DNA of 64,000 nucleotides, from positions 18,221,002 through 18,285,001 of the forward strand of contig NC_045148.1 of the NCBI RefSeq assembly GCF_008831285.2, read 5' to 3'. This document shows, one piece after another, positions 1-64,000 of the stretch (positions within the stretch are counted from its first letter, which is position 1; each line of letters opens with the position of its first letter). The notes under the pieces are model-generated. The model was not told where the DNA came from. It ran no database searches and was given only the letters and a program-made list of their open reading frames with translations. This DNA comes from Nymphaea colorata. Lineage: Eukaryota; Streptophyta; Magnoliopsida; Nymphaeales; Nymphaeaceae. The position numbers and the translations under genes are program-made.

Positions 1-3000
1 TCCCATGAACTGCATACCGCCAATCTCAACCACAGCTCTGTACTGGTAGTTCTTTAATTGCTTCGTTCGATAAGTTGGTGGGCCATGTCCTGCTCTTACA
101 ACCAATGTTTGCAACTGATTCTTAGAATTATCGCCTCCTGAACCAGGCTTTGGAAGCAACGATTTCACCGATTTTTGAGGTTTTAAAACTTGACGTCCAA
201 AAACAAATTTCCCTTCACACAGGTCTTCTGATAGCAGCAACCTAACTGCAGATATAAGACTCTCGTAGACATGAAAATCCATTTTTGGGTTCAGAAGCTG
301 TACCATAGGCATTAAAAGTAGTCAATAACATGGTCATCAGATACAATGCTGGAGCGGAAATAGCAACTGCTTAACGGTTCAGAAAAATGCACCTTTTTAT
401 GGATCAGTTCTTCCAGCTCGTTCTTTAGAGAAACATATGTATCTGCAAGGACAGGCTTCATGAAGAATTCCAAGTAACCATCCAACATTTTCAAGTGCCC
501 ATCCTGCAAAGAAAGGGTGAGAAAAAAGGTAAAGGAAAATGAAAAGCTTTTATTTCCTGTGGTAAAAAATGGCACAGATATAAACTCACAACTTCACCAC
601 GAGAAACATGACCCCCAAACAGCAGCAGTGTAGAATCAGAGATTGCTGTTGAATCACGAAGGAACACTGTGTTTACTTTCACTTTCTCATTGAAAACTAG
701 CCATGGATATGGAATTCTTAGTTCTCGGCCATTGACTGAATTCTGCAACAAATGAAAGGTTTAAAAAACAACATATTCTGGTGAAACTTGATCTTGCACA
801 AGTAGTCAAATCATGCATATGAGACAGAAACACAATTAACTCACAGAGTACAGCAGGACTTGACCATCCTCCATTGTCTTCATAGCAATTGATTTTTCCT
901 TATTCTGTAAACACATTGATGGTGGGCCACACTCCACAGATTAGATAAAGATGCCCTCTAGTTGAAACTTGACATTCATCAACCAACAGAAGGAAAAAAA
1001 AAAAACAAGAATACCAACATGTAAAAGAATGAACAAAATTCGAATACCAAGATTTCAAAAATAAATAAATACTACAATCTACAGAATAATGATTAACCAC
1101 CATAGCTACATCAACATTCCTCGGCTAGTATATTGCCAGAACTGTGAAAGAGGTGTCATGCTTAGGCCAGCAGATAAACTTTCAAAACAAAAAGAAAGAC
1201 TCCAGGAAGGGTTTAATGTTGGCTTGAAAAGATGACATTCCATTCCTTTATATCCTATACTGTACTTGGGAGGCATGCTTACCACAACCGAACAAACTCC
1301 AGGATATAAACCAGCACATATAACCGATCGAACGAGATACTCATCGCAGCTCCACATATTGCATTCATCAGCATTATCATCAACTAAGCCTGTATCCTTC
1401 AGTAGGCAAAAGAATTGCCTCCGAAGAGAATCAATAGCTTTCATAGTTTGAGCTGAAAGAAAGTTCCTCCAACAGTACTCATAACCTGCACCTTCTCTCT
1501 CAGCATTTCTCCACCCATCGTATGCTCGAACCAGTGCAAGATGATCACTGTAATCCTTAGCAGAGAACTGGGATTTTGCAGACTCAGCAAGCTGAAAGAA
1601 AAGAGAATTGCAACCAACACTTTCCATAAGAAACAAAAAATAAAGGGCCAAGGCGTAAACATTAACACCAATATTATAATAAAGAAACAACAGAAAAGCC
1701 AAAATTAACTAAGGCATGCATAAAAATACAGAGAATTCCATATTAACAAGAAGCACTAGACACATCTAGTAATAGTTCTAAAGATTTTTATATTTCAAAG
1801 GTAGATTGCAAAGATGCTTCACACATGCCTTGATAGATCTTAAATTGTAAATCCTCAACCTATGTGCTCACAGATGATAGTCAAAGCTCTTGGATTCCCA
1901 TGTAGTGAGACAGTGAAAAATAATAACTTCATGGAGAAACACTATCAACTCACAAATACACAAAGCTTAAGAAACCTTTAATCATGTTCTCATACTAGGT
2001 CACTAAAACGGGGATGCAGAAAATTTACTAAATCAATGAAGTTTGATTTTGAGTAAAAGTTACTTTAAAAGGCAGAAAAAAATATGACCCAATGAAAAAT
2101 AACGTAGATAGTAATACATGTAAGAAAAGGCAAACTCAAGGAAGATCTAGACAAAAATATGACCCAATCTAAAATGATGTGAATAGCAATACATGGTAAA
2201 AAACTTGAGGAAGATCAACTATTTCTTAACTTCTCTTGGACGAGAGGAAAGCTTCAGATGCACTAATTAAGAAAATTGTGTAACACTTACGAATCCAAGT
2301 TCTAAAGGATTCTATATAGCAAAAGAATCTAATTGAATTCTTAAACAGCATCACAAGCAGCTATGCATGGACAGATCAATCCATCTAAAACAATCCTTAT
2401 TCAATTTTATTAGAAGTACCCAACCTTTTTCACATCTAAAGCAATTGCTATCAGCCTATTGTCCCTTGAGAGTTGAGATGGACAAGGACATTTTGGTAAA
2501 GAGAATTAAAAATTATTAATTTGCAAAAGAGGACGTAAAGATCCTACATAGAATGGCATGATCTAAACTTGCCAGTTCCCACCATCAGCATTCAGCAATT
2601 TGATGGGTCTGCCCTTCAAAAACCTGAGCCCTATGAAGGGCAGATAGCAGAGCTTCAGATTTTTGAAGTTTATGCTGCCCCTGTACCTCTCAACAGACAT
2701 TACTGCAACACCAACATAATATGTCCAAGATATTGGTGGATTCAGGAGCAGCCATCAACACTCTCCCCCAAAAGACATTTAAGCACCTGCAATGAACTGA
2801 CTTCTTTTATCCTTGAAAATAAAAGTATAGTGCATTGGAAGGGTCACAAACCAAGCTATTCAATAAGTCCTAATGTCAGCAATCTTAACTCTATCAGATT
2901 GTTTGACTGAGAAAATTGGTGAAAGAACAAGTAGTAAAAGATACCCTTTTTTGGGAAACAACTTTCTCAAGGTTGGTAGATGTTTGAGTGGAAATGATAC

Positions 3001-4041
3001 AAAAACGCCTCAAGAACATAAGTGGGGTCTGACCTGAGTCTTGTGAATCTAACATATATTTTCACGGCAAATGGAGAACACATGTCAGTCAGAGTCGGTG
3101 GCAGGTTTCAGCCTTTTCATAGCTTTGAACTGGAGTAGCCTTTTTATTACTTTTTCTATCTTTACCAAGTACCAGCAAAATTTCTTCTCAAAAGAACCCC
3201 TGATCAATTTAAAAATCAAATTTGAACTGATGGATTCAGGCATAGACAAAGTTCATGAGCCTGCGTCCAGATATACATATATATAACACAATGGTTAGTC
3301 CCATCAACGCATGTCTTGCACTGGCTCTTCCCAGACAATGATCAAACCCATATTCACCCAATGGATACAGCCCCTGTCAACAGAACAGCACCCCCCCCCC
3401 CTCTTTTTCCCCGCGCCCCTCAAACGAAAAGGAAAAACAAAAAAGAAAAAAAAGGAAAAACAGAGATACATGTCCACAGGTGAAGAGAAAACAAGAGGGC
3501 ACCCAAAATTATAAACATATATATGTATGTGTTTAAAAAACTATACTTACATCCTTCTTATCAAATGGTGTTAGAAAAGGATCCCGAACACTTAAGCCAG
3601 CTACAACAGTCAAAATAGGATCAAGGCATTTGAACATAGACCCCAAAATAATCATCTTTCCGAGTTTTGGTTCCACGGGAAGCATTGACAAGTAACGTCC
3701 TGTTCATTTTGCATCAGAAGATACATAAAAAAACCATAAAACTATAATAGCATTCAAGAATTTCAAAAAACAAAAGTTCAACTAAAAAAAAAACAATATC
3801 AAAGTTTGCATGCATACCAAGAATAGTCAAGTTTTCCTTCTGATCCAAAGCTCCAATAATCTTCAAGTAATCAACAGCATTTTGAACCTTAAGAATGACA
3901 AAAAAATGTGAGCTAGAAGAAAGGATTTTGATTTTTTCGAAGACATGAAGGTGTAAAAAAACGTGAGGAATAAAATCATTTAGGGAGAAACTAAAAATTA
4001 TGCTAAGAATGGTGCAGGATGCTGGTACAAAGCGGGTGCGG

Positions 4042-4079
<38 letters not shown>

Positions 4080-7000
4080 GTAATGTGTTTGAGAAAAAGT
4101 TGAAAGTAAAGAAAAATTTAAATAAGAGGTTTTTTTATTGTAATAAAATAAGATTATGAAAAATTTAAAAAGAATGAGACTCCTTTTGGAAATAAAACAT
4201 GCAAGAAAATGGAAAAGGGTTTACAAAAACCCTAATCGATTTTCATTTTATCTACAACCCCGCCGTCATCCTCTTCTTCCCTCTTCCTCCTCCCTCCTCC
4301 TCTTTCTTCCTCCTCCTCCCTCCTCTTCCTTTTTCCTCATGTCCAGACTCAACATTCATGCGGTTGAACTTTCTGCCTCCTGTCAAAGGTGGTCATTGAA
4401 TCTACCGCTCGAGAAATCTCTGTTGGGCATCAGCATTGGGGCGAGAAGAGGAGCAGAGCCCCTCATGCAGGTGAAGACATGAAATAAGGGTTTCCGGTAA
4501 GCCCTAAAACTTTAGCATTGTGCTTTTAAAAAAAATAATAAATAAACAAAACGAAGACAAAATTGTCCTCGATGCATGATGACCACACACACTCATTGTT
4601 GACCTGATATTGACCTCAGTCGGATACGCTCTGAGAAAAAGATAACATTAAACAGGTGTAGTTCAGTGCACCGACACACACTGAATGCACCACTCGTTGC
4701 ACCCTTTTGAAGAACCCCCATGACAGAGAAATTATGTAGTCACAAGTGTTAGGCAGTGGACCTACAAAATGGAGTAGGCAGTGCCTAGGCTGCGACCTAG
4801 GCAAGCCAAAAGTGGTGAAGGGAAGAAAGAAAATAAGAAAATAAAGAAGAGAAAAAAGGGAAGGAAAAGAGAAGAGAAATGGAGAAGAACTTTTTAAGAC
4901 CCTGTTTAAAATTGAGCGCCAGGTATGAATACAACAATTTAGTCGAAAAGGTGGCTGCCCATGGTGTAGGCAAGCTTTTAGCAATATAGCTGAAAAAAAT
5001 GGCAAGCAATTGGAAGTCTTTGAAAATCTTCAATAACAATAGGCTCTGTAACTGATTAGGTTAATTACATAAACTACTTACAGAGAGTGGTTCTGGTGGT
5101 TGTAAAGCCTTTGACAGGAATTCTGTAATGCCACCCAGCTGGAGACTTTTTATTTGAAGGCATAAAGATTGTAATGGTGTTCTCAAAAGCTCTGGTAATT
5201 GGTACTCTGCAAAAGCATCATAAACACATCGTGGATACAGATGGTAACATTCACCAGGCTGAACACGACCAGCTCTTCCTCTTCTCTGGTAAAAAAGATA
5301 GCAGTATAGTGGGGTTAATGTAACAATAACAAAGTAGCATCATAGGAGAAGGTCAAAAACTTGAACGTATATTTACTTTACAAGTTGAAAGTGAATATGG
5401 TGCTCTTCAATTCTGTTTATGTTTATAATAATCTAAGAGATTAGAGAAAAGATATCAGAGAGCAGTCTTGTTACTATGCCTAGCCAAGGTGCACCTGATC
5501 AGCCTAGCCCAGATCTAAGCTACTTGGTATTTCACAACTCCTAGGCGACCGCTTATGCAGACTACAGATATATAGATATACACAGACATATTTTAAAGTC
5601 ACAAACACAAACAGAAATATAATCTGTGCCTTTTCCTTTTTTCCTCTTTTCGCTGTTCTTATTGTTCCTACGTTTCTTTTATTTTTACACATCATGTAAT
5701 ACATACTTAGCTAGTTATATATGAACATGATTCCCATCTACTAATAGTCTTCTTAGTCTGAAATATGTAGCATACTACATATTATTTAATACATACCATA
5801 CGTATTAAATAGCAAATATTAGTCAATGTACTACACTTCAACTAACATGTTTAATGCATATATATGGTGTGGACTTTAGTGTAAATATGTTATTCTTCAT
5901 ATATAAATTATTCTCTTATATGTGTGTGTGTCTGTATATATATATATATATATATATATTCTTTTGTACTTTGTAGTACTTAATGCGTCTAGTGAATCAA
6001 GGCTCAAAGGTCAGCTAATCGCTTCTGCTGCACCTAGTTCTTTTAACAATATAGGCAGACTAGACCTTCCAATACAGCCCCAAAAAAAAAAACCCCAAAC
6101 AGATAAAAATAAAGCTCAAATTGTGGTGAACTCGGGTTAAAAAATTTCTCAACCAACATGGTATATAAAACCCTAGAGGGGAATGTAAATTAAATGGATT
6201 ACAATTCACAACACAAAATTCAATCACAGAAAGCAAGTGCAGGGAGTAAGGGAAACCAAATGTGACAAAAGCAAATATGACCGAAGAATCTCAGGAAGAA
6301 CATAAATGCTGGCATAGTTCTCTGTATTATCATCTGAAATATTTATAGGGAATGTAAATTTGTTATCTGTTCAAAGTGTGCATATAATGAATGAAAAATG
6401 ACCAGCTTGGGCAAACACCACAAACTCCTTTAGCTATGACGTTGCTAACAAAAATATGCAAATTGATTATAAAAAACTGCATATTTGCAATGCTGCCGAG
6501 GCTGATCTGAGGAGCACACTAAAAATAAGTAAACTGAACCCTGTTGCCTTACCTGACGGGCAGAAGCTTTTGAGATCCAAGATGGAAGCAAGCATGGAGT
6601 ATTATTCAATGCATCATAAGAAGTCTCCTTCGCTTTTCCACAGTCAACAACAAAAACTACATCGTTGATTGTAATACTGGTCTCAGCCATGTTAGTGGCC
6701 AGAACTATTTTTCTCACACCATCTTCTGGCCTATCAAAAATCAACCTCTGCACAAAGAGAAAAAAACAAGGAAAAAATTAATATTGGTGAAGACACTCAA
6801 AAAAAAAAATCTAGGAAATTCAATTAGTAATTAACCCGCTCTCTCTAAAGTTTAATTGTGTATCAATTGATAAAATTACATTTGATATTGTGCAATAGTA
6901 GCAAAAGCAAGCAACAAGCACCAAGAAAACTATAGCTGCACGATCAGGTCATCTCATGCTTTATTTGGGAGACGTAAATGAGAGAGGAGAGATGATTTGA

Positions 7001-10000
7001 GGTCTTTTATGAGTACTTCACATCTTCCACCCAGTCAGAGCATGGACTTGGAAGTTAACTGGAGTGGAAACAGGCCCTTTCAGCTACTATATGAAAAATT
7101 GAAAGGTTACTATTGTTCTCTCAAGTCCATCTGCCATCTCTACTGTCATCTTCATTCTTCCAAGATTTCTGTCTCCATTTCGGCTAAAGGGCTTAGTACA
7201 CAGAATGGAAGAGAAAAGAAGAAAGAGTCACCTGCTCTGTACTAGCCATAGATCCATGGCATGCAAGTAGAAGTACTTTGCTACGATCTCCAAGGAGAGG
7301 ATGAGCCTGAAGCTGTTCCTTGAGAGTATTAATGTCATCCCAACCCGTCATGAATACCAAAATTGCACCGGGTCTTTCATTTTTGCAGATATGACATAGC
7401 ACACTTTCAATGAGGTTAAAACCTATAGAATCAGGATTCCAACATGACAAGGCCTCTCGCACTCTAAAGCTGTATTTCTTGAAGTCAGCTGTCTCTAACG
7501 CATCCTGTCAAGTTAAAATACAGTAAAGATAACAAATAAAAAAGATCCCAAATAATCATCCAATGAGATGAAGTCAGCAAAGATCAATAGCATCGTATAA
7601 TATATACCTCAACAAGAGCAGTGATTTGACTCTTTCTCTTCCTAAGAGCTTGTTGTTGCATTTTCCACTTCCTTTCTTGTCCGTAATCATCTATCTGATT
7701 ATATGGAGTCAAATAGTAGCCAGTAGTCTCAAGAATATTCTCCAAGAAATGGGCACGAACAGGATGAGTGAATCCCTGACATTGCGCAACAAATCTTTGC
7801 AGCTCAAGAATTGAAGAAAAAAGTACCTCAAGCTAAAATGCCTCAAATAAATGCTCTTAAAAATAAAAAGAAACTGAAGCACATGACACCACCTTTTACG
7901 TGTTTTTTCATGTCATTCTAAAGACAAGTTATAACAACTATAAATCCCTAGTCGTTAAAGATCAATTTGTAACCTGAACTGATTCAGTTCCAAGCATAGA
8001 CTGTGCATGCTACCAACATATTGTTCACCTGCTTCTTCAGATCCAAGCTGAGTTTACATAATCATTACAACATAGAATGTATCAACCAAAACAGAAGAGG
8101 CAGCTAGGGTTGGTAGACATCAAACCCTTTAGCATAAAAGTGCTACATCATTAATCATCCGACTACTCCAGGAAGTCAAACTTCTTGAAGGATCAGTTCA
8201 CTCCTTTTAGACTTTTGCACTTCAAAACAGTCAGTTCTCCATTACACAACTCCACAAGGACATGTTTGAAGAATGGTAATGCTGATGCCTCAACTTTGTT
8301 TTCTATAAATAGAGGCCAGATCTTTCTCATACACATGCCATCCATTTGTTTTTTATGGCACTTATAACACATGAAAGAAGACCACTAACTCTTACAGTGT
8401 TGCATCCAATAGAATCAATATAACTCAAACATACTGCTGACAGCTTCTGCAGAACAAAAAGCACTAAGGTTCATCACATCAACTTACAGGAATATGCAGC
8501 ATTGGAGCCTTGCCAAAGTAGGCCGAAAAGAGTTCTGCATTGAGAGTTGCGCTCATCAAAATCAACCTTAGTTCAGGTCTGCGAGGCAGCAATTCTTTCA
8601 AGACAATGAGCAGGAAGTCTGATGGCAGAACAAATTACTGTAAGTTTGCAAGTTTTCACTACTTTAAAACTCTAACTCAAATGAATAGATAACTCTACCT
8701 TCATTCATCCCACGTTCATGGATCTCATCAACAATAACATGACTTACACCTTTGAGATTTCGATCAACAAGCAGTCTCCTCAGAAGAACACCAGTAGTGC
8801 AGAAAAGTAGGCGAGTGTCCCTTCCTCTTGCACCCTCCAAACGAACCTTATAACCAACCTGGGGGCAAAAACAGATATAATGAACTGACTAATTGATGTA
8901 GAATCCTTAAATAACAGGTGTGAGTAACTCACAGATTCACCCAACTTCTCTCCTCTCTCAGCGGCAACCCTTTCAGAAACAGCCATTGCAGAAATACGTC
9001 TAGGCTGGGTACAGATAATGTTGCATGTTGCTCCACGGGCAGCATCTATTTCTGATTCCAAAATGTACTGTGGAAGCTGTGTAGTCTTACCGCACCCAGT
9101 TTCACCAGAAACCACAATAACCTGTCAAATGAGCAAAGTCGTTACAAACTTGTGCAGCTTAAGGCATGAAGAATGTAATAATTACAGGACCAACCATAAA
9201 ATAAAGAAAAAGGAGACCCAAAGAAGTCAGTATGCTCCCAACTGCTTCAGAGCTATTTAACAGCGTTAAATCTCAAAAATAGTAAGAATCATCATAAAAA
9301 ACAACCATAAAATCATATTATGATGATTATGGTATCACAATGGAAGCTGCAAATTAGAGCAACAAGATGCATGACTACAAGAGTCTAATTCTGCTGATCT
9401 CCCTATTTATGACATATTGTTTTCCTCTTGCTTCCTCGTATAATCATCATGCACTGTGACAAGAAGCACAGCCTTAGGTACTGCAAAGCTTGCTGGGAAG
9501 GTACAGAGTTAAGCCCCATAAACAGGGAGCTTTTGTGCAAAATATGAGTAACATTTTTAATATATAGGCTTCATTTTCATCCCTTATGTAGGTGCTTAGC
9601 TTTCTAATGATAAAATAGGCTAGATTCTAATCGAGTTCAGTGCTTGTAATAATGCAGAGAGAAGGAACTCTTTTTAAATCTATATCGAATTTTAACTTGA
9701 TAATTTAGCTATAAAACCATATCCTTTTTATGGGTCTGATCAAGTTGCTTGCTTCTTCTTATCCCAGGACGTATCCTCCTAACATAACCAAAGCAGACCT
9801 TCAATCTTCTAGAGAACCTGGCTGATCAGCATTTACATACACCTCAACATTAAAGCAACCATGATCAGCAAAATTTTTTTTTTTACTTTATGTCGAACGT
9901 CTCAAAACAAGGTGTGCTTCAATGCTATAAAAGAGAAACCGCATGCGAACTGTCATAAAAATAATTCTCATAGAAACAAGTGGTACCAAGTCTAGTTTTA

Positions 10001-13000
10001 GTAAAATAGCAAGTAAACATATGTGAAAACTAGGGCTCCATTACTAGGCAGCACGTCTATGTACCTAATCAGGTGTCTACCCCTTATTGCAACCATATGG
10101 AATAGAAACATACATACGTTTAACTATTCATATTTCATGTTAGAAGCCTCTTCCAAACCATTAATAGAGACTAAAAACTTGTACTTCAGGAGACATAACA
10201 TGCAATTTATAGAGTAATGTGTATCCTTACATCTACATGAAAGCAGCAAAATTAATGAAGGAACAGAAGCAAGTTAAAATACAAATCAGACCTGATTCTG
10301 AGAAATGGCACTTAGTAATGTATCTCTTTCCTTGTAAACAGGAAGGCTTCTCCGAAACTCTTGAATTTTTTGGCCTTCAGGCGATTCCTTCAGAACAGCC
10401 ATAACTCATTAAGCACATGAATGCAAAATTCTAGGATTACCATGTCTCACATGTAAACAAAGAAAGGTATCAGTTTATTGTAATTGTTAAATTTGAAAGA
10501 AAAAAAAAATCCATTGCTTGACATAAAAGCATGCCACCAAGATGCATCGAACTGCCAAGATGGTAAAGAAGGCTTCACTAGATTTACAAGTTAGGACCAT
10601 CAATAATGCATGAATAGTCAGGATTCCCTAGATTTAAGACCATCATAATGCATAATAGCCATGGCAAAGAGATTAAGAATTAGGTCAGAATTCTTTAAGA
10701 TTTTTAATACTAACGTGTGCAAAATACACAGAAATCCTAATAACAAAAAATTGGGATAAACAACCTTATAGAATAGCCTACTTATTTTACATTAGCCTAC
10801 TTATTTTACATCCCAAAAAATGCTTCATAAACCTCGACTCTGTTAGATTTGATCCAAGCTCAAGATTCTCTTATTTTGAAATCCATGTATTCAAAATCAG
10901 ACTCCTCCCTGGATCTCAGGTCAGACCATTTTCACAATGTAAAGGTAGCTAAGATGGGCCTTAGGCCTGATCTAAGCTCCTTCGCGAGTTGAACAATGGA
11001 TTTTGCTGTCCATCTCTTCCCCATGGAAAAAGCTACATACATCATATCTATGGAGTCAAAATTTCCTGCCATCAAACCCATCTATGTCAATTTCTATTCA
11101 AAGTTAACCTTTTCATTGTCTAAACTCTAAAGGAACCTAACAGATATGATTTTAATGGGAAATATGCAAATCTTTAAAGATGAAAGCATTACCTTCCTTT
11201 CGTAAAGTCTAAGGAGTTGTTAAGCAATTTGAATTAGCATACTGAGACATGCAGGACTCTACGCCTGTTTCCATTCAAGGAGGATTGGTACATTATGTCA
11301 TTTTTCTTCGACAATTTATACAATATATTCAGAAGCCTACTCGTTTATCCTGAAGCTTCTCAATTTATGAAATTTTCATGATCTAGTCCAAAAATCAAGT
11401 TTAGATGCAAATAATTTTTTATGCACAAACTCAGGAGAAGATACGTTTTCTTAGATCATTTAAAAACATCTTGATCATCACCTATAGAAGAGGGAAATGG
11501 AATCAAAAGAAATCAGTTCTAATCACTCATCAAAAAAATCTTAGTCATGCATGAACGAGCAAAGAGGTTAAGGAAGCTGAAACATAAGAACCTACTCATT
11601 CCTGACTTTGTTCCTGAAAAATTATCATTGAAGCTACCCGTACTGTTGCCAGTTAACATGGCTACAGCAGGTTATGTCATGTCATAAGCCATTCATCCTC
11701 ATGTATGGTGGTTTCATGATCCATGCACATCAGAAGGCCAAAACTGACCAGGTGCTGTACTAAAACATGCATTAGATTGCTTCGAGTTGCTATGTTAGAA
11801 ACTGGAACCTGCAAACAGTTGCATGGTGGTGCCACTTTCATTTGCATTTGTGTGAACAGATGGACACAATGAAACGAAAAATAGACAGTAAGAGCATAAA
11901 ATGGCATGAAATACAAGAAAACACGTTCTTACAGGTTCACACGTTGGTTTCATGCTTCTTGAGATGGTACTATTTGTTTGGTGAAACATACCTGCCATTC
12001 TTGCTGCTGGTTCCGAAGTTGCAAACTTTTCCGCCTCAAGATATTTTCCATGATCGCATTTACAGGTTTCTGGGTCTCTTGTTGATCAAAGAACCCATCC
12101 CCACTCCCTTCTGGACTAGTGATGGAGTGTCCATTTGAGATAGAAAGATTGGACAAATCCACTACGCTTCTAGGCTTTTGAGCAAGAAATCGTTGGAGTA
12201 AACTATCCACTTTTCTTTGCAAAATAGGGGAGATGTTAACCTGTTAAGCTAACACTGATTAGTCGCCATGTAAAAGAGTTTTGCCTATGACAACAAGCAG
12301 AAAATTTCATTTTTATTCACTGGTAAGCATTTACCTCTCTTTGTGGTCGTTTATCATCAAGATCAGCCCTGTAGTTTGGCAATGGAACTTTACTCACCAC
12401 AACCACTCTTGAATACTGACGGCTGCCATGTTTTCAGTCCTTGAGAATTCAGTTGTACATCAAAATGAACAGAAAACGAGTCAATAGCAAAACATACCTA
12501 TACAAACCCATTCTAGCGGCCAGAACGGCAATCTGCTCATAGTCCCTTCTATCTTTTCTCTCTCTGGACGCTATCTCCTGATCATCCTTATTTCTTAGCA
12601 GCATGGACAGTTTCCACTTCCAGTCATCAACATTATCAAGAGTTGATGATTGCCCCTATTTGAATTTCACAAGAGAGTAGGAAAACGTAAATGTGGATGC
12701 ACCAACTTTTTGGAACAAGATTTTACATCAAGGCATGTAATATGAACATAGAAAGCAGATTCATTTGTCCTTTCGCAATAGACAAATCTAACAATTTAAC
12801 ATATCTGTTCGAAAATCATCACCCAAATACAGACAAACATTACTTACGAGAAATGACCACAAGCTTATTATAGAAAACAATTTCACGAAATTTTGAGAAA
12901 ATACTAAGATATGTACGTAGACTTGTAACTATTTGTATAAGTAAGAATGTGCGTGTGACTGTGTCCACCACGCGATCATATGTCCATGTGCCTGCACGGG

Positions 13001-13622
13001 GTGTGCACATCAAGAAATGCCTTCTCAACCAAGAGCTCATGAAGGCAATAAAATTTGACAAACCACAGTTTCAGAAACGTTCCCCTGGTGAAACCCAATG
13101 CCAATTTAATTGTGAATTGAGGCAACTGATTCTTCTCCCGAAATTTCCCGCGATGCATAAACCAATTCCTGCATAGAAAGCAGGAACCCGGAAGGAAATG
13201 AAACAATTCAAGCAATACCTGACTGAGACAACGATCGAAGAAACATTGAGCGTCGACAATGGCGGTCCAGTGCATAGATAAAACAGGCAACGAAGCCCAA
13301 GTAGCTTGCTTACCTTACTGGACTCGACTTCAACATCAGAATCATCCTCCGAGTACTCGTCGAAAGCAAAGCGGCCGTACTTCGAACTAGGCTGAATCGA
13401 AGAGAAAGAAGAATTGGCGGGACAGAATAGCCCATCGCTCTGTCTAGGATCGAGAACTCGCGAGCGAGTGGAGACTGTGGAAGGGGAGGAGGAGGACGAG
13501 GAGGCGGCGACGACGCCGCGAAGGCGAGAGGCCGGACACAAACAGTAGAAGGAACGCCAGCGCTGATGAAGTGGGCAGTCCTTCAACGGCAAGAAATGGA
13601 GGGTAGGAGTGGTAAGAGACAT
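1..13622 (-). CDS. DExH-box ATP-dependent RNA helicase, dsRBD-like C-terminus (partial, 19 exons)
   Basis: NTP-driven RNA helicase of the plant DExH1/DExH3/DExH5 group (relatives of animal DHX36). Exons in transcript order: 13622-13314, 12655-12498, 12422-12335, 12240-11992, 10387-10292, 9121-8933, 8858-8699, 8618-8488, 7775-7608, 7504-7232, 6747-6553, 5285-5082, 3887-3818, 3699-3551, 1591-1283, 904-845, 742-590, 503-393, 297-1. All introns are GT-AG and phases join without a break, giving 1123 visible codons. Seen in the protein: Walker [10 protein letters not shown] (306-314), DEIH (407-410), SAT (439-441), QRRGRAGR (672-679), then winged-helix/ratchet and OB-fold regions. The last exon, NQLQTL...[14 protein letters not shown], looks like the start of a double-stranded-RNA-binding fold that continues off the window. 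I chose the ATG at 13622; in-frame ATGs also lie at 13685 and 13769. The Ser/Arg-rich first 60 residues could be an organelle transit peptide (inference). Confidence 0.95.
2078..2219. repeat. Two-copy tandem repeat of about 70 bp in a helicase intron
   Basis: AAAAATATGACCCAAT...AATACATG...GAGGAAGATC occurs twice in direct order, in the intron between exons 1591-1283 and 3699-3551. Confidence 0.7.
4043..4076. repeat. (TA)n microsatellite in a helicase intron
   Basis: Seventeen TA units in the intron between the exons ending at 5082 and beginning at 3887. Frames reading YIYIYI here are artefacts. Confidence 0.95.
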
Positions 13623-14170
13623 GGCGAGAAGCCTGGGTCGGCCTCCTCCAACGGCCCTGCAGAGGAAAAGGCTGGAGAAGGGCATGTTCAGCGGAGGCGG
13701 AAAGAGGTCGGCATGGGCCAAGCTGACAGACACACCGAGAAAGAGAATGAGAGAGAGAGGAAGAACCACCGTCTCTCTCTCTCTCTCTCTCTCTCTACTG
13801 TGTGTGGCGGGGAAACTGGCGGTTCACGTCCATACAAAACCCTAGAGGGGAAGCTCAACAGTAGAAAGAGAAACAGACAGTGGCCACTCGTAAGGTTAAG
13901 CCGAAGAAGAGTTCGAATGAGTCTGCGGTCTTCAAGCTCGGCTCGTGCCAAAGAAGCCTATGGGTTCATCTTGGCTCGTTCAGATCAACAGGTTTGGAAC
14001 TTGGCTCAACCATGTCTCCCATATTGAGTAGGTGAACTCGAATCGAGCTTTGAATAAACTAAGGTCGACCCGATCTTACGTCGAGCCAACTGGGTTTACC
14101 TTGCATGGTTAAAATAGTTCATAAAGAATTTATCTATGAGAAAATAAAAGAGAATTTTTTGCTTTGAGAG
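12988..14170 (-). repeat. Source copy of the helicase promoter/exon-1 segmental duplication
   Basis: This segment covers the start of helicase intron 1, exon 1, the leader and about 500 bp of promoter. It matches 19841-21020 in direct orientation along almost its whole length, for example GTTTCAG...CCCCTGGTG in the intron, CTCGCGAGCGAGTGGAGACT in exon 1 and ACGTCGAGCCAACTGG in the promoter. Small indels and substitutions show that the duplication is not recent. Confidence 0.88.
13772..13796. repeat. (CT)n microsatellite in the helicase promoter/leader
   Basis: About twelve CT dinucleotides, so a GAGA tract on the gene strand, about 150 bp upstream of the helicase start codon. Pyrimidine or GAGA tracts are common in plant 5' leaders and can bind BPC-type GAGA factors; that role is inference. 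The duplicated promoter copy near 20630-20700 lacks the tract. Confidence 0.85.
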
Positions 14171-15304
14171 AACTCAGCTATCAGTTCAACATCAATTGGG
14201 TTGTGAATATTCTATAAAAAAAAATGATTGGCCTTTGGAGGAATAAGGAGAGTACGTTTTTGTGAATTTGAGATCCATGAAAGTAAATGTCAACAATAAC
14301 ATAATTGCATGAGATATATGGATTTAAGATTAGAAGTATTCAATTGAACAATCAAGAAAATCGTGGAACTGTTCCCGTTCATAATTGGAGTTGACATCCT
14401 TGAACTTTGGGTTTGTTTTTCCTTAAAATTTCATTTAAAGTAGCCTGAGCAGCAAGGCTTTAAATGGATTGGACATTCATATAGCTGATTGAGAAAAAAA
14501 CAACGAGAAAAAAATGATTGATTTCTGCCATTTAGTATTAGTTCAAAACATATCAAATGACCTTCATGAATGTGCTAGATATGAGATTAAGCAAATTAAT
14601 GCACGAGCTATCCAATCAAACTTGTTTGTTCATAAGCATTCACTTTATTGAAAAGATAACTTTACATATAACACTATTAATTATTAGTCAAATTAGTCTA
14701 CGTAATTCTCTCTCTTATGTGTCCGTGTGGGTGTGCATGTAAAACAAATTGAACCCATAATGAAAACCGTGGAAAGCAAGTTGAATCCATGATAAAAAAA
14801 AAAAAAAATTCGTTGCTCGACGGGAAGAACATCACAGCGGCATTTAGTTAATGAGCTCGTAGTAACCAAGCCCATGTCGCATGGAGCGCTGGGAATAATT
14901 TGTATTCGTTTAAAGAATGTAACACTCATAAAATGGTACTCCATTTTCAACTCTAATTACGAATGGGCTTTGTTGATGAGAAGCAGATATGAGTTGTCGG
15001 CTCCTGGTTCCCACCTGATTGGCGAAAAATCCGATTTATGGAGTTCATGGATAAAGTCAATCAAGTTCTTCAACCACCAAGATGGTGATATTCGACGAAG
15101 CCATTGATAAGATCATTAATGGCGTGGGAATAAAGTACCTCAATTTGGACGGGACGGCTGCGTGAATGCCGGGTAAGGTTTCTTGACAACGAATACGAAG
15201 TAATTGCTACAGCAGCTAGATATTGCTGTGGCAGCATAGCAGTTTGTTGCTGCAGCAGCAGTAGCAGCAAAGCCACACATGTAATATATACATATATATA
15301 TAAA

Positions 15305-15330
15305 AGAGAGAGAGAGAGAGAGAGAGAGAG
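15305..15330. repeat. (GA)n microsatellite
   Basis: Thirteen GA units beside a short TA run; intergenic. Confidence 0.95.
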
Positions 15331-16120
15331 TCAACAAGACAATTTTTATGAAAAGAATTACAATTAATATGTTACATGTTTTAATTGATGTACTCTTAAC
15401 AAGCTACACGAATTGCATGAGCTTCACATAAAAATCGCGCAGTCCTATTCACAGATGCCCCTTTGTACTGACTGGTAGGGGATTAAAAGATACTATGCTA
15501 ATAGAATAGGAAAAGAACGGGAGGAAATGTCACCGAGACATATGGGTGACACAGGAGGGAGAACTCACTGTAATAAAAGGACCGGAGGATCGGAAACTAG
15601 TGGCCAGCAAAGACTTCACAAACTCCTTCAGTTCCACAAAGTTCACAATATTACTGCCAAATCAAAGAAAAGTTCCAAGCTTTTCACCATATATTACACA
15701 AAGTAGCAGACAGTACAGATTTACAGAAGGGAAACTTCAAGAAGATGGGTGTGTAAAAGATTAAAATCCATAAAGTCTGAGCGGTGGAGTTTGCACTGAA
15801 TTACATATATAAAACACAAAATCTCAACACCGAATGATCATAAAATAAGAGATTAAACAACAGAATTTTAATGAGGAATCTGTCAAGGATGTCTCTGGTA
15901 TGGTGCGATAGCTAAGTAGGACTCTTCAGAAAAGTTGTCATACCCAGGTCAAGACCACTTGGGTGAACCCAAGTTGACATGACTAAGGTGAAGGTGCCAG
16001 TGCAGCTTGGATCCAGCAAAGGAAAATTTGCTAATTTCTTAGATGAATGATTGATAGCATAGGTTGCCTTTTTTTTTTTTTTTTGAGAGAATTTTGTTTT
16101 GTGCACCCATGTTTTTTTCT

Positions 16121-16478
16121 GAAAAATGCCACATCTCCACCCATATCTCACACCTGTGTGATAGAGTTTAGAGTTTAGACTAAATCCCAAAGGCATCTTT
16201 GATGAACTTACCCTTGTGTTGTCATACACTTTCACAGGGATCAGATGCATCTACCTACTGGAGTTGAAATTTAAGAGCAGGGGGAAAGAAAAATGCCACA
16301 TCTCCACCCATATCCCGCACTTGTGTGATATAGCATGATAGCATGTAGTCTAAGTCCCAAATGCATCTTTGATGAACTTACCCTTTTTAACACAACAAAG
16401 GGTTGTCATATACTCCTTCACAGGAAGCAAATGCATCTACCTACTGGAGTTCAAGTTTAAAAGCAGGGGAAAAAAATT
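16121..16478. repeat. Two-copy tandem duplication, unit about 170-190 bp
   Basis: Unit 1 starts at 16121 and unit 2 at 16288, both with GAAAAATGCCACATCTCCAC. Shared landmarks in the same order are CATCTTTGATGAACTTACCC and ATGCATCTACCTACTGGAGT. Unit 2 carries a short insertion around 16385-16405. No coding potential is evident. Confidence 0.85.
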
Positions 16479-17419
16479 GCAGATAAATGTAGCCAGGTGC
16501 AGCTTGTGAAAAAAGACAGCATTATGGTTTCATGACAACCAACAAGCATGATGACTATGTTCCAAGAGGATCAGAAAAGCGCTCAGTGCATACATGATCA
16601 GTCAAACTCAAGAACTGAAAGTCTGTGATATTGATTACAAGCATTACACATTCGTCACATGAAGAAGAAAAGCTTGCCTGAACTTCCTTGAAAAAACTTA
16701 CAATTCGTGATCTAGTAGCAGCAGTGGGCGAGGAAGTTATTTTCTAATGATGCATAAGCATATTCAAAAATGAATTATTTGACCAAAAAATTTATATATG
16801 ACAGTTGACGAAATCGAGCCTATGCCAACAAAATTAGACACGTGAGACCCATTTTTGAGAACAATTGGCACCTACATGAAAATTTCCCTTCCAAAAAGGC
16901 TACTAAGACATCCACTTCTAGGAGGCTTCTGGACTTTCACATCTTCCGTAGTGTAGCAATTGATGACACAGATCACAATCCTTGACAACTTAATCTCATC
17001 AGAGAACCATTAACCATGAAGCAGGTTATAACAACAATTTGTGTTCCGAAGTACTTTCCTTCCTTCCTCTTTGTCATGTCGCTTCCACAAATTCCATCAA
17101 CCATGTCCATGTAATATTTTCCTAGAAGTTTGCTTTCCCACTTCTGGAATTCATTTCACTTGCTTAGAAATTGTGGTTTGAATGTCAAATGTAGCATTTT
17201 TCCAGAACAATCCAACTTCTGTCACTCATAGTTGCTCGCAGCAACCACAGCCCTAGGAGATGGCTTCTTTTACTAATTAGCATGTACAATGTAAATCCCA
17301 ATTCCCAAGTCTCTGATCTGCATTTTTCGTAGATAGAGTCACAAATTGATGCTCTTGCCATTATCAGTGAAAAACATATTTCTGGATAGCTTCTTTAGAA
17401 ACCAGAGTTTGCTAAAGAT

Positions 17420-19780
17420 CTAACGATGGTGGAATTTATCTGAAGTTGCAGCTTTTGAATCATAATATGCTGGCTCGAGCAGGGAAAAACTTAAATCAGG
17501 AATGTATCCTTCATCCTTCATCATCAACAACAAGCTTTCTAGTGCCTTGCTCATTAAACTGAATCTGGGGTTTGAACTGTCCTTGGCTAGAAATGAGTGA
17601 ACAGTTCCTCTAATCTGAATCCAACTACGTCCAGGCTCCTTTATGAGGCCTTTTTCTTTGATTTTTCCTCTTACCCTTGTTACATCATCCCATCTGCCAA
17701 CAGTTGCATATGTATTGCTTAAAAGCACATAATACCCTGTTTCTTCTGGAAACATGTCAAAGATTTTTCTTGCTACGTGTTCTGCTAATTTAACATCTTT
17801 ATGGAGCTTGCAAGCACTAAGCAAGCTTCCCAGAACATCAATGTCTGGATCAACTGGCATTTTCTTGACAAACTCCCATGCATCACTAAGATGCCCAGAT
17901 CTCCCAAGCAGGTCCACCATGCATGCATAGTGTTCCATATCCGGCACAACTCCATAAAGATTGGTCATTGAATTATAGATTAACCAGCCTTGGTCAAGCA
18001 TACCTCCATGGCTACAAGCTGATAACAATGCAACAAACGTTACCTTGTCAGGCTTCATATTTGTATTCAGCATCTCATGGAAGACTAGACAAGCATGATT
18101 TCCATTTCCATGCATTCCAAAGGCCCCAATAACTGTGTTATATGTAACAGCGTTCTTCTCCTTCATCAGTTTGAAAACCTTCATCCCAAGTTCCAGGTGC
18201 CCAGATTTAGAGTACATGTCTATTAGGGAATTCCCTACAGAAACAGTTGAATCGAAACCTCCCCTCATTGCATAACCATGAATCTCCTTTCCTTGTTTCA
18301 CCATTGCCAAGCTTGTGCATAACCTTATTATACTCAAAAGAGTGATCGAGTTTGGATTCACCTCCACTTCTTGCAGATGTCGCAAGAGTTTGAAGGTCAA
18401 TTCAGCATTTTCATTCAGAGAATAGCCTGTAATCATCGAATTCCAGACTGCAATATCTCTTTCTGGCAAGACATCAAATAACATTTCTGCTTCTTTTATC
18501 CTTCCACACCTGGCATACATGTCTACCAGTGCACTTCCAATGAAGCGGTCACATTCAAACCCATTCCTTATGACGAAATTATGGATTTCCCTTCCCTTAC
18601 GAAGCATTTTCAGGCTAGAAAAAGTAGGCAAAAGGCCAGCTATAGTAACAGAATTTGGTGTTATACCTGATTCATTCATTCTAGCATACAGTGATAAACA
18701 TTCCTCATGTTCATGATTCTGTGAATGCCCACCAATTAAGGTACTCCATGACACCAGATCCTTCATGCCCATACTCTCAAACAAGCATTTTGCATCATTG
18801 GTGCTGCCACACTTGCAATACATGTCAATCAAAGAATTCATCGCACACAAATCGTTCACAAACCCACTCTTCACAACGAGACCATGAACTGATTTCCCCA
18901 GCTCAACTGCACCATTCCTGCCACATCCAGGAATGACCATCGCCAGTACCACAGGGTCAGGGTTCAAGCCCTCCGACATCATCCTCACAAACAAAACCAA
19001 TGCATCAGTCCACCTCCCAGATTGCACAGTTCCACAAATCATAACACCCCAACAAACCAAATCCCTCTGCATCATTTTCTCAAACACTGAACGCGCTTCC
19101 CCAATGCTACCACACCTCGCGTACATATCGATAATGGCGCATTCCACAAAAGGATTCGGATCAAGCCTCTGCTGAGCCCTCAAACTGCAAACAAAGTGGT
19201 GTATTTCTCTACCTTGTTGAAGATCCGACAAGCCAGAACAGGCCTTGAAGACGCACGGGAAGGTAAAATTATCAGGAGAAAGGCCTTCCCACAACAACGC
19301 TCCATACCATTCAAGCGTTTCTTCGAACAGCCCATGATTTAGAAGCCCCTTCAGAACCGAGTTCCAAGCAAACACAGATTTCGTGGGCAGAAGATGGAAG
19401 ACACCGATAGCTTCACGGAGTCCATCGCCATTGACGTACATGTTCACCAACTGTGCTCCCAAGATTACATCGTTGGGGAGATAGCCACTGACCACTAGAA
19501 ATCCATGTACTAGAGCAGCTTCCCTCAAAGAATAGGCATTCTGAGCAGATTTCAAGACCATGAACACAGCATCCAAATTGGGGAGTCTGCATGGTGGCCT
19601 TTGAGGTGGGCCTGTGCGTCTGAATCTGTGAGCAAGCAGGTTAAGGTGGTTCTCCGTCTTGCAGAGCTGGTGTGGAAGAGTAGGAGCACTGGTAGTAAAT
19701 TTGTGAAAACTGGTTAGTTTTTGCTTGGCTCGGAATGGATGAGATTCCAGTCTTCTGATCAAGGTGACGAACCAAATCAT
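17420..19780 (-). CDS. PLS-class pentatricopeptide-repeat protein, E/E+ subclass (786 aa)
   Basis: Intron-less sequence-specific RNA-binding protein, expected to act in mitochondria or plastids on transcript editing or maturation. Residues 1-35 (MIWFVTLIRRLESHPFRAKQ) are basic and hydroxylated like a mitochondrial presequence. PPR repeats run from about 100 to 620, with typical P/L/S signatures such as AWNSVLKGLL, NSLIDMYCKCGS, VSWSTLIGGHSQN and ALVDMYARCGRIKEAEMLF. The E region follows (HYACMVDLLGRSGHLSDAWEF, YYVLLSNTYATVGRWDDV) with an E+-like tail (PGRSWIQI). There is no DYW deaminase domain, so if it edits RNA it would need a deaminase partner; this follows from family knowledge. The editing or processing site cannot be predicted here. 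The ATG at 19780 is the first in frame. A fragment of the neighbouring helicase promoter lies about 60 bp upstream. Confidence 0.95.
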   Translation of the reverse strand: MIWFVTLIRRLESHPFRAKQKLTSFHKFTTSAPTLPHQLCKTENHLNLLAHRFRRTGPPQRPPCRLPNLDAVFMVLKSAQNAYSLREAALVHGFLVVSGYLPNDVILGAQLVNMYVNGDGLREAIGVFHLLPTKSVFAWNSVLKGLLNHGLFEETLEWYGALLWEGLSPDNFTFPCVFKACSGLSDLQQGREIHHFVCSLRAQQRLDPNPFVECAIIDMYARCGSIGEARSVFEKMMQRDLVCWGVMICGTVQSGRWTDALVLFVRMMSEGLNPDPVVLAMVIPGCGRNGAVELGKSVHGLVVKSGFVNDLCAMNSLIDMYCKCGSTNDAKCLFESMGMKDLVSWSTLIGGHSQNHEHEECLSLYARMNESGITPNSVTIAGLLPTFSSLKMLRKGREIHNFVIRNGFECDRFIGSALVDMYARCGRIKEAEMLFDVLPERDIAVWNSMITGYSLNENAELTFKLLRHLQEVEVNPNSITLLSIIRLCTSLAMVKQGKEIHGYAMRGGFDSTVSVGNSLIDMYSKSGHLELGMKVFKLMKEKNAVTYNTVIGAFGMHGNGNHACLVFHEMLNTNMKPDKVTFVALLSACSHGGMLDQGWLIYNSMTNLYGVVPDMEHYACMVDLLGRSGHLSDAWEFVKKMPVDPDIDVLGSLLSACKLHKDVKLAEHVARKIFDMFPEETGYYVLLSNTYATVGRWDDVTRVRGKIKEKGLIKEPGRSWIQIRGTVHSFLAKDSSNPRFSLMSKALESLLLMMKDEGYIPDLSFSLLEPAYYDSKAATSDKFHHR

Positions 19781-19840
19781 CCCTTACATGTAAATTTGTG
19801 AAATGTCTTTAAATAGCTAAAATAGAATAGTTGCTGGTCG

Positions 19841-21020
19841 TGTGCCTGCATTTCATGTGCGTGTCAAGAAATGCCGTCTGACACTAAAAGCTCATAAAGG
19901 CAATAACATTTAACGAACCATAGTTTCAGCCACTTTCCCCTGGTGCAACCCAATGCCAATGGAGTACCCGATTGAGACAAGTGACAACTGATTCTTCTAA
20001 AGCACAACGGTCGCAAAAGCATAAACCAATTTCCCCATAGAAAACAAGAATCCCAAAGGAAATGAAGCAATTCAACCAATACCTAACTGAGAAAACAATT
20101 CTAGAAACATTGAGTGTAGACAATGCCGGTCGAGTTCGGATACGGAACAGGCAACGAAGCCCAATTAGGCTGCTGACCTTATGTGACTCAACTGCGCCAT
20201 CAGAATGATCCTCCGACTCCGAGTACTCGTCCAAAGCCATCAGATGGCGGTACTTCAAACTGGGTTCAAACGCAGGAATAACAAAATTGGCGGGAAAGAA
20301 CAGCTCATCGCTATATCTGGGATCAAGAACTCGCGAGCGAGTGGAGACTGTGGAAGAGGAGGACGACCAGGAGGCGGAGACGTCGAGGCAGCGAAGGCGG
20401 AACACAAATAGTAGAAGGAAAGCGAGCGCTGGCGAAGTGGGCAGTTCTTCAACGGCAAGAAATGGAGGTTGGGACTGGAGAGGGACATGGCGAGAAGCCT
20501 ATATGGCGGCCTCCGACGGCCCTCCAGAGGAAGAGGCTGGAGAAGGGCATGCTCAGGTAAGGCTGAAGGAGTGAGGCATGGACCAAGTACCAACCGGCCA
20601 AGCCGACACGCCGAGGAAGAGAGAGAGGGTACCGTGTGGTGGTCTACTGGTAATGGTGAGGAAAGTGGCGGCTCGCCTCCATACAAAACCCCGACCAAAG
20701 GTGAGAGGAGTTGCTCACAGTAGCGAGAGAGTGAGACAGCGGCCACTCGTAAGGTTGAGACGGAGCCTGGGTCTTCAACCTTGGTTCCTCCCAGATAAAC
20801 CATATGGGTTAAACTTGGCTCGTTCAGATCAAGTTTGGAGCTCGACTCATGCATGACTCGTGTATTGAGTGGGTGAGCTCGAATGGAGCTTTGAACAACA
20901 ACTAAGCTCGGTCCAACCTTACGTCGAGCCAACTGGATTTACTTTGCATGGTTAAAATAGTTTCAAGGTTAAAGAGCTTATCCCTGAGAAAATGGAAGAC
21001 GTAATTTTCTGCTTTAGAAA
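19841..21020 (-). repeat. Degraded direct copy of the helicase promoter, exon 1 and start of intron 1
   Basis: Colinear with 12988-14170. It is in the same orientation as both the helicase and the PPR gene, and its intron-side end lies 60 bp upstream of the PPR ATG. The far end, ACGTCGAGCCAACTGG...TTGCATGGTTAAAATAGTT, matches the helicase distal promoter. The PPR promoter and 5' UTR therefore very probably lie in duplicated helicase DNA. Confidence 0.88.
20179..20488 (-). pseudogene. Helicase exon-1 pseudo-exon (frameshifted)
   Basis: Matches helicase exon 1 from the ATG (MSLSSPNLHFLPLK here, [14 protein letters not shown] in the gene) to the splice donor (donor GTCAGC here, GTAAGC in the gene). 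It is 310 nt against 309 nt, and the N-terminal and C-terminal halves lie in different frames: one has MSLSSP..., the other has [13 protein letters not shown]...LDEYSESEDHSD. The net +1 falls after about residue 30. No further helicase exons follow; the PPR gene begins instead. It cannot encode a helicase, but its donor could still splice into downstream sequence. Confidence 0.88.
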
Positions 21021-21326
21021 TAAGTATACCACTTCAGAAGTGGTATAGTTATTGGGCACAAAGAGTTTGTTTGAACCAAACATGATACAAGCTTGATTGA
21101 TCTACACGTGGATCACATAGATGGTAAAAATATTAGATGATTAATATTTAAAAAGTTGCTACTAATGACGCCATTCCTTCTCTCTTGTGGCAAAGGGATT
21201 CACACTTAGGTCAATCCACTCAGCTAGGTGTGCATAGAAATGCACGTAGGCTGAGTTCAGACAGAGCTTACCATATTAAAACTCGGCCTGATCACAGAGC
21301 TTAGATGAGCTCAAGCTAGTCTTATA

Positions 21327-21492
21327 GGGGTTGTTTGGTAACAATAACATAATGTTAATGTTCCATAAATCTACTCTAAAAATGGAGCAAGTTCATGGAA
21401 CATTAGTGTATTGTTCTATGATCAAATCTGCCTCAATCTTCGAAGTAGATTCATGAAACACTCAAGTGGTGTTCCTGCGGCCAAACAACCCC
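21327..21492. mobile_element. MITE-like element with 12-bp terminal inverted repeats
   Basis: Starts GGGGTTGTTTGG and ends with the exact reverse complement CCAAACAACCCC, 166 bp apart, with no coding content. The flanking trinucleotide ATA occurs on both sides and may be the target duplication. The short size, perfect termini and AT-rich body fit a Tourist-like or hAT-like MITE; the superfamily is not certain. Confidence 0.65.
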
Positions 21493-22759
21493 ATAAACAT
21501 TGAACCCAAGTCCAAACACAGCTGTTAATGCACCTGGTTGAGTTTGAAGTTAGCCACCGATCTTACACTTTATTCAACATGTAATCTAAATATTAACATT
21601 ATTAGTATGATATTTCTTAAATTTGATAAAGTTTATCAGCTAAGTCAAGGTTAATCAAACTTAATTGACAAAAGTTAGGGTCTTGGGTTCTAGTTGAGTA
21701 GAGTCTAACCTCAGGTGTGCAAAGCCCTTGTGGGTAATATTTGTTGAGTGCATCTTGACTCTTCGTTTCTCAAGCAATGCGGTTGTCGAGAGATCAAAGC
21801 TCAGAATTTGTTATCAGTGGACGAAAGGTTAACAACCCACTACCCAAAAAGTGGTCTGAAGGCGGCCCCTCCCCACATTCCCTATGCCTTCGAGGTCCTG
21901 AGCTACTACGTCTCACTTAATTTCTTCGATGAAATATGAGAACTTAACTTATTGATGGACGGTTAAGATATGCCATGGCTTCATGTTGAAGGGTTAACTA
22001 ATTAGGCGTCGCTTGGCTTTGTTGCTTTTGTGGTGAAAAAGTTGTGGCCTCATCCACTAAGCAGCCAGCCATGTGCAAGATGGATACTGATATCAGCAAC
22101 AACTTTCATGCTTTTGAGAGAACTCAAAACCCACACAATAATTTCTCAGTGATGACTCCAATGCAACTATGAAAATAAACCCGCATGGTCAACTCTCCCA
22201 CTTCTAAAATAACTATTATTGTTATTAAAATTCATATTTTCATATTTGTGTGACATGAAAAAATTCATATTTTCATATATAACATTGGTTTTGAGGTTAT
22301 TATTGGCATTCTCTCAATTCATTTCTTGGGTCCGTACTGACTTTGGATCCGGGCCATGTCCTATAAGGCCTGAAAGTGTTACCGACTTTTTAACCAAATC
22401 GGACGAACCCCATTATAAGGACTTGAGCCAGTTTGTCCGGGCTTGACTTGAACCTCATAGATTAATAGTTTACCAAGAATCTGCCTTTGGTACCTAATAG
22501 AAACGCGAACAAGTTCATGACATTGGCGCTTCTCCTACTTGGTGGTCATGCAAAACGCGAAAAAGTTTGCAAACTGTGCTTTTCGGACTACTTAAAATTT
22601 CATGAAGCACAAACGAGTTATCGAGACTGTATCTCCACAAGATGTGGACAAGCAAGTTCCACACAAAGAAGAATAGCACGACAACGCTATAAATCATGGA
22701 ACTTCGAAAATTAATTTGCAGTAGCGCTTAACAAGGTAAATCAAGAACTCAAATAATTA
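21493..22759. other. Intergenic, no supported gene
   Basis: AT-rich DNA between the PPR promoter and the first DVL unit. I see only short unconnected frames and no family resemblance. Confidence 0.55.
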
Positions 22760-23127
22760 GATCTCAACTCATCTTCAATTAGCACAAGATTGTAACTATT
22801 TACAGTGGGCTAGCACAGGCCAATACATGAACAATTTGTACTAATCTCAGATCAGAAAACACAGCAACCGGCCGGCTACTGGAGCATACTGTTCTTCTTC
22901 TTTCTTGTTGGTTCCAAAACGGGATGAAGTGATCAACTGCTTCTTAGACCCATCTTCACCATAGCCAAGGACTTAAAAAACCAGGCTCAAGGTCCCCAGA
23001 AGCAGCAAAAAGAGGCCAAAAAGTTCACCCCTTCAGGCAAAAAAAACTCTCCAAACCCATGCATCGGTTTCCAGGCCGGGGGTTCATCTACAAAATCCGC
23101 CGGACTCGGCCACTCGGCCGCCGGAAA

Positions 23128-23262
23128 CTAGTCATGCCAGCAGAGGAGCATGACGACGCATCGCCGGATGATATAGAGCCTGGCTCTCTGCTCCCTGATA
23201 GCTCCTCCTAGACCTCTGCTGGACAGCCTTCTCTTGGAAGAGCCAACCGCTCCCATCTTCAT
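23128..23262 (-). CDS. DVL/RTFL (DEVIL/ROTUNDIFOLIA FOUR-LIKE) small polypeptide, copy 1
   Basis: Forty-four-codon intron-less gene, stop TAG at 23128-23130. The protein starts [17 protein letters not shown] and ends [17 protein letters not shown], the hallmark C-terminal domain of the plant-specific DVL/RTFL peptides. In Arabidopsis, overexpressed members such as ROT4 shorten organs by limiting cell proliferation along the long axis and associate with the plasma membrane (family knowledge). A basic serine-rich N-terminus precedes the domain, matching the DVL18/19-like subtype. No ATG lies further upstream in frame before the stop. A TATA box lies 132 bp upstream. With Arg at the IIRRC position this copy keeps the family-typical residue that copies 3-5 changed to Gln. 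I judge it intact and functional. Confidence 0.93.
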
Positions 23263-23393
23263 GGCTGATGATATCTCTCTCGAAACTAAGGCACTGACTT
23301 GAATCAGAGAAGACCCACTTGGGTGTCTGTAAGATCTGCAGACAGAAACTGAGTGAAGTGCAGTGGTTGCAGAGGAGGAAGAAGAAGGTGTGT

Positions 23394-23440
23394 CTATATA
23401 TAGGAGTCAGGGCTAGGTGGGTGCAGTGGGGAGTGGACCA
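23394..23440 (-). promoter_or_regulatory. TATA box and conserved proximal block of DVL copy 1
   Basis: CTATATATAGG at 23394-23404 (CCTATATATAG on the gene strand), followed by CTAGGTGGGTGCAGTGGGGA and GTGGACC at 23413-23438. The same arrangement is found in all five copies. On the gene strand the block reads as CACCCACCTAG, similar to AC-rich MYB-type sites; factor identity is inference. A second conserved block, CCCATGTAAATGTC, lies at 23732-23745. Confidence 0.8.
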
Positions 23441-23782
23441 GAGCTAGGGCTTGGTTGCTTAAAGTGACAGCTGCAATGTACAACAAGCGTGTGTGTGTTG
23501 CCCCCTGCCCATTGAGACAAGACCCTCTATGTGGCTGCCAACTTGCACCATCCTGATTTAAAAAGTCCAGAAAACCAATCCAAAAATTTGTTTAGTTATT
23601 TACTTTTCTTTGTCTACATACTTGAATGCCAAGGTAAAACATATGGGTATGTTTAGTTTATTAAAATAAGTTTGTTGTTTCAGTTAATTAGTGCAAATGT
23701 CCTTCTTACGCTTCCACCAATGACTCTCATTCCCATGTAAATGTCGTTGGACCTGGAAAATAGAAAGGACCTGTTCTTATTG

Positions 23783-23783
<1 letters not shown>

Positions 23784-23860
<77 letters not shown>
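23784..23860. repeat. Compound (CT)n-(TA)n microsatellite
   Basis: About nineteen CT units run directly into about nineteen TA units, in the upstream region of DVL copy 1. It is likely to be length-polymorphic. Confidence 0.95.
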
Positions 23861-23863
<3 letters not shown>

Positions 23864-25221
23864 TTGACCGGATAGAGATCCAGATTTAGATCACAGATCC
23901 AACTAGGGAAATCAGTTGGATAAAGAGGTTATCTTCAATATTATTTGGTTTCTTCCTTTTCTAAATAAGGATCCTTCAGTCTTAGTCCTCCCTTCCTTGC
24001 AGAAGTTGGGTAGCCACAAATATTTTAAATGTTCAACAAATTGGAATGAAAAATCTTGTGGGAAATTAAATAGGTGTTTACCTTGGGAAAATACTTAGCA
24101 ATGTTAATTATAAATAATGAAAACAGTCTAGCATGTTCAGTTTTTTTGTTGTCTTTATTTTGTTTGAATTCAATGCCTCACACATCTATGTTTATCTGCA
24201 TTTTGTGGTGATTTTTAATAGTTTAACTTTTGTCACAATCTTACTGTTTAGTGACTAATCAATCTAACCAAAGCCTGGCTATTATCAAGCTTGGGTTTTT
24301 TTTCTTCACCAATTAACTTGAACTTTTAACACATTTGAAGATGGTTTGAGCATGTCAACTTATTCTTTTTACATATGTAGGTTTGAAATTGAATTTGAAG
24401 CTTAGAGCATTATTCAATGAAGTTGCTTATAAAATGTTCAGAAGCAACGCCCTCTTGCCCTCATGTGATGACCAAATAACTTAAACAAGTCTCATTTTTC
24501 CAAGAAGAAACTCATTCAAGTTCATGGTCGCCCACTATTATCCATGGTCCCTTGATGACAAAGCGGGAGAACTTAAACTATCATCTTAATCAAACCACCA
24601 ATCTCCTTGTTTTCCTAAGCAGGCGTGTAAAACTACACCCAGTTTATTGTATTACTACTGTCTCATGGCTGCTGGCCTCACATGCTATATACTAAAATTT
24701 CCTTGCTTTACATAATTTTTTATCATAAAAAGAAAGGAGGAAATTAGCAAATATATATCAAATTAATGCCTTCTTGCAAATAAAAATTACTTGGTTTTGG
24801 TTAATGTTTAATATCTCATGAGCGAAAATACTCTTAGAATAGTCCAAATCGAAATTAATAGAGAGAAATAAATGTGTGCCTAGCCTAACTATCTTGGTGT
24901 CCTCTTTCTTCATTTTGTCGAGCCAGAGCTTAATACGGGGTGAGTTGGGATAAGCTAAACCAAGCACTCGGGTCAATTTTTGGTTGAGTTGCATTTATAT
25001 GTACCTCTTTCTAAACTAGTTAAAAGCGTCACGAAACACAAAAAGAGTGGCCTGGTTCGTGAAGCTATGGCCCACATGTTCTGAATTTTACAAACTTGGT
25101 CAGGTTCTGAACAACTTAATTGTTCCATAAAAAGACTAGCAGGAACTTTCGGGTGAGCGGGATGAAATTTCACTGCTCGAGTGAAGGCTGAAGTCTCCCT
25201 CTTTCTCCATCCCCTTGCAAT

Positions 25222-25698
25222 TAGGGGTGAACAACGAGCTCGAGCTCGAGCTCGACTTGTTAAAACTCGGCTCGTGTACGAGTTCGAGCTGAGTCATTTG
25301 CTTAATGAGTCAAGCTCGAGTTCATGAGTTGACTCGTTCAAATAATCGTGTCGAGTTCAAGTTCATTGAACTCGAACTGTTAAAGCTCGACTTGACTCAA
25401 AAATGATGTGTAGCGAAATATTAGACTCATTTTTAAGTTTTTACAAAAACTCATTCAAGTTTGTTGAGCCTTAATCGAGTCGAGCTCGATTTATGGCAAA
25501 GTAATAGTCGATATATTCAAACAAGTTTTTCGATCCTTAATCGAGTCGAGCTCGATTTATGGCAAAGTAATAGTCGATATATTCAAACAAGTTTTTCGAT
25601 CCTTAATCGAGTCGAGCTCGAGCTCAACACGCAATTTCCGAGTTGGGCGATTCTCGAGCTCGAGCTGGCGGGCTCGACTCGGCTCGTGTTCACCCCTA
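25222..25698. mobile_element. Non-autonomous hAT-like element with GAGCTCGAG motifs and internal 66-bp repeats
   Basis: Left end TAGGGGTGAACAACGAGC and the reverse complement of the right end TAGGGGTGAACACGAGCC form an inverted terminal repeat. The interior is dense in GAGCTCGAGCTCG. Three copies of a 66-bp unit start at 25469, 25535 and 25601, the third partial, beginning CCTTAATCGAGTCGAGCTCG. The flanks, CTTGCAAT and CTTGACTA, are only partly alike, so a clean 8-bp target duplication is not seen. The apparent open frame across the repeats is a by-product of the unit length being a multiple of three. Confidence 0.75.
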
Positions 25699-26205
25699 CT
25701 TGACTACTTTCAGTACCTTAAGGTGACGCTCTGGCGATACTTCAACTTGCATATTGATGCTCCTTCTTTTGTACCAAAGAGAGTTTTCGTTACAAGAGTT
25801 TGAAATGGAGACTAGCGGCCTGCAGCCTTCGCCCCATTCGGGAAGAAGACTAGCAATGTCAAGATAAGACAAGCCCGGTGACATCCACACTGATATCAAA
25901 GATTCAAAATCAAACAAGAATTGAAGCCAATATTGTCTCCAAATTCATCTTCTAAGTTAGAATAAAAATGTCAATATCTACATTGAAGATACAAGTTAGA
26001 GGGCTATATAGCATAAGCTTAATACAAGATCAGCCAAGATTTCTTGGCAAGGCTGCAGAGACCAGCAACTAATTAAACAACACTACAATTTTGACCATGC
26101 TTTGATCAAGTGCTTCTAGGAACCCATCTTCACCAGCAGGCATGCAATATCTCTACTGGATCTTGAATTGCGAAACCGGCCAATCTCAACTGTTCGGCGG
26201 TCAAA

Positions 26206-26340
26206 TTAGTCGTGCCAACACAGGAGAATGATGATGCATCGCCGGATTATATAAAGCCTGGTTCTCCGCTCCCGGAGAGATAACCCTAATCCTCTGCCGG
26301 AAAACCTTCTCCTTGGCGAGCCAACCGCTCCCATCTTCAT
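26206..26340 (-). CDS. DVL/RTFL small polypeptide, copy 2 (divergent)
   Basis: Forty-four codons, stop TAA at 26206-26208. It begins [17 protein letters not shown] and ends [17 protein letters not shown]. The reading frame is intact, but relative to copy 1 it changes SSKRRLSSR to [18 protein letters not shown] to GLSLRERRT, and VVM to III inside the family domain. The invariant RLYIIRRC...LLCWHD core is kept, which argues for purifying selection and against decay. A TATA box lies only 71 bp upstream of the ATG, against 132-148 bp in the other copies, because the leader is shorter. It is probably the oldest duplicate of the set. Confidence 0.9.
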   Translation of the reverse strand: MKMGAVGSPRRRFSGRGLGLSLRERRTRLYIIRRCIIILLCWHD

Positions 26341-26410
26341 GCCTGATCCCTCCATTGTTCAGACCTTGACTTCAATCAAAAGAAACCAACAAAAAGCAAG
26401 AAGGTGTTCC

Positions 26411-26456
26411 CTATATATAGGAGGGGGGCTAGGTGGGTGCGGTGGGGAGTGGACCA
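26411..26456 (-). promoter_or_regulatory. TATA box and conserved proximal block of DVL copy 2
   Basis: CTATATATAGG at 26411-26421, then CTAGGTGGGTGCGGTGGGGA and GTGGACC at 26429-26455. This block is preserved although the leader and coding sequence of this copy have drifted, which suggests functional constraint. The distal conserved block is at 26725-26752. Confidence 0.78.
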
Positions 26457-27098
26457 GGACTAGGGCTTAGTCGCCTAAAGTGCCAGCTGCAAGGTATGAA
26501 CATGCTGGTCTTTGTTGCCCCTCCACTAATTGAGACACGACCCACTTATATGATAGTCAACTCTCATACGTCCCGATGAACAAACATCTATTTTGTTAAA
26601 AAAACTTTGTTCTCCCTAGAATGTCAAGAGAAGCAAATGATGTATATGTTAATGTAATATATTAGTGGGTGGGTTATTGATTTAGTGTAAATGATGTTCT
26701 TACGCTTCCACCATAGGTTCTCAGTCCCAATGTGAATGTCACCGGGTTGGATTTACGAAGGACTTTGCTGTCGTGGACATGGCTTGGAAGTTGTAGCTAT
26801 CTCAACACACACAAATATATACGTTTATTTAGTTAAGGCTTTCTAGCTTTTGTCCTACTCTCAATCACCAGATGCAATACATATGGATACATAATATGAT
26901 GTGAGAGGTCGGAGGATTTCTCCATTCAAACTGGAAGGACAGATATATATATAGGAGCTGAAATCCGTTGCCCAGTTCACCCTCTGCCCAATCTTGCATT
27001 GAGTGGGTGTGATTAAATACGTTGTTCGATACAATATATTTGACAGTATGTTGAGAGAGGATGGAAGATTTTTCCGTTCAAACTTGAAGGAAAAATCC

Positions 27099-27138
<40 letters not shown>

Positions 27139-28974
27139 TTTATGGATCTGATTTTAAGAGTGATTTGTTAAGAAACATACATTAAACTAATAATGTTTTA
27201 TAAATAGCAACTCTTATTACATCAAAATTTGATAGTAGAAAAATCAATTTTTTATTTTACAAAAATAACTTGAATTTTAAAACATGATTTACACTAAATT
27301 ATTGTTTATAAATGTATTAGAAGGTTCACAGTTTGTTTAAAATACCTTTTAGTATAGATTTAAGAGGTATAGTTTTCGTCCCCTACTAAAACAGTACTCT
27401 CTCTCTCTCGAATATATATATATATATATATATATGGGTCTGAAGAGGCTCTCCTCAAAAGAATTGCTTGTTGAGCCCCATGCTTCAGGCTGTATGTGAA
27501 CGCTACCATGCTTTATTTTTCCCGAGAAGAAATGGGGCGGAAGCTCATCGAACTCCACGCCTGTAAGACGAGAAGTTAGAACTGCTCAACCTCTTCTTTT
27601 TTATGCAAGCGAGGAAAACAACTCCACAATTTATTCTTTTAATGTCTCACGGCCATTGACCTCACAACTTCATTAAATATTGCTTAGCACACACTTCCTT
27701 TTTTTTTTTTTTCATCGTTGTTTTTGTTTTTTAAAAAGAAGATGTCTGCCAAATTCATATCCAAATACAGGTCCAAGTTCAAACTAAAAATATGGTTCTC
27801 CTTTTTTTGTTTAAAAATTTGATGAAAGTACTGTTGGTGTGAAAACCATACATGTCCATATCCATGTTGAAAAAAATTCTGAAAATAGTGCATTTTAAAG
27901 AAATTATACGAAAAAAGATCCAGATCAGAATCTGAAAATTCGGATTTGTGAGGGGGTTGGATCTAGAACATGTAATACATTTGGGGCCGGGTCTACTCAC
28001 AATCAGATCCGAAACAGCCAAAGAAATGACAAATTAACCCCATTTTCTAGATCCAACCCATTTCCAACCCTAGTCGTAATCCGGACTCGAGTGATATATG
28101 TATCCGATCCGTTCTCGATTGCGCAAAAATCATGTGACTATGTTCCCAAGCCCTAATTGCATGGGCCTACAGTTGGTCAAGTGCCAACCTGCCCAATTGC
28201 TTAAACCCGTGGCTCATTTTTGTCTATCTCTAGACAGACCAGCACCACCCAAGAACAAATTTAGGGTTTCACTACTGCTTTCTCTCCCTAAAACAATTGA
28301 GGCAAGAAACAACAGTCATTTTTGCACTGTCCTTTGGTGTTATATTAGAGGACTGTCTCTTTGAGCTCCCCAATGAGGAGACAGGCCAATGCCTCAACTC
28401 AATTTCCCATGCCTGCTCCTCATGGCTCTGTTGATGATGAATGACATTGTTGAAGAAGAAGATGATGATGATTAGGGTGGTGGTGGTGACATATGACCTG
28501 TTTATAATTGTGGGGGGCTCACTTTACATAGGCGCTAGAGTGGGAGACATGGTCCTGTCCTACAAATTAAGGACACCCTTGTCAGGATGTGCCCTAGGAT
28601 GCAATCTATGGGCATCTACTCATATAATTCAATTCACTAAGTGTTACGGACTAGACCCAAACCCTATTGTGAGATATCAATCGCTGACATAAATAGTATA
28701 TATGCAACACCCCAGCCCACTCCCATGCCGGGCTCGGGCTCTTGGTTTGACTGATTCTAACCTGACTCCAAACAGTTTCTGTTCAAACCCTAAAAATGGT
28801 AGGTTTGGACTTATAAGTGAGAATAGAAAAACATTGCAAGTCGTATATTATTATTTTTTGTTCTTTGGTAAGTTTCAGAAAACTGTATGAAAGCTTATGA
28901 CCTGATAGAAACTGAAGATAGTTTCCTTTTTTTTTTTTGGTTAATGTAAACCTTTTGTGTTCCTAATGTTTCCA
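26457..28974. other. Upstream region of DVL copy 2 and intergenic DNA
   Basis: Up to about 27680 this is the DVL unit 2 upstream region. Two similar tracts, ATTTCTCCATTCAAACTGGA near 26916 and a relative near 27068, each stand next to TA repeats. From 27680 to 28974 I see no gene, only AT-rich sequence with short frames. Confidence 0.5.
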
Positions 28975-29735
28975 ATAAAATTATGGAGCACATTCTTGGA
29001 ACTTATGGTAATTAGGGTGCACCCACTTGGATAAATGTGGTTGAATATGAATTATTGCCAACTTAATAAACTTGGGAGTCCTTTTCATACACAGAAGAAA
29101 GCTTGAAGTATGATCACTAATTGCCAGCTACCATTGATTAAATAAAGATGTGTGAGAATGATAAGACTTGAAATAAGCCAAAACTAGAAATGAAAGCCTC
29201 TCTGCAGATTTCATGTCATGCTCCAATTTCTTTTGTCTCCAAAATCATTCATTTCACGTGTTTGGATCTGTAGGCTTATCGAGCCATCATAGCCATGAAG
29301 CTTTAGAGTAGGACAACCAAGTCTACGGCTAGATTTGCCACTTATGCTTGTCTAGGCGAAAGGTTGTTTTATATTTTTTTGATATATATTGACATTGGTT
29401 TGTGAACCGAATCACAAGGCTGGTGATTTGGTGAATCGGCCGATTCACCGATTTAGTGAATTGGTTGTGAACCAGTCAAAAGTATTAAAAGAATCATTTC
29501 TAAAAAATAAAGAAAAAACGTATAGAAAATGCCTAAGTATTTTCTCCGTTTTCTAGAAAAGCATGCTTTGCTTTGTCTTAAATGCTAAGTAAGCACTCTC
29601 CCAAGTCTCAAAGCCTGTACTACCTCATCAAAATAAGGGAAAACTTTGACATATAGAAACAATCCGGTCGAAAAGAAAGCATCTCGAACACGTTCACAGG
29701 ACGCTGCATGGACACGTTTGTGGAACATTATATTC

Positions 29736-29900
29736 CAGTAGCGGAGTCAGAAAAATTCGTTGGAGAAGCATTTGTTTAAAAAATACTTAAATCTAATGGG
29801 GCTCTTATATACATAATGATAAATATTTAAGATTCTCATTTAAAAATAAAGAACTTTTAAGAGACTGGTGTGAGCAAGTGACAATGTGGCTATGCCACTG
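29736..29900. mobile_element. Small non-autonomous hAT-like insertion in segment A
   Basis: Present in segment A but absent from B and C at the same place. Its ends are CAGTAGCGGAGTC and, in reverse complement, CAGTGGCATAGCC, resembling the CAGTGGCG...-type ends of plant hAT relatives. Flanking octamers TTATATTC and CTACATTC match at six of eight positions, consistent with an aged 8-bp target duplication. Confidence 0.5.
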
Positions 29901-30830
29901 CTACATTCTAAAGAACACATCGTTCCTATTACCCAACCGCCCTTTTGGTGTTGCATTGAATATTTTTTTTAGAAGAAATCAGAAAGTGAATAAATGACAA
30001 AAGAATCTAGCAAGTCTAAAATTGAAATTGTCAGATCTCAACATGAATGTTAATGGTGAGGATTTGAATCTGAATCGCATTAGTCAGATTGCATTGTATC
30101 CAGTTTGTGATCGAATTCATTTTTTGTGCCGAATTTTCTTACTGGATCTAATGGGCATCAAGATTCTATTACTTGTAACAATTCAAACACAGTTTCGTAC
30201 ATTCACTTCTGGATTTGATTCTGAGTTGCATTAGTTTGGAAATTTAGATCCACTCGTAGATCCACAAATATCTCTGATCTCCGACCAACCGTGGTAATAA
30301 GGGCGTGTTTGAGATGCTTAGATAAGGAGTCTGGGACACCTTGTTTAAGATGCTTTTCTCAACAACTGCTGGAGAAGAAGTGTCTCAATTGTAGGTTTGC
30401 GAGACTGTCCATTAAAAAGCAAATTTTTGAAGAAACATGTAAAACATCTCATCAACACCATGGATCTCAACTCATCTTCCATTAGAATTAGAACAAAAAC
30501 ACAACTATTTACACTCAAGAAATAAGTCAGTAGCCTAGAACAGGCTAATACAAAAAGGATCAGTCATCTCATCAGGATTTTCCGACAACCGGAAACTACA
30601 AAGAGTAGTATGTACACCTTTGGTTGCAAAAAAATCAACCACTTTCCGATCTAATTCTTCTACTCCATAGCTCATTCAGCAAAGGCCAGACTCAAGAAGC
30701 ATTGAAAGCAGCCCAAAAAGAGTCAATACTCAATCTTTCTAACAAAACTCTCAAAGGCTGGCCCATGGCACGGCTCCCTGGCTAGAGAGCTTGCCTTTAC
30801 AAAAATCGTTTCGGGTTGGTTCGGCTCGAA

Positions 30831-30965
30831 TTAGTCATGCCAGCAAAGGAGCATGACGACGCATTGCCGGATAATGTAGAGTCGGGCTCTCTGTTCCCTG
30901 AGAGCTCCTCCAAGTCCTCTGCTGGACAACCTTCTCTTTGATGAGCCAACTGCTCCCATCTTCAT
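30831..30965 (-). CDS. DVL/RTFL small polypeptide, copy 3
   Basis: Forty-four codons, stop TAA at 30831-30833, ATG at 30965. N-terminus [18 protein letters not shown]-terminus [17 protein letters not shown]. The protein differs from copy 1 by I to L in GGALREQ and by R to Q in IIRQC. It is identical to the protein of copy 4 apart from two extra N-terminal residues. The TATA box lies 147 bp upstream and the 3' flank is shared with copy 4 over hundreds of bases. Intact small-peptide gene; expected role in restraining directional cell proliferation (family knowledge). Confidence 0.93.
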
Positions 30966-31111
30966 GGCTGATCTTTCTCTTGGTGAACCTTAACTTGAAC
31001 CAAATAAGACCAAGTTGGTTCTGTGTAAGATCTATCAGAGTGCCTGTGATTCAGATGATGACACAAACTGATTGGGGTGGAGTACTGCTTGAGAAGAGGA
31101 AGAAGGTACCT

Positions 31112-31158
31112 CTATATATAGGAAACAGGACTAGGTGGGTGCAGTGGGGAGTGGACCA
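31112..31158 (-). promoter_or_regulatory. TATA box and conserved proximal block of DVL copy 3
   Basis: CTATATATAGG at 31112-31122 and CTAGGTGGGTGCAGTGGGGA plus GTGGACC at 31131-31157. A further conserved stretch, GAGACAAAACCCTATATATG, follows at 31204-31223, and the distal block CCCCATGTAAATGTCACTAG is at 31377-31396. Confidence 0.8.
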
Positions 31159-32340
31159 AGGCTGACTACGGCAAGCAAGAGTGCCTATCGCCATCCACTA
31201 CTTGAGACAAAACCCTATATATGGCTGCCAACTTGCTTAATTAAGAAAAAAAAGTACTGCAATTCAGCTTCTTTAATTCATTTCAATCTACTTGAATGCC
31301 AAGTGGTGCTCTTAGATTTATATATACTTTGGGTGTGAAAAGCAATGTTTTGAAACATCCATCCCTTATTTCTATTCCCCATGTAAATGTCACTAGGTTG
31401 AACCTAAGGCACGGAACAGAACTAGAGAATCGAGTTTAGTTTTTATTTCTCCTCAAGGGAAGTTCGACTGCTGGGTGTGGTTTCCTTGTGTTGAAGCCCA
31501 TGTCCTATGGTAACAATATAACTTGATTAAACACTAGGGTTTTGCTTTCAATATTGTCCCAAGAGGGGATGGGACCAAACCTCGTTAAAGCTGGTGCTGG
31601 TTCGCATGCATGGTCCCTTGAATGACAAGTGAATTGAACTAAAACTTCATCTTTCCAACTATCTTTTTGTTTTTCTGCAGCAAGCATGGAAAACTGTTGC
31701 TGGTTTTATTCTCTGGTTGTCTCATGGTTGTTGGCCTCGTCGTTTCTCCTCCCATATATTCCTTTGTACCTTTCTGTTAGAATTAAAACTAAGCCTGGGC
31801 ACCGGGCCGGGCCGCCGCTAGGTACCCGGTACCCAGCCCGCCATGGGCCCGGGCCTTGACAAAATAGTTTTCGGGCTTAATTTATCGGGCTCGGCCCGGC
31901 CCGGTAATTAACGGGTCGGGCGGACATGGTTTGTTTGTTTTTTTTTCAATAAAATGAACTTAGAGATTTAAGAACTTAGGTTTTTTTTTCCTCTTTTTGT
32001 TTCATTACGAAATTTAAGAGCATATATCACACCCTCTTTTTCTTTCTTGTGCGACGGGTGTTTGTTTGCTTGCGTGGACTTATGCTTATGCAGAAACAAC
32101 ATGCTTGGTCATGGATTGATGGAGGGTTAGGTTTGCTGCTGCATTTGCAAGCCAATGCACAAACATAAATGTAGATTTGGTAAATAGACAAGGAAACATT
32201 TAAATACAAAAACATGTATTCATTGGCCAAATGTTGGTAATTTGTTGACATTGTATCAGTCAAGAAAACAGGTATGGCTGGGCCTTGGTTTTTTTTACTA
32301 GTATAATTTCTTGCTTTTGTTATTCTCTTAAGTGCACATG

Positions 32341-32445
32341 CTTCACATGTTACAAGGACATTAAATATCTTAACACATTCTACAAGAATGTGGAATCCTA
32401 AGAGACTCCTCTTCAAGGTGCTGGTGAAGGGTTTATATTTTAACA
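32341..32445 (-). repeat. Truncated 3' LTR of the copia element
   Basis: Corresponds to 37321-37424 of the 5' LTR. On the minus strand it starts TGTTAAAATATAAA right after the purine-rich GAAGGAGGG tract. The remaining ~355 bp are missing and replaced by unrelated DNA. Confidence 0.85.
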
Positions 32446-32505
32446 CCCTCCTTCAAGTTGTGCATGGTTTTGCACCATGTACAACTTGCTTTTTAGAAAC
32501 CAGAA

Positions 32506-35500
32506 TCATTCATTTGTTAATCCTTTTGTATATAAGTCTTCAACTTGTTCATTTGTACGAACATAAATAGGTTGAATCTCCTTGTCTTCCACCTTTTGTC
32601 TAACAAAGTGTTGATCAATCTCAATGTGCTTTGTTCGACCATGTTGTATGGGATTAAAGACAATGTTAATAGCGCTTTGATTATCGCACATTAACATTGA
32701 CTTTTAATCTTTTCTCCAATGTTTTCTAGCAAATGTCTAACCCATGTAACTTCAATAGTACCTGCAGCCATGCATCTGTATTCAGCTTCAGTGCTGAATC
32801 TTGCTACTGCCTTTTGCTTTCGACAACTCCAAGACACAAGGTTACGTCTAATGAAAATACGAAAACCAGAAATGGACTTTCTTTGATCGGGATCTCCAGC
32901 CCAATCTGCATCTGTGAATGTCATAAGTTGATGTCCAGTAGTTATATTTTTACTAAGCCATCTCCTGCTATCCCTTTAAGATATCTTAATATTCTTTTGA
33001 CAACATCCATGTGAGTATCTCTAGGTGCATGCATAAATTGAGATACTTGATTCACAGCATAACTAGTCTAGTAAATGTAAAATATTGAAGTGCCCCAACA
33101 ATACTTCGATATTGCATAGGATCTTCATATAACTCCCCATCCTGAGCACTTAGTCTTTGATTTAGAACACTAGGAGTTCCAACAGGCTTACAATAATACA
33201 TACCTGACTTTTTCAGCAGATCCAACGTGTATTTCTGTTGTGTCAATGTGAGACAATTATTGTGCCTATCAATCTCCACTCCAAGAAAGAATCGTAAATC
33301 ACCAAGCTCTTTCATTTGAAGTTTTGCATCATCAAAACTTTAGCTTCTTCTATGTGTTTTTCTGAATTGCCTGTGATAACAATATCATCAACATATATAA
33401 GAAGTAAAGTAAATATGTTTTTCTTTCGATAAATGAAAAGAGAGTGATCTAAAGGACATCTCCGAAAACCACATTCTTGAATCTTGTAGGAGAAACTGTC
33501 AAACCACGAACGTGAGGCCTATTTAAGTCCATAAATGGATTTTCTTAGTTTGCAAACCCATGCATGAGAGTCTCCTTTCGTGTATCCTAGAGGTTGTTCC
33601 ATATACACTTCCTTCATTAAATCACCATGAAGAAAAGCATTCTTTACGTCCATTTGATGTAGTTTCCATCCATATTCAACTGCCAATGATATAACACGCG
33701 AATTGTTTCCATTTTGATTACAGGGCTGAATGTCTCATCATAATCTTCTCCATATTGTTGTGTAAACCCTTTTGCTACTAACCTTGTTTTGTGTCTTTTT
33801 ATGTTGCCGTCAGGTTTATATTTAATTTTGTATGCCCATTTGGAGCACACTACATTCTTTTCGTGTGGCCTCGAAACGATCTCCCATGTTCCACATTCAT
33901 GCAAGGCTTCCATTTCTTCTTTCATAGCTTTTCTCCAATGATGTCATTTTGATGCTTGATCAAATGAAGTAGGTTCTTCCTCCTTGCCAACTTTTGCTAT
34001 GAATAACTGAAAATCAAGTGATAAAGAATCATAGCTAACCCACCTGTGAATGGAATGACGAATGCGTTGGGATCTTCTAAGGTGAAGCATGTTGTCTTCT
34101 TCACTGTGAGCATCTCTGTCCCTTAGTCATTGACTGTAGATAAGACCCGAATTCCGATGTGCATCGTTGCTCTGTTCTTCATTATTGTTTTCGTGATGAC
34201 TTGATGACTGTGTTGGATCTTCTTGATTTTCACTTTGAGCCATATCCGACGGTTGTATTGCTCTCTCTGGATGTTCATTTTGAGGCACATCATTTTCTAT
34301 AACAGGATCTGCATTGAATAACTGTGTACTGGTCCAAGGATCATAAGATTGAATGGTCATAGGCATTTCATTTGTATTATCAAAACTATGTTCATCAAAA
34401 ATGACATTTCTTGAAGTTTTAATACGTTTAGTTGTTGGATCATAACATCGAAAACCTTTATATTCATCAGCATATTCAACGAATCTACATTGAATAGCTT
34501 TGTCTTGAAACTTGTTCTTCAAGGCAGCATCAACGTGAACATAGCATACACAACAAAAAACCTTCAAGTTCTTGTAATCAGGTTGTTTGCCTAAGAGTGT
34601 AAAATATGGCGATTTAGACATCAAGAGTGTCATAGGCAAACAATTTATTATGTATACAGTAGTATGGAAGGCTTCAGTCCACAAGAAAATGGGCACATTA
34701 GTATCATGCATCATGCTCATGGCGCTTTCAACTATATGTCGATGTTTCCGCTCAACTACACCATTTTGTTGTGGTGTGTAAGGGCAGGAAATTTGTCTAG
34801 TTATCCCTTTTTCACGTAGAAATTCAATAAAATCAAGCGAAGAATATTCTCCCCCTCCATCACATTGAAAATGCACTACATTGGATGAAAATTTGGTTTG
34901 AATCATGACATAGAAGTTTCGAAATATGTGGGGTACTTCTGATTTGTGTTTCATGAAGTAAATTCAGGTGAAACGTGAGTAAGAGTCAATGAATAAGACA
35001 TAATATCTTGACCCAGACATGAAATCAATAGGGACTGACCCCCATACATCAGAAAAAATAGTTTCAAAAGGTTTGGAAGCCCTTTGATTTATATTATGGA
35101 AAGGTAAAACATGACTCTTACAAAGTCCACAACTTGAACATTTTTTGACACTTAAAGTAAGATGTAAGCTTGATCTTGGAATGAGACTATCTGTGACAAG
35201 TTTTTCAATGAAATGTCGACCACAGTGTCTTAGCCTACTATGCTACAGATCAGACTCCAAAAATTGGTTATGGCCCCTTACTTTTGATTGAAAATGGCAA
35301 GAACTTGGCACTGATGACGTATTATGAGAAAGAGAAAATGTCTTCAATCCTATATCAAAATATCAAAAGTGGATGAATCCTTGGGTAGACATTCCTTGAG
35401 GACCTACATATTCCCTTGGCGCTCCCCTCTAGTGAACATTTTCTTCGTTTGGAGGTCCTTGACATAGACAGAAGAAGGTGTGAATTCAACAGAAGAACTT

Positions 35501-36744
35501 GTATCATCAATGAGTTTAGAAATGGATATGATGTTCTTTTTTATATTGGGAGCAAGAACAACATTAGACAGTGATAGAGACGAAGATGACAATGGAATAT
35601 GTGCATTTCCAATATGTGTAATGGGATGAGATTTTTTATCACCTGTTATAATGCAATTTCTACCGTAATGAGGGGATAAGTTAGTCAATTTACCTGCACT
35701 TCCTGTCACATGAGTAGCTGCACCTGAATCCAAGAACCATTCTACCTGCTCATTTTGCTTTATAGTCATCTTTAATAATACAGTCATCAATAATTGTTGC
35801 ATATCTTCAGCAATGGATTTAGAACTTTGTCCTCCTTGTTTATAATCATGTCTTACCCCTTTGTTTTTATTTTGAGGATTAAACCAACACTGTGCCTTCA
35901 TGTGCCCTTTCTTGTTGCACTGAAAACAAATTGGTATTTTTCTTGAAGTATCCAAAGGAGACATACCTTGTTTATGTGGTGTTGGTAGAATGCCACGACC
36001 ACCATGGTTGGAGTTCCCATGGCTCTTACCAAACTTTACATTCATAGCCAACACATTTTGGGAATTCCCTTGATCAGTCCTTTTAATGACTCTTTTCATA
36101 TTCATTTCGTGTTGGATAAGTTTACCTTGTAGTTCGTTGAAGGAAGGCAGGACAGAAAAGACCTCAAGAGCTGTAATAAAAGCATGATAATCATGCCCAA
36201 GTCCATTCAAGGTTTGCTGCACCTTTTCCTTATCAGAAATGTTATTCTATGATGCAGCAAATTGGTCTGCGACGGCCTTAATACGCCCCAAATAATTCAT
36301 GATAGATGTTGAACCTTTGCTCAAATTCTGAAATTCTTTCTTTAAGTACATAATTCGAGCTTCTGATATTTGGGAAAATGTATCAGAAAGGGTTTTCCAT
36401 AATTCTTCTGCAGTACAATCATCAAAAACTGAAAGTAACACTTGTTGAGATAAAGTGGACAAAATATACGCAACCAGACTTTGGTCACGTCTCATCCACA
36501 TAGCATGTTCAGGATTGCTGCCTTCATGAACAACAATAACTTCTCCTACCTCATTTTTTATTTCCTGCAAAACAGATATTGGTGGAGTCTTTGTTGAACC
36601 ATCGAGATGTCCAAAGAGGCCTTGACTTTTTATGAAAGGCATGATTTGCCTTTTCCAGATTAGATAATTCTCATGGTTGAGTTTTTCTTTAATAAGGTGA
36701 GGAAGAAAACTTGAGGACATGCCAGAATGCAAAAGGTTTTCCAT
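32506..36744 (-). pseudogene. Broken copia gag-pol
   Basis: Gag begins with MENLLHSGMSSSF at 36744 and is interrupted near 36247. A following stretch (36222-35404) carries a CCHC zinc knuckle CFQCNKKGHMKAQC and the protease site WFLDSGAATH. An integrase core (34954-34127) shows DGGGEYSS and the PQQNGVVERKH motif. Reverse transcriptase is split between about 33925-33644 and 33315-33052. RNase H (32924-32506) shows TDADWAGD and ADLYTKGL-like ends. Frames change between these pieces, so several stops and frameshifts are fixed. It encodes no complete polyprotein. Confidence 0.92.
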
Positions 36745-36950
36745 AACAACAGAAAGGAATGGTATATAAGTAGAAGATGAGAGGGAAAGAAGACACGATA
36801 TAACAAGATGTGTCCTTAGGTAAGCAAGAAGAAAAAGGAACAAGAATTGCGCAAGAGAAAAGTAAATTCAGGATAGAGACAAGATGAGAAAAAAGTTTTA
36901 AACAGATCAGACCTGTTTGAGCATTTCGTTTGGTAGAGATAACGTAACCT

Positions 36951-36963
36951 GGCTCTGATACCA
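36951..36963 (-). other. Copia primer-binding site
   Basis: TGGTATCAGAGCC on the minus strand, directly after the LTR terminus ...ATCA, complementary to the 3' end of initiator tRNA-Met as in most plant copia elements. Confidence 0.9.
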
Positions 36964-37013
36964 TGATAAAAATCTAGCACCAATATCTATAACCAGAAAA
37001 CAGTACTTACGCA

Positions 37014-37069
<56 letters not shown>

Positions 37070-37424
37070 ACAAGAAACTGAGGAGAAGAAGCCGTTGCCA
37101 AAATGGTTTGCACGGCCTCTATTTATAATCCAATTTCTAGAATTCTAAGAGTCTCTAATCCTATAATCTTAGGAGATTTCACAAGCTCCAAGGACATTAA
37201 TTACATCATAGAAACCTAAGAGACTTAACATATTACAAGGATATTAACTACAACATAGAATCTTAGGAGACTTCACATATAACAAGGATATTAACTACAA
37301 CATAGAATCATAGGAGACTCTTCACATGTTACAAGGACATTAAATATCTAAACACATTCTACATGGAGGTGGAATCCTAAGAGACTCCTCTTTAACGTGC
37401 TGGTGAATGATTTATATTTTAACA
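36964..37424 (-). repeat. 5' LTR of the copia element (461 bp)
   Basis: Begins TGTTAAAATATAAA and ends ATCA on the minus strand (TG...CA termini). It contains repeated GATATTAACTACAACATAGA stretches and a GA microsatellite at 37017-37064. Confidence 0.88.
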
Positions 37425-37705
37425 GTTTACGTTCGTACTCATTTTTTGAGTGAGCTAGAGGCTAGCAACCCGCCTCAAAGCCCGACCCAGCCCACCTCAA
37501 AGCCCGGCCCAAAGCCTGGCCCAGCCCGCCCGACCCATTAATAATTGGGCCGGGCCTCGGGCATAAACCGAAGCCCGATATTACATGGGCCCGGCCTGTT
37601 TAGAAACGGGCCGGGCTTCGGGCCGGCCTGTTTCGAATGTCGGGCTTTGATTTTTTCATTTTTAACGGGTCGGGCCAGCCCGACCCGGCCCGATGCCCAG
37701 CCTTA

Positions 37706-38084
37706 ATTAAAACCATCCTGTAAGCAGGGCAGAGCTAGAGTTTTGTAGCTAAGGGGCACTGGTAATAAATTTTAAAATTTTAAAAGGTCGTAAACATGTA
37801 AATAAGAAAAATTGACATAAAGTGTCAACATAAAAATAAGTATTTTTCATGGCTCTGTGTGGGCATTTGTCCACACGTTGCCTCGCTCCTGCCTGCAAGT
37901 ATGAGGGCATTGTGTTAAACGTCATGCATCGGGTACATGAAAGAATTTGAAAGCCATATATGATTTTTCTCTCTTGGGGTAAGCTTCCAAATCTTTATGA
38001 AAATTTAATCCTGAAAACAGATGTTTGGTTCCCCTTTTTGTTGTTTTGTTGATACCAACCTTTTATTTTTCTGTTATTTCCACA
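37706..38084. repeat. Continuation of segment A after the hAT insertion
   Basis: Resumes at the second ATTAAAAC and aligns with 41450-41880 (GAGCTAG...GGTAATAAATTTTAAA, GACATAAAGTGTCAACATAA, CTCTGTGTGGGCA). It lacks the 174-bp insertion present at 41539-41712, so it holds the empty site TCGTAAAC at 37788-37795. Confidence 0.8.
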
Positions 38085-39426
38085 AGATTATGGAGCAAAT
38101 TCCAGGAATAAATGAGGTTAAATATGATTTCTTGCGAACTTGGCCACTTGAATAAATGAGGTTGAATACGATTTCTTGCGAACTTGGCGACTTTTGGAGA
38201 CCTTTGTTCATGCATGCAAGAAAGCTTGGTGTATGATTATTAATTGCCATCTATCATTGATTAAATGATGCGTCATGTGTGTGATAATGATAAGACTTGA
38301 AATAAACCAAAAGAAGAAATCAAAGCCTTCCTGCAGATTCGATGACATGCTTCAATTTCTTTTGTCTCCAAATCATTTATTTCATGCATTTAGATCTATA
38401 TAGGCTTATGAAGCCATCAACGCATAAAGGTGCACAGTAAAACAACCAAGTCTACAGCTAGATTTGCAAGGGCTAGGAGGTTGGACTTAAGTTGAAGAAG
38501 ATCAAGAGTTTAACATCTGAACCGGCTCAACTGTATTAAGTAGGAACAGGTAAGTGATCTACTTAACTCTGAATCTTATCTATCAAAGAGGAAAAAGAAG
38601 AAGATTGATGGTCTTGTATCGAACCGAGGTTGAAGGTCAAGTGTTCCAACTCCAATATTGGGGCTTCTTTTTAAGTAAAATTCAGTTATGTTTGTCTATT
38701 CTAAAGGGTTATTTTATGTAAATATTCTCCCAATTTTTTTATTAATAAATTCCGGGGCAAACCCCCAGCATCAGTAGTTCTCTGGAAAGGGTTGTTTTAG
38801 AGTTCTATAATTTGGTAAAGGGTCTTTAGGTGCAACCATTTCTACTGAAATTGGATTGAGTGAAGCGGCTGATTTACTGATTTATAGGTGCATTGGTTAT
38901 GAATAAACAAAAAAAAATATTTTTTTAAAGGGAAAAGAGTATAAATTCCTTTTAAATAAAAAATTACATTCAAAGTCTCCACCCAAAATTTCAATTTTCA
39001 AAATCTTAGGGAAACAATGGCCCTTGCCACTTGCCAGCCCCTAATGGGAGACACTGACCACAGTAAATGAAAAAACCTATAAGAATTTGCTCAAAAGTAA
39101 AAGAAATAAAAATATATTAAAAGTTAGTTAATACTTGACATATGGCACTCTTGAATCGGACTTTAGGTACAGCAGGTTAAAACTAAGTACGATTTGTTCA
39201 CTCATCTAGAGAGTCGTTTCTCCATTTTCTTGAAAAGCATTCTTTATATATATGCTTTGTCTCAAACGCTAAGTGAGAACTCTCTTTATATGTATGTTTT
39301 GTCTTAAACGCTAAGTGAGCACTCTCCCAAGTCTCAAAGTCTGTGCTTCCTTATCAAAATAAGAGAAAATGTTGACAAATAAAACGAACTTGTGGAATAA
39401 AAAGCATCCATTTGCGGGTGTTCTCA

Positions 39427-39595
39427 CACATTCATGGTCTAATGCATGGGTACATAAATGAAACACTTTGTTCTCAAGAACTCAGTTTGGGTTCCTGTTG
39501 CCAAACACCTGGACACATTCATGGTCTATTGCATGGGTACATTCATGAAACACTCTATTCCGAAGAACCTAGTTTGGGTTCCTGTTACCGAACAC
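39427..39595. repeat. Two-copy tandem repeat of about 85 bp within segment B
   Basis: Both units run CACATTCATGGTCTA...GCATGGGTACAT...GAAACACT...GTTTGGGTTCCTGTT. Segment C has the partial motif duplicated differently (GGTGTTCGGACACATCC, GGTGTTCAGACACATTC near 42783-42825), so this spot has expanded independently. Confidence 0.8.
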
Positions 39596-40501
39596 CTCCA
39601 TTTGGTGTCGCGATGGTTTATTTATTTATTTTTTTTTTAAGGGAACAAATTAGAAAGGAATCTGACAAGTCTAAAATTGAAATTTTCAGCAGTCATGAGA
39701 TCTCACCGGGAATGTTAATGGTGAGGATTTGAATCTTAATCCCCTTAGTCATATTGCATGCAATCCAGTTTGCAATTGAGTTCAATATTTGCGCCGATTT
39801 TTCTTACTGGATTCAATGGGTATCAAGATCCTATTGCATGTAGAAATTCCAACACAGTTTCGTACACTCACTTCTGGATTTGGTTCTGAGTTCCATTAGT
39901 TTGGAAGTTGTAAAAGTTATATCCAACCCAATTAGATCCACTTACAACTTAGCTTAGATAAGGTGTCAGGGACACCTTGTTTAAGATGCTTTGCTCAAAA
40001 AATGCTGGAGCCCAAGTGTATCAATTGTACGTTTGCGAGACTCTGTCCAGCCGAAACAATAGATCGTAAACTAAAGTGCATATTTTGGAAGAAACGTATA
40101 AAACAAAATCTCAACGCCATGGATGTCAAACTCATCTACCATTAGAATTAGAACAAAAACACAACTATTTACACTCAAGAAATAAGTCAGTAGCCTAGAA
40201 CAGGCTAATACAAAAAGGATCAGTCATCTCATCAGGATTTTCCGACGACCGGAAACTACAAAGAGTAGTATGTACACCTTTGGCTGCAAAAAATTCAACC
40301 ACTTTCCGATCTAATTCTTCTACTCCATAGCTCATTCAGCAAAGGCCAGACTCAAAGAACCATTGAAAGCAGCCCCAAAAGAATCAAAACCCAATCTTTC
40401 TAACAAAACTCTCAAAGGCTGGCCCATGGCATGGCTTCCTGGGCTTCCTGGCTAGAGAGCTTGCCTTTACAAAAATCGCTTCAGGTTCGATTCGGCCCGA
40501 A

Positions 40502-40630
40502 TTAGTCGTGCCAGCAAAGGAGCATGACGACGCATTGCCGGATAATGTAGAGCCTGGCTCTCTGTTCCCTGAGAGCTCCTCCAAGTCCTCTGCTGGACAA
40601 CCTTCTCTTTGATGAGCCAACTGCTCCCAT
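40502..40630 (-). CDS. DVL/RTFL small polypeptide, copy 4 (start shifted by two codons)
   Basis: Forty-two codons before the stop TAA at 40502-40504; ATG at 40630. The protein starts [15 protein letters not shown] and ends [17 protein letters not shown]. Compared with the other copies it has lost six bases (the first ATG AAG pair, CTTCAT on the plus strand), so translation must begin at what is Met3 elsewhere. The open frame continues upstream to about 40732, but no ATG occurs there. Apart from the start it is identical to copy 3. The TATA box lies 148 bp upstream. Intact. Confidence 0.92.
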
Positions 40631-40777
40631 TGGCTGATCACTCCCTTGTTGAACCTTAACTTGAACCAAACAAGACCAAGTTGGTCCTGTGTAAGATCTA
40701 TCAGAGTGCCTGTGATTCAGATGATGACACAAACTGATTGGGGTGGAGTACTGCTTGAGAAGAGGAAGAAGGTACCT

Positions 40778-40823
40778 CTATATATAGGAAACAGGGCTAG
40801 GTGGGTGCAGTGGGGAGTGGACC
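40778..40823 (-). promoter_or_regulatory. TATA box and conserved proximal block of DVL copy 4
   Basis: CTATATATAGG at 40778-40788, CTAGGTGGGTGCAGTGGGGA and GTGGACC at 40797-40823. GAGACAAAACCCTATATATG follows at about 40870-40889, and the distal block CCCCATGCAAATGTCACTAG is at 41045-41064. Confidence 0.8.
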
Positions 40824-41538
40824 AAGACTGACTACGGCAAGCAAGAGTGCCTATCGCCACCCACTAATTGAGACAAAACCCTATATATGGCTGCCAACTT
40901 GCTTAATTAAGAAAAAAAAAAGTACTGCAATTCAACTTCTTTAATTCATTTCCATCTACTTGAATGCCAAGTGGTGCTCTTAGATTTATATATAATTTGG
41001 GTGTGAAAAGCAATGCTTTGAAACATCCATCCCTTATTTCTATTCCCCATGCAAATGTCACTAGGTTGGACCTAACGCACGGAACAGAACTTAGAATCGA
41101 GTTAGTTTTTATTTCTCCTCAAGAGAAGTTCGACTGGTGGGAGTGTGCTTTCCTTGTGTAGAAGCCCATGTCCTATGGTAACAATATAACTTGATTAAAC
41201 AGTAGGGTTTTGCTTTCAATATTGTCCCAAGAGGGGATGGGACCAAACCTCGTTAAAGCTCGTGCTGGTTCGTATGCATGGTCCCCTGAATGACAAGTGA
41301 ATTGAAATAAAACTTCATCTTTTCAACTATCTTTTTGTTTTTCTGCAGCAAGCATGGAAAACTGTTGCCGGTTTTATTCTCCGGTTGTCTCATGGTTGTT
41401 GGCCTCATCATTTCTCTTCCGATATATTCCTTCGAACCTTACCGCTAGAATTAAAACCATCCCACAAGCAAGGCGGAGCTAGAAATTTTTAGCTAAAGGA
41501 TACTAGTAATAAATTTTAAATTTTGAAGGATCATAAAC

Positions 41539-41712
41539 AGTGGCGTAGCCATATGGTGGCTGGAGTGGGCAGTTGCCCTGCCTCACAAAATTAATTTAAT
41601 ATATATATTAATGTTTTGATATATTTGATTATTACACATGTAAGTGCCTCAAAACAATTAAAAGTACTGAATGAATGTCTCCGCCAAAAAAAATTTCTAG
41701 CTCCGCTAGTGG
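41539..41712. mobile_element. Small non-autonomous hAT-like insertion with 8-bp target duplication
   Basis: A 174-bp block starting AGTGGCGTAGCCA and ending AGCTCCGCTAGTGG, flanked on both sides by TCATAAAC (41531-41538 and 41713-41720). The paralogous site at 37788-37795 has one TCGTAAAC and no insertion. Ends and target size fit a hAT derivative. It is non-coding. Confidence 0.78.
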
Positions 41713-42521
41713 TCATAAACATGTAAATGAGAAAAATTGACATAAAGTATCAACATAAACATAAGTATTTTTTGTAGCTCTGTGTGGGCAATTGCCCACA
41801 GGTTGACTGACAAAAACAGATGTTTTGTTTTGTTTTCCCTGTTTGTTGTTTTGTTAATACGATCATTTTATTTTCCTGTTATTTCCATAAGATTATTGAG
41901 CAAATTCAGGAACTTTTGGTAATCAGGGCACACCCACTTGAATAAATGAGGTTGAATATGATTTCCTGCGAAGTTGGCGACTTTTGGAGACTTTTTTTCA
42001 TGCATGCAAGAAAGCTTGATGTATGATCATCAATTGCCATCTATCATTGATTAAATGATGTGTCATGTGTGTGATAATGATAAGACTTGAAATAAACCAA
42101 AAGAAGAAATCCAAGCCTTCCCGCAGATTCCATGATATGCTTTAATTTCTTTTGTCTCCAAATCATTCATTTCATGTTTTTGGATCTATATAGGCTTATG
42201 AAGCCATCAACCCATAAAGCTCAGTAGAACAACCAAGTCTGCAGCTAGATTTGCCAGGCTTGGAGGTTGAACTTAAGTTGAAGAAGGTCAAGAGTTTAAT
42301 ATCTGAACCGGCTCAACTGTATAAAGTATAAACTGGTAAGTGATCTACTTAACTCTGAATCTTATCTATCAAAAGGAAAAGAAAGAAGATTGATGGTTTT
42401 ATTTCGAACCGAGGTTGCAGGTCAAGTGTTCCAACTCCAATATTAGGTATTGGGTCTTTAGGTACAACCATGAATACTAGTACCCATCAGTTCACTCATC
42501 TAGAGAGTCGTTATATATATA

Positions 42522-42559
42522 TATATAAAGAGAGAGTACTCACGTAGTGTTTAAGACAA

Positions 42560-42611
<52 letters not shown>

Positions 42612-42649
42612 TTGTCTTAAACGCTACGTGAGTACTCTCTCTTTATATA
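42522..42649. repeat. 128-bp near-perfect palindrome
   Basis: Arms of 53 bp (42522-42574 and 42597-42649) are reverse complements with one mismatch, around a 22-bp TA core that is itself palindromic. The left arm reads TATAAAGAGAGAGTACTCAC then GTAGTGTTTAAGACAAAG and (GT)7. Segment B has only a single, non-inverted version of the CTTAAACGCTA motif (about 39303), so the inverted copy arose in segment C. Confidence 0.92.
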
Positions 42650-43642
42650 CTTCATATATATGTTTTGTCTTAAACGCTAAGTGAGCACTCTCCCAAGTCT
42701 CAAAGGCTGTGCTTCCTCATCAAAATAAGGGAAAACGTTGACATATAAAACGAACTTGTGGAATAAAAAGCATCCATTTGAGGGTGTTCGGACACATCCA
42801 TTTGCTGGTGTTCAGACACATTCATGGTCTACTGCGTGGGTACATTCATGAAACACTCTGCAGTTTTGGGTTCCTGTTGCCGAACACCTCCTTTGGTGTC
42901 GCATTGATGGTTTATTTCTTTCTTTTTTAAGGGAACAAATTAGTAAGGAATCTGACAAGTCTAAAATTGAAATCTTCAGCAGTCATGAGACCTCACCGGG
43001 AATGTTAATGGTGAGGATTTGAATCTTAATCCCATTAGTAAGATTGCACGCAATCAGTTTGCAATTGAATTCAATTTTTGTGTCGACTTTCCTTACTGGA
43101 TTCGATGGGTATCAAGATCCTATTACATCTAGAAATTCCAACACAGTTTCGTGCACTCACTTCTGGATTTGATTTTGAGTTTCGTTAGTTCGGAAGTTGT
43201 AAGATAAGGTGTCAGGGACACCTTGTTTAAGATGCTTTGCTCAAAAAATACTGGAGACCAAGTGTCAGTGACACTCTGCCCAGCCGAAACAAGTAGACCT
43301 TAAATTAAAGTGCATATTTTGGAAGAAACGTATAAAACAAAATCTCAAAGCCATGGATGACAAACTCATCTACCATTAGAATTAGAACAAAAGCATAACT
43401 ATTTACAGTCAAGAAATAAGTCAGTAGCCTACAACAGGCTAATACAAAAATTAATCTCATCAGGATTTTGTGACGGGAACACGGCAACCGGCAACTACAA
43501 ACGGTAGCAATTGCTCCTTTGATTGAGAAAAATCAACCACTTGCTGAATTCTTCTTCACCGGAGCTCATTCAGCAAAGGCCAAGCTCAAGAACCTCCAAA
43601 AAGGTCAATACTCAAATCATTTTGGGTTCTGTTCGACTCGAA

Positions 43643-43777
43643 TCAGTCATGCCAGCAAAGAAGCATGACGACACATTGCCGGAAAATGTAGAGCCTGGCT
43701 TTCTGTTCCCTCAGAGCTCCGCCAAGCCCTCTGCTTGACAACCTTCTCTTTGATGAGCCAGCTGCTCCCATCTTCAT
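43643..43777 (-). CDS. DVL/RTFL small polypeptide, copy 5
   Basis: Forty-four codons; the stop is TGA at 43643-43645, unlike TAG/TAA in the others. N-terminus [18 protein letters not shown]-terminus [17 protein letters not shown]. Differences from copy 3 are V5 to A, R to K in EQKARLY, and I to F in YIFRQ; the last lies inside the family core and is unusual. The frame is intact and the TATA box lies 143 bp upstream. It is the nearest cluster member to the TMEM214-like gene. Confidence 0.92.
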
Positions 43778-43919
43778 GGCTTATGACTCCCTTGTAGAGC
43801 CTTGACTTGAACCAAAGATGACCAACTTGGTCTTGAAGATCTATGAAAGTTCCTGTGATTCAGATGATGACACAAACGATTGGGGTTGAGTACTGCTTGA
43901 GAAGATGAAGAAGGTACCT

Positions 43920-43965
43920 CTATATATAGGGAGGGGGCAAGGGGCGTGCAGTGGGGAGGGGACCA
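43920..43965 (-). promoter_or_regulatory. TATA box and conserved proximal block of DVL copy 5
   Basis: CTATATATAGG at 43920-43930. The proximal block is weakened to GGGGCGTGCAGTGGGGA and GGGGACC, having lost CTAGGTGGGTGC. GAGACAGGACTCTATATATG lies at about 43994-44013 and the distal block CCCCATGCAAATGTCAC at 44163-44179. Confidence 0.72.
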
Positions 43966-44520
43966 AGGGTAAGGCTATTAACCCCAACTTGTTGAGACAG
44001 GACTCTATATATGGCTGCCATCTTGCTTAATTAAGAAAAAACGTATTATAATTCACATTTTTAAATTCATTTCTATCTACTTGAATGCTAAGTTTTCTTA
44101 GATTAATATATACTTTGGGGGTTGAAAACAATGTTTTGAAACATTCATCCCTTATTTCTCTTCCCCATGCAAATGTCACGAGGTTGGACCTAAGGCACTG
44201 AACAGGATTAGGGAATATAGTTCAGTTTTTGTTTCTCCTCAAGAGAAGTTCGACTGTGGGGAGTGTTACTTGAAAGAATTTCTTTGCTTGTGTTGAAACC
44301 CATGCCCTATAGTAAGAAAATGACTTGATTAAACACTAGGGTTTTGCTTTCAATATTGTCCCAGGAGGGGAAGGGACCAAAACTCGTGGAAGTTCGTGCT
44401 AGTTCATAAGCATGGTCCCAAGTTCAACCATCTTTTTGTTTTGCTGCAACAAGCGTGGAAAACGGCTGCCCGTTTTATTCTCCGGTTGTCTCACGGTGCC
44501 GGCCTCGTTGTTTTTTTTGA

Positions 44521-46210
44521 TATATTCCTTTTTACTTTGCTGCAAGAAACTAAACTCCCTAAACATTGTGAAGAGTGTGGAGTATTCACTAGGGCGGAAT
44601 TTTTTTTTCATGAGAACTGAATTATAATTTCAAAATTTTGATATGAGTGAAATATCATTTTTTAAAATTTTTATATAAAACAAGTGATTTTTTTTCAAAT
44701 TTACATGTAAATTTAATTTTTTTTCAGAAAAACCAAGGCCCCTCCCGCCCCCCGCACTCAGTATATATATATATATATATATATACTAGAGAGAGAGAGA
44801 ATTCAGAGTAAAAACATTTCATTGACGAATTCTAGTGTAAGAAATGTGCCAAATGTTTTTTTGTCTCACATGCATCCGTGCATAATAAAAGATTCATCTT
44901 CAATAATTTTAGCTACCGTACACGCTAACGAGTGCATAAAAACGGGGATGAGACGAACACTCCCTGCTTGTTTTGCACACGAATCAATGGCACGAAACAG
45001 TCTGTGTCCAATTCGTTTAATAAATAAGAGCTAGTCACAAACTCGTTTGATATTTTTAAAATCTCCCGATATTGTCGGCATTCTGAACCCAATCGATAAC
45101 AAAGGTGGGGAGACTCTACCAGAAGCTCCTTATGGGAACATCAGCAGATTGTTTCAATACCTTCGAAATATCGTAAGCAATGCAACTGTTTTGTCATTTC
45201 TGTTCTTTCTGTTTATGGAAGCTCCCAAACTTACTTGCATTTCATGTTTATGCAAAAAAAAGATATTCACAAAAAATCGGAAAGGTTTTTGAGGTAATTG
45301 TAGACAGATTTGGTGTCAACTAGAGAACACTTGTAGATTCCAAAGGCCAAACTGAAGAGGGGAAATGTCAGGGCTTGGGTAGGGACGTTAGACACGTTTA
45401 TTTCATGGCAGGGGCGAGGGCGACACGCTTCCCTCTGGCCCAGGGTCAGCCCAACATGTTGCCACCATGAAAGCTTAGACAAAGATAAAAAAAAGAGTGT
45501 CCCCATATGAAGAGACACGTGACTCAACAAATTCTGACACAAGTGGAAGTGCAGAGAACCTGTTTGAGAGAAATTGGAAAGCAACACTGAACTTCAAAGC
45601 CTACCAATGCATTTAAAAAGTTATATAAACATAAAATAAAATATTTAAAAAATTATATAGATCAAACAGAAACGAGGTTCCGCTGCTGTAACGCTGTTCA
45701 GAAAACCCCCAGAGCTAGGGTATCGGAATCCAAAAAGTGAAGATCACCATGAACCATTAAACTGTGTGAAACAAATGTACAGGGAATTTTTTTCAGTAAC
45801 TATCATGATGCATTAGTTTTCTTGTGCGAAAACATTTCTCAACTACACAACATGCAAACATCCGATTTCTTTCCAGAAACTCTTAAATTACAGAAAGAAA
45901 AAAGAAACTGCACATCAGTCTTAAGGGAACCAAAATTTTCACCCCCCGGCTCGACCTCACATAATGCAGCCAAACAAAAGCTAAAAAGAAAAAGGAAAGA
46001 CAATTCCATTGGCAACTATGATTTTGGTCACAGTTGATCCTAGTTTACGCGAAGGAAGGATGGCTCTCTTAAACTTTGGACTTCTCCAAGACTTTCACAA
46101 GGATAGCAGGACAAACTTGAGGAAGGGATTAGTTGATCGCCTGCGCCTGCATGAAGCATGCTACCAGACACATCTTTAAGATGTTCCACTGCCAGCTGCT
46201 TTAATAAAAT
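44521..46210. other. Intergenic between DVL cluster and TMEM214-like gene
   Basis: Contains a TA microsatellite (44763-44784) followed by a short GA run and T-rich tracts. The right-hand 300-400 bp should hold the 3' UTR of the TMEM214-like gene. No other gene is supported. Confidence 0.55.
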
Positions 46211-48504
46211 TCACAAACCTTGAGGGGTACCAAACAAAAGCGGAAGCTTCTTCCAGTCCCATGAATCTAAATTTGTGGAAGCAACAGCATAGATCGTAAC
46301 TCCAACAGTAATGATTAGTATACTAGCCTTCGCACAACTTCCACGGCTGGCCACCTTTGCAAGTAGTGCCTTGCAAAGCTTGTCCGTGAGTCTAATGGAT
46401 GCTAGGCAATCTGCATCTGTTTCCCCACCATTCACGGTTTGCTCATTCTATTGTGCAATAACGAATAGTTTAGTTTATGAAGGGAGCAAAGGAGCTTCGA
46501 GAAGGGTACAAGAAAGGGTGTTGATGTACTTGCCTTCAGTCTCAGAGTCTTGAGGGTCCGCCTAAGATTATCAAAGGGCCTGAGTTTTGTTGAGTATTGC
46601 TTCCATTCTTCAGAAATTTTTGTTAGAACAACAACACTGGCATCAATATTTTTAACGTGTGCATTTTCCTGTTGGCAAATTTCAAACCAAAACCCTGTCA
46701 TGTTAGATGCATATATGGTGGATGCAAAAGACAAAGAGAAAGTAAATGCTGAAAACACAAACCCATTGCTTATAGCATTCAGAACTCTGAGTGAGACACC
46801 AAATAAATATTTCTGCAGCTTCCCCTGACAGCTCTGGGTTGTCTGTCCAAAAATAGAAAGCTCCAGGAATAAGCTTAAGACAAATAGTGGATGCTAAACT
46901 CAAACTGATACTGACGGAAATGAGTAAAAACTAGAAGCCTAGAACCCATGTAGACGTGTTATTTAACTCTATGAAATTACTAAACCTATCAGTGCACCAG
47001 TGACAGACATTTGGAGCCAGGCTGGTCCATTATAGAAATGGAACTGTGGCGGTCACTTGAAACAACCAGAGAGCTTGTAGTACTGAAAATTTCTACAATT
47101 GACTAAAATAGCCATCAATTCATCATGTTTGGTGAGAAAAGTGGTGCATTATTTGCCAACATCCAAGACCTATATATGATTTTTCAGATTGGAACCTGAG
47201 CCCTTTATTGATGAAAAAGGAGGGGTCCACCAAGGACCTTACTTTTACTAATTGCTGAGAATGTGATTGGAAGTAGTTGCTGTGCCACTTGTTTCACAGC
47301 TCTGCTTCCAGGGGAACCTGCAAGCGCCAGCTCCTTCAGGAAAGGATATACAGCTTGAAACCTTTCACTTGCCTGTAGAGCATGGGCAATTAAAAGTAGT
47401 TCCTTGAAAGAATAAGAACAACATAAAATGAAAAACATGCAGAAAAGGCTAACCTTAATTCTAGCTGAAGGGATAGGGAATGTAGCATGGATCAATAAAT
47501 CAAATGCAGAGGGTGGTACCAGGCGCTCTCCTTTTCTCACGGCACCATTCAGTAAAACAGGCCTTGCTTTAGGGCTTGACAAGATTCTGTAAATACACGT
47601 CCTTTAGAAATAATCACCAGGATAAAGATTTGTATAAACAGCATGAAGTCCCCACACAAACCTCTCCAACAACTGCAAGATCAGGTCTCTCGATTGGGGA
47701 TTGCTTGATTTGCTTGAAGCCATAGGCATTAAAATTTGAACCAACAAAGACATCCCCAAGGCCAGGTCACCTTGAGATGCCTAGAAGAATGAAATTCAGT
47801 TCAGTATCAATGCCAAATAGATTTACATTGTGCTTCAGCTACTAACAAATAACAAGTCACAAGGTCAGGACACATTGTTCACACCTGTGCAATAACCCAT
47901 ACCAAAACAGGAATTTTCTCTTGCCCTTGATATTTTGGGTTAGTTTTCAGCGTCTGCACAAGACCCAACAATGCTTCTGGTCTTCGCCTTACCACCATGG
48001 CCAGGACGAGAAAAATGGCCACCTGGATTATAGCAGTGAGCTTTCAGAAGACATAGAAATGAACTGCTAAAAATTTTGTTGTGTCTGGCATCAGTTATAC
48101 AAGATAAGAAGCTCTCATATGAAGAAACAATATCAAGATCATCACATAAAATCAAATAACAGGACCAGGATCAAGAAATTCTAATGATCACGAGAAATAG
48201 CAGGACTTGAAATATCTTAAAGTACACTACCCCAATGAAAAAATAGGAGAAAAATGAATGCGACAAAAAAAGTGTATGTGAAACTTCCTTTTGACTGACA
48301 AAATACTAAAAAATGACTACATAATTGTGGTTTTCTAACCATGGGATCCTTTGAACAGAAACATCCAGACATGTTCATATTTCTATTTTGCCTTTTCCGT
48401 CATGTTATCAAATCGAGATGCTCAACAAACACTTCCACTAATTCAAACATATTGGGCTTCATTGATCTACCTTTTGATGTACATGGTTCACATATTGTTG
48501 ACGG

Positions 48505-48557
<53 letters not shown>

Positions 48558-51500
48558 AATCGACCAAAATGTAGTTTTCATGTATTGATTTTCCATTTCT
48601 CTAAATACAAAACCTTCTATGCATCCAGAAACAGCCCAGACCTACCAGTTTTCCAAATTATGGACCAGCCTAGAGACTAATAAAACAGTTTTCCAAAGCA
48701 AGTGGTCCTCTCCCAGCAAACCAGTCCTTGGGCACCTATGTCGCATAGGTATGGGTGATAGTGGGGGGGCTGGTATTGGTGTAAGTGCAGAGTACTTTCA
48801 AAAAACTTGGGTCCGCTGACGCGCGCACGTGTGTGTGTGTGTATAAAGATGTTAACAAAACTGAAAACAAATAGATTAAGAAATGTACAAGCACAGCAGC
48901 AAGAGGAAGCAACAGTTCAATGAGTAGAAGATGTTGGAAAAAGCGGCCAAATACCAGTATAGATGCATAGTTTTTCCAAAAACAAAACCCCAAAATTTGG
49001 ATGATTTTGGACTCAATCAACTTTGACCAAGTTCAAAATTGGACAGACTCTGCCTCGGGTGCATTGACCGCATCCGACTCGGTCAACCCCACACCCAAGC
49101 AGTGTTTGAAGCAGTACTGCCACTGGTACCAGTGTCAATATGTCACTCCAATGTCTGTGTGACATAGTTAGTCACTTAGATCAGACAAGGTGGCCATAAG
49201 CAAGACGTGGCATAGAGAAATTTCACCAAAAATTTCCCTATATGACTTTGCAACAACAAAAGAATGCATCCACAATTAGATTGCAACTTAACAGGCAACT
49301 GAATTGCAACAATCTCTTCTTGTTTCTAAGTGCTTCTTCTTCTTGCCGACCACAAAACTTACTAAAATTTTCATCCGAGGCACCATGACAGAATGAAAGA
49401 ACCTTACTTTATTTGACCATCACCCAGTCACAAAAGCACATGATAAAGGGGCCCAACACATAATTAGCTGGAACAACCATGTGATTTAATCTTCCATAGG
49501 GAAATGCACAATGACAAAAGTTAGGAGCTATAACATGCAAGCCATCATAATAGGAGTTGAATGCACAAAAAACAAAAATTTCCATCCCACTTTCAGGAAT
49601 TAGACTCAAAGATAAGTTGTGTTCACATCGAAGATTAAGCAAGGAAGCATTTTTATGATTAATGAGTAATTCTACTATCAGAAACATTTACCTAAAAAAA
49701 TTTTTATGATGAAACATCCACAGCAGAAAGATAGTCACCTGTCCTTTAGATGATGGCTTCTGCGGAATGGACTTTTTTGAACTCTTTGCACTGCCTTGAT
49801 GGGCGGCAAGATCCACAAAGATACTGTCCAATGCCCATAACATAAATTCACCAAGAGCCTCTACAGGTCTTTGGCCTATCCAGTCAACAGATGTCACATA
49901 TACATCCTCAGAAATGTAACTAACAGGTACCTGGAGGAAAAAAGAAAAAGGAAAAATAGTTGAGACATTTAACCTTGCAAGCTATTTACTACCTTAAATC
50001 CTATACAATTTTAGGCAACAAGGAAAAGGATTATAGAAAAAATAATATTACATCATCATGTGTAATGGTGGCATAGACAATTAAAATTTCAACAATTAGA
50101 GCATAAACACTTAGATAACAAAAGCAAACGTATGATCCATGTACACATATGTCAGTGAAATCAAGTTTCTATACTGCTGATCATTCACCTAAAATAGATA
50201 TTCATAGAAAATGATAATCCATCACCTTGAACATCAACTACATCTTTCTGCACCACAATAACTTATTGGACCCTCATGCTATTGTTAAAGCTCAAAAATG
50301 TTGTTACTCTGAAACATAACTGGATAAATCAGTGGTATAAATTTGTTTATGAAGTGATAATAGAGTTCCCCATCGACAAAGCCCAAAGTTAAAAAAAGGG
50401 GAGGTGTACATCAAATATAGCAATCATGAATTACCTTTTTATATTTGATCTCATGCCCGACAGCTACAATAACAGAACAAAGATGGAAGAGGAAAGAAGA
50501 AAAGGAGAACATAGCATATACTCAACTAGGCAGAAAAATAGACCAAGTCACTCATAGTTCAGAAAATAGCCGTTCCAAGTCACGTATGAGCCATTTACAA
50601 GCACTTCATGCTTAATGAGCTCAGCGCTAACCAATGACTGCTGCAGAATACAGGTGCATGTGTGCATATTCTCCCTTTGAGAGAGATAACTACCAAATCA
50701 AAAGTAACCGCGTGAAGAGGGACCATGAGTTGGAGATCTGCACAGGGCCCTCCCCAATGCGCAATGTACACAAACTATGTTGGAAATGGAAACAGAATGC
50801 CCTGGTTGGCTGCATGGGTGACTCTCACACATGATATTGGTCGGTATATCTAATTTTTTCTCATAGTAAAAACGCTCAAACGTAAGCTAGCAGACAATAC
50901 CAGTGTGCCAAAAAAAAACAAAAAAACACGTAAACACTCTTTTGCTTCATCAGAAAGATGCATCATAATAAACAAAGAAGCCGGTCAACATGCCCATTAG
51001 ATACCGCGAGGACCTAGCAACTTCTTTGTGACGAAAAGGGCATACAGTGTTCAAGTAGGGGCCTAGTATAACTCTGGAGTAAGAAATAGTAGATGCGCAT
51101 GCCTAAGGAAAGAGTTTGTCCTCTGATCCACCTAAACAATTTTCAACTTAACGATGGGCATGAAAGCGAAGGGACAAAGATTTTCTGATTAAGTTTGATC
51201 TACGTTGTTGCTTCGAAGAAACCAGCTACGACTAATTCAGTAAGTGGAGATATTGTGTGGCCAGGTTACAATGGCTATCTCCCGACTTAACTTTTTCTAG
51301 ATAGGAGCAACAGATCAAGAGCGCCTCGCAACAGGAGCAAATAAAGATAAAAAAATCTCCAGAGAACAACAACATGAGGATTTCAGATTATTAAGGCCAT
51401 CGTATGCAAGAACAGACCTACCCCAAAACTGACTCGAAATTATAATTAAATCCAAAAACACAATCCACATACATTTGGTTCCTTCATACGCCAACCAGAG

Positions 51501-52246
51501 ATTAACTTACATCCACGATCTTCGAGACGAGGGATTCCTTGAACATCTTTGTCCACGGGAATTGAGATGCGCTAATGCCGGAGAACGCCCTCGCATAGTA
51601 ATCCGCGAATCTTACGAGCTGAATATCCGGTGCATTTTCATATAAACCCTAAATAATAAAAAAACAACAAACAGAAAACGACGTCAGGATTCCGAGTCTT
51701 CTCCAGGTATGAGCGTCCACTAACTAGACCCCGCAAAGAGCCGTGCAACACTAACAATCAATCAAGGGAACGGCAAAAAAGTGCAAGATCAGAGCGCACC
51801 GAGACTTCCGCAAGGAACGCCGAGAGATCACCGGAATCGATCTTGGAGGCAGCCTCGGGGATGGTGACCCTCGGCTTCTTCTGCTTGGGCTTCTCATCAA
51901 CGATCCCGTTGGGGAGAGAATTGTCCACCTCGCTGTCATCACCGTCGTCGGAGCTCGCGCTTCCTCCGGGTCGCTTCACGACAATCTCAGCCGCGGCTGC
52001 TGCCGCTGCGGCGGTCGCCGCCTTCTGAGCCTCTACAGCGCGTCTTCGCCGCTCCTCGGCGTGCTGCTCCACCGATCGGAAGACGTTATCGCTGGCGCCG
52101 TTTTGGTGGAGAGGCTCGCCGCCAGGGGGGTGAGAATTCTCGTGTTTGGGTTTGCGCTGGCGTTTGGGGTAAACGACTTCCTGCCAACCGTGGTCTACCG
52201 GGGAATTCTCGAGATTTTCCATGGAATTCGTGGAGAATTCCTCCAT
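46211..52246 (-). CDS. TMEM214-like membrane protein (DUF2359), 582 aa, ten exons
   Basis: Plant homologue of TMEM214, an endoplasmic-reticulum membrane protein; the animal protein has been linked to ER-stress apoptosis, and the plant role is not established. Exons: 52246-51800, 51648-51511, 49930-49739, 48022-47885, 47780-47662, 47586-47454, 47372-47243, 46842-46763, 46668-46534, 46447-46211. All phases join to 583 codons including TGA. The N-terminus has the family motif DHGWQEVVYPKRQRK, then DNVFRS, an Ala-rich run (about 76-87) and PRVTIPEAASKID. Further family blocks are QFPWTKMFKES, SVDWIGQRPVEALG, NGAVRKGERLVPP, FPIPSARIK and LALAGSPGSRAVKQ. A hydrophobic segment ASILIITVGVTIYAVAS (about 545-561) is the likely C-terminal membrane anchor. 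The last intron (46448-46533) uses a GC donor. Intron 3 contains a TA microsatellite. Confidence 0.93.
48506..48554. repeat. (TA)n microsatellite in intron 3 of the TMEM214-like gene
   Basis: About 24 TA units. Apparent open frames reading YIYIYIY across it are artefacts of the dinucleotide. Confidence 0.95.
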
Positions 52247-55200
52247 TGCAAAAGAATTGGAGGTGATAGTAACAATCAAAAGAAAAAAGAGAGAAAGAGG
52301 GAGAAAGAGAATGAGAGACGGAGTTTGACCCCGGAAAGCGAGGCAAAAAAGGAAGGAAAGGAAAGACAAGGCCCTTTTATATTGCGGCTCCGTGCATGGC
52401 GTGCATTTATTTCCGAAACATCCTTGATTTTGCGTATAATTACCAGATTGGCATCGTCTAGGAATTTTTCCAAATGCGACCACAACTTAAAAGAAATTGA
52501 CACTTTCATTCCTCCCATATTTTGATTAACATGGCAGTGGCACTTTCGGAAAGTACTTTTATGTCACGTTCTCGACCCGACCTTATTTATAAAAAACATT
52601 TTTATTAATGAATAACCTTGGGAATTATTTTGAAGCCCTTGAGCAAAGAGGTAGATGCATTTTTTAATACAAAACAGACATGGTGTTGCAGATCCTTTTA
52701 TGATAAAGTATGAATTGAAAATTACTTTTTCAGTCCCCACAATTTTTATTTAAGTTTTTTATATTCACTCATATACAATAGAGACATTTACTTCTACCCT
52801 ATAAGCCACAAAATTTGTTCTCAACTTGTACACAAATTTATCTTTTCTATACTTTTTTAACTATAAGTAGCATATGGCTATGGGTTTGTGCCATCAATTT
52901 ATTAACTTGTTCAATATTACAAAATATTTTCTACTCTTATAAGCTGGAATCCAGATTTATATCACAACAGGAGAATCTTTTTTAAAAAGTATTGCCTTAA
53001 TGCCGTAAGATCTCATGCTCACAAACAAATTAAAGGGTTTTAACTTTTGCTTTTCTTTTTCTAGCAAAAGAGCATAACAAGCATTCAGCCCAACCAAGGA
53101 GAGCTCCTTATAAAAGGAAGGAGGAATGAATTAATTTTTGTTGGGGCAAAAAAGACCGTTTACCAGAACAATCCCAATATCGTGCGGTTTCTTGTAAATA
53201 TCGGATTAGTAGGCCTACTTTTGCAAATCGAGTCGTTAGGGTGGTCCACTCCCAAAGCATCAACCATCGTTATCGCCAAATGTCGTTATCAAGTCACGAG
53301 AAACTCGTTAAATTCAAAGCGGACAAAAATTGTTTTATTTTCACGTGAAAAAATGTTGAAATAGACAGATGCATAGACCAAACTAATCTCACTTGGTGCA
53401 CCGTTGCTGTCAGCATCCATACTGATTTCTGGCGTTTTTTTGTTTTTAATCATGTACATGCAAACATGAGTGTAATTCTGACTACTTAGGAGGTAAGAGA
53501 CAAAAAAATAACACTTCTTTTAAATTAAAATATCAAATCATTTTTTTGTTTAATTTAACTTCTTAAATATAAACTTAGGAGTGGCTCTGGAACAATTCGA
53601 ATATTAAGTCAATCAATTTTTTTAGTGTTCATAAACATGTTAGCATGTTTATATCCTCCAAGGTTTTCACACATTCAATGGTGATGTCATGGACTTGAGG
53701 TCGCTATTTGACAATTTGTCGTCGACATGAGGATCTCACTCAAAATAGAAACGTTACACATTCAAAATTTTGGTAAACAGCTAAATAAAAATTTAGCCAT
53801 CTACCTTTTCAAAAGAAATTCTTCTTTAAACTTCAGTTCTGTCCTTTGTTCCAATAAGAACCAGTCTGTCAACTAATAATAGCAAAGAATCTGTCCCCCA
53901 TCGTCACATGATGATGCATGGTAGTTGCTCCATTATCCAAATTTGGCGTGCAAAAAACAAAAGGGCAGTGTTATATATGAGGTAAAGGACAACTTTTATA
54001 TATTAATTCAACGAATTGATTTCCAACTATGATAATGGCACCACATTTACGCTGCATTTGTTTCATGCATATGCAGTTAAATAATAATTTTTCACCAACT
54101 GCATACTCCTTAATGTCAAATATTTTACACTTTTTTCACAAGAAGAAATCGTGTTATGGTTAACACGAAATTCCTTCATAAAATGATAAGTTTTTCTTCA
54201 AAAAAATTGCTCTTACAGTTTTAATTAATTTTATTCCAAAAGATTAGTTTCTTGAATTGCTTCGACATGTTTCTGCAATAAGTTTATCCTTTGGCATCTG
54301 CGGTCTCCTCACCAATGGTGCAAAGTTTTAACGATTCAATACTTGGAAGGTTCTAAAAATGTTCACCATTTTTTTTTTCTGTGCCAAATTGTCACGCAGG
54401 TTCTATCAAGTCCCGAAGAAACTGCGCCCGAGCTTGTGGCATAAAACCCAAAAACAATAGTTTGCTCCCAAGTCTATGCCTTCTTAGGCTTATGCAGAGG
54501 ATGCCTAAGGGGGCATTTGACATCCAGAACACTCATCACAGTTTCCTATTTCTTATGAATCCGTTTCAAAGATTGTGTTTCATGAATGCCTCAACCTCAA
54601 TGAGGCACATTTATAAAACACTGCGCCAATGTTTCTGTTACCAAATGCCCCCAAGGAAATCAAACCAGCGACTGGCTCAACTAGCTACACCAAACACCTC
54701 GGTGTAGACTTGTTCTGGTGGATTTTGCAACAGAATCAAATCATGAGCATCCATAGAATGTTCACCAATCTTAGGTGCAGTTACGCGCCAATACAAGTAG
54801 TATTTTCCTCTCGATCCATTTCTTTCATGGCTCTCTGATGCCGCGACATCATTTGTATTCTTTCAGCTCTTACAGTATTAAGAATTGGAAAGCGCAGGGC
54901 GTGGATAGATTTCAGGAATTTTGTTTCTGCACTCGCCTTCTCAAGAAATTGACATCACTTCAATAAGTTAGTCTGACTAGACAAAAAAGAACCATCGATG
55001 TGCTTACTGTAACTCGGAAAGAGAACAATATTTGTGCTGACAAAACATAATAAACATTCCACAGGATCTTTGTATACCTTCCAAATCAACCTTGTATTCA
55101 AGAATTGCAGTAACGAAGTACATGATAAGATCCTGTGTTAAATTTACCAGGCTCTCCCCCAGCTTTTAGGATAATATATTTCAGGGAGGACACCAATCTT

Positions 55201-55509
55201 ATTCTTTCAGACTTCCCTAGTATTTGATGGGTTCCTACACCAATTTTCCAGCTCAACTTCATCAGAGTACAACATTAGCTTGTCTTTTCCTCTTCTAGTT
55301 AGCTTCAGGGTACTATAGTGACCTACCAGGAACTCAGCGTCCATATAATACACCTTCTCGGATCCCTTCATATGGTAGCGCAAAAGATGGCCCCAGGTCT
55401 GCTACCCTCCAAAGATTTCGGGGAAGGAAATCAATTTTGCCTTCAAGGAGACACCCATTATTTTCTCAATCAGTATACTTCTCAATTCCAAGACATGTTC
55501 AGATGTTTC
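52247..55509. other. Intergenic between TMEM214-like gene and unnamed gene
   Basis: The left 250 bp is the TMEM214-like promoter and leader, with a purine-rich GAGAAAGAGGGAGAAAGAGA-type tract near 52280-52320. A MITE-like element lies at 54509-54652. The right-hand part (about 55000-55509) should carry the 3' UTR of the downstream minus-strand gene. I see no other gene. Confidence 0.55.
54509..54652. mobile_element. MITE-like element with 11-bp inverted ends
   Basis: Starts GGGGGCATTTG and ends CAAATGCCCCC, 144 bp in all, non-coding. No clear target duplication could be read (CTAA on the left, AAGG on the right). A small non-autonomous DNA transposon is the simplest reading. Confidence 0.6.
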
Positions 55510-58500
55510 TTATTGACCTTCTCGCTGCTCACCAGACTCAACATCTTCCACGCTTTCCATGTCTGTGAGATCCTTACTCATGGTAAATACCCAACTGTCG
55601 CCCTCTTTTATTTCCCACTGTCTTTTAAGCTCATTGATGGCGTTGGTTGCAGCTGCTGCGACAGCAGGGTTGCTATCTTGTGCCAGCCTCTGCTTAGATA
55701 GACGTGAACACATCCACAAAATAAATTAATCTTACTTTAAGAACATGGTTCAATCAGTAGGGAATTAATCATGTACAAGACTTGAGTCAGAGACTGAAAT
55801 ATTGATGCAGTCTACTAGAAATATTAAAAAACAGTACCTGCAAGGCCCCCATGCCTGCATTGCCAAGAGTCCACATAGACGGTGCTGCTGCCAAGGCATT
55901 CGCCAGAGCCTGCCTGCAACACAGAGCCAAGTTAAGCATGAGCAACAAGCCAATACTAATATAACCGTTTGATATTCTGAATCAGTGTGAACAAATTTAA
56001 CATAAAAAGATGAAAAGGAAAATCACGTGAAAGGCAATACAAGTTACAAACCTGGTACCAACATCAGGAGAACTAGAGCATTCGGCCAATAAAGAAACAC
56101 TACTTTTCCCATCCATTGCATCAAGATCTATTAGAGTTGCCACTAGCAATTCTAGCTGCAGTCAATAAACGGAAAAGAAAAAATTATTATTTTAAAAATA
56201 TCAAGAACTCATCTTAAAAGCTTCTTTATTATGTGATACTGGTCGCAGACCTCCTCTGGATCAGTGTAGTCAATTCCATCGGCTTCAGATAGTGCAGTTG
56301 CCATGCTCAAATAAGCTTCCTGTGAAGACCCATTTGGAAGAAAATGAATATGTTTTTTCCAATGCCATCCAGGCCATGTAGGTGGAAAAGTTAAAGTGGT
56401 AATTGGTAAACTTGAAACCTGTATAGCAGCTATACGATCAGAAGATATTTCTCCAGAGAGGAAGTCCATAGTCTTGCCGTTCTTCTCAAGCATGATATGT
56501 CCCCTAAGATCATCCTTGTCCTGTTCAAAGACTCCATCTTTTCTTGGACTAGAAAAGATATATCTCATGTTTTTAGATACAGTGGCTCCAACTTAAATGA
56601 TTAAACTGGGAAAAAGTAGATGCTTACAACTGGTACATTTTGTTCACCATCATGTCATGAATGTTCTTGACAAACTGCAAATATAACAAAAATTACTTGA
56701 GAAACAAGAAAAAAAATTCAAGAATACAAAAACTTCAACCACCATCATTAAACTTCTTGAACCAAAAACTTACATTATTTTTTTGAATTCCTTTGTGGAT
56801 ATGGAATGCTGGATAAATGTGCTTGTTTTATGAAATTTAAGAACATGATATGGCACACGCAAGGCCTTGCAGATGTCTTGCTTAGAGACGAAAACTATTA
56901 AAATATCCTTATCATGCGCCAGACAGGAAGAATAATTTAACTGCAGGAGTATTACGTCCAGAAAATGGCTTCTGGATGATAATGAGGGATAGAGCATTTT
57001 TTCTTCCACCAAAAAAATAAATATGTTACCTGCAGTGCCATAAAAGCATCTTCCATTGCACGTCTCTTAACAACAAAATCAGCTCGCCGCAAATCAGCCT
57101 TGCAAGTTGTAAAAAGAAAAAATGTTAATAATACGTTCAAAAAACGGCCAAACATCATGATATTCATTGTAATGATTGATCTGAAAGTTATATCATAAAA
57201 TCAAACCCATAGACTGGAACATGTAGTTTTTGTACAGTCCATTCTTTTAATCTTTGGATAGCCACATTAGTCTTGTGTTTGACCTCAAATACCCACTCAC
57301 ATCCAAATACCTTTCTGCTCTTGTTTTATCAATAATACCCGAAGTCTTACAAGTTCCAAGCTTGCTTCACCCGTTGTCTTCATCTATGGCTTAGCAGTAG
57401 TTGCTGGCATCCTTCTTTACTGGACCTACGCAACTCAAGATTTCTCTTGTCCTTTTGTACACTGCACAGACTACAGAACTTTTTTGCACTCGTGCAGCAA
57501 TGCTTATCTTAGATAATTTTTGACCATCCATGTCTTTCTTCAAGGTTTAGATCTTCAGTGCATGGACCTAACCAAATTATCAGTTAGACCATAATATGTT
57601 CTTGAGTTGAGACTACCAGAAATTTAGACCTCTTTGCAACAGAGACAGGATGAAGGAAAGATTGTTCCTTCATTCTGCTCATAATTCAACCTTTGCTTTT
57701 AAAAGTAAAAAAATAATTTACTGGCATACTGCATTAAAATTGGCAAAACAACAGAAAACCAAATTTCTTCCAACTACAAACAAGAATTTGAGTTCCTTAA
57801 CATGCCATTGAGCAGAACGGTAAAGACAACAGTTTCACCTTACACAAGTTATTTCATAACGCACAAAGTTAACCAAGTTTAAATCTACAATATAGCACAA
57901 TGCATGCATCTTGCAAAAAATTTGTCATAGTAAACCAAATCATAAGATGTTAACCAACATAAAGTGGAGCCTAAGATTTCCAAATGTTTCAATAACAGAG
58001 TTTCAGCTCAAGTAAACTGCTAAGCCTAATAAAAAATAACACAGGGACAGAAATATAACCTCCAGTGCACCATCACTCCAATGCCGATCTGCAGCCTTTT
58101 TCAATTTAGTTTGGGCTTCATCTTTAAAAGTCTAATTTAGTAAAGTCAAATAATACAATGTTAATTTTTTGAAGGTTAACCAAACATACCAAAATATGAA
58201 CACCCAAAACAGACTTAACCAAGAATTTAACTTTACGTTTGTATCTATCTTACTTTAGCCATATGCTGCAGGCGAGCAGCTTTTATTTTCATACCGTGAT
58301 CAATCTTCTCAGTATCCTCCCGTGCTCGAGCTGCATGATGTTATGATCAAACTTCAAAAAGAACACCCCAAAAAGAGCATGGTCGAAATCACGGTATTCA
58401 TTCTAGTCACGGACAAAAACTAACATGCAATTAATTGAACATACTAGTTATCAGGACTTACCATCAAGTTTCAGGAAGCCCAAACCAAGAATTGCAACAT

Positions 58501-59523
58501 CTTGACGTGCACGGTTGTTCAGCCTTGTTATTCCCCTGAAGATCATCTCAGTTAACTCATAAATGGTCTCCCCATTTCATATAAACCAATGGTAAAGATG
58601 ACTGACAGTGAACATATATGTAATAACACATGCAGACATATACAGCACAAACACATGCATGAAGATATGAACACACATACAGACAAAAAGTATGTGCATT
58701 TTATGATTCTGAAAACTTTTAAAATGATGCTATTTTAGCATTAGGTTTCAGCTTGATCGACGTACTGCAATTACTAAAGCAAAACGCATTCTTAGCCATA
58801 ATTCTAAGAATCTAAACTGCATAGCATCGTTAAACATGCTTTCCCTTTATACTACTACAACTACCATGCGTCACAACTGCAATGCCATCTTAAGAACTGT
58901 TTAAGATACAGACACTGAATTTGCTTGAAAAAAAAAGAAAAGCATTTAGTAATAAACAGTAGAATGAATTAGCATGCAACATACCGTGAGAGTAAGACTA
59001 TGTCATTACGAGCTCTTTCATTTACATATTTAGCATCATTGCAGGCAAATTTACAAGCTTCTGCTAGGCCTTTGCTTACATTACTTGAACTGTCATGACG
59101 CCGTCCAGAATCATCAACAAATAAAGACTCTATGAGCTCTCCTTCCCCATCTCTATTTTGGGAACTGTTGTAAACATAGAATTTTCATATGTTAAATAGC
59201 ACTTGAAATATTATCCATCAAAGTTGATTATCAGATAGATTTGACAAAGACAATATTCCAAACCTGCAACCTCGACGTTCACAGGCTTCCGTCTCATGAA
59301 CCCTTGAGGGTCCACAAGATACTTTGATATTTTGACCGAAGGAAGAACTTTGAATTACTTTTTCATGGGAGATTCTCAGTCTTGCACCAAAGGAGTGGCA
59401 TGTGCTAAGCCTTCTGAACTCAAGTTTCTGGTTTGAATGGTAGGCTCCATTTTTGTGCGGTGAATTGGTCACAGAGCAAAATATGCCACAAGGATCAGCA
59501 AGATGCAAGATGTCAGTGGCCAT
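55510..59523 (-). CDS. Plant protein of unknown function, ARM/HEAT-like C-terminus, 445 aa, twelve exons
   Basis: I recognise no named family. Exons: 59523-59264, 59164-58985, 58535-58462, 58330-58254, 58131-58060, 57098-57030, 56674-56628, 56548-56419, 56319-56251, 56155-56052, 55913-55838, 55689-55510; all GT-AG, phases join to 446 codons ending TAA. The first ATG is at 59523 (MATDILHLADPCGIF). The N-terminal 75 residues are rich in Ser, Arg and His with few acids, like a plastid transit peptide (inference). The middle is a charged helical region (ITRLNNRARQDVAILGLGFL, TEKIDHGMKIKAARLQHMAK, KADLRRADFVVKRRAME). The C-terminus, LELLVATLIDLDAMDGKSSV...ALANALAAAPSMWTLGNAGM...NPAVAAAATNAINELKRQWE, looks like paired helices of an ARM/HEAT repeat. 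Many exons are shorter than 80 nt, so the model rests on phase continuity rather than on long frames. Confidence 0.82.
57190..57340 (-). other. Possible copia reverse-transcriptase remnant in intron 5 of the unnamed gene
   Basis: The minus strand reads GCEWVFEVKHKTNVAIQRLK, resembling the start of a copia reverse transcriptase (GCKWVFK.K...G.I.R.K). The region around it is degenerate, with no LTRs. The match is short and chance cannot be excluded. Confidence 0.35.
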
Positions 59524-60300
59524 CAGCAACTGAGGTATTGGTGACGACTACTGTAACATCAATCAGTGAAAAAGATTACATAAACTGAGAAGCCTCATCG
59601 GACGCACCAATGAGATTGCAAGAATTTAGAAGCGATTGTAACTCAACATACACAAACACCAACATGTTAGATTTTTTTTTTTTAACCAATACGTATCTAT
59701 TGACGAAATCAGTGGAGAGACCATGCACCGTAAACATCACTCAAAATCTCCAAACGATCATAAATAACCAAAAGATATACCCAACATCATAACCAGACAT
59801 TCAGCAACCATCTAGACCGTTAATTTAAGAAAGTTCCATGACCGCTCGATTTTATATTTCTCCCACCAAATTTATACTGGGCGAGCAAGAACGACAATTT
59901 CATTCACCGGCAAGAGCATCAATTAACCTTTATCGTTTTCAATTTCTCTATAATATGAAAAAAAAGGGCAGCCAACAATCACAAACACAGAGAAGAGCCC
60001 AACAACCAACAGGGCCTGCCAGAACAACGGGAGCTATGAAGTGGGTACCTGCAAAATATCGAGATATGCTTGCCCAGGGGAGGCTGTCGAACAATCCAAG
60101 TGATTGTGGGCGGAAGAGGAAGGTAAAGAATGGGAGCTAGCCCTAAATAAAAGTATGACCTCGGATGGATAATGTGGGAGAATCAGAGAGGCCAGAGGGA
60201 GAGAGAGAGTGTGTGCGCCGAGGAAAAAAGTGAAAGGAAAGAGAACGTCGGCCATCAGAAGCGGGGAGAGGAGACGAGGGCCACATATCAAGTCCATGGC
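59524..60300 (-). promoter_or_regulatory. Leader with probable 5' UTR intron, and promoter of the unnamed gene
   Basis: Upstream of the ATG an acceptor (TGTTACAG on the minus strand, exon edge 59550) and a donor (CAG before GTACCC, exon edge 60049) would delimit an intron of about 498 bp. The putative noncoding first exon lies just to the right of 60049. No TATA box is obvious. The alternative is a single continuous leader. Confidence 0.45.
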
Positions 60301-63300
60301 TCACCTTCTGCCAACTAACACCGTACCTTTCGGTAAATAATTTTACCACCTGTTCTGTCTATGCGTGTAAGGGAGAGAAGGGAGAGGCCTCAAATTATCA
60401 TTCCTACTGGCCGTCTTTAATTTAATTAGGAAATTCCTTCATTTTCGAGCTTCCATGTCATAAAAACATTTCTTAAATTATAGATTAAAACAGAAAATGA
60501 AAATTTACCTTTTAACTAATCTGAACCAACAAATGGTTCAAGTTATAAAAACATGTTTATTGAAATTATATAATGAACCTGATACTTTGTGTTTGTTGAT
60601 ATGGTGGACATGCCCAATGATAGGGAAGCTTGTTTTTCAATTATACGATGTAATGGGTTCGATGGACTTGTTTCCTAGTAGGAAAAGCACCCGTTATGTC
60701 TTATATTGAATGATTAATTGAAAACGAATGGCTAATGGCTTGGCTTCTCCTTCAATACTTCTCATTATTATAAAAGAAGAAAGGAAAAGGGTATTAGGAA
60801 TTTAGTTGGAGAAAAGATGGGCATCACTCAAATTTCTTGAACCCAACAAACACAGCAAATTTTGTCTCCACAAGGAGCCAACAGCCTTATTCTTCTCTGC
60901 CTTTCCTGGATAAGGTAGTGGGACCCTTTTCTTGTCAATTTGTTTATTTATTTATTTGCCCAATGCGCATGCATTTCTCAAAATGGCGAAAACGTTTTCT
61001 ATGATTTTAGAGAAAAATCCGAATCCAGTTTGGTTGACATATTCTTGATTTGAGACTAGTAAAATTTCATAAAACGAAATAATCAATTACCGGAATCTGG
61101 AACAAGTGACGGACAACCCGTCATCAATTGCGAATTTTACTTTAGTTCATCCCACATCTATAATCTGAAAGCAGTTCAAATGTTTGTAAAAGAAATAAAA
61201 CTATAATAACTAGTACCAGTTGTCCATATTGCAATCAGTTCAAAAATAAGTATTGGAAAAAAAAAAGTCCAGCAAACTTCAAAACAACCACTGATTGGGG
61301 GCATGACATAGCTGGTCGGACTAGCACCGTGAAAGTGCTCAGGGTAGGACACAACAACAAGTTGAAGGTATACAACACCTTCAAAATTTAGTCTTACATT
61401 AAAGATTCTAAGGGATCTTCAAGGATTTTTAAATGAGGTTATTAAATAGATTGTTGTTCTAGTTCCTAATCTTTTTGGGGTTGGAGCCGAAACTATTAGG
61501 AGGCGGGTTGAAATTCGCCGAACCAAGGGCCTGAGCCGACAAGTGGGTCGAGTTGTTACAAAAAGTGCATTGTCTCAGCCCCGATGCAATCTCACACCCT
61601 ACCCTGGAGACAAGAAAAAAGGTGAGCCTGGGCTTCTTGTGCCAAATTGGAACTTGTTGAAAATACCTACAGATTCTCTCTGATTCTCAATCTATTTGTC
61701 TATGTACATATATAGATCATAGTGTTTGGTCATTTGTAATTAGCCATTTTGGCTGAAATAGAACCATCTCAGTGAAGAACAAGGGGCCTTAGAAGCTTAC
61801 CACTATCATCTCTGAATCTGAAATTCTTCAACGGCAGGCTTCAAATTCTATTTTAGAGATCAGCATCAGCATCTATAAATGTTTATTGTGCAGAGATCAA
61901 ACTGACGGATGCCTTTATTCAAAAACTTAGGAAGGCCACTAGTACTTTCCTTGTTTGTGTACCGTCAATGAGTACAACTGACAAGGCTGTTAGATCTGTA
62001 TCTGTAGTCCTTATTACTGGATGTATAAACTAGAAAGTTACCTGATGTCGATTCATTCAGACATATAGATCGCAAAGGATGGATCAAATAACAGGGTTTT
62101 GGAGAATTAGCTATACAATTCTTTGTTTTCTGTTCCTTTTCTCTGCCTATTGTATGAAGAAACCACTGTTCGGATAGACAGGTTATAAGCAATATTATCA
62201 AGTTTATTGGCAACAGAGTCGCAGGATCTTATTGGTGTGTACAAAGACCTTGAATTTCTGAAGTTGCTTAACCACTGCAGTAGATTAAGTCTAGAATATT
62301 TAGGGCTATGTCACATGGGTTGCTCCTAAACAGCTGCCGCACGCGCATTGACACGAGTTGCATGCTGGTGCATAGTTCACACTTTGATAGCATGTTGGTG
62401 CCGCTCCAATCCACTGTGGTCAGTGAAACGAGGCCCAAACTGACCATTTTAGATGTACATTTGGCTAAACTAGCCTTAATGTTCATAATGACTAAAATGT
62501 AAATATATATAAATAAAGCTATTAAACAGTTAATTAACTATATAATAAATTTTATATATATTATATTTATATATATCTTCACTGCACCAGCACTTAATTC
62601 TTTTTTTTTTTAAACAATAACCGTATCTACACCCGCAACCTGTACCTATGTAACCTAGAGCTACGGCTTCTACTGCCTTCTAATCGATGATCTATTTTGA
62701 TGGCTGGCAAGACCACCATACGATGTTTGAAGATCAATAACTTGATAAAAGAAGCTTCAATCTTCTCTGTCATTTTCCTTGTTCTCGGAAGTATCCAAAG
62801 CTGAGAGAAGCAAACCTTTATGATATCTGGTAGTGTATCTCTTTCTCCAAGCTTGTCATACTCTCCAGAAAATTAATTTTTCATCTGTGTTTTCAGCATG
62901 CGTTCGCTTATCTGCAGAATTGGCTTGATCAATTTGTTCTTTCCAGCTCCTTTTCTGCGCTACAAAGGCCTTCTTCACATCTTAAGGTCCCTCTGGCCTT
63001 TCTTATCGGCAAATAGGAACGCGTCACTTGCAGGGTCAACTGCAGAAGGCAAGAGATCCGTGGCGCAGCAAGGTTATCATGAAGAAGGAAACATAGAAGT
63101 AGGGCTCTTGCTACCAAAGTGAAAATTGTGCCCACACTGGTTTCACCTTTCTAGCAGGAGTAATGTCTATGCGTCACTAAGTGGAAAAGACACCGAGACT
63201 TTGAGTTTGTAGAAGTTAAATCAGGGGCATACCTTCTAATGAAAACGAAGACTCTGAGGGCTTTACCTACTGAAATGAAGCTAAAGTTAATAGTATGAAA

Positions 63301-64000
63301 TTCTTTTTTGCTGTAGCAGAAAAAGAACAAATTTTATACAGTTGAACGTGGAGAAAAGGACCAGCTGTCCTACAGAAAGTGGTAGGCAGGAAAAAAGAAA
63401 TGTACAGTTGCTTGCTCTTTCTTCTCGTCTATTATTACAAGTTGAAAAGGCCAAATAATTTCTATACATTAAGAACAGAGCATGAAAGACCTGCTCTCTC
63501 TCTGATTGGGCGTGCCCAGGAGGGACTGGCATCTCCTTTGCCTACCAATGGATATACCTCTGCCCACATCAGCTCCATGATCCCATCACCACCCTCCCCA
63601 CAACAGCAAGTGGATCCCAGTAACTCTCTGTCTCTTAAATGACCCTCTCTCTCTCTCTCTCTGTGTTCAAGCCAATATGGGTGTTGAAAATAGTTGGGAT
63701 TTGTTTTTAAGATTTAATCATTTTCTATTGTACCGAATCCAACTCTGAACTGACCTCTAACCTGTTTGCTTCCTGGGGTTTGCAGCCCAACATGTGCACG
63801 TGAGAGGGATATTTTTAATAATTAGCAAGATGATCAAAGCAATTTGATGAATATCTGATATACATAGTTTTTTTTAACAAAAAAAAAATATTTTGAGTGA
63901 AATAGGTTCAGTTCGTTAAAAGAAGAATCAAAAGCGAATTAACACTAGTTTGATGGTTTGAGAAACTATGATTTTATTCAAGAAAAAGAAAGACTTGAAG
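60301..64000. other. Intergenic, no supported gene
   Basis: AT-rich with short frames only. A weak open frame on the plus strand at 62895-63020 follows an acceptor-like TGTTTTCAG but has no family resemblance and stops soon. The region contains CT microsatellites near 63643-63662 and T- or A-tracts. Confidence 0.5.

Follow-up and report, generated by a model that had tools for sequence, protein, structure and literature searches.

The window analysed here, a 64-kb stretch of Nymphaea colorata DNA, contains five intact open reading frames on the minus strand that lie side by side as a tandem cluster (W1–W5; Table 1). As the initial annotation had proposed, the frames comprise 42–44 codons: counted from the aligned start methionine, W1 to W5 have 44, 44, 44, 42 and 44. 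All five match the Pfam DVL family, PF08137, at 32.8–47 bits (E 6.1e-8 to 2.2e-12; curated cut-off 19.6 bits), and in each frame (42–49 aa) the matched stretch stops three residues short of the C-terminus. The DVL/RTFL pattern that had been read from the sequence, RLYII(F)RRC/QC...LLCWHD, recurs in every copy, with LYIIRRC in W1 and W2, LYIIRQC in W3 and W4, LYIFRQC in W5, and LLCWHD as the terminal residues throughout. W3 and W4 encode an identical 42-residue core and differ at 3 of 126 coding nucleotides; according to the alignment, a 5-nt deletion removed the first ATG of W4, while the second in-frame ATG was kept and serves as the start. The N-termini contain Arg/Lys and lack a hydrophobic stretch, and no signal peptide is evident by eye. 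Judged from its sequence, the window holds five real, protein-coding DVL/RTFL genes arranged in tandem. The original family call and tandem cluster are borne out by the Pfam matches, by a tree of 23 genomic matches and by codon-level purifying selection.

Table 1. Positions of the genes, promoter elements, repeat units and insertion, numbered from the start of the window (L021 for the C2 relative).
Feature	Position	Strand	Basis or remark
W1 DVL/RTFL gene, 44 aa	23128-23262	-	PF08137 E 2.2e-12
W2 DVL/RTFL gene, 49 aa from first ATG, 44 aa from aligned Met	26206-26355	-	PF08137 E 6.1e-8
W3 DVL/RTFL gene, 44 aa	30831-30965	-	PF08137 E 4.9e-11
W4 DVL/RTFL gene, 42 aa	40502-40630	-	PF08137 E 4.4e-11
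W5 DVL/RTFL gene, 44 aa	43643-43777	-	PF08137 E 1.2e-9
W1 TATA box	23392-23405	-	alignment, pattern scan
W2 TATA box	26409-26422	-	alignment, pattern scan
W3 TATA box	31110-31123	-	alignment, pattern scan
W4 TATA box	40776-40789	-	alignment, pattern scan
W5 TATA box	43918-43931	-	alignment, pattern scan; 1 mismatch
Upstream block 1, W3	31215-31234	-	
Upstream block 1, W4	40881-40900	-	
Upstream block 1, C2 relative	L021 4974		
Upstream block 1, W1	23525-23544		2 mismatches
Upstream block 1, W5	44005-44024		1 mismatch
Upstream block 2, W1	23458-23476	-	
Upstream block 2, W2	26474-26492	-	
Upstream block 2, C2 relative	L021 4909		
Repeat unit around W3	28830-31790		
Insertion between W3 and W4, 5,916 bp	31790-37705		terminal inverted repeats, 8-bp direct repeats, copia-type coding remnants
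Repeat unit around W4, chimeric	37940-41460		left part W5-like, right part W3-like; breakpoint 40138-40159
Repeat unit around W5	41810-44556		

Alignment and a pattern scan placed a TATA box 79–156 bp upstream of each of the five genes. Two further upstream blocks, whose patterns were drawn from the alignment itself, are distributed unevenly: block 2 was not found in W3–W5 by pattern scan, and block 1 was not found in W2 at up to four mismatches. The suggestion of dosage or expression-domain diversification holds in part. The promoter blocks that separate W1/W2 from W3–W5 would fit expression divergence, and the identical core of W3 and W4 would fit dosage.

The DNA around W3, W4 and W5 consists of repeat units, and the W4 unit is a chimera that switches from W5-like to W3-like sequence at a single sharp breakpoint (maximum chi2 165.5; the highest of 1000 shuffles reached 16.6). 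To the left of the breakpoint, W4 agrees with W5 at 239 sites and with W3 at 70, whereas to the right it agrees with W3 at 139 sites and with W5 at 26; at 103 further sites W3 agrees with W5. A middle unit that combines one neighbour's left part with the other's right part is the mark of unequal crossing-over, and stepwise expansion of the array, with unequal crossing-over at least once, is supported by the sequence comparison. The 8-bp direct repeat ATTAAAAC flanks the insertion at 31782–31789 and 37706–37713, and the corresponding empty site lies beside W4, at 41450–41457. Read from these sites, the 5.9-kb transposon insertion is later than the crossing-over that formed the chimera. Downstream of W3 and of W4, conserved frames of 46 aa had no other genome match at E up to 0.01, and the one that was scanned matched no Pfam family; we therefore rejected them as genes and took them as repeat sequence.

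Across the 407.8-Mb genome, PF08137 has 23 matches, W1–W5 included. In a tree of these matches, built on few columns, W1–W5 form one clade (96/98) with a gene at 5.64 Mb on C2, their nearest single-copy relative. This gene lies 25 kb from the sole other genome match of the window's flanking gene: two exons of the right-hand flanking gene were tested, and each has one other match, which lies at C2:5.668–5.671 Mb and shares its strand with the nearby DVL gene. The flanking gene and its C2 match differ by a dS of 1.03, and N. colorata paralogues are reported, in the available text of PMC7015852, to have a Ks of about 0.9. The 25-kb proximity together with a dS of about 1.0 is as expected of whole-genome-duplication partners, with collinearity between the window and C2:5.64 Mb amounting to one flanking gene (two exons). 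Another right-hand exon of the window had no other match in the genome, and the best other match of a helicase exon lies on C2 about 1.17 Mb away, in opposite orientation. Most likely, an ancient whole-genome duplication copied one DVL gene along with the chromosome segment carrying it, and the array most likely grew afterwards on the window side only, leaving a single partner on C2; the timing of the earliest tandem step relative to the whole-genome duplication is inferred.

Patterns of codon change support purifying selection as the probable reason why W1–W5 have been kept coding. The codon analysis gave an omega of 0.17 (LRT 38 against 1, p 7e-10), a value that rests on 42 comparable codons, is averaged over branches of which some are perhaps older than the duplication, and is biased downwards because the genes were picked for their family match. 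The dN/dS comparison proposed for the five copies yielded an omega of 0.19, not near 1, and W3–W5 alone gave 0.11 (p 4e-4). W2 is the fastest-evolving copy, with a branch omega of 0.51 versus 0.096 elsewhere (LRT 6.77; six such tests were made). In the pairs W3/W4 and W3/W5, the coding sequence is less changed than the adjoining DNA; between W3 and W5, for example, 12 of 135 positions changed in the frame versus 29 of 195 just upstream. A dS of 0.29–0.99 separates W1, W2 and W5 from other window copies, and all are still intact. In a neutral simulation with assumed branch lengths and indel rates, the probability that all five frames stay intact was 0.022 without indels and 0.0035 with them, falling to about 1e-5 and about 1e-7, respectively, when the LLCWHD end was also required to survive. 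The frames have indeed remained intact amid rearranged DNA, as was first noted, their flanks comprising repeat units, a chimeric unit and the 5.9-kb insertion.

A somewhat unlikely alternative to growth after the whole-genome duplication is that the tandem duplication is the older event, with all but one gene subsequently lost on the C2 side. W1 differs from the C2 gene and from W5 at equally many coding nucleotides (20 of 126), the DNA upstream of W1 scores 80 with the C2 gene versus 68 with W5, and the dS between W2 and W5 (0.99) is as large as that of window copies to the C2 gene (0.71–1.36). The trees, too, give the C2 gene no firm placement among W1, W2 and W3–W5, and one of them had it as the only outsider, and so offers no test of W1–W5 excluding it. 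However, the window copies are mostly separated from each other by smaller dS values than from the C2 gene, the TATA region of W1–W5 aligns poorly with it, and the upstream DNA of W1 and W2 is best matched by each other (127/147, score 155), ahead of the C2 gene (137/165, score 80 for W1; 134/168, score 59 for W2).

A different possibility concerns the copies themselves, which might be mostly redundant duplicates that persist through chance and homogenisation, expression being confined to one or two of them. The good divergence of W1, W2 and W5 with frames intact, the low omega among W3–W5 alone, and the improbable neutral survival of all five with their motif (under the assumed branch lengths) make this quite improbable in our judgement, even though W3 and W4 share their core, W2 evolves faster, and one frameshifted copy in a second array on C2 indicates that such arrays do decay. 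We consider it extremely unlikely that the frames arose by chance or are pseudogene remnants within repetitive DNA: they do lie among repeats and next to a transposon, yet every one exceeds the Pfam cut-off, omega is well below 1, and the core promoter is conserved.

Taken as a whole, the explanation that we prefer, and consider likely, combines a five-gene array, a segment duplication that gave rise to its C2 partner, stepwise growth, purifying selection and a role as membrane-anchored peptides. W1–W5 share their short C-terminal domain (PF08137) with Arabidopsis ROT4 and RTFL18 (DVL1), and a typical window copy has 44 aa versus 51 for DVL1. Arabidopsis DVL/RTFL peptides cause short, rounded organs when overexpressed and bind BSK kinases, according to the available text of PMC10897394, PMC10613268 and PMC4408365. 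ROT4 is S-acylated at C42, a cysteine present in most Arabidopsis members (PMC10897394, available text), and its equivalent, placed by the six-residue spacing of the two domain cysteines, C36 and C42, is kept in all five window peptides. RTFL18 forms one long helix in an AlphaFold model with modelled BSK3 contacts (PMC10613268, available text), and the window residues at these contacts, mapped by counting from the C-terminus without the RTFL18 sequence itself, are identical or conservatively changed. By analogy with ROT4 and RTFL18, each W gene would most likely yield a short cytosolic peptide without a signal sequence; S-acylation of the cysteine in LLCWHD would anchor it at the plasma membrane, where it may bind BSK-type receptor-like cytoplasmic kinases and so dampen brassinosteroid-dependent elongation and/or free immune signalling. 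Extra copies could increase the amount of peptide, and the subgroups W1/W2 and W3–W5 may be expressed differently owing to their promoter differences.

The DVL/RTFL family is already known, but so many copies side by side seem unusual for it. Unlike ROT4 and RTFL18, W1–W5 are five tandem copies confined to one segment of a partner pair. In cotton, as reported in the available text of PMC10816595, the number of DVL genes per diploid genome is similar (20 and 19, versus 23 matches here) and most Ka/Ks values are below 0.5; there, however, nearly every copy stems from whole-genome or segmental duplication, with tandem copies accounting for 1 of 39 in G. hirsutum, whereas 13 of the 23 matches here lie in two tandem arrays. 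A comparison of 188 RTFL members from 22 species (PMC4408365, available text) described a conserved C-terminal RTF domain and a poorly conserved N-terminal part, a pattern that W1–W5 match; array arrangement was not its subject, and 'tandem', 'duplicat-' and Amborella are absent from its main text. We found no tandem DVL array or Nymphaea DVL genes in the literature, including the available text of PMC11756074 and PMC2277415, which is weak evidence because subscription journals were thinly covered. Annotation can overlook DVL genes because of their small size. An array and a probable partner locus that stayed single, both in one genome, would offer a natural way to ask how much DVL dose matters, and the succession of events, from whole-genome duplication through the tandem steps to transposon insertion, is testable in relatives.

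The second tandem array comprises eight PF08137 matches at 34.2 Mb on C2. We rejected the initial idea that it is the window cluster's duplication partner because its peptides, which end in WYIHGED or WYIHGDD, belong to another subfamily; the nearest single gene, by eye, is on C13. Collinearity of this array with C13 was sought by searching with two flanking exons, neither of which had another genome match. The change from RRC to RQC is present in both arrays, and the second contains a natural Cys-to-Arg copy. Speculatively, in this probably early-diverging angiosperm the two subfamilies (5 and 8 intact copies) might have been amplified separately under selection for higher DVL dose; the Cys-to-Arg copy should then lack its membrane anchor, and the arrays might supply membrane-bound and soluble peptides in a tunable ratio, a scenario that we regard as doubtful.

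The five intact minus-strand frames described in the initial annotation as DVL/RTFL genes (W1 to W5, numbered left to right) all scored over the Pfam DVL (PF08137) cut-off. The C-terminal hallmark was likewise borne out: LLCWHD terminates every one of the five peptides, whose alignment contains 26 invariant columns. The genes are ordinary members of the DVL family. According to the alignment, W4 has lost its first ATG through a 5-nt deletion but retains the next in-frame ATG, so that the W4 peptide is two residues shorter at its N-terminus.

Coordinates of the DVL frames and of the insertion between W3 and W4
Feature	Position	Strand	Basis
W1 DVL frame	23128-23262	minus	over Pfam DVL cut-off
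W2 DVL frame	26206-26355	minus	over Pfam DVL cut-off
W3 DVL frame	30831-30965	minus	over Pfam DVL cut-off
W4 DVL frame	40502-40630	minus	over Pfam DVL cut-off
W5 DVL frame	43643-43777	minus	over Pfam DVL cut-off
Insertion, 5,916 bp, with terminal inverted repeats and 8-bp direct repeat ATTAAAAC	31790-37705		empty site beside W4

The proposal that dN/dS among the copies would separate constrained from decaying frames was answered in favor of constraint. Using a codon model written for this analysis, we obtained an omega (dN/dS) of 0.171 for six genes (LRT 38.1, p 7e-10), a value that, like the others reported here, is biased downwards because every compared gene was chosen for its family match. 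Alternative tree shapes and codon-frequency settings gave 0.17-0.18, the five window copies alone 0.192 (p 5e-7), and W3-W5 0.111 (p 4e-4). The W2 branch stands out (0.51 vs 0.096 elsewhere; LRT 6.77, p 0.009, uncorrected for six branch tests), which may reflect relaxed selection on W2 or its divergence. Between W3 and W5, 12 of 135 sites differ in the frame vs 29 of 195 in the 200 bp directly upstream. In neutral simulations with assumed branch lengths and indel rates, the probability that all five frames stay intact was 0.022 or 0.0035, falling to 1e-5 or 1e-7 if survival of the LLCWHD end was required as well.

To place the array within its family, we searched the whole genome (407.8 Mb, 783 contigs) in six frames. 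The counts are lower bounds: at least 23 DVL matches were found, all above the cut-off and none with an internal stop, close to the family sizes given in a review for rice (24) and Arabidopsis (21) (PMC11756074). W1-W5 account for five of the 23, and 13 of the 23 lie in two arrays. The second array holds eight intact copies on one common strand of contig C2 (34.198-34.275 Mb; 34198212-34275228, loci L009-L017), and a ninth, frameshifted copy lies near C2:34.2339 Mb, between intact copies five and six; omega for the eight intact copies, with the frameshifted one omitted, was 0.229 (p 8e-6). Each of their peptides terminates in WYIHGDD or WYIHGED, and all are similar to that of a single gene on contig C13. 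W1-W5 cluster instead with a single gene at C2:5.64 Mb, hereafter the C2 gene (support 96/98, in a tree built on few columns). The two arrays thus belong to different DVL subfamilies. An RRC to RQC change is common to both, in W3, W4 and W5 and in second-array members C2_2, C2_5, C2_7 and C2_8; at this position W1 has CGA where W3 reads CAA, a CpG transition, which may explain the change in both arrays. Close pairs of DVL matches also occur on contig C6 (2879220 and 2884390, opposite strands) and contig C9 (14090137 and 14096591, same strand, with very different peptides).

In light of the limited literature consulted, this tandem arrangement of DVL genes is unusual, and the searches yielded no description of a tandem DVL array. 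Cotton DVL genes are reported to derive mostly from whole-genome or segmental duplication, with tandem duplication accounting for 1 of 39 in G. hirsutum (PMC10816595), and the main text of a 22-species comparison covering 188 family members is without the words tandem or duplicat- (PMC4408365).

The right-hand flank of the window array suggests where it came from. Two tested exons of the flanking gene (49691-49981 and 51761-52486, minus), a putative TMEM214-type gene whose second exon had no Pfam match, each have one other genome match, at C2:5668460 and C2:5670386. Both matches are on the minus strand, as is the C2 gene, which lies ~25 kb to their left. Window and C2 versions of the flanking gene differ by dS 1.03 and dN 0.27 over 242 aligned codons, in frames taken stop to stop that may include some non-coding edges. 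Given this collinearity and a dS close to the Ks peak of ~0.9 for N. colorata paralogues (PMC7015852), the window and C2:5.64 Mb are most likely partners from the N. colorata whole-genome duplication. Counting against the partnership, another right-hand exon had no other match in the genome, and an exon of the left-hand flanking gene, a putative helicase, has its best other match on C2 but ~1.17 Mb off and in opposite orientation. A different exon of this gene matched no Pfam family.

On the C2:5.64 Mb side, the six-frame search found one DVL copy, a lower bound. Values of dS, rough since they rest on 42 codons, were 0.11 for W3-W4, 0.29-0.33 for W5 to W4 and W3, 0.48-0.99 for window pairs involving W1 or W2, and 0.71-1.36 for window copies to the C2 gene. 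Upstream DNA gives mixed scores: among the older copies W1-W2 is the best-matching pair (155), and W1 scores higher with the C2 gene (80) than with W5 (68). Trees leave the branching order of W1, W2 and the C2 gene unsettled. Overall, expansion of the array more likely followed than preceded the whole-genome duplication.

The W3, W4 and W5 repeat units are alignable over ~3 kb, and W4 is a chimera of a W5-like left part and a W3-like right part, with a breakpoint at 40138-40159, ~340 bp 3' of the stop codon. To the left, 239 sites unite W4 with W5 vs 70 uniting W3 with W4; to the right, 139 unite W3 with W4 vs 26 uniting W4 with W5; a further 103 informative sites unite W3 with W5 (maximum chi2 165.5 vs 16.6, the largest among 1000 shuffles). 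Such a middle unit, with the left part of its right neighbour and the right part of its left neighbour, is the expected product of a single unequal crossing-over between a W3-like and a W5-like unit. The two W4 halves differ in raw divergence (13.2% and 5.8%), but relative to W3-W5 over the corresponding halves (25.6% and 15.4%) the ratios are 0.52 and 0.38, which fits a single event followed by a degree of homogenisation.

The insertion between W3 and W4 has an empty counterpart at 41450-41457, next to W4, and its simplest reading is an element younger than the W3/W4 duplication. An 8-bp direct repeat points to hAT-type elements, and its presence here suggests this assignment. Copia-type remnants lie within the insertion: gag (two profiles) and integrase-side SH3 (one profile) scored above their cut-offs, an integrase core match falls under its cut-off, and one further frame had no match. 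Open frames of 46 codons downstream of W3 (30535-30675) and W4 (40195-40335) are 93% identical, with no further genome match at E up to 0.01. A 787-codon PPR-repeat open frame (17423-19783, minus) is flanked on both sides by a 1.2-kb direct repeat (12987-14165 and 19841-21015, 74% identical).

All five genes carry a TATA box (CCTATATATAG) 79 to 156 bp upstream of the aligned start. Block 1 (AAGTTGGCRRCCATATRTAG, at most 2 mismatches) occurs in W1, W3, W4, W5 and the C2 gene and was not found in W2 at up to 4 mismatches; its sole other match, with 4 mismatches, lies ~16 kb from the closest second-array DVL gene. Block 2 (TTGCAGYTGKCRCTTTARG) is common to W1, W2 and the C2 gene; with as many as 3 mismatches allowed, no other match was found in the window (including W3-W5), a 120-kb C2 stretch or eight other 10-kb loci. 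Its two window matches compare with 0.24 expected, and two were reached in 1 of 100 shuffles. Since the patterns were drawn from the alignment, presence in the source genes is no independent test, and the informative part is the absence of block 2 from W3-W5. The array thus combines ancestral-type with derived promoters.

Work in Arabidopsis suggests a function. ROT4 is S-acylated mainly at C42, as its membrane location requires, and its binding to BSK5 frees BSK5 from PEPR1 (PMC10897394); RTFL18, which reduces PIF4 as well as brassinosteroid signalling, binds BSK3/6, with the contacts modelled at its C-terminal residues (PMC10613268). The S-acylation Cys is present in all five window peptides, and the modelled RTFL18-BSK contacts, transferred by counting from the C-terminus, correspond to L29, I32 (F in W5), V36 (I in W2), L39, L40, H43 and D44. 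By analogy, the window peptides would act on BSK kinases, and the copy number of the array would set peptide dose. In the fifth copy of the second array (C2:34228662, L012), Arg replaces the S-acylation Cys, as in Arabidopsis RTFL13, which has Arg at this position and is spread throughout the cell (PMC10897394).
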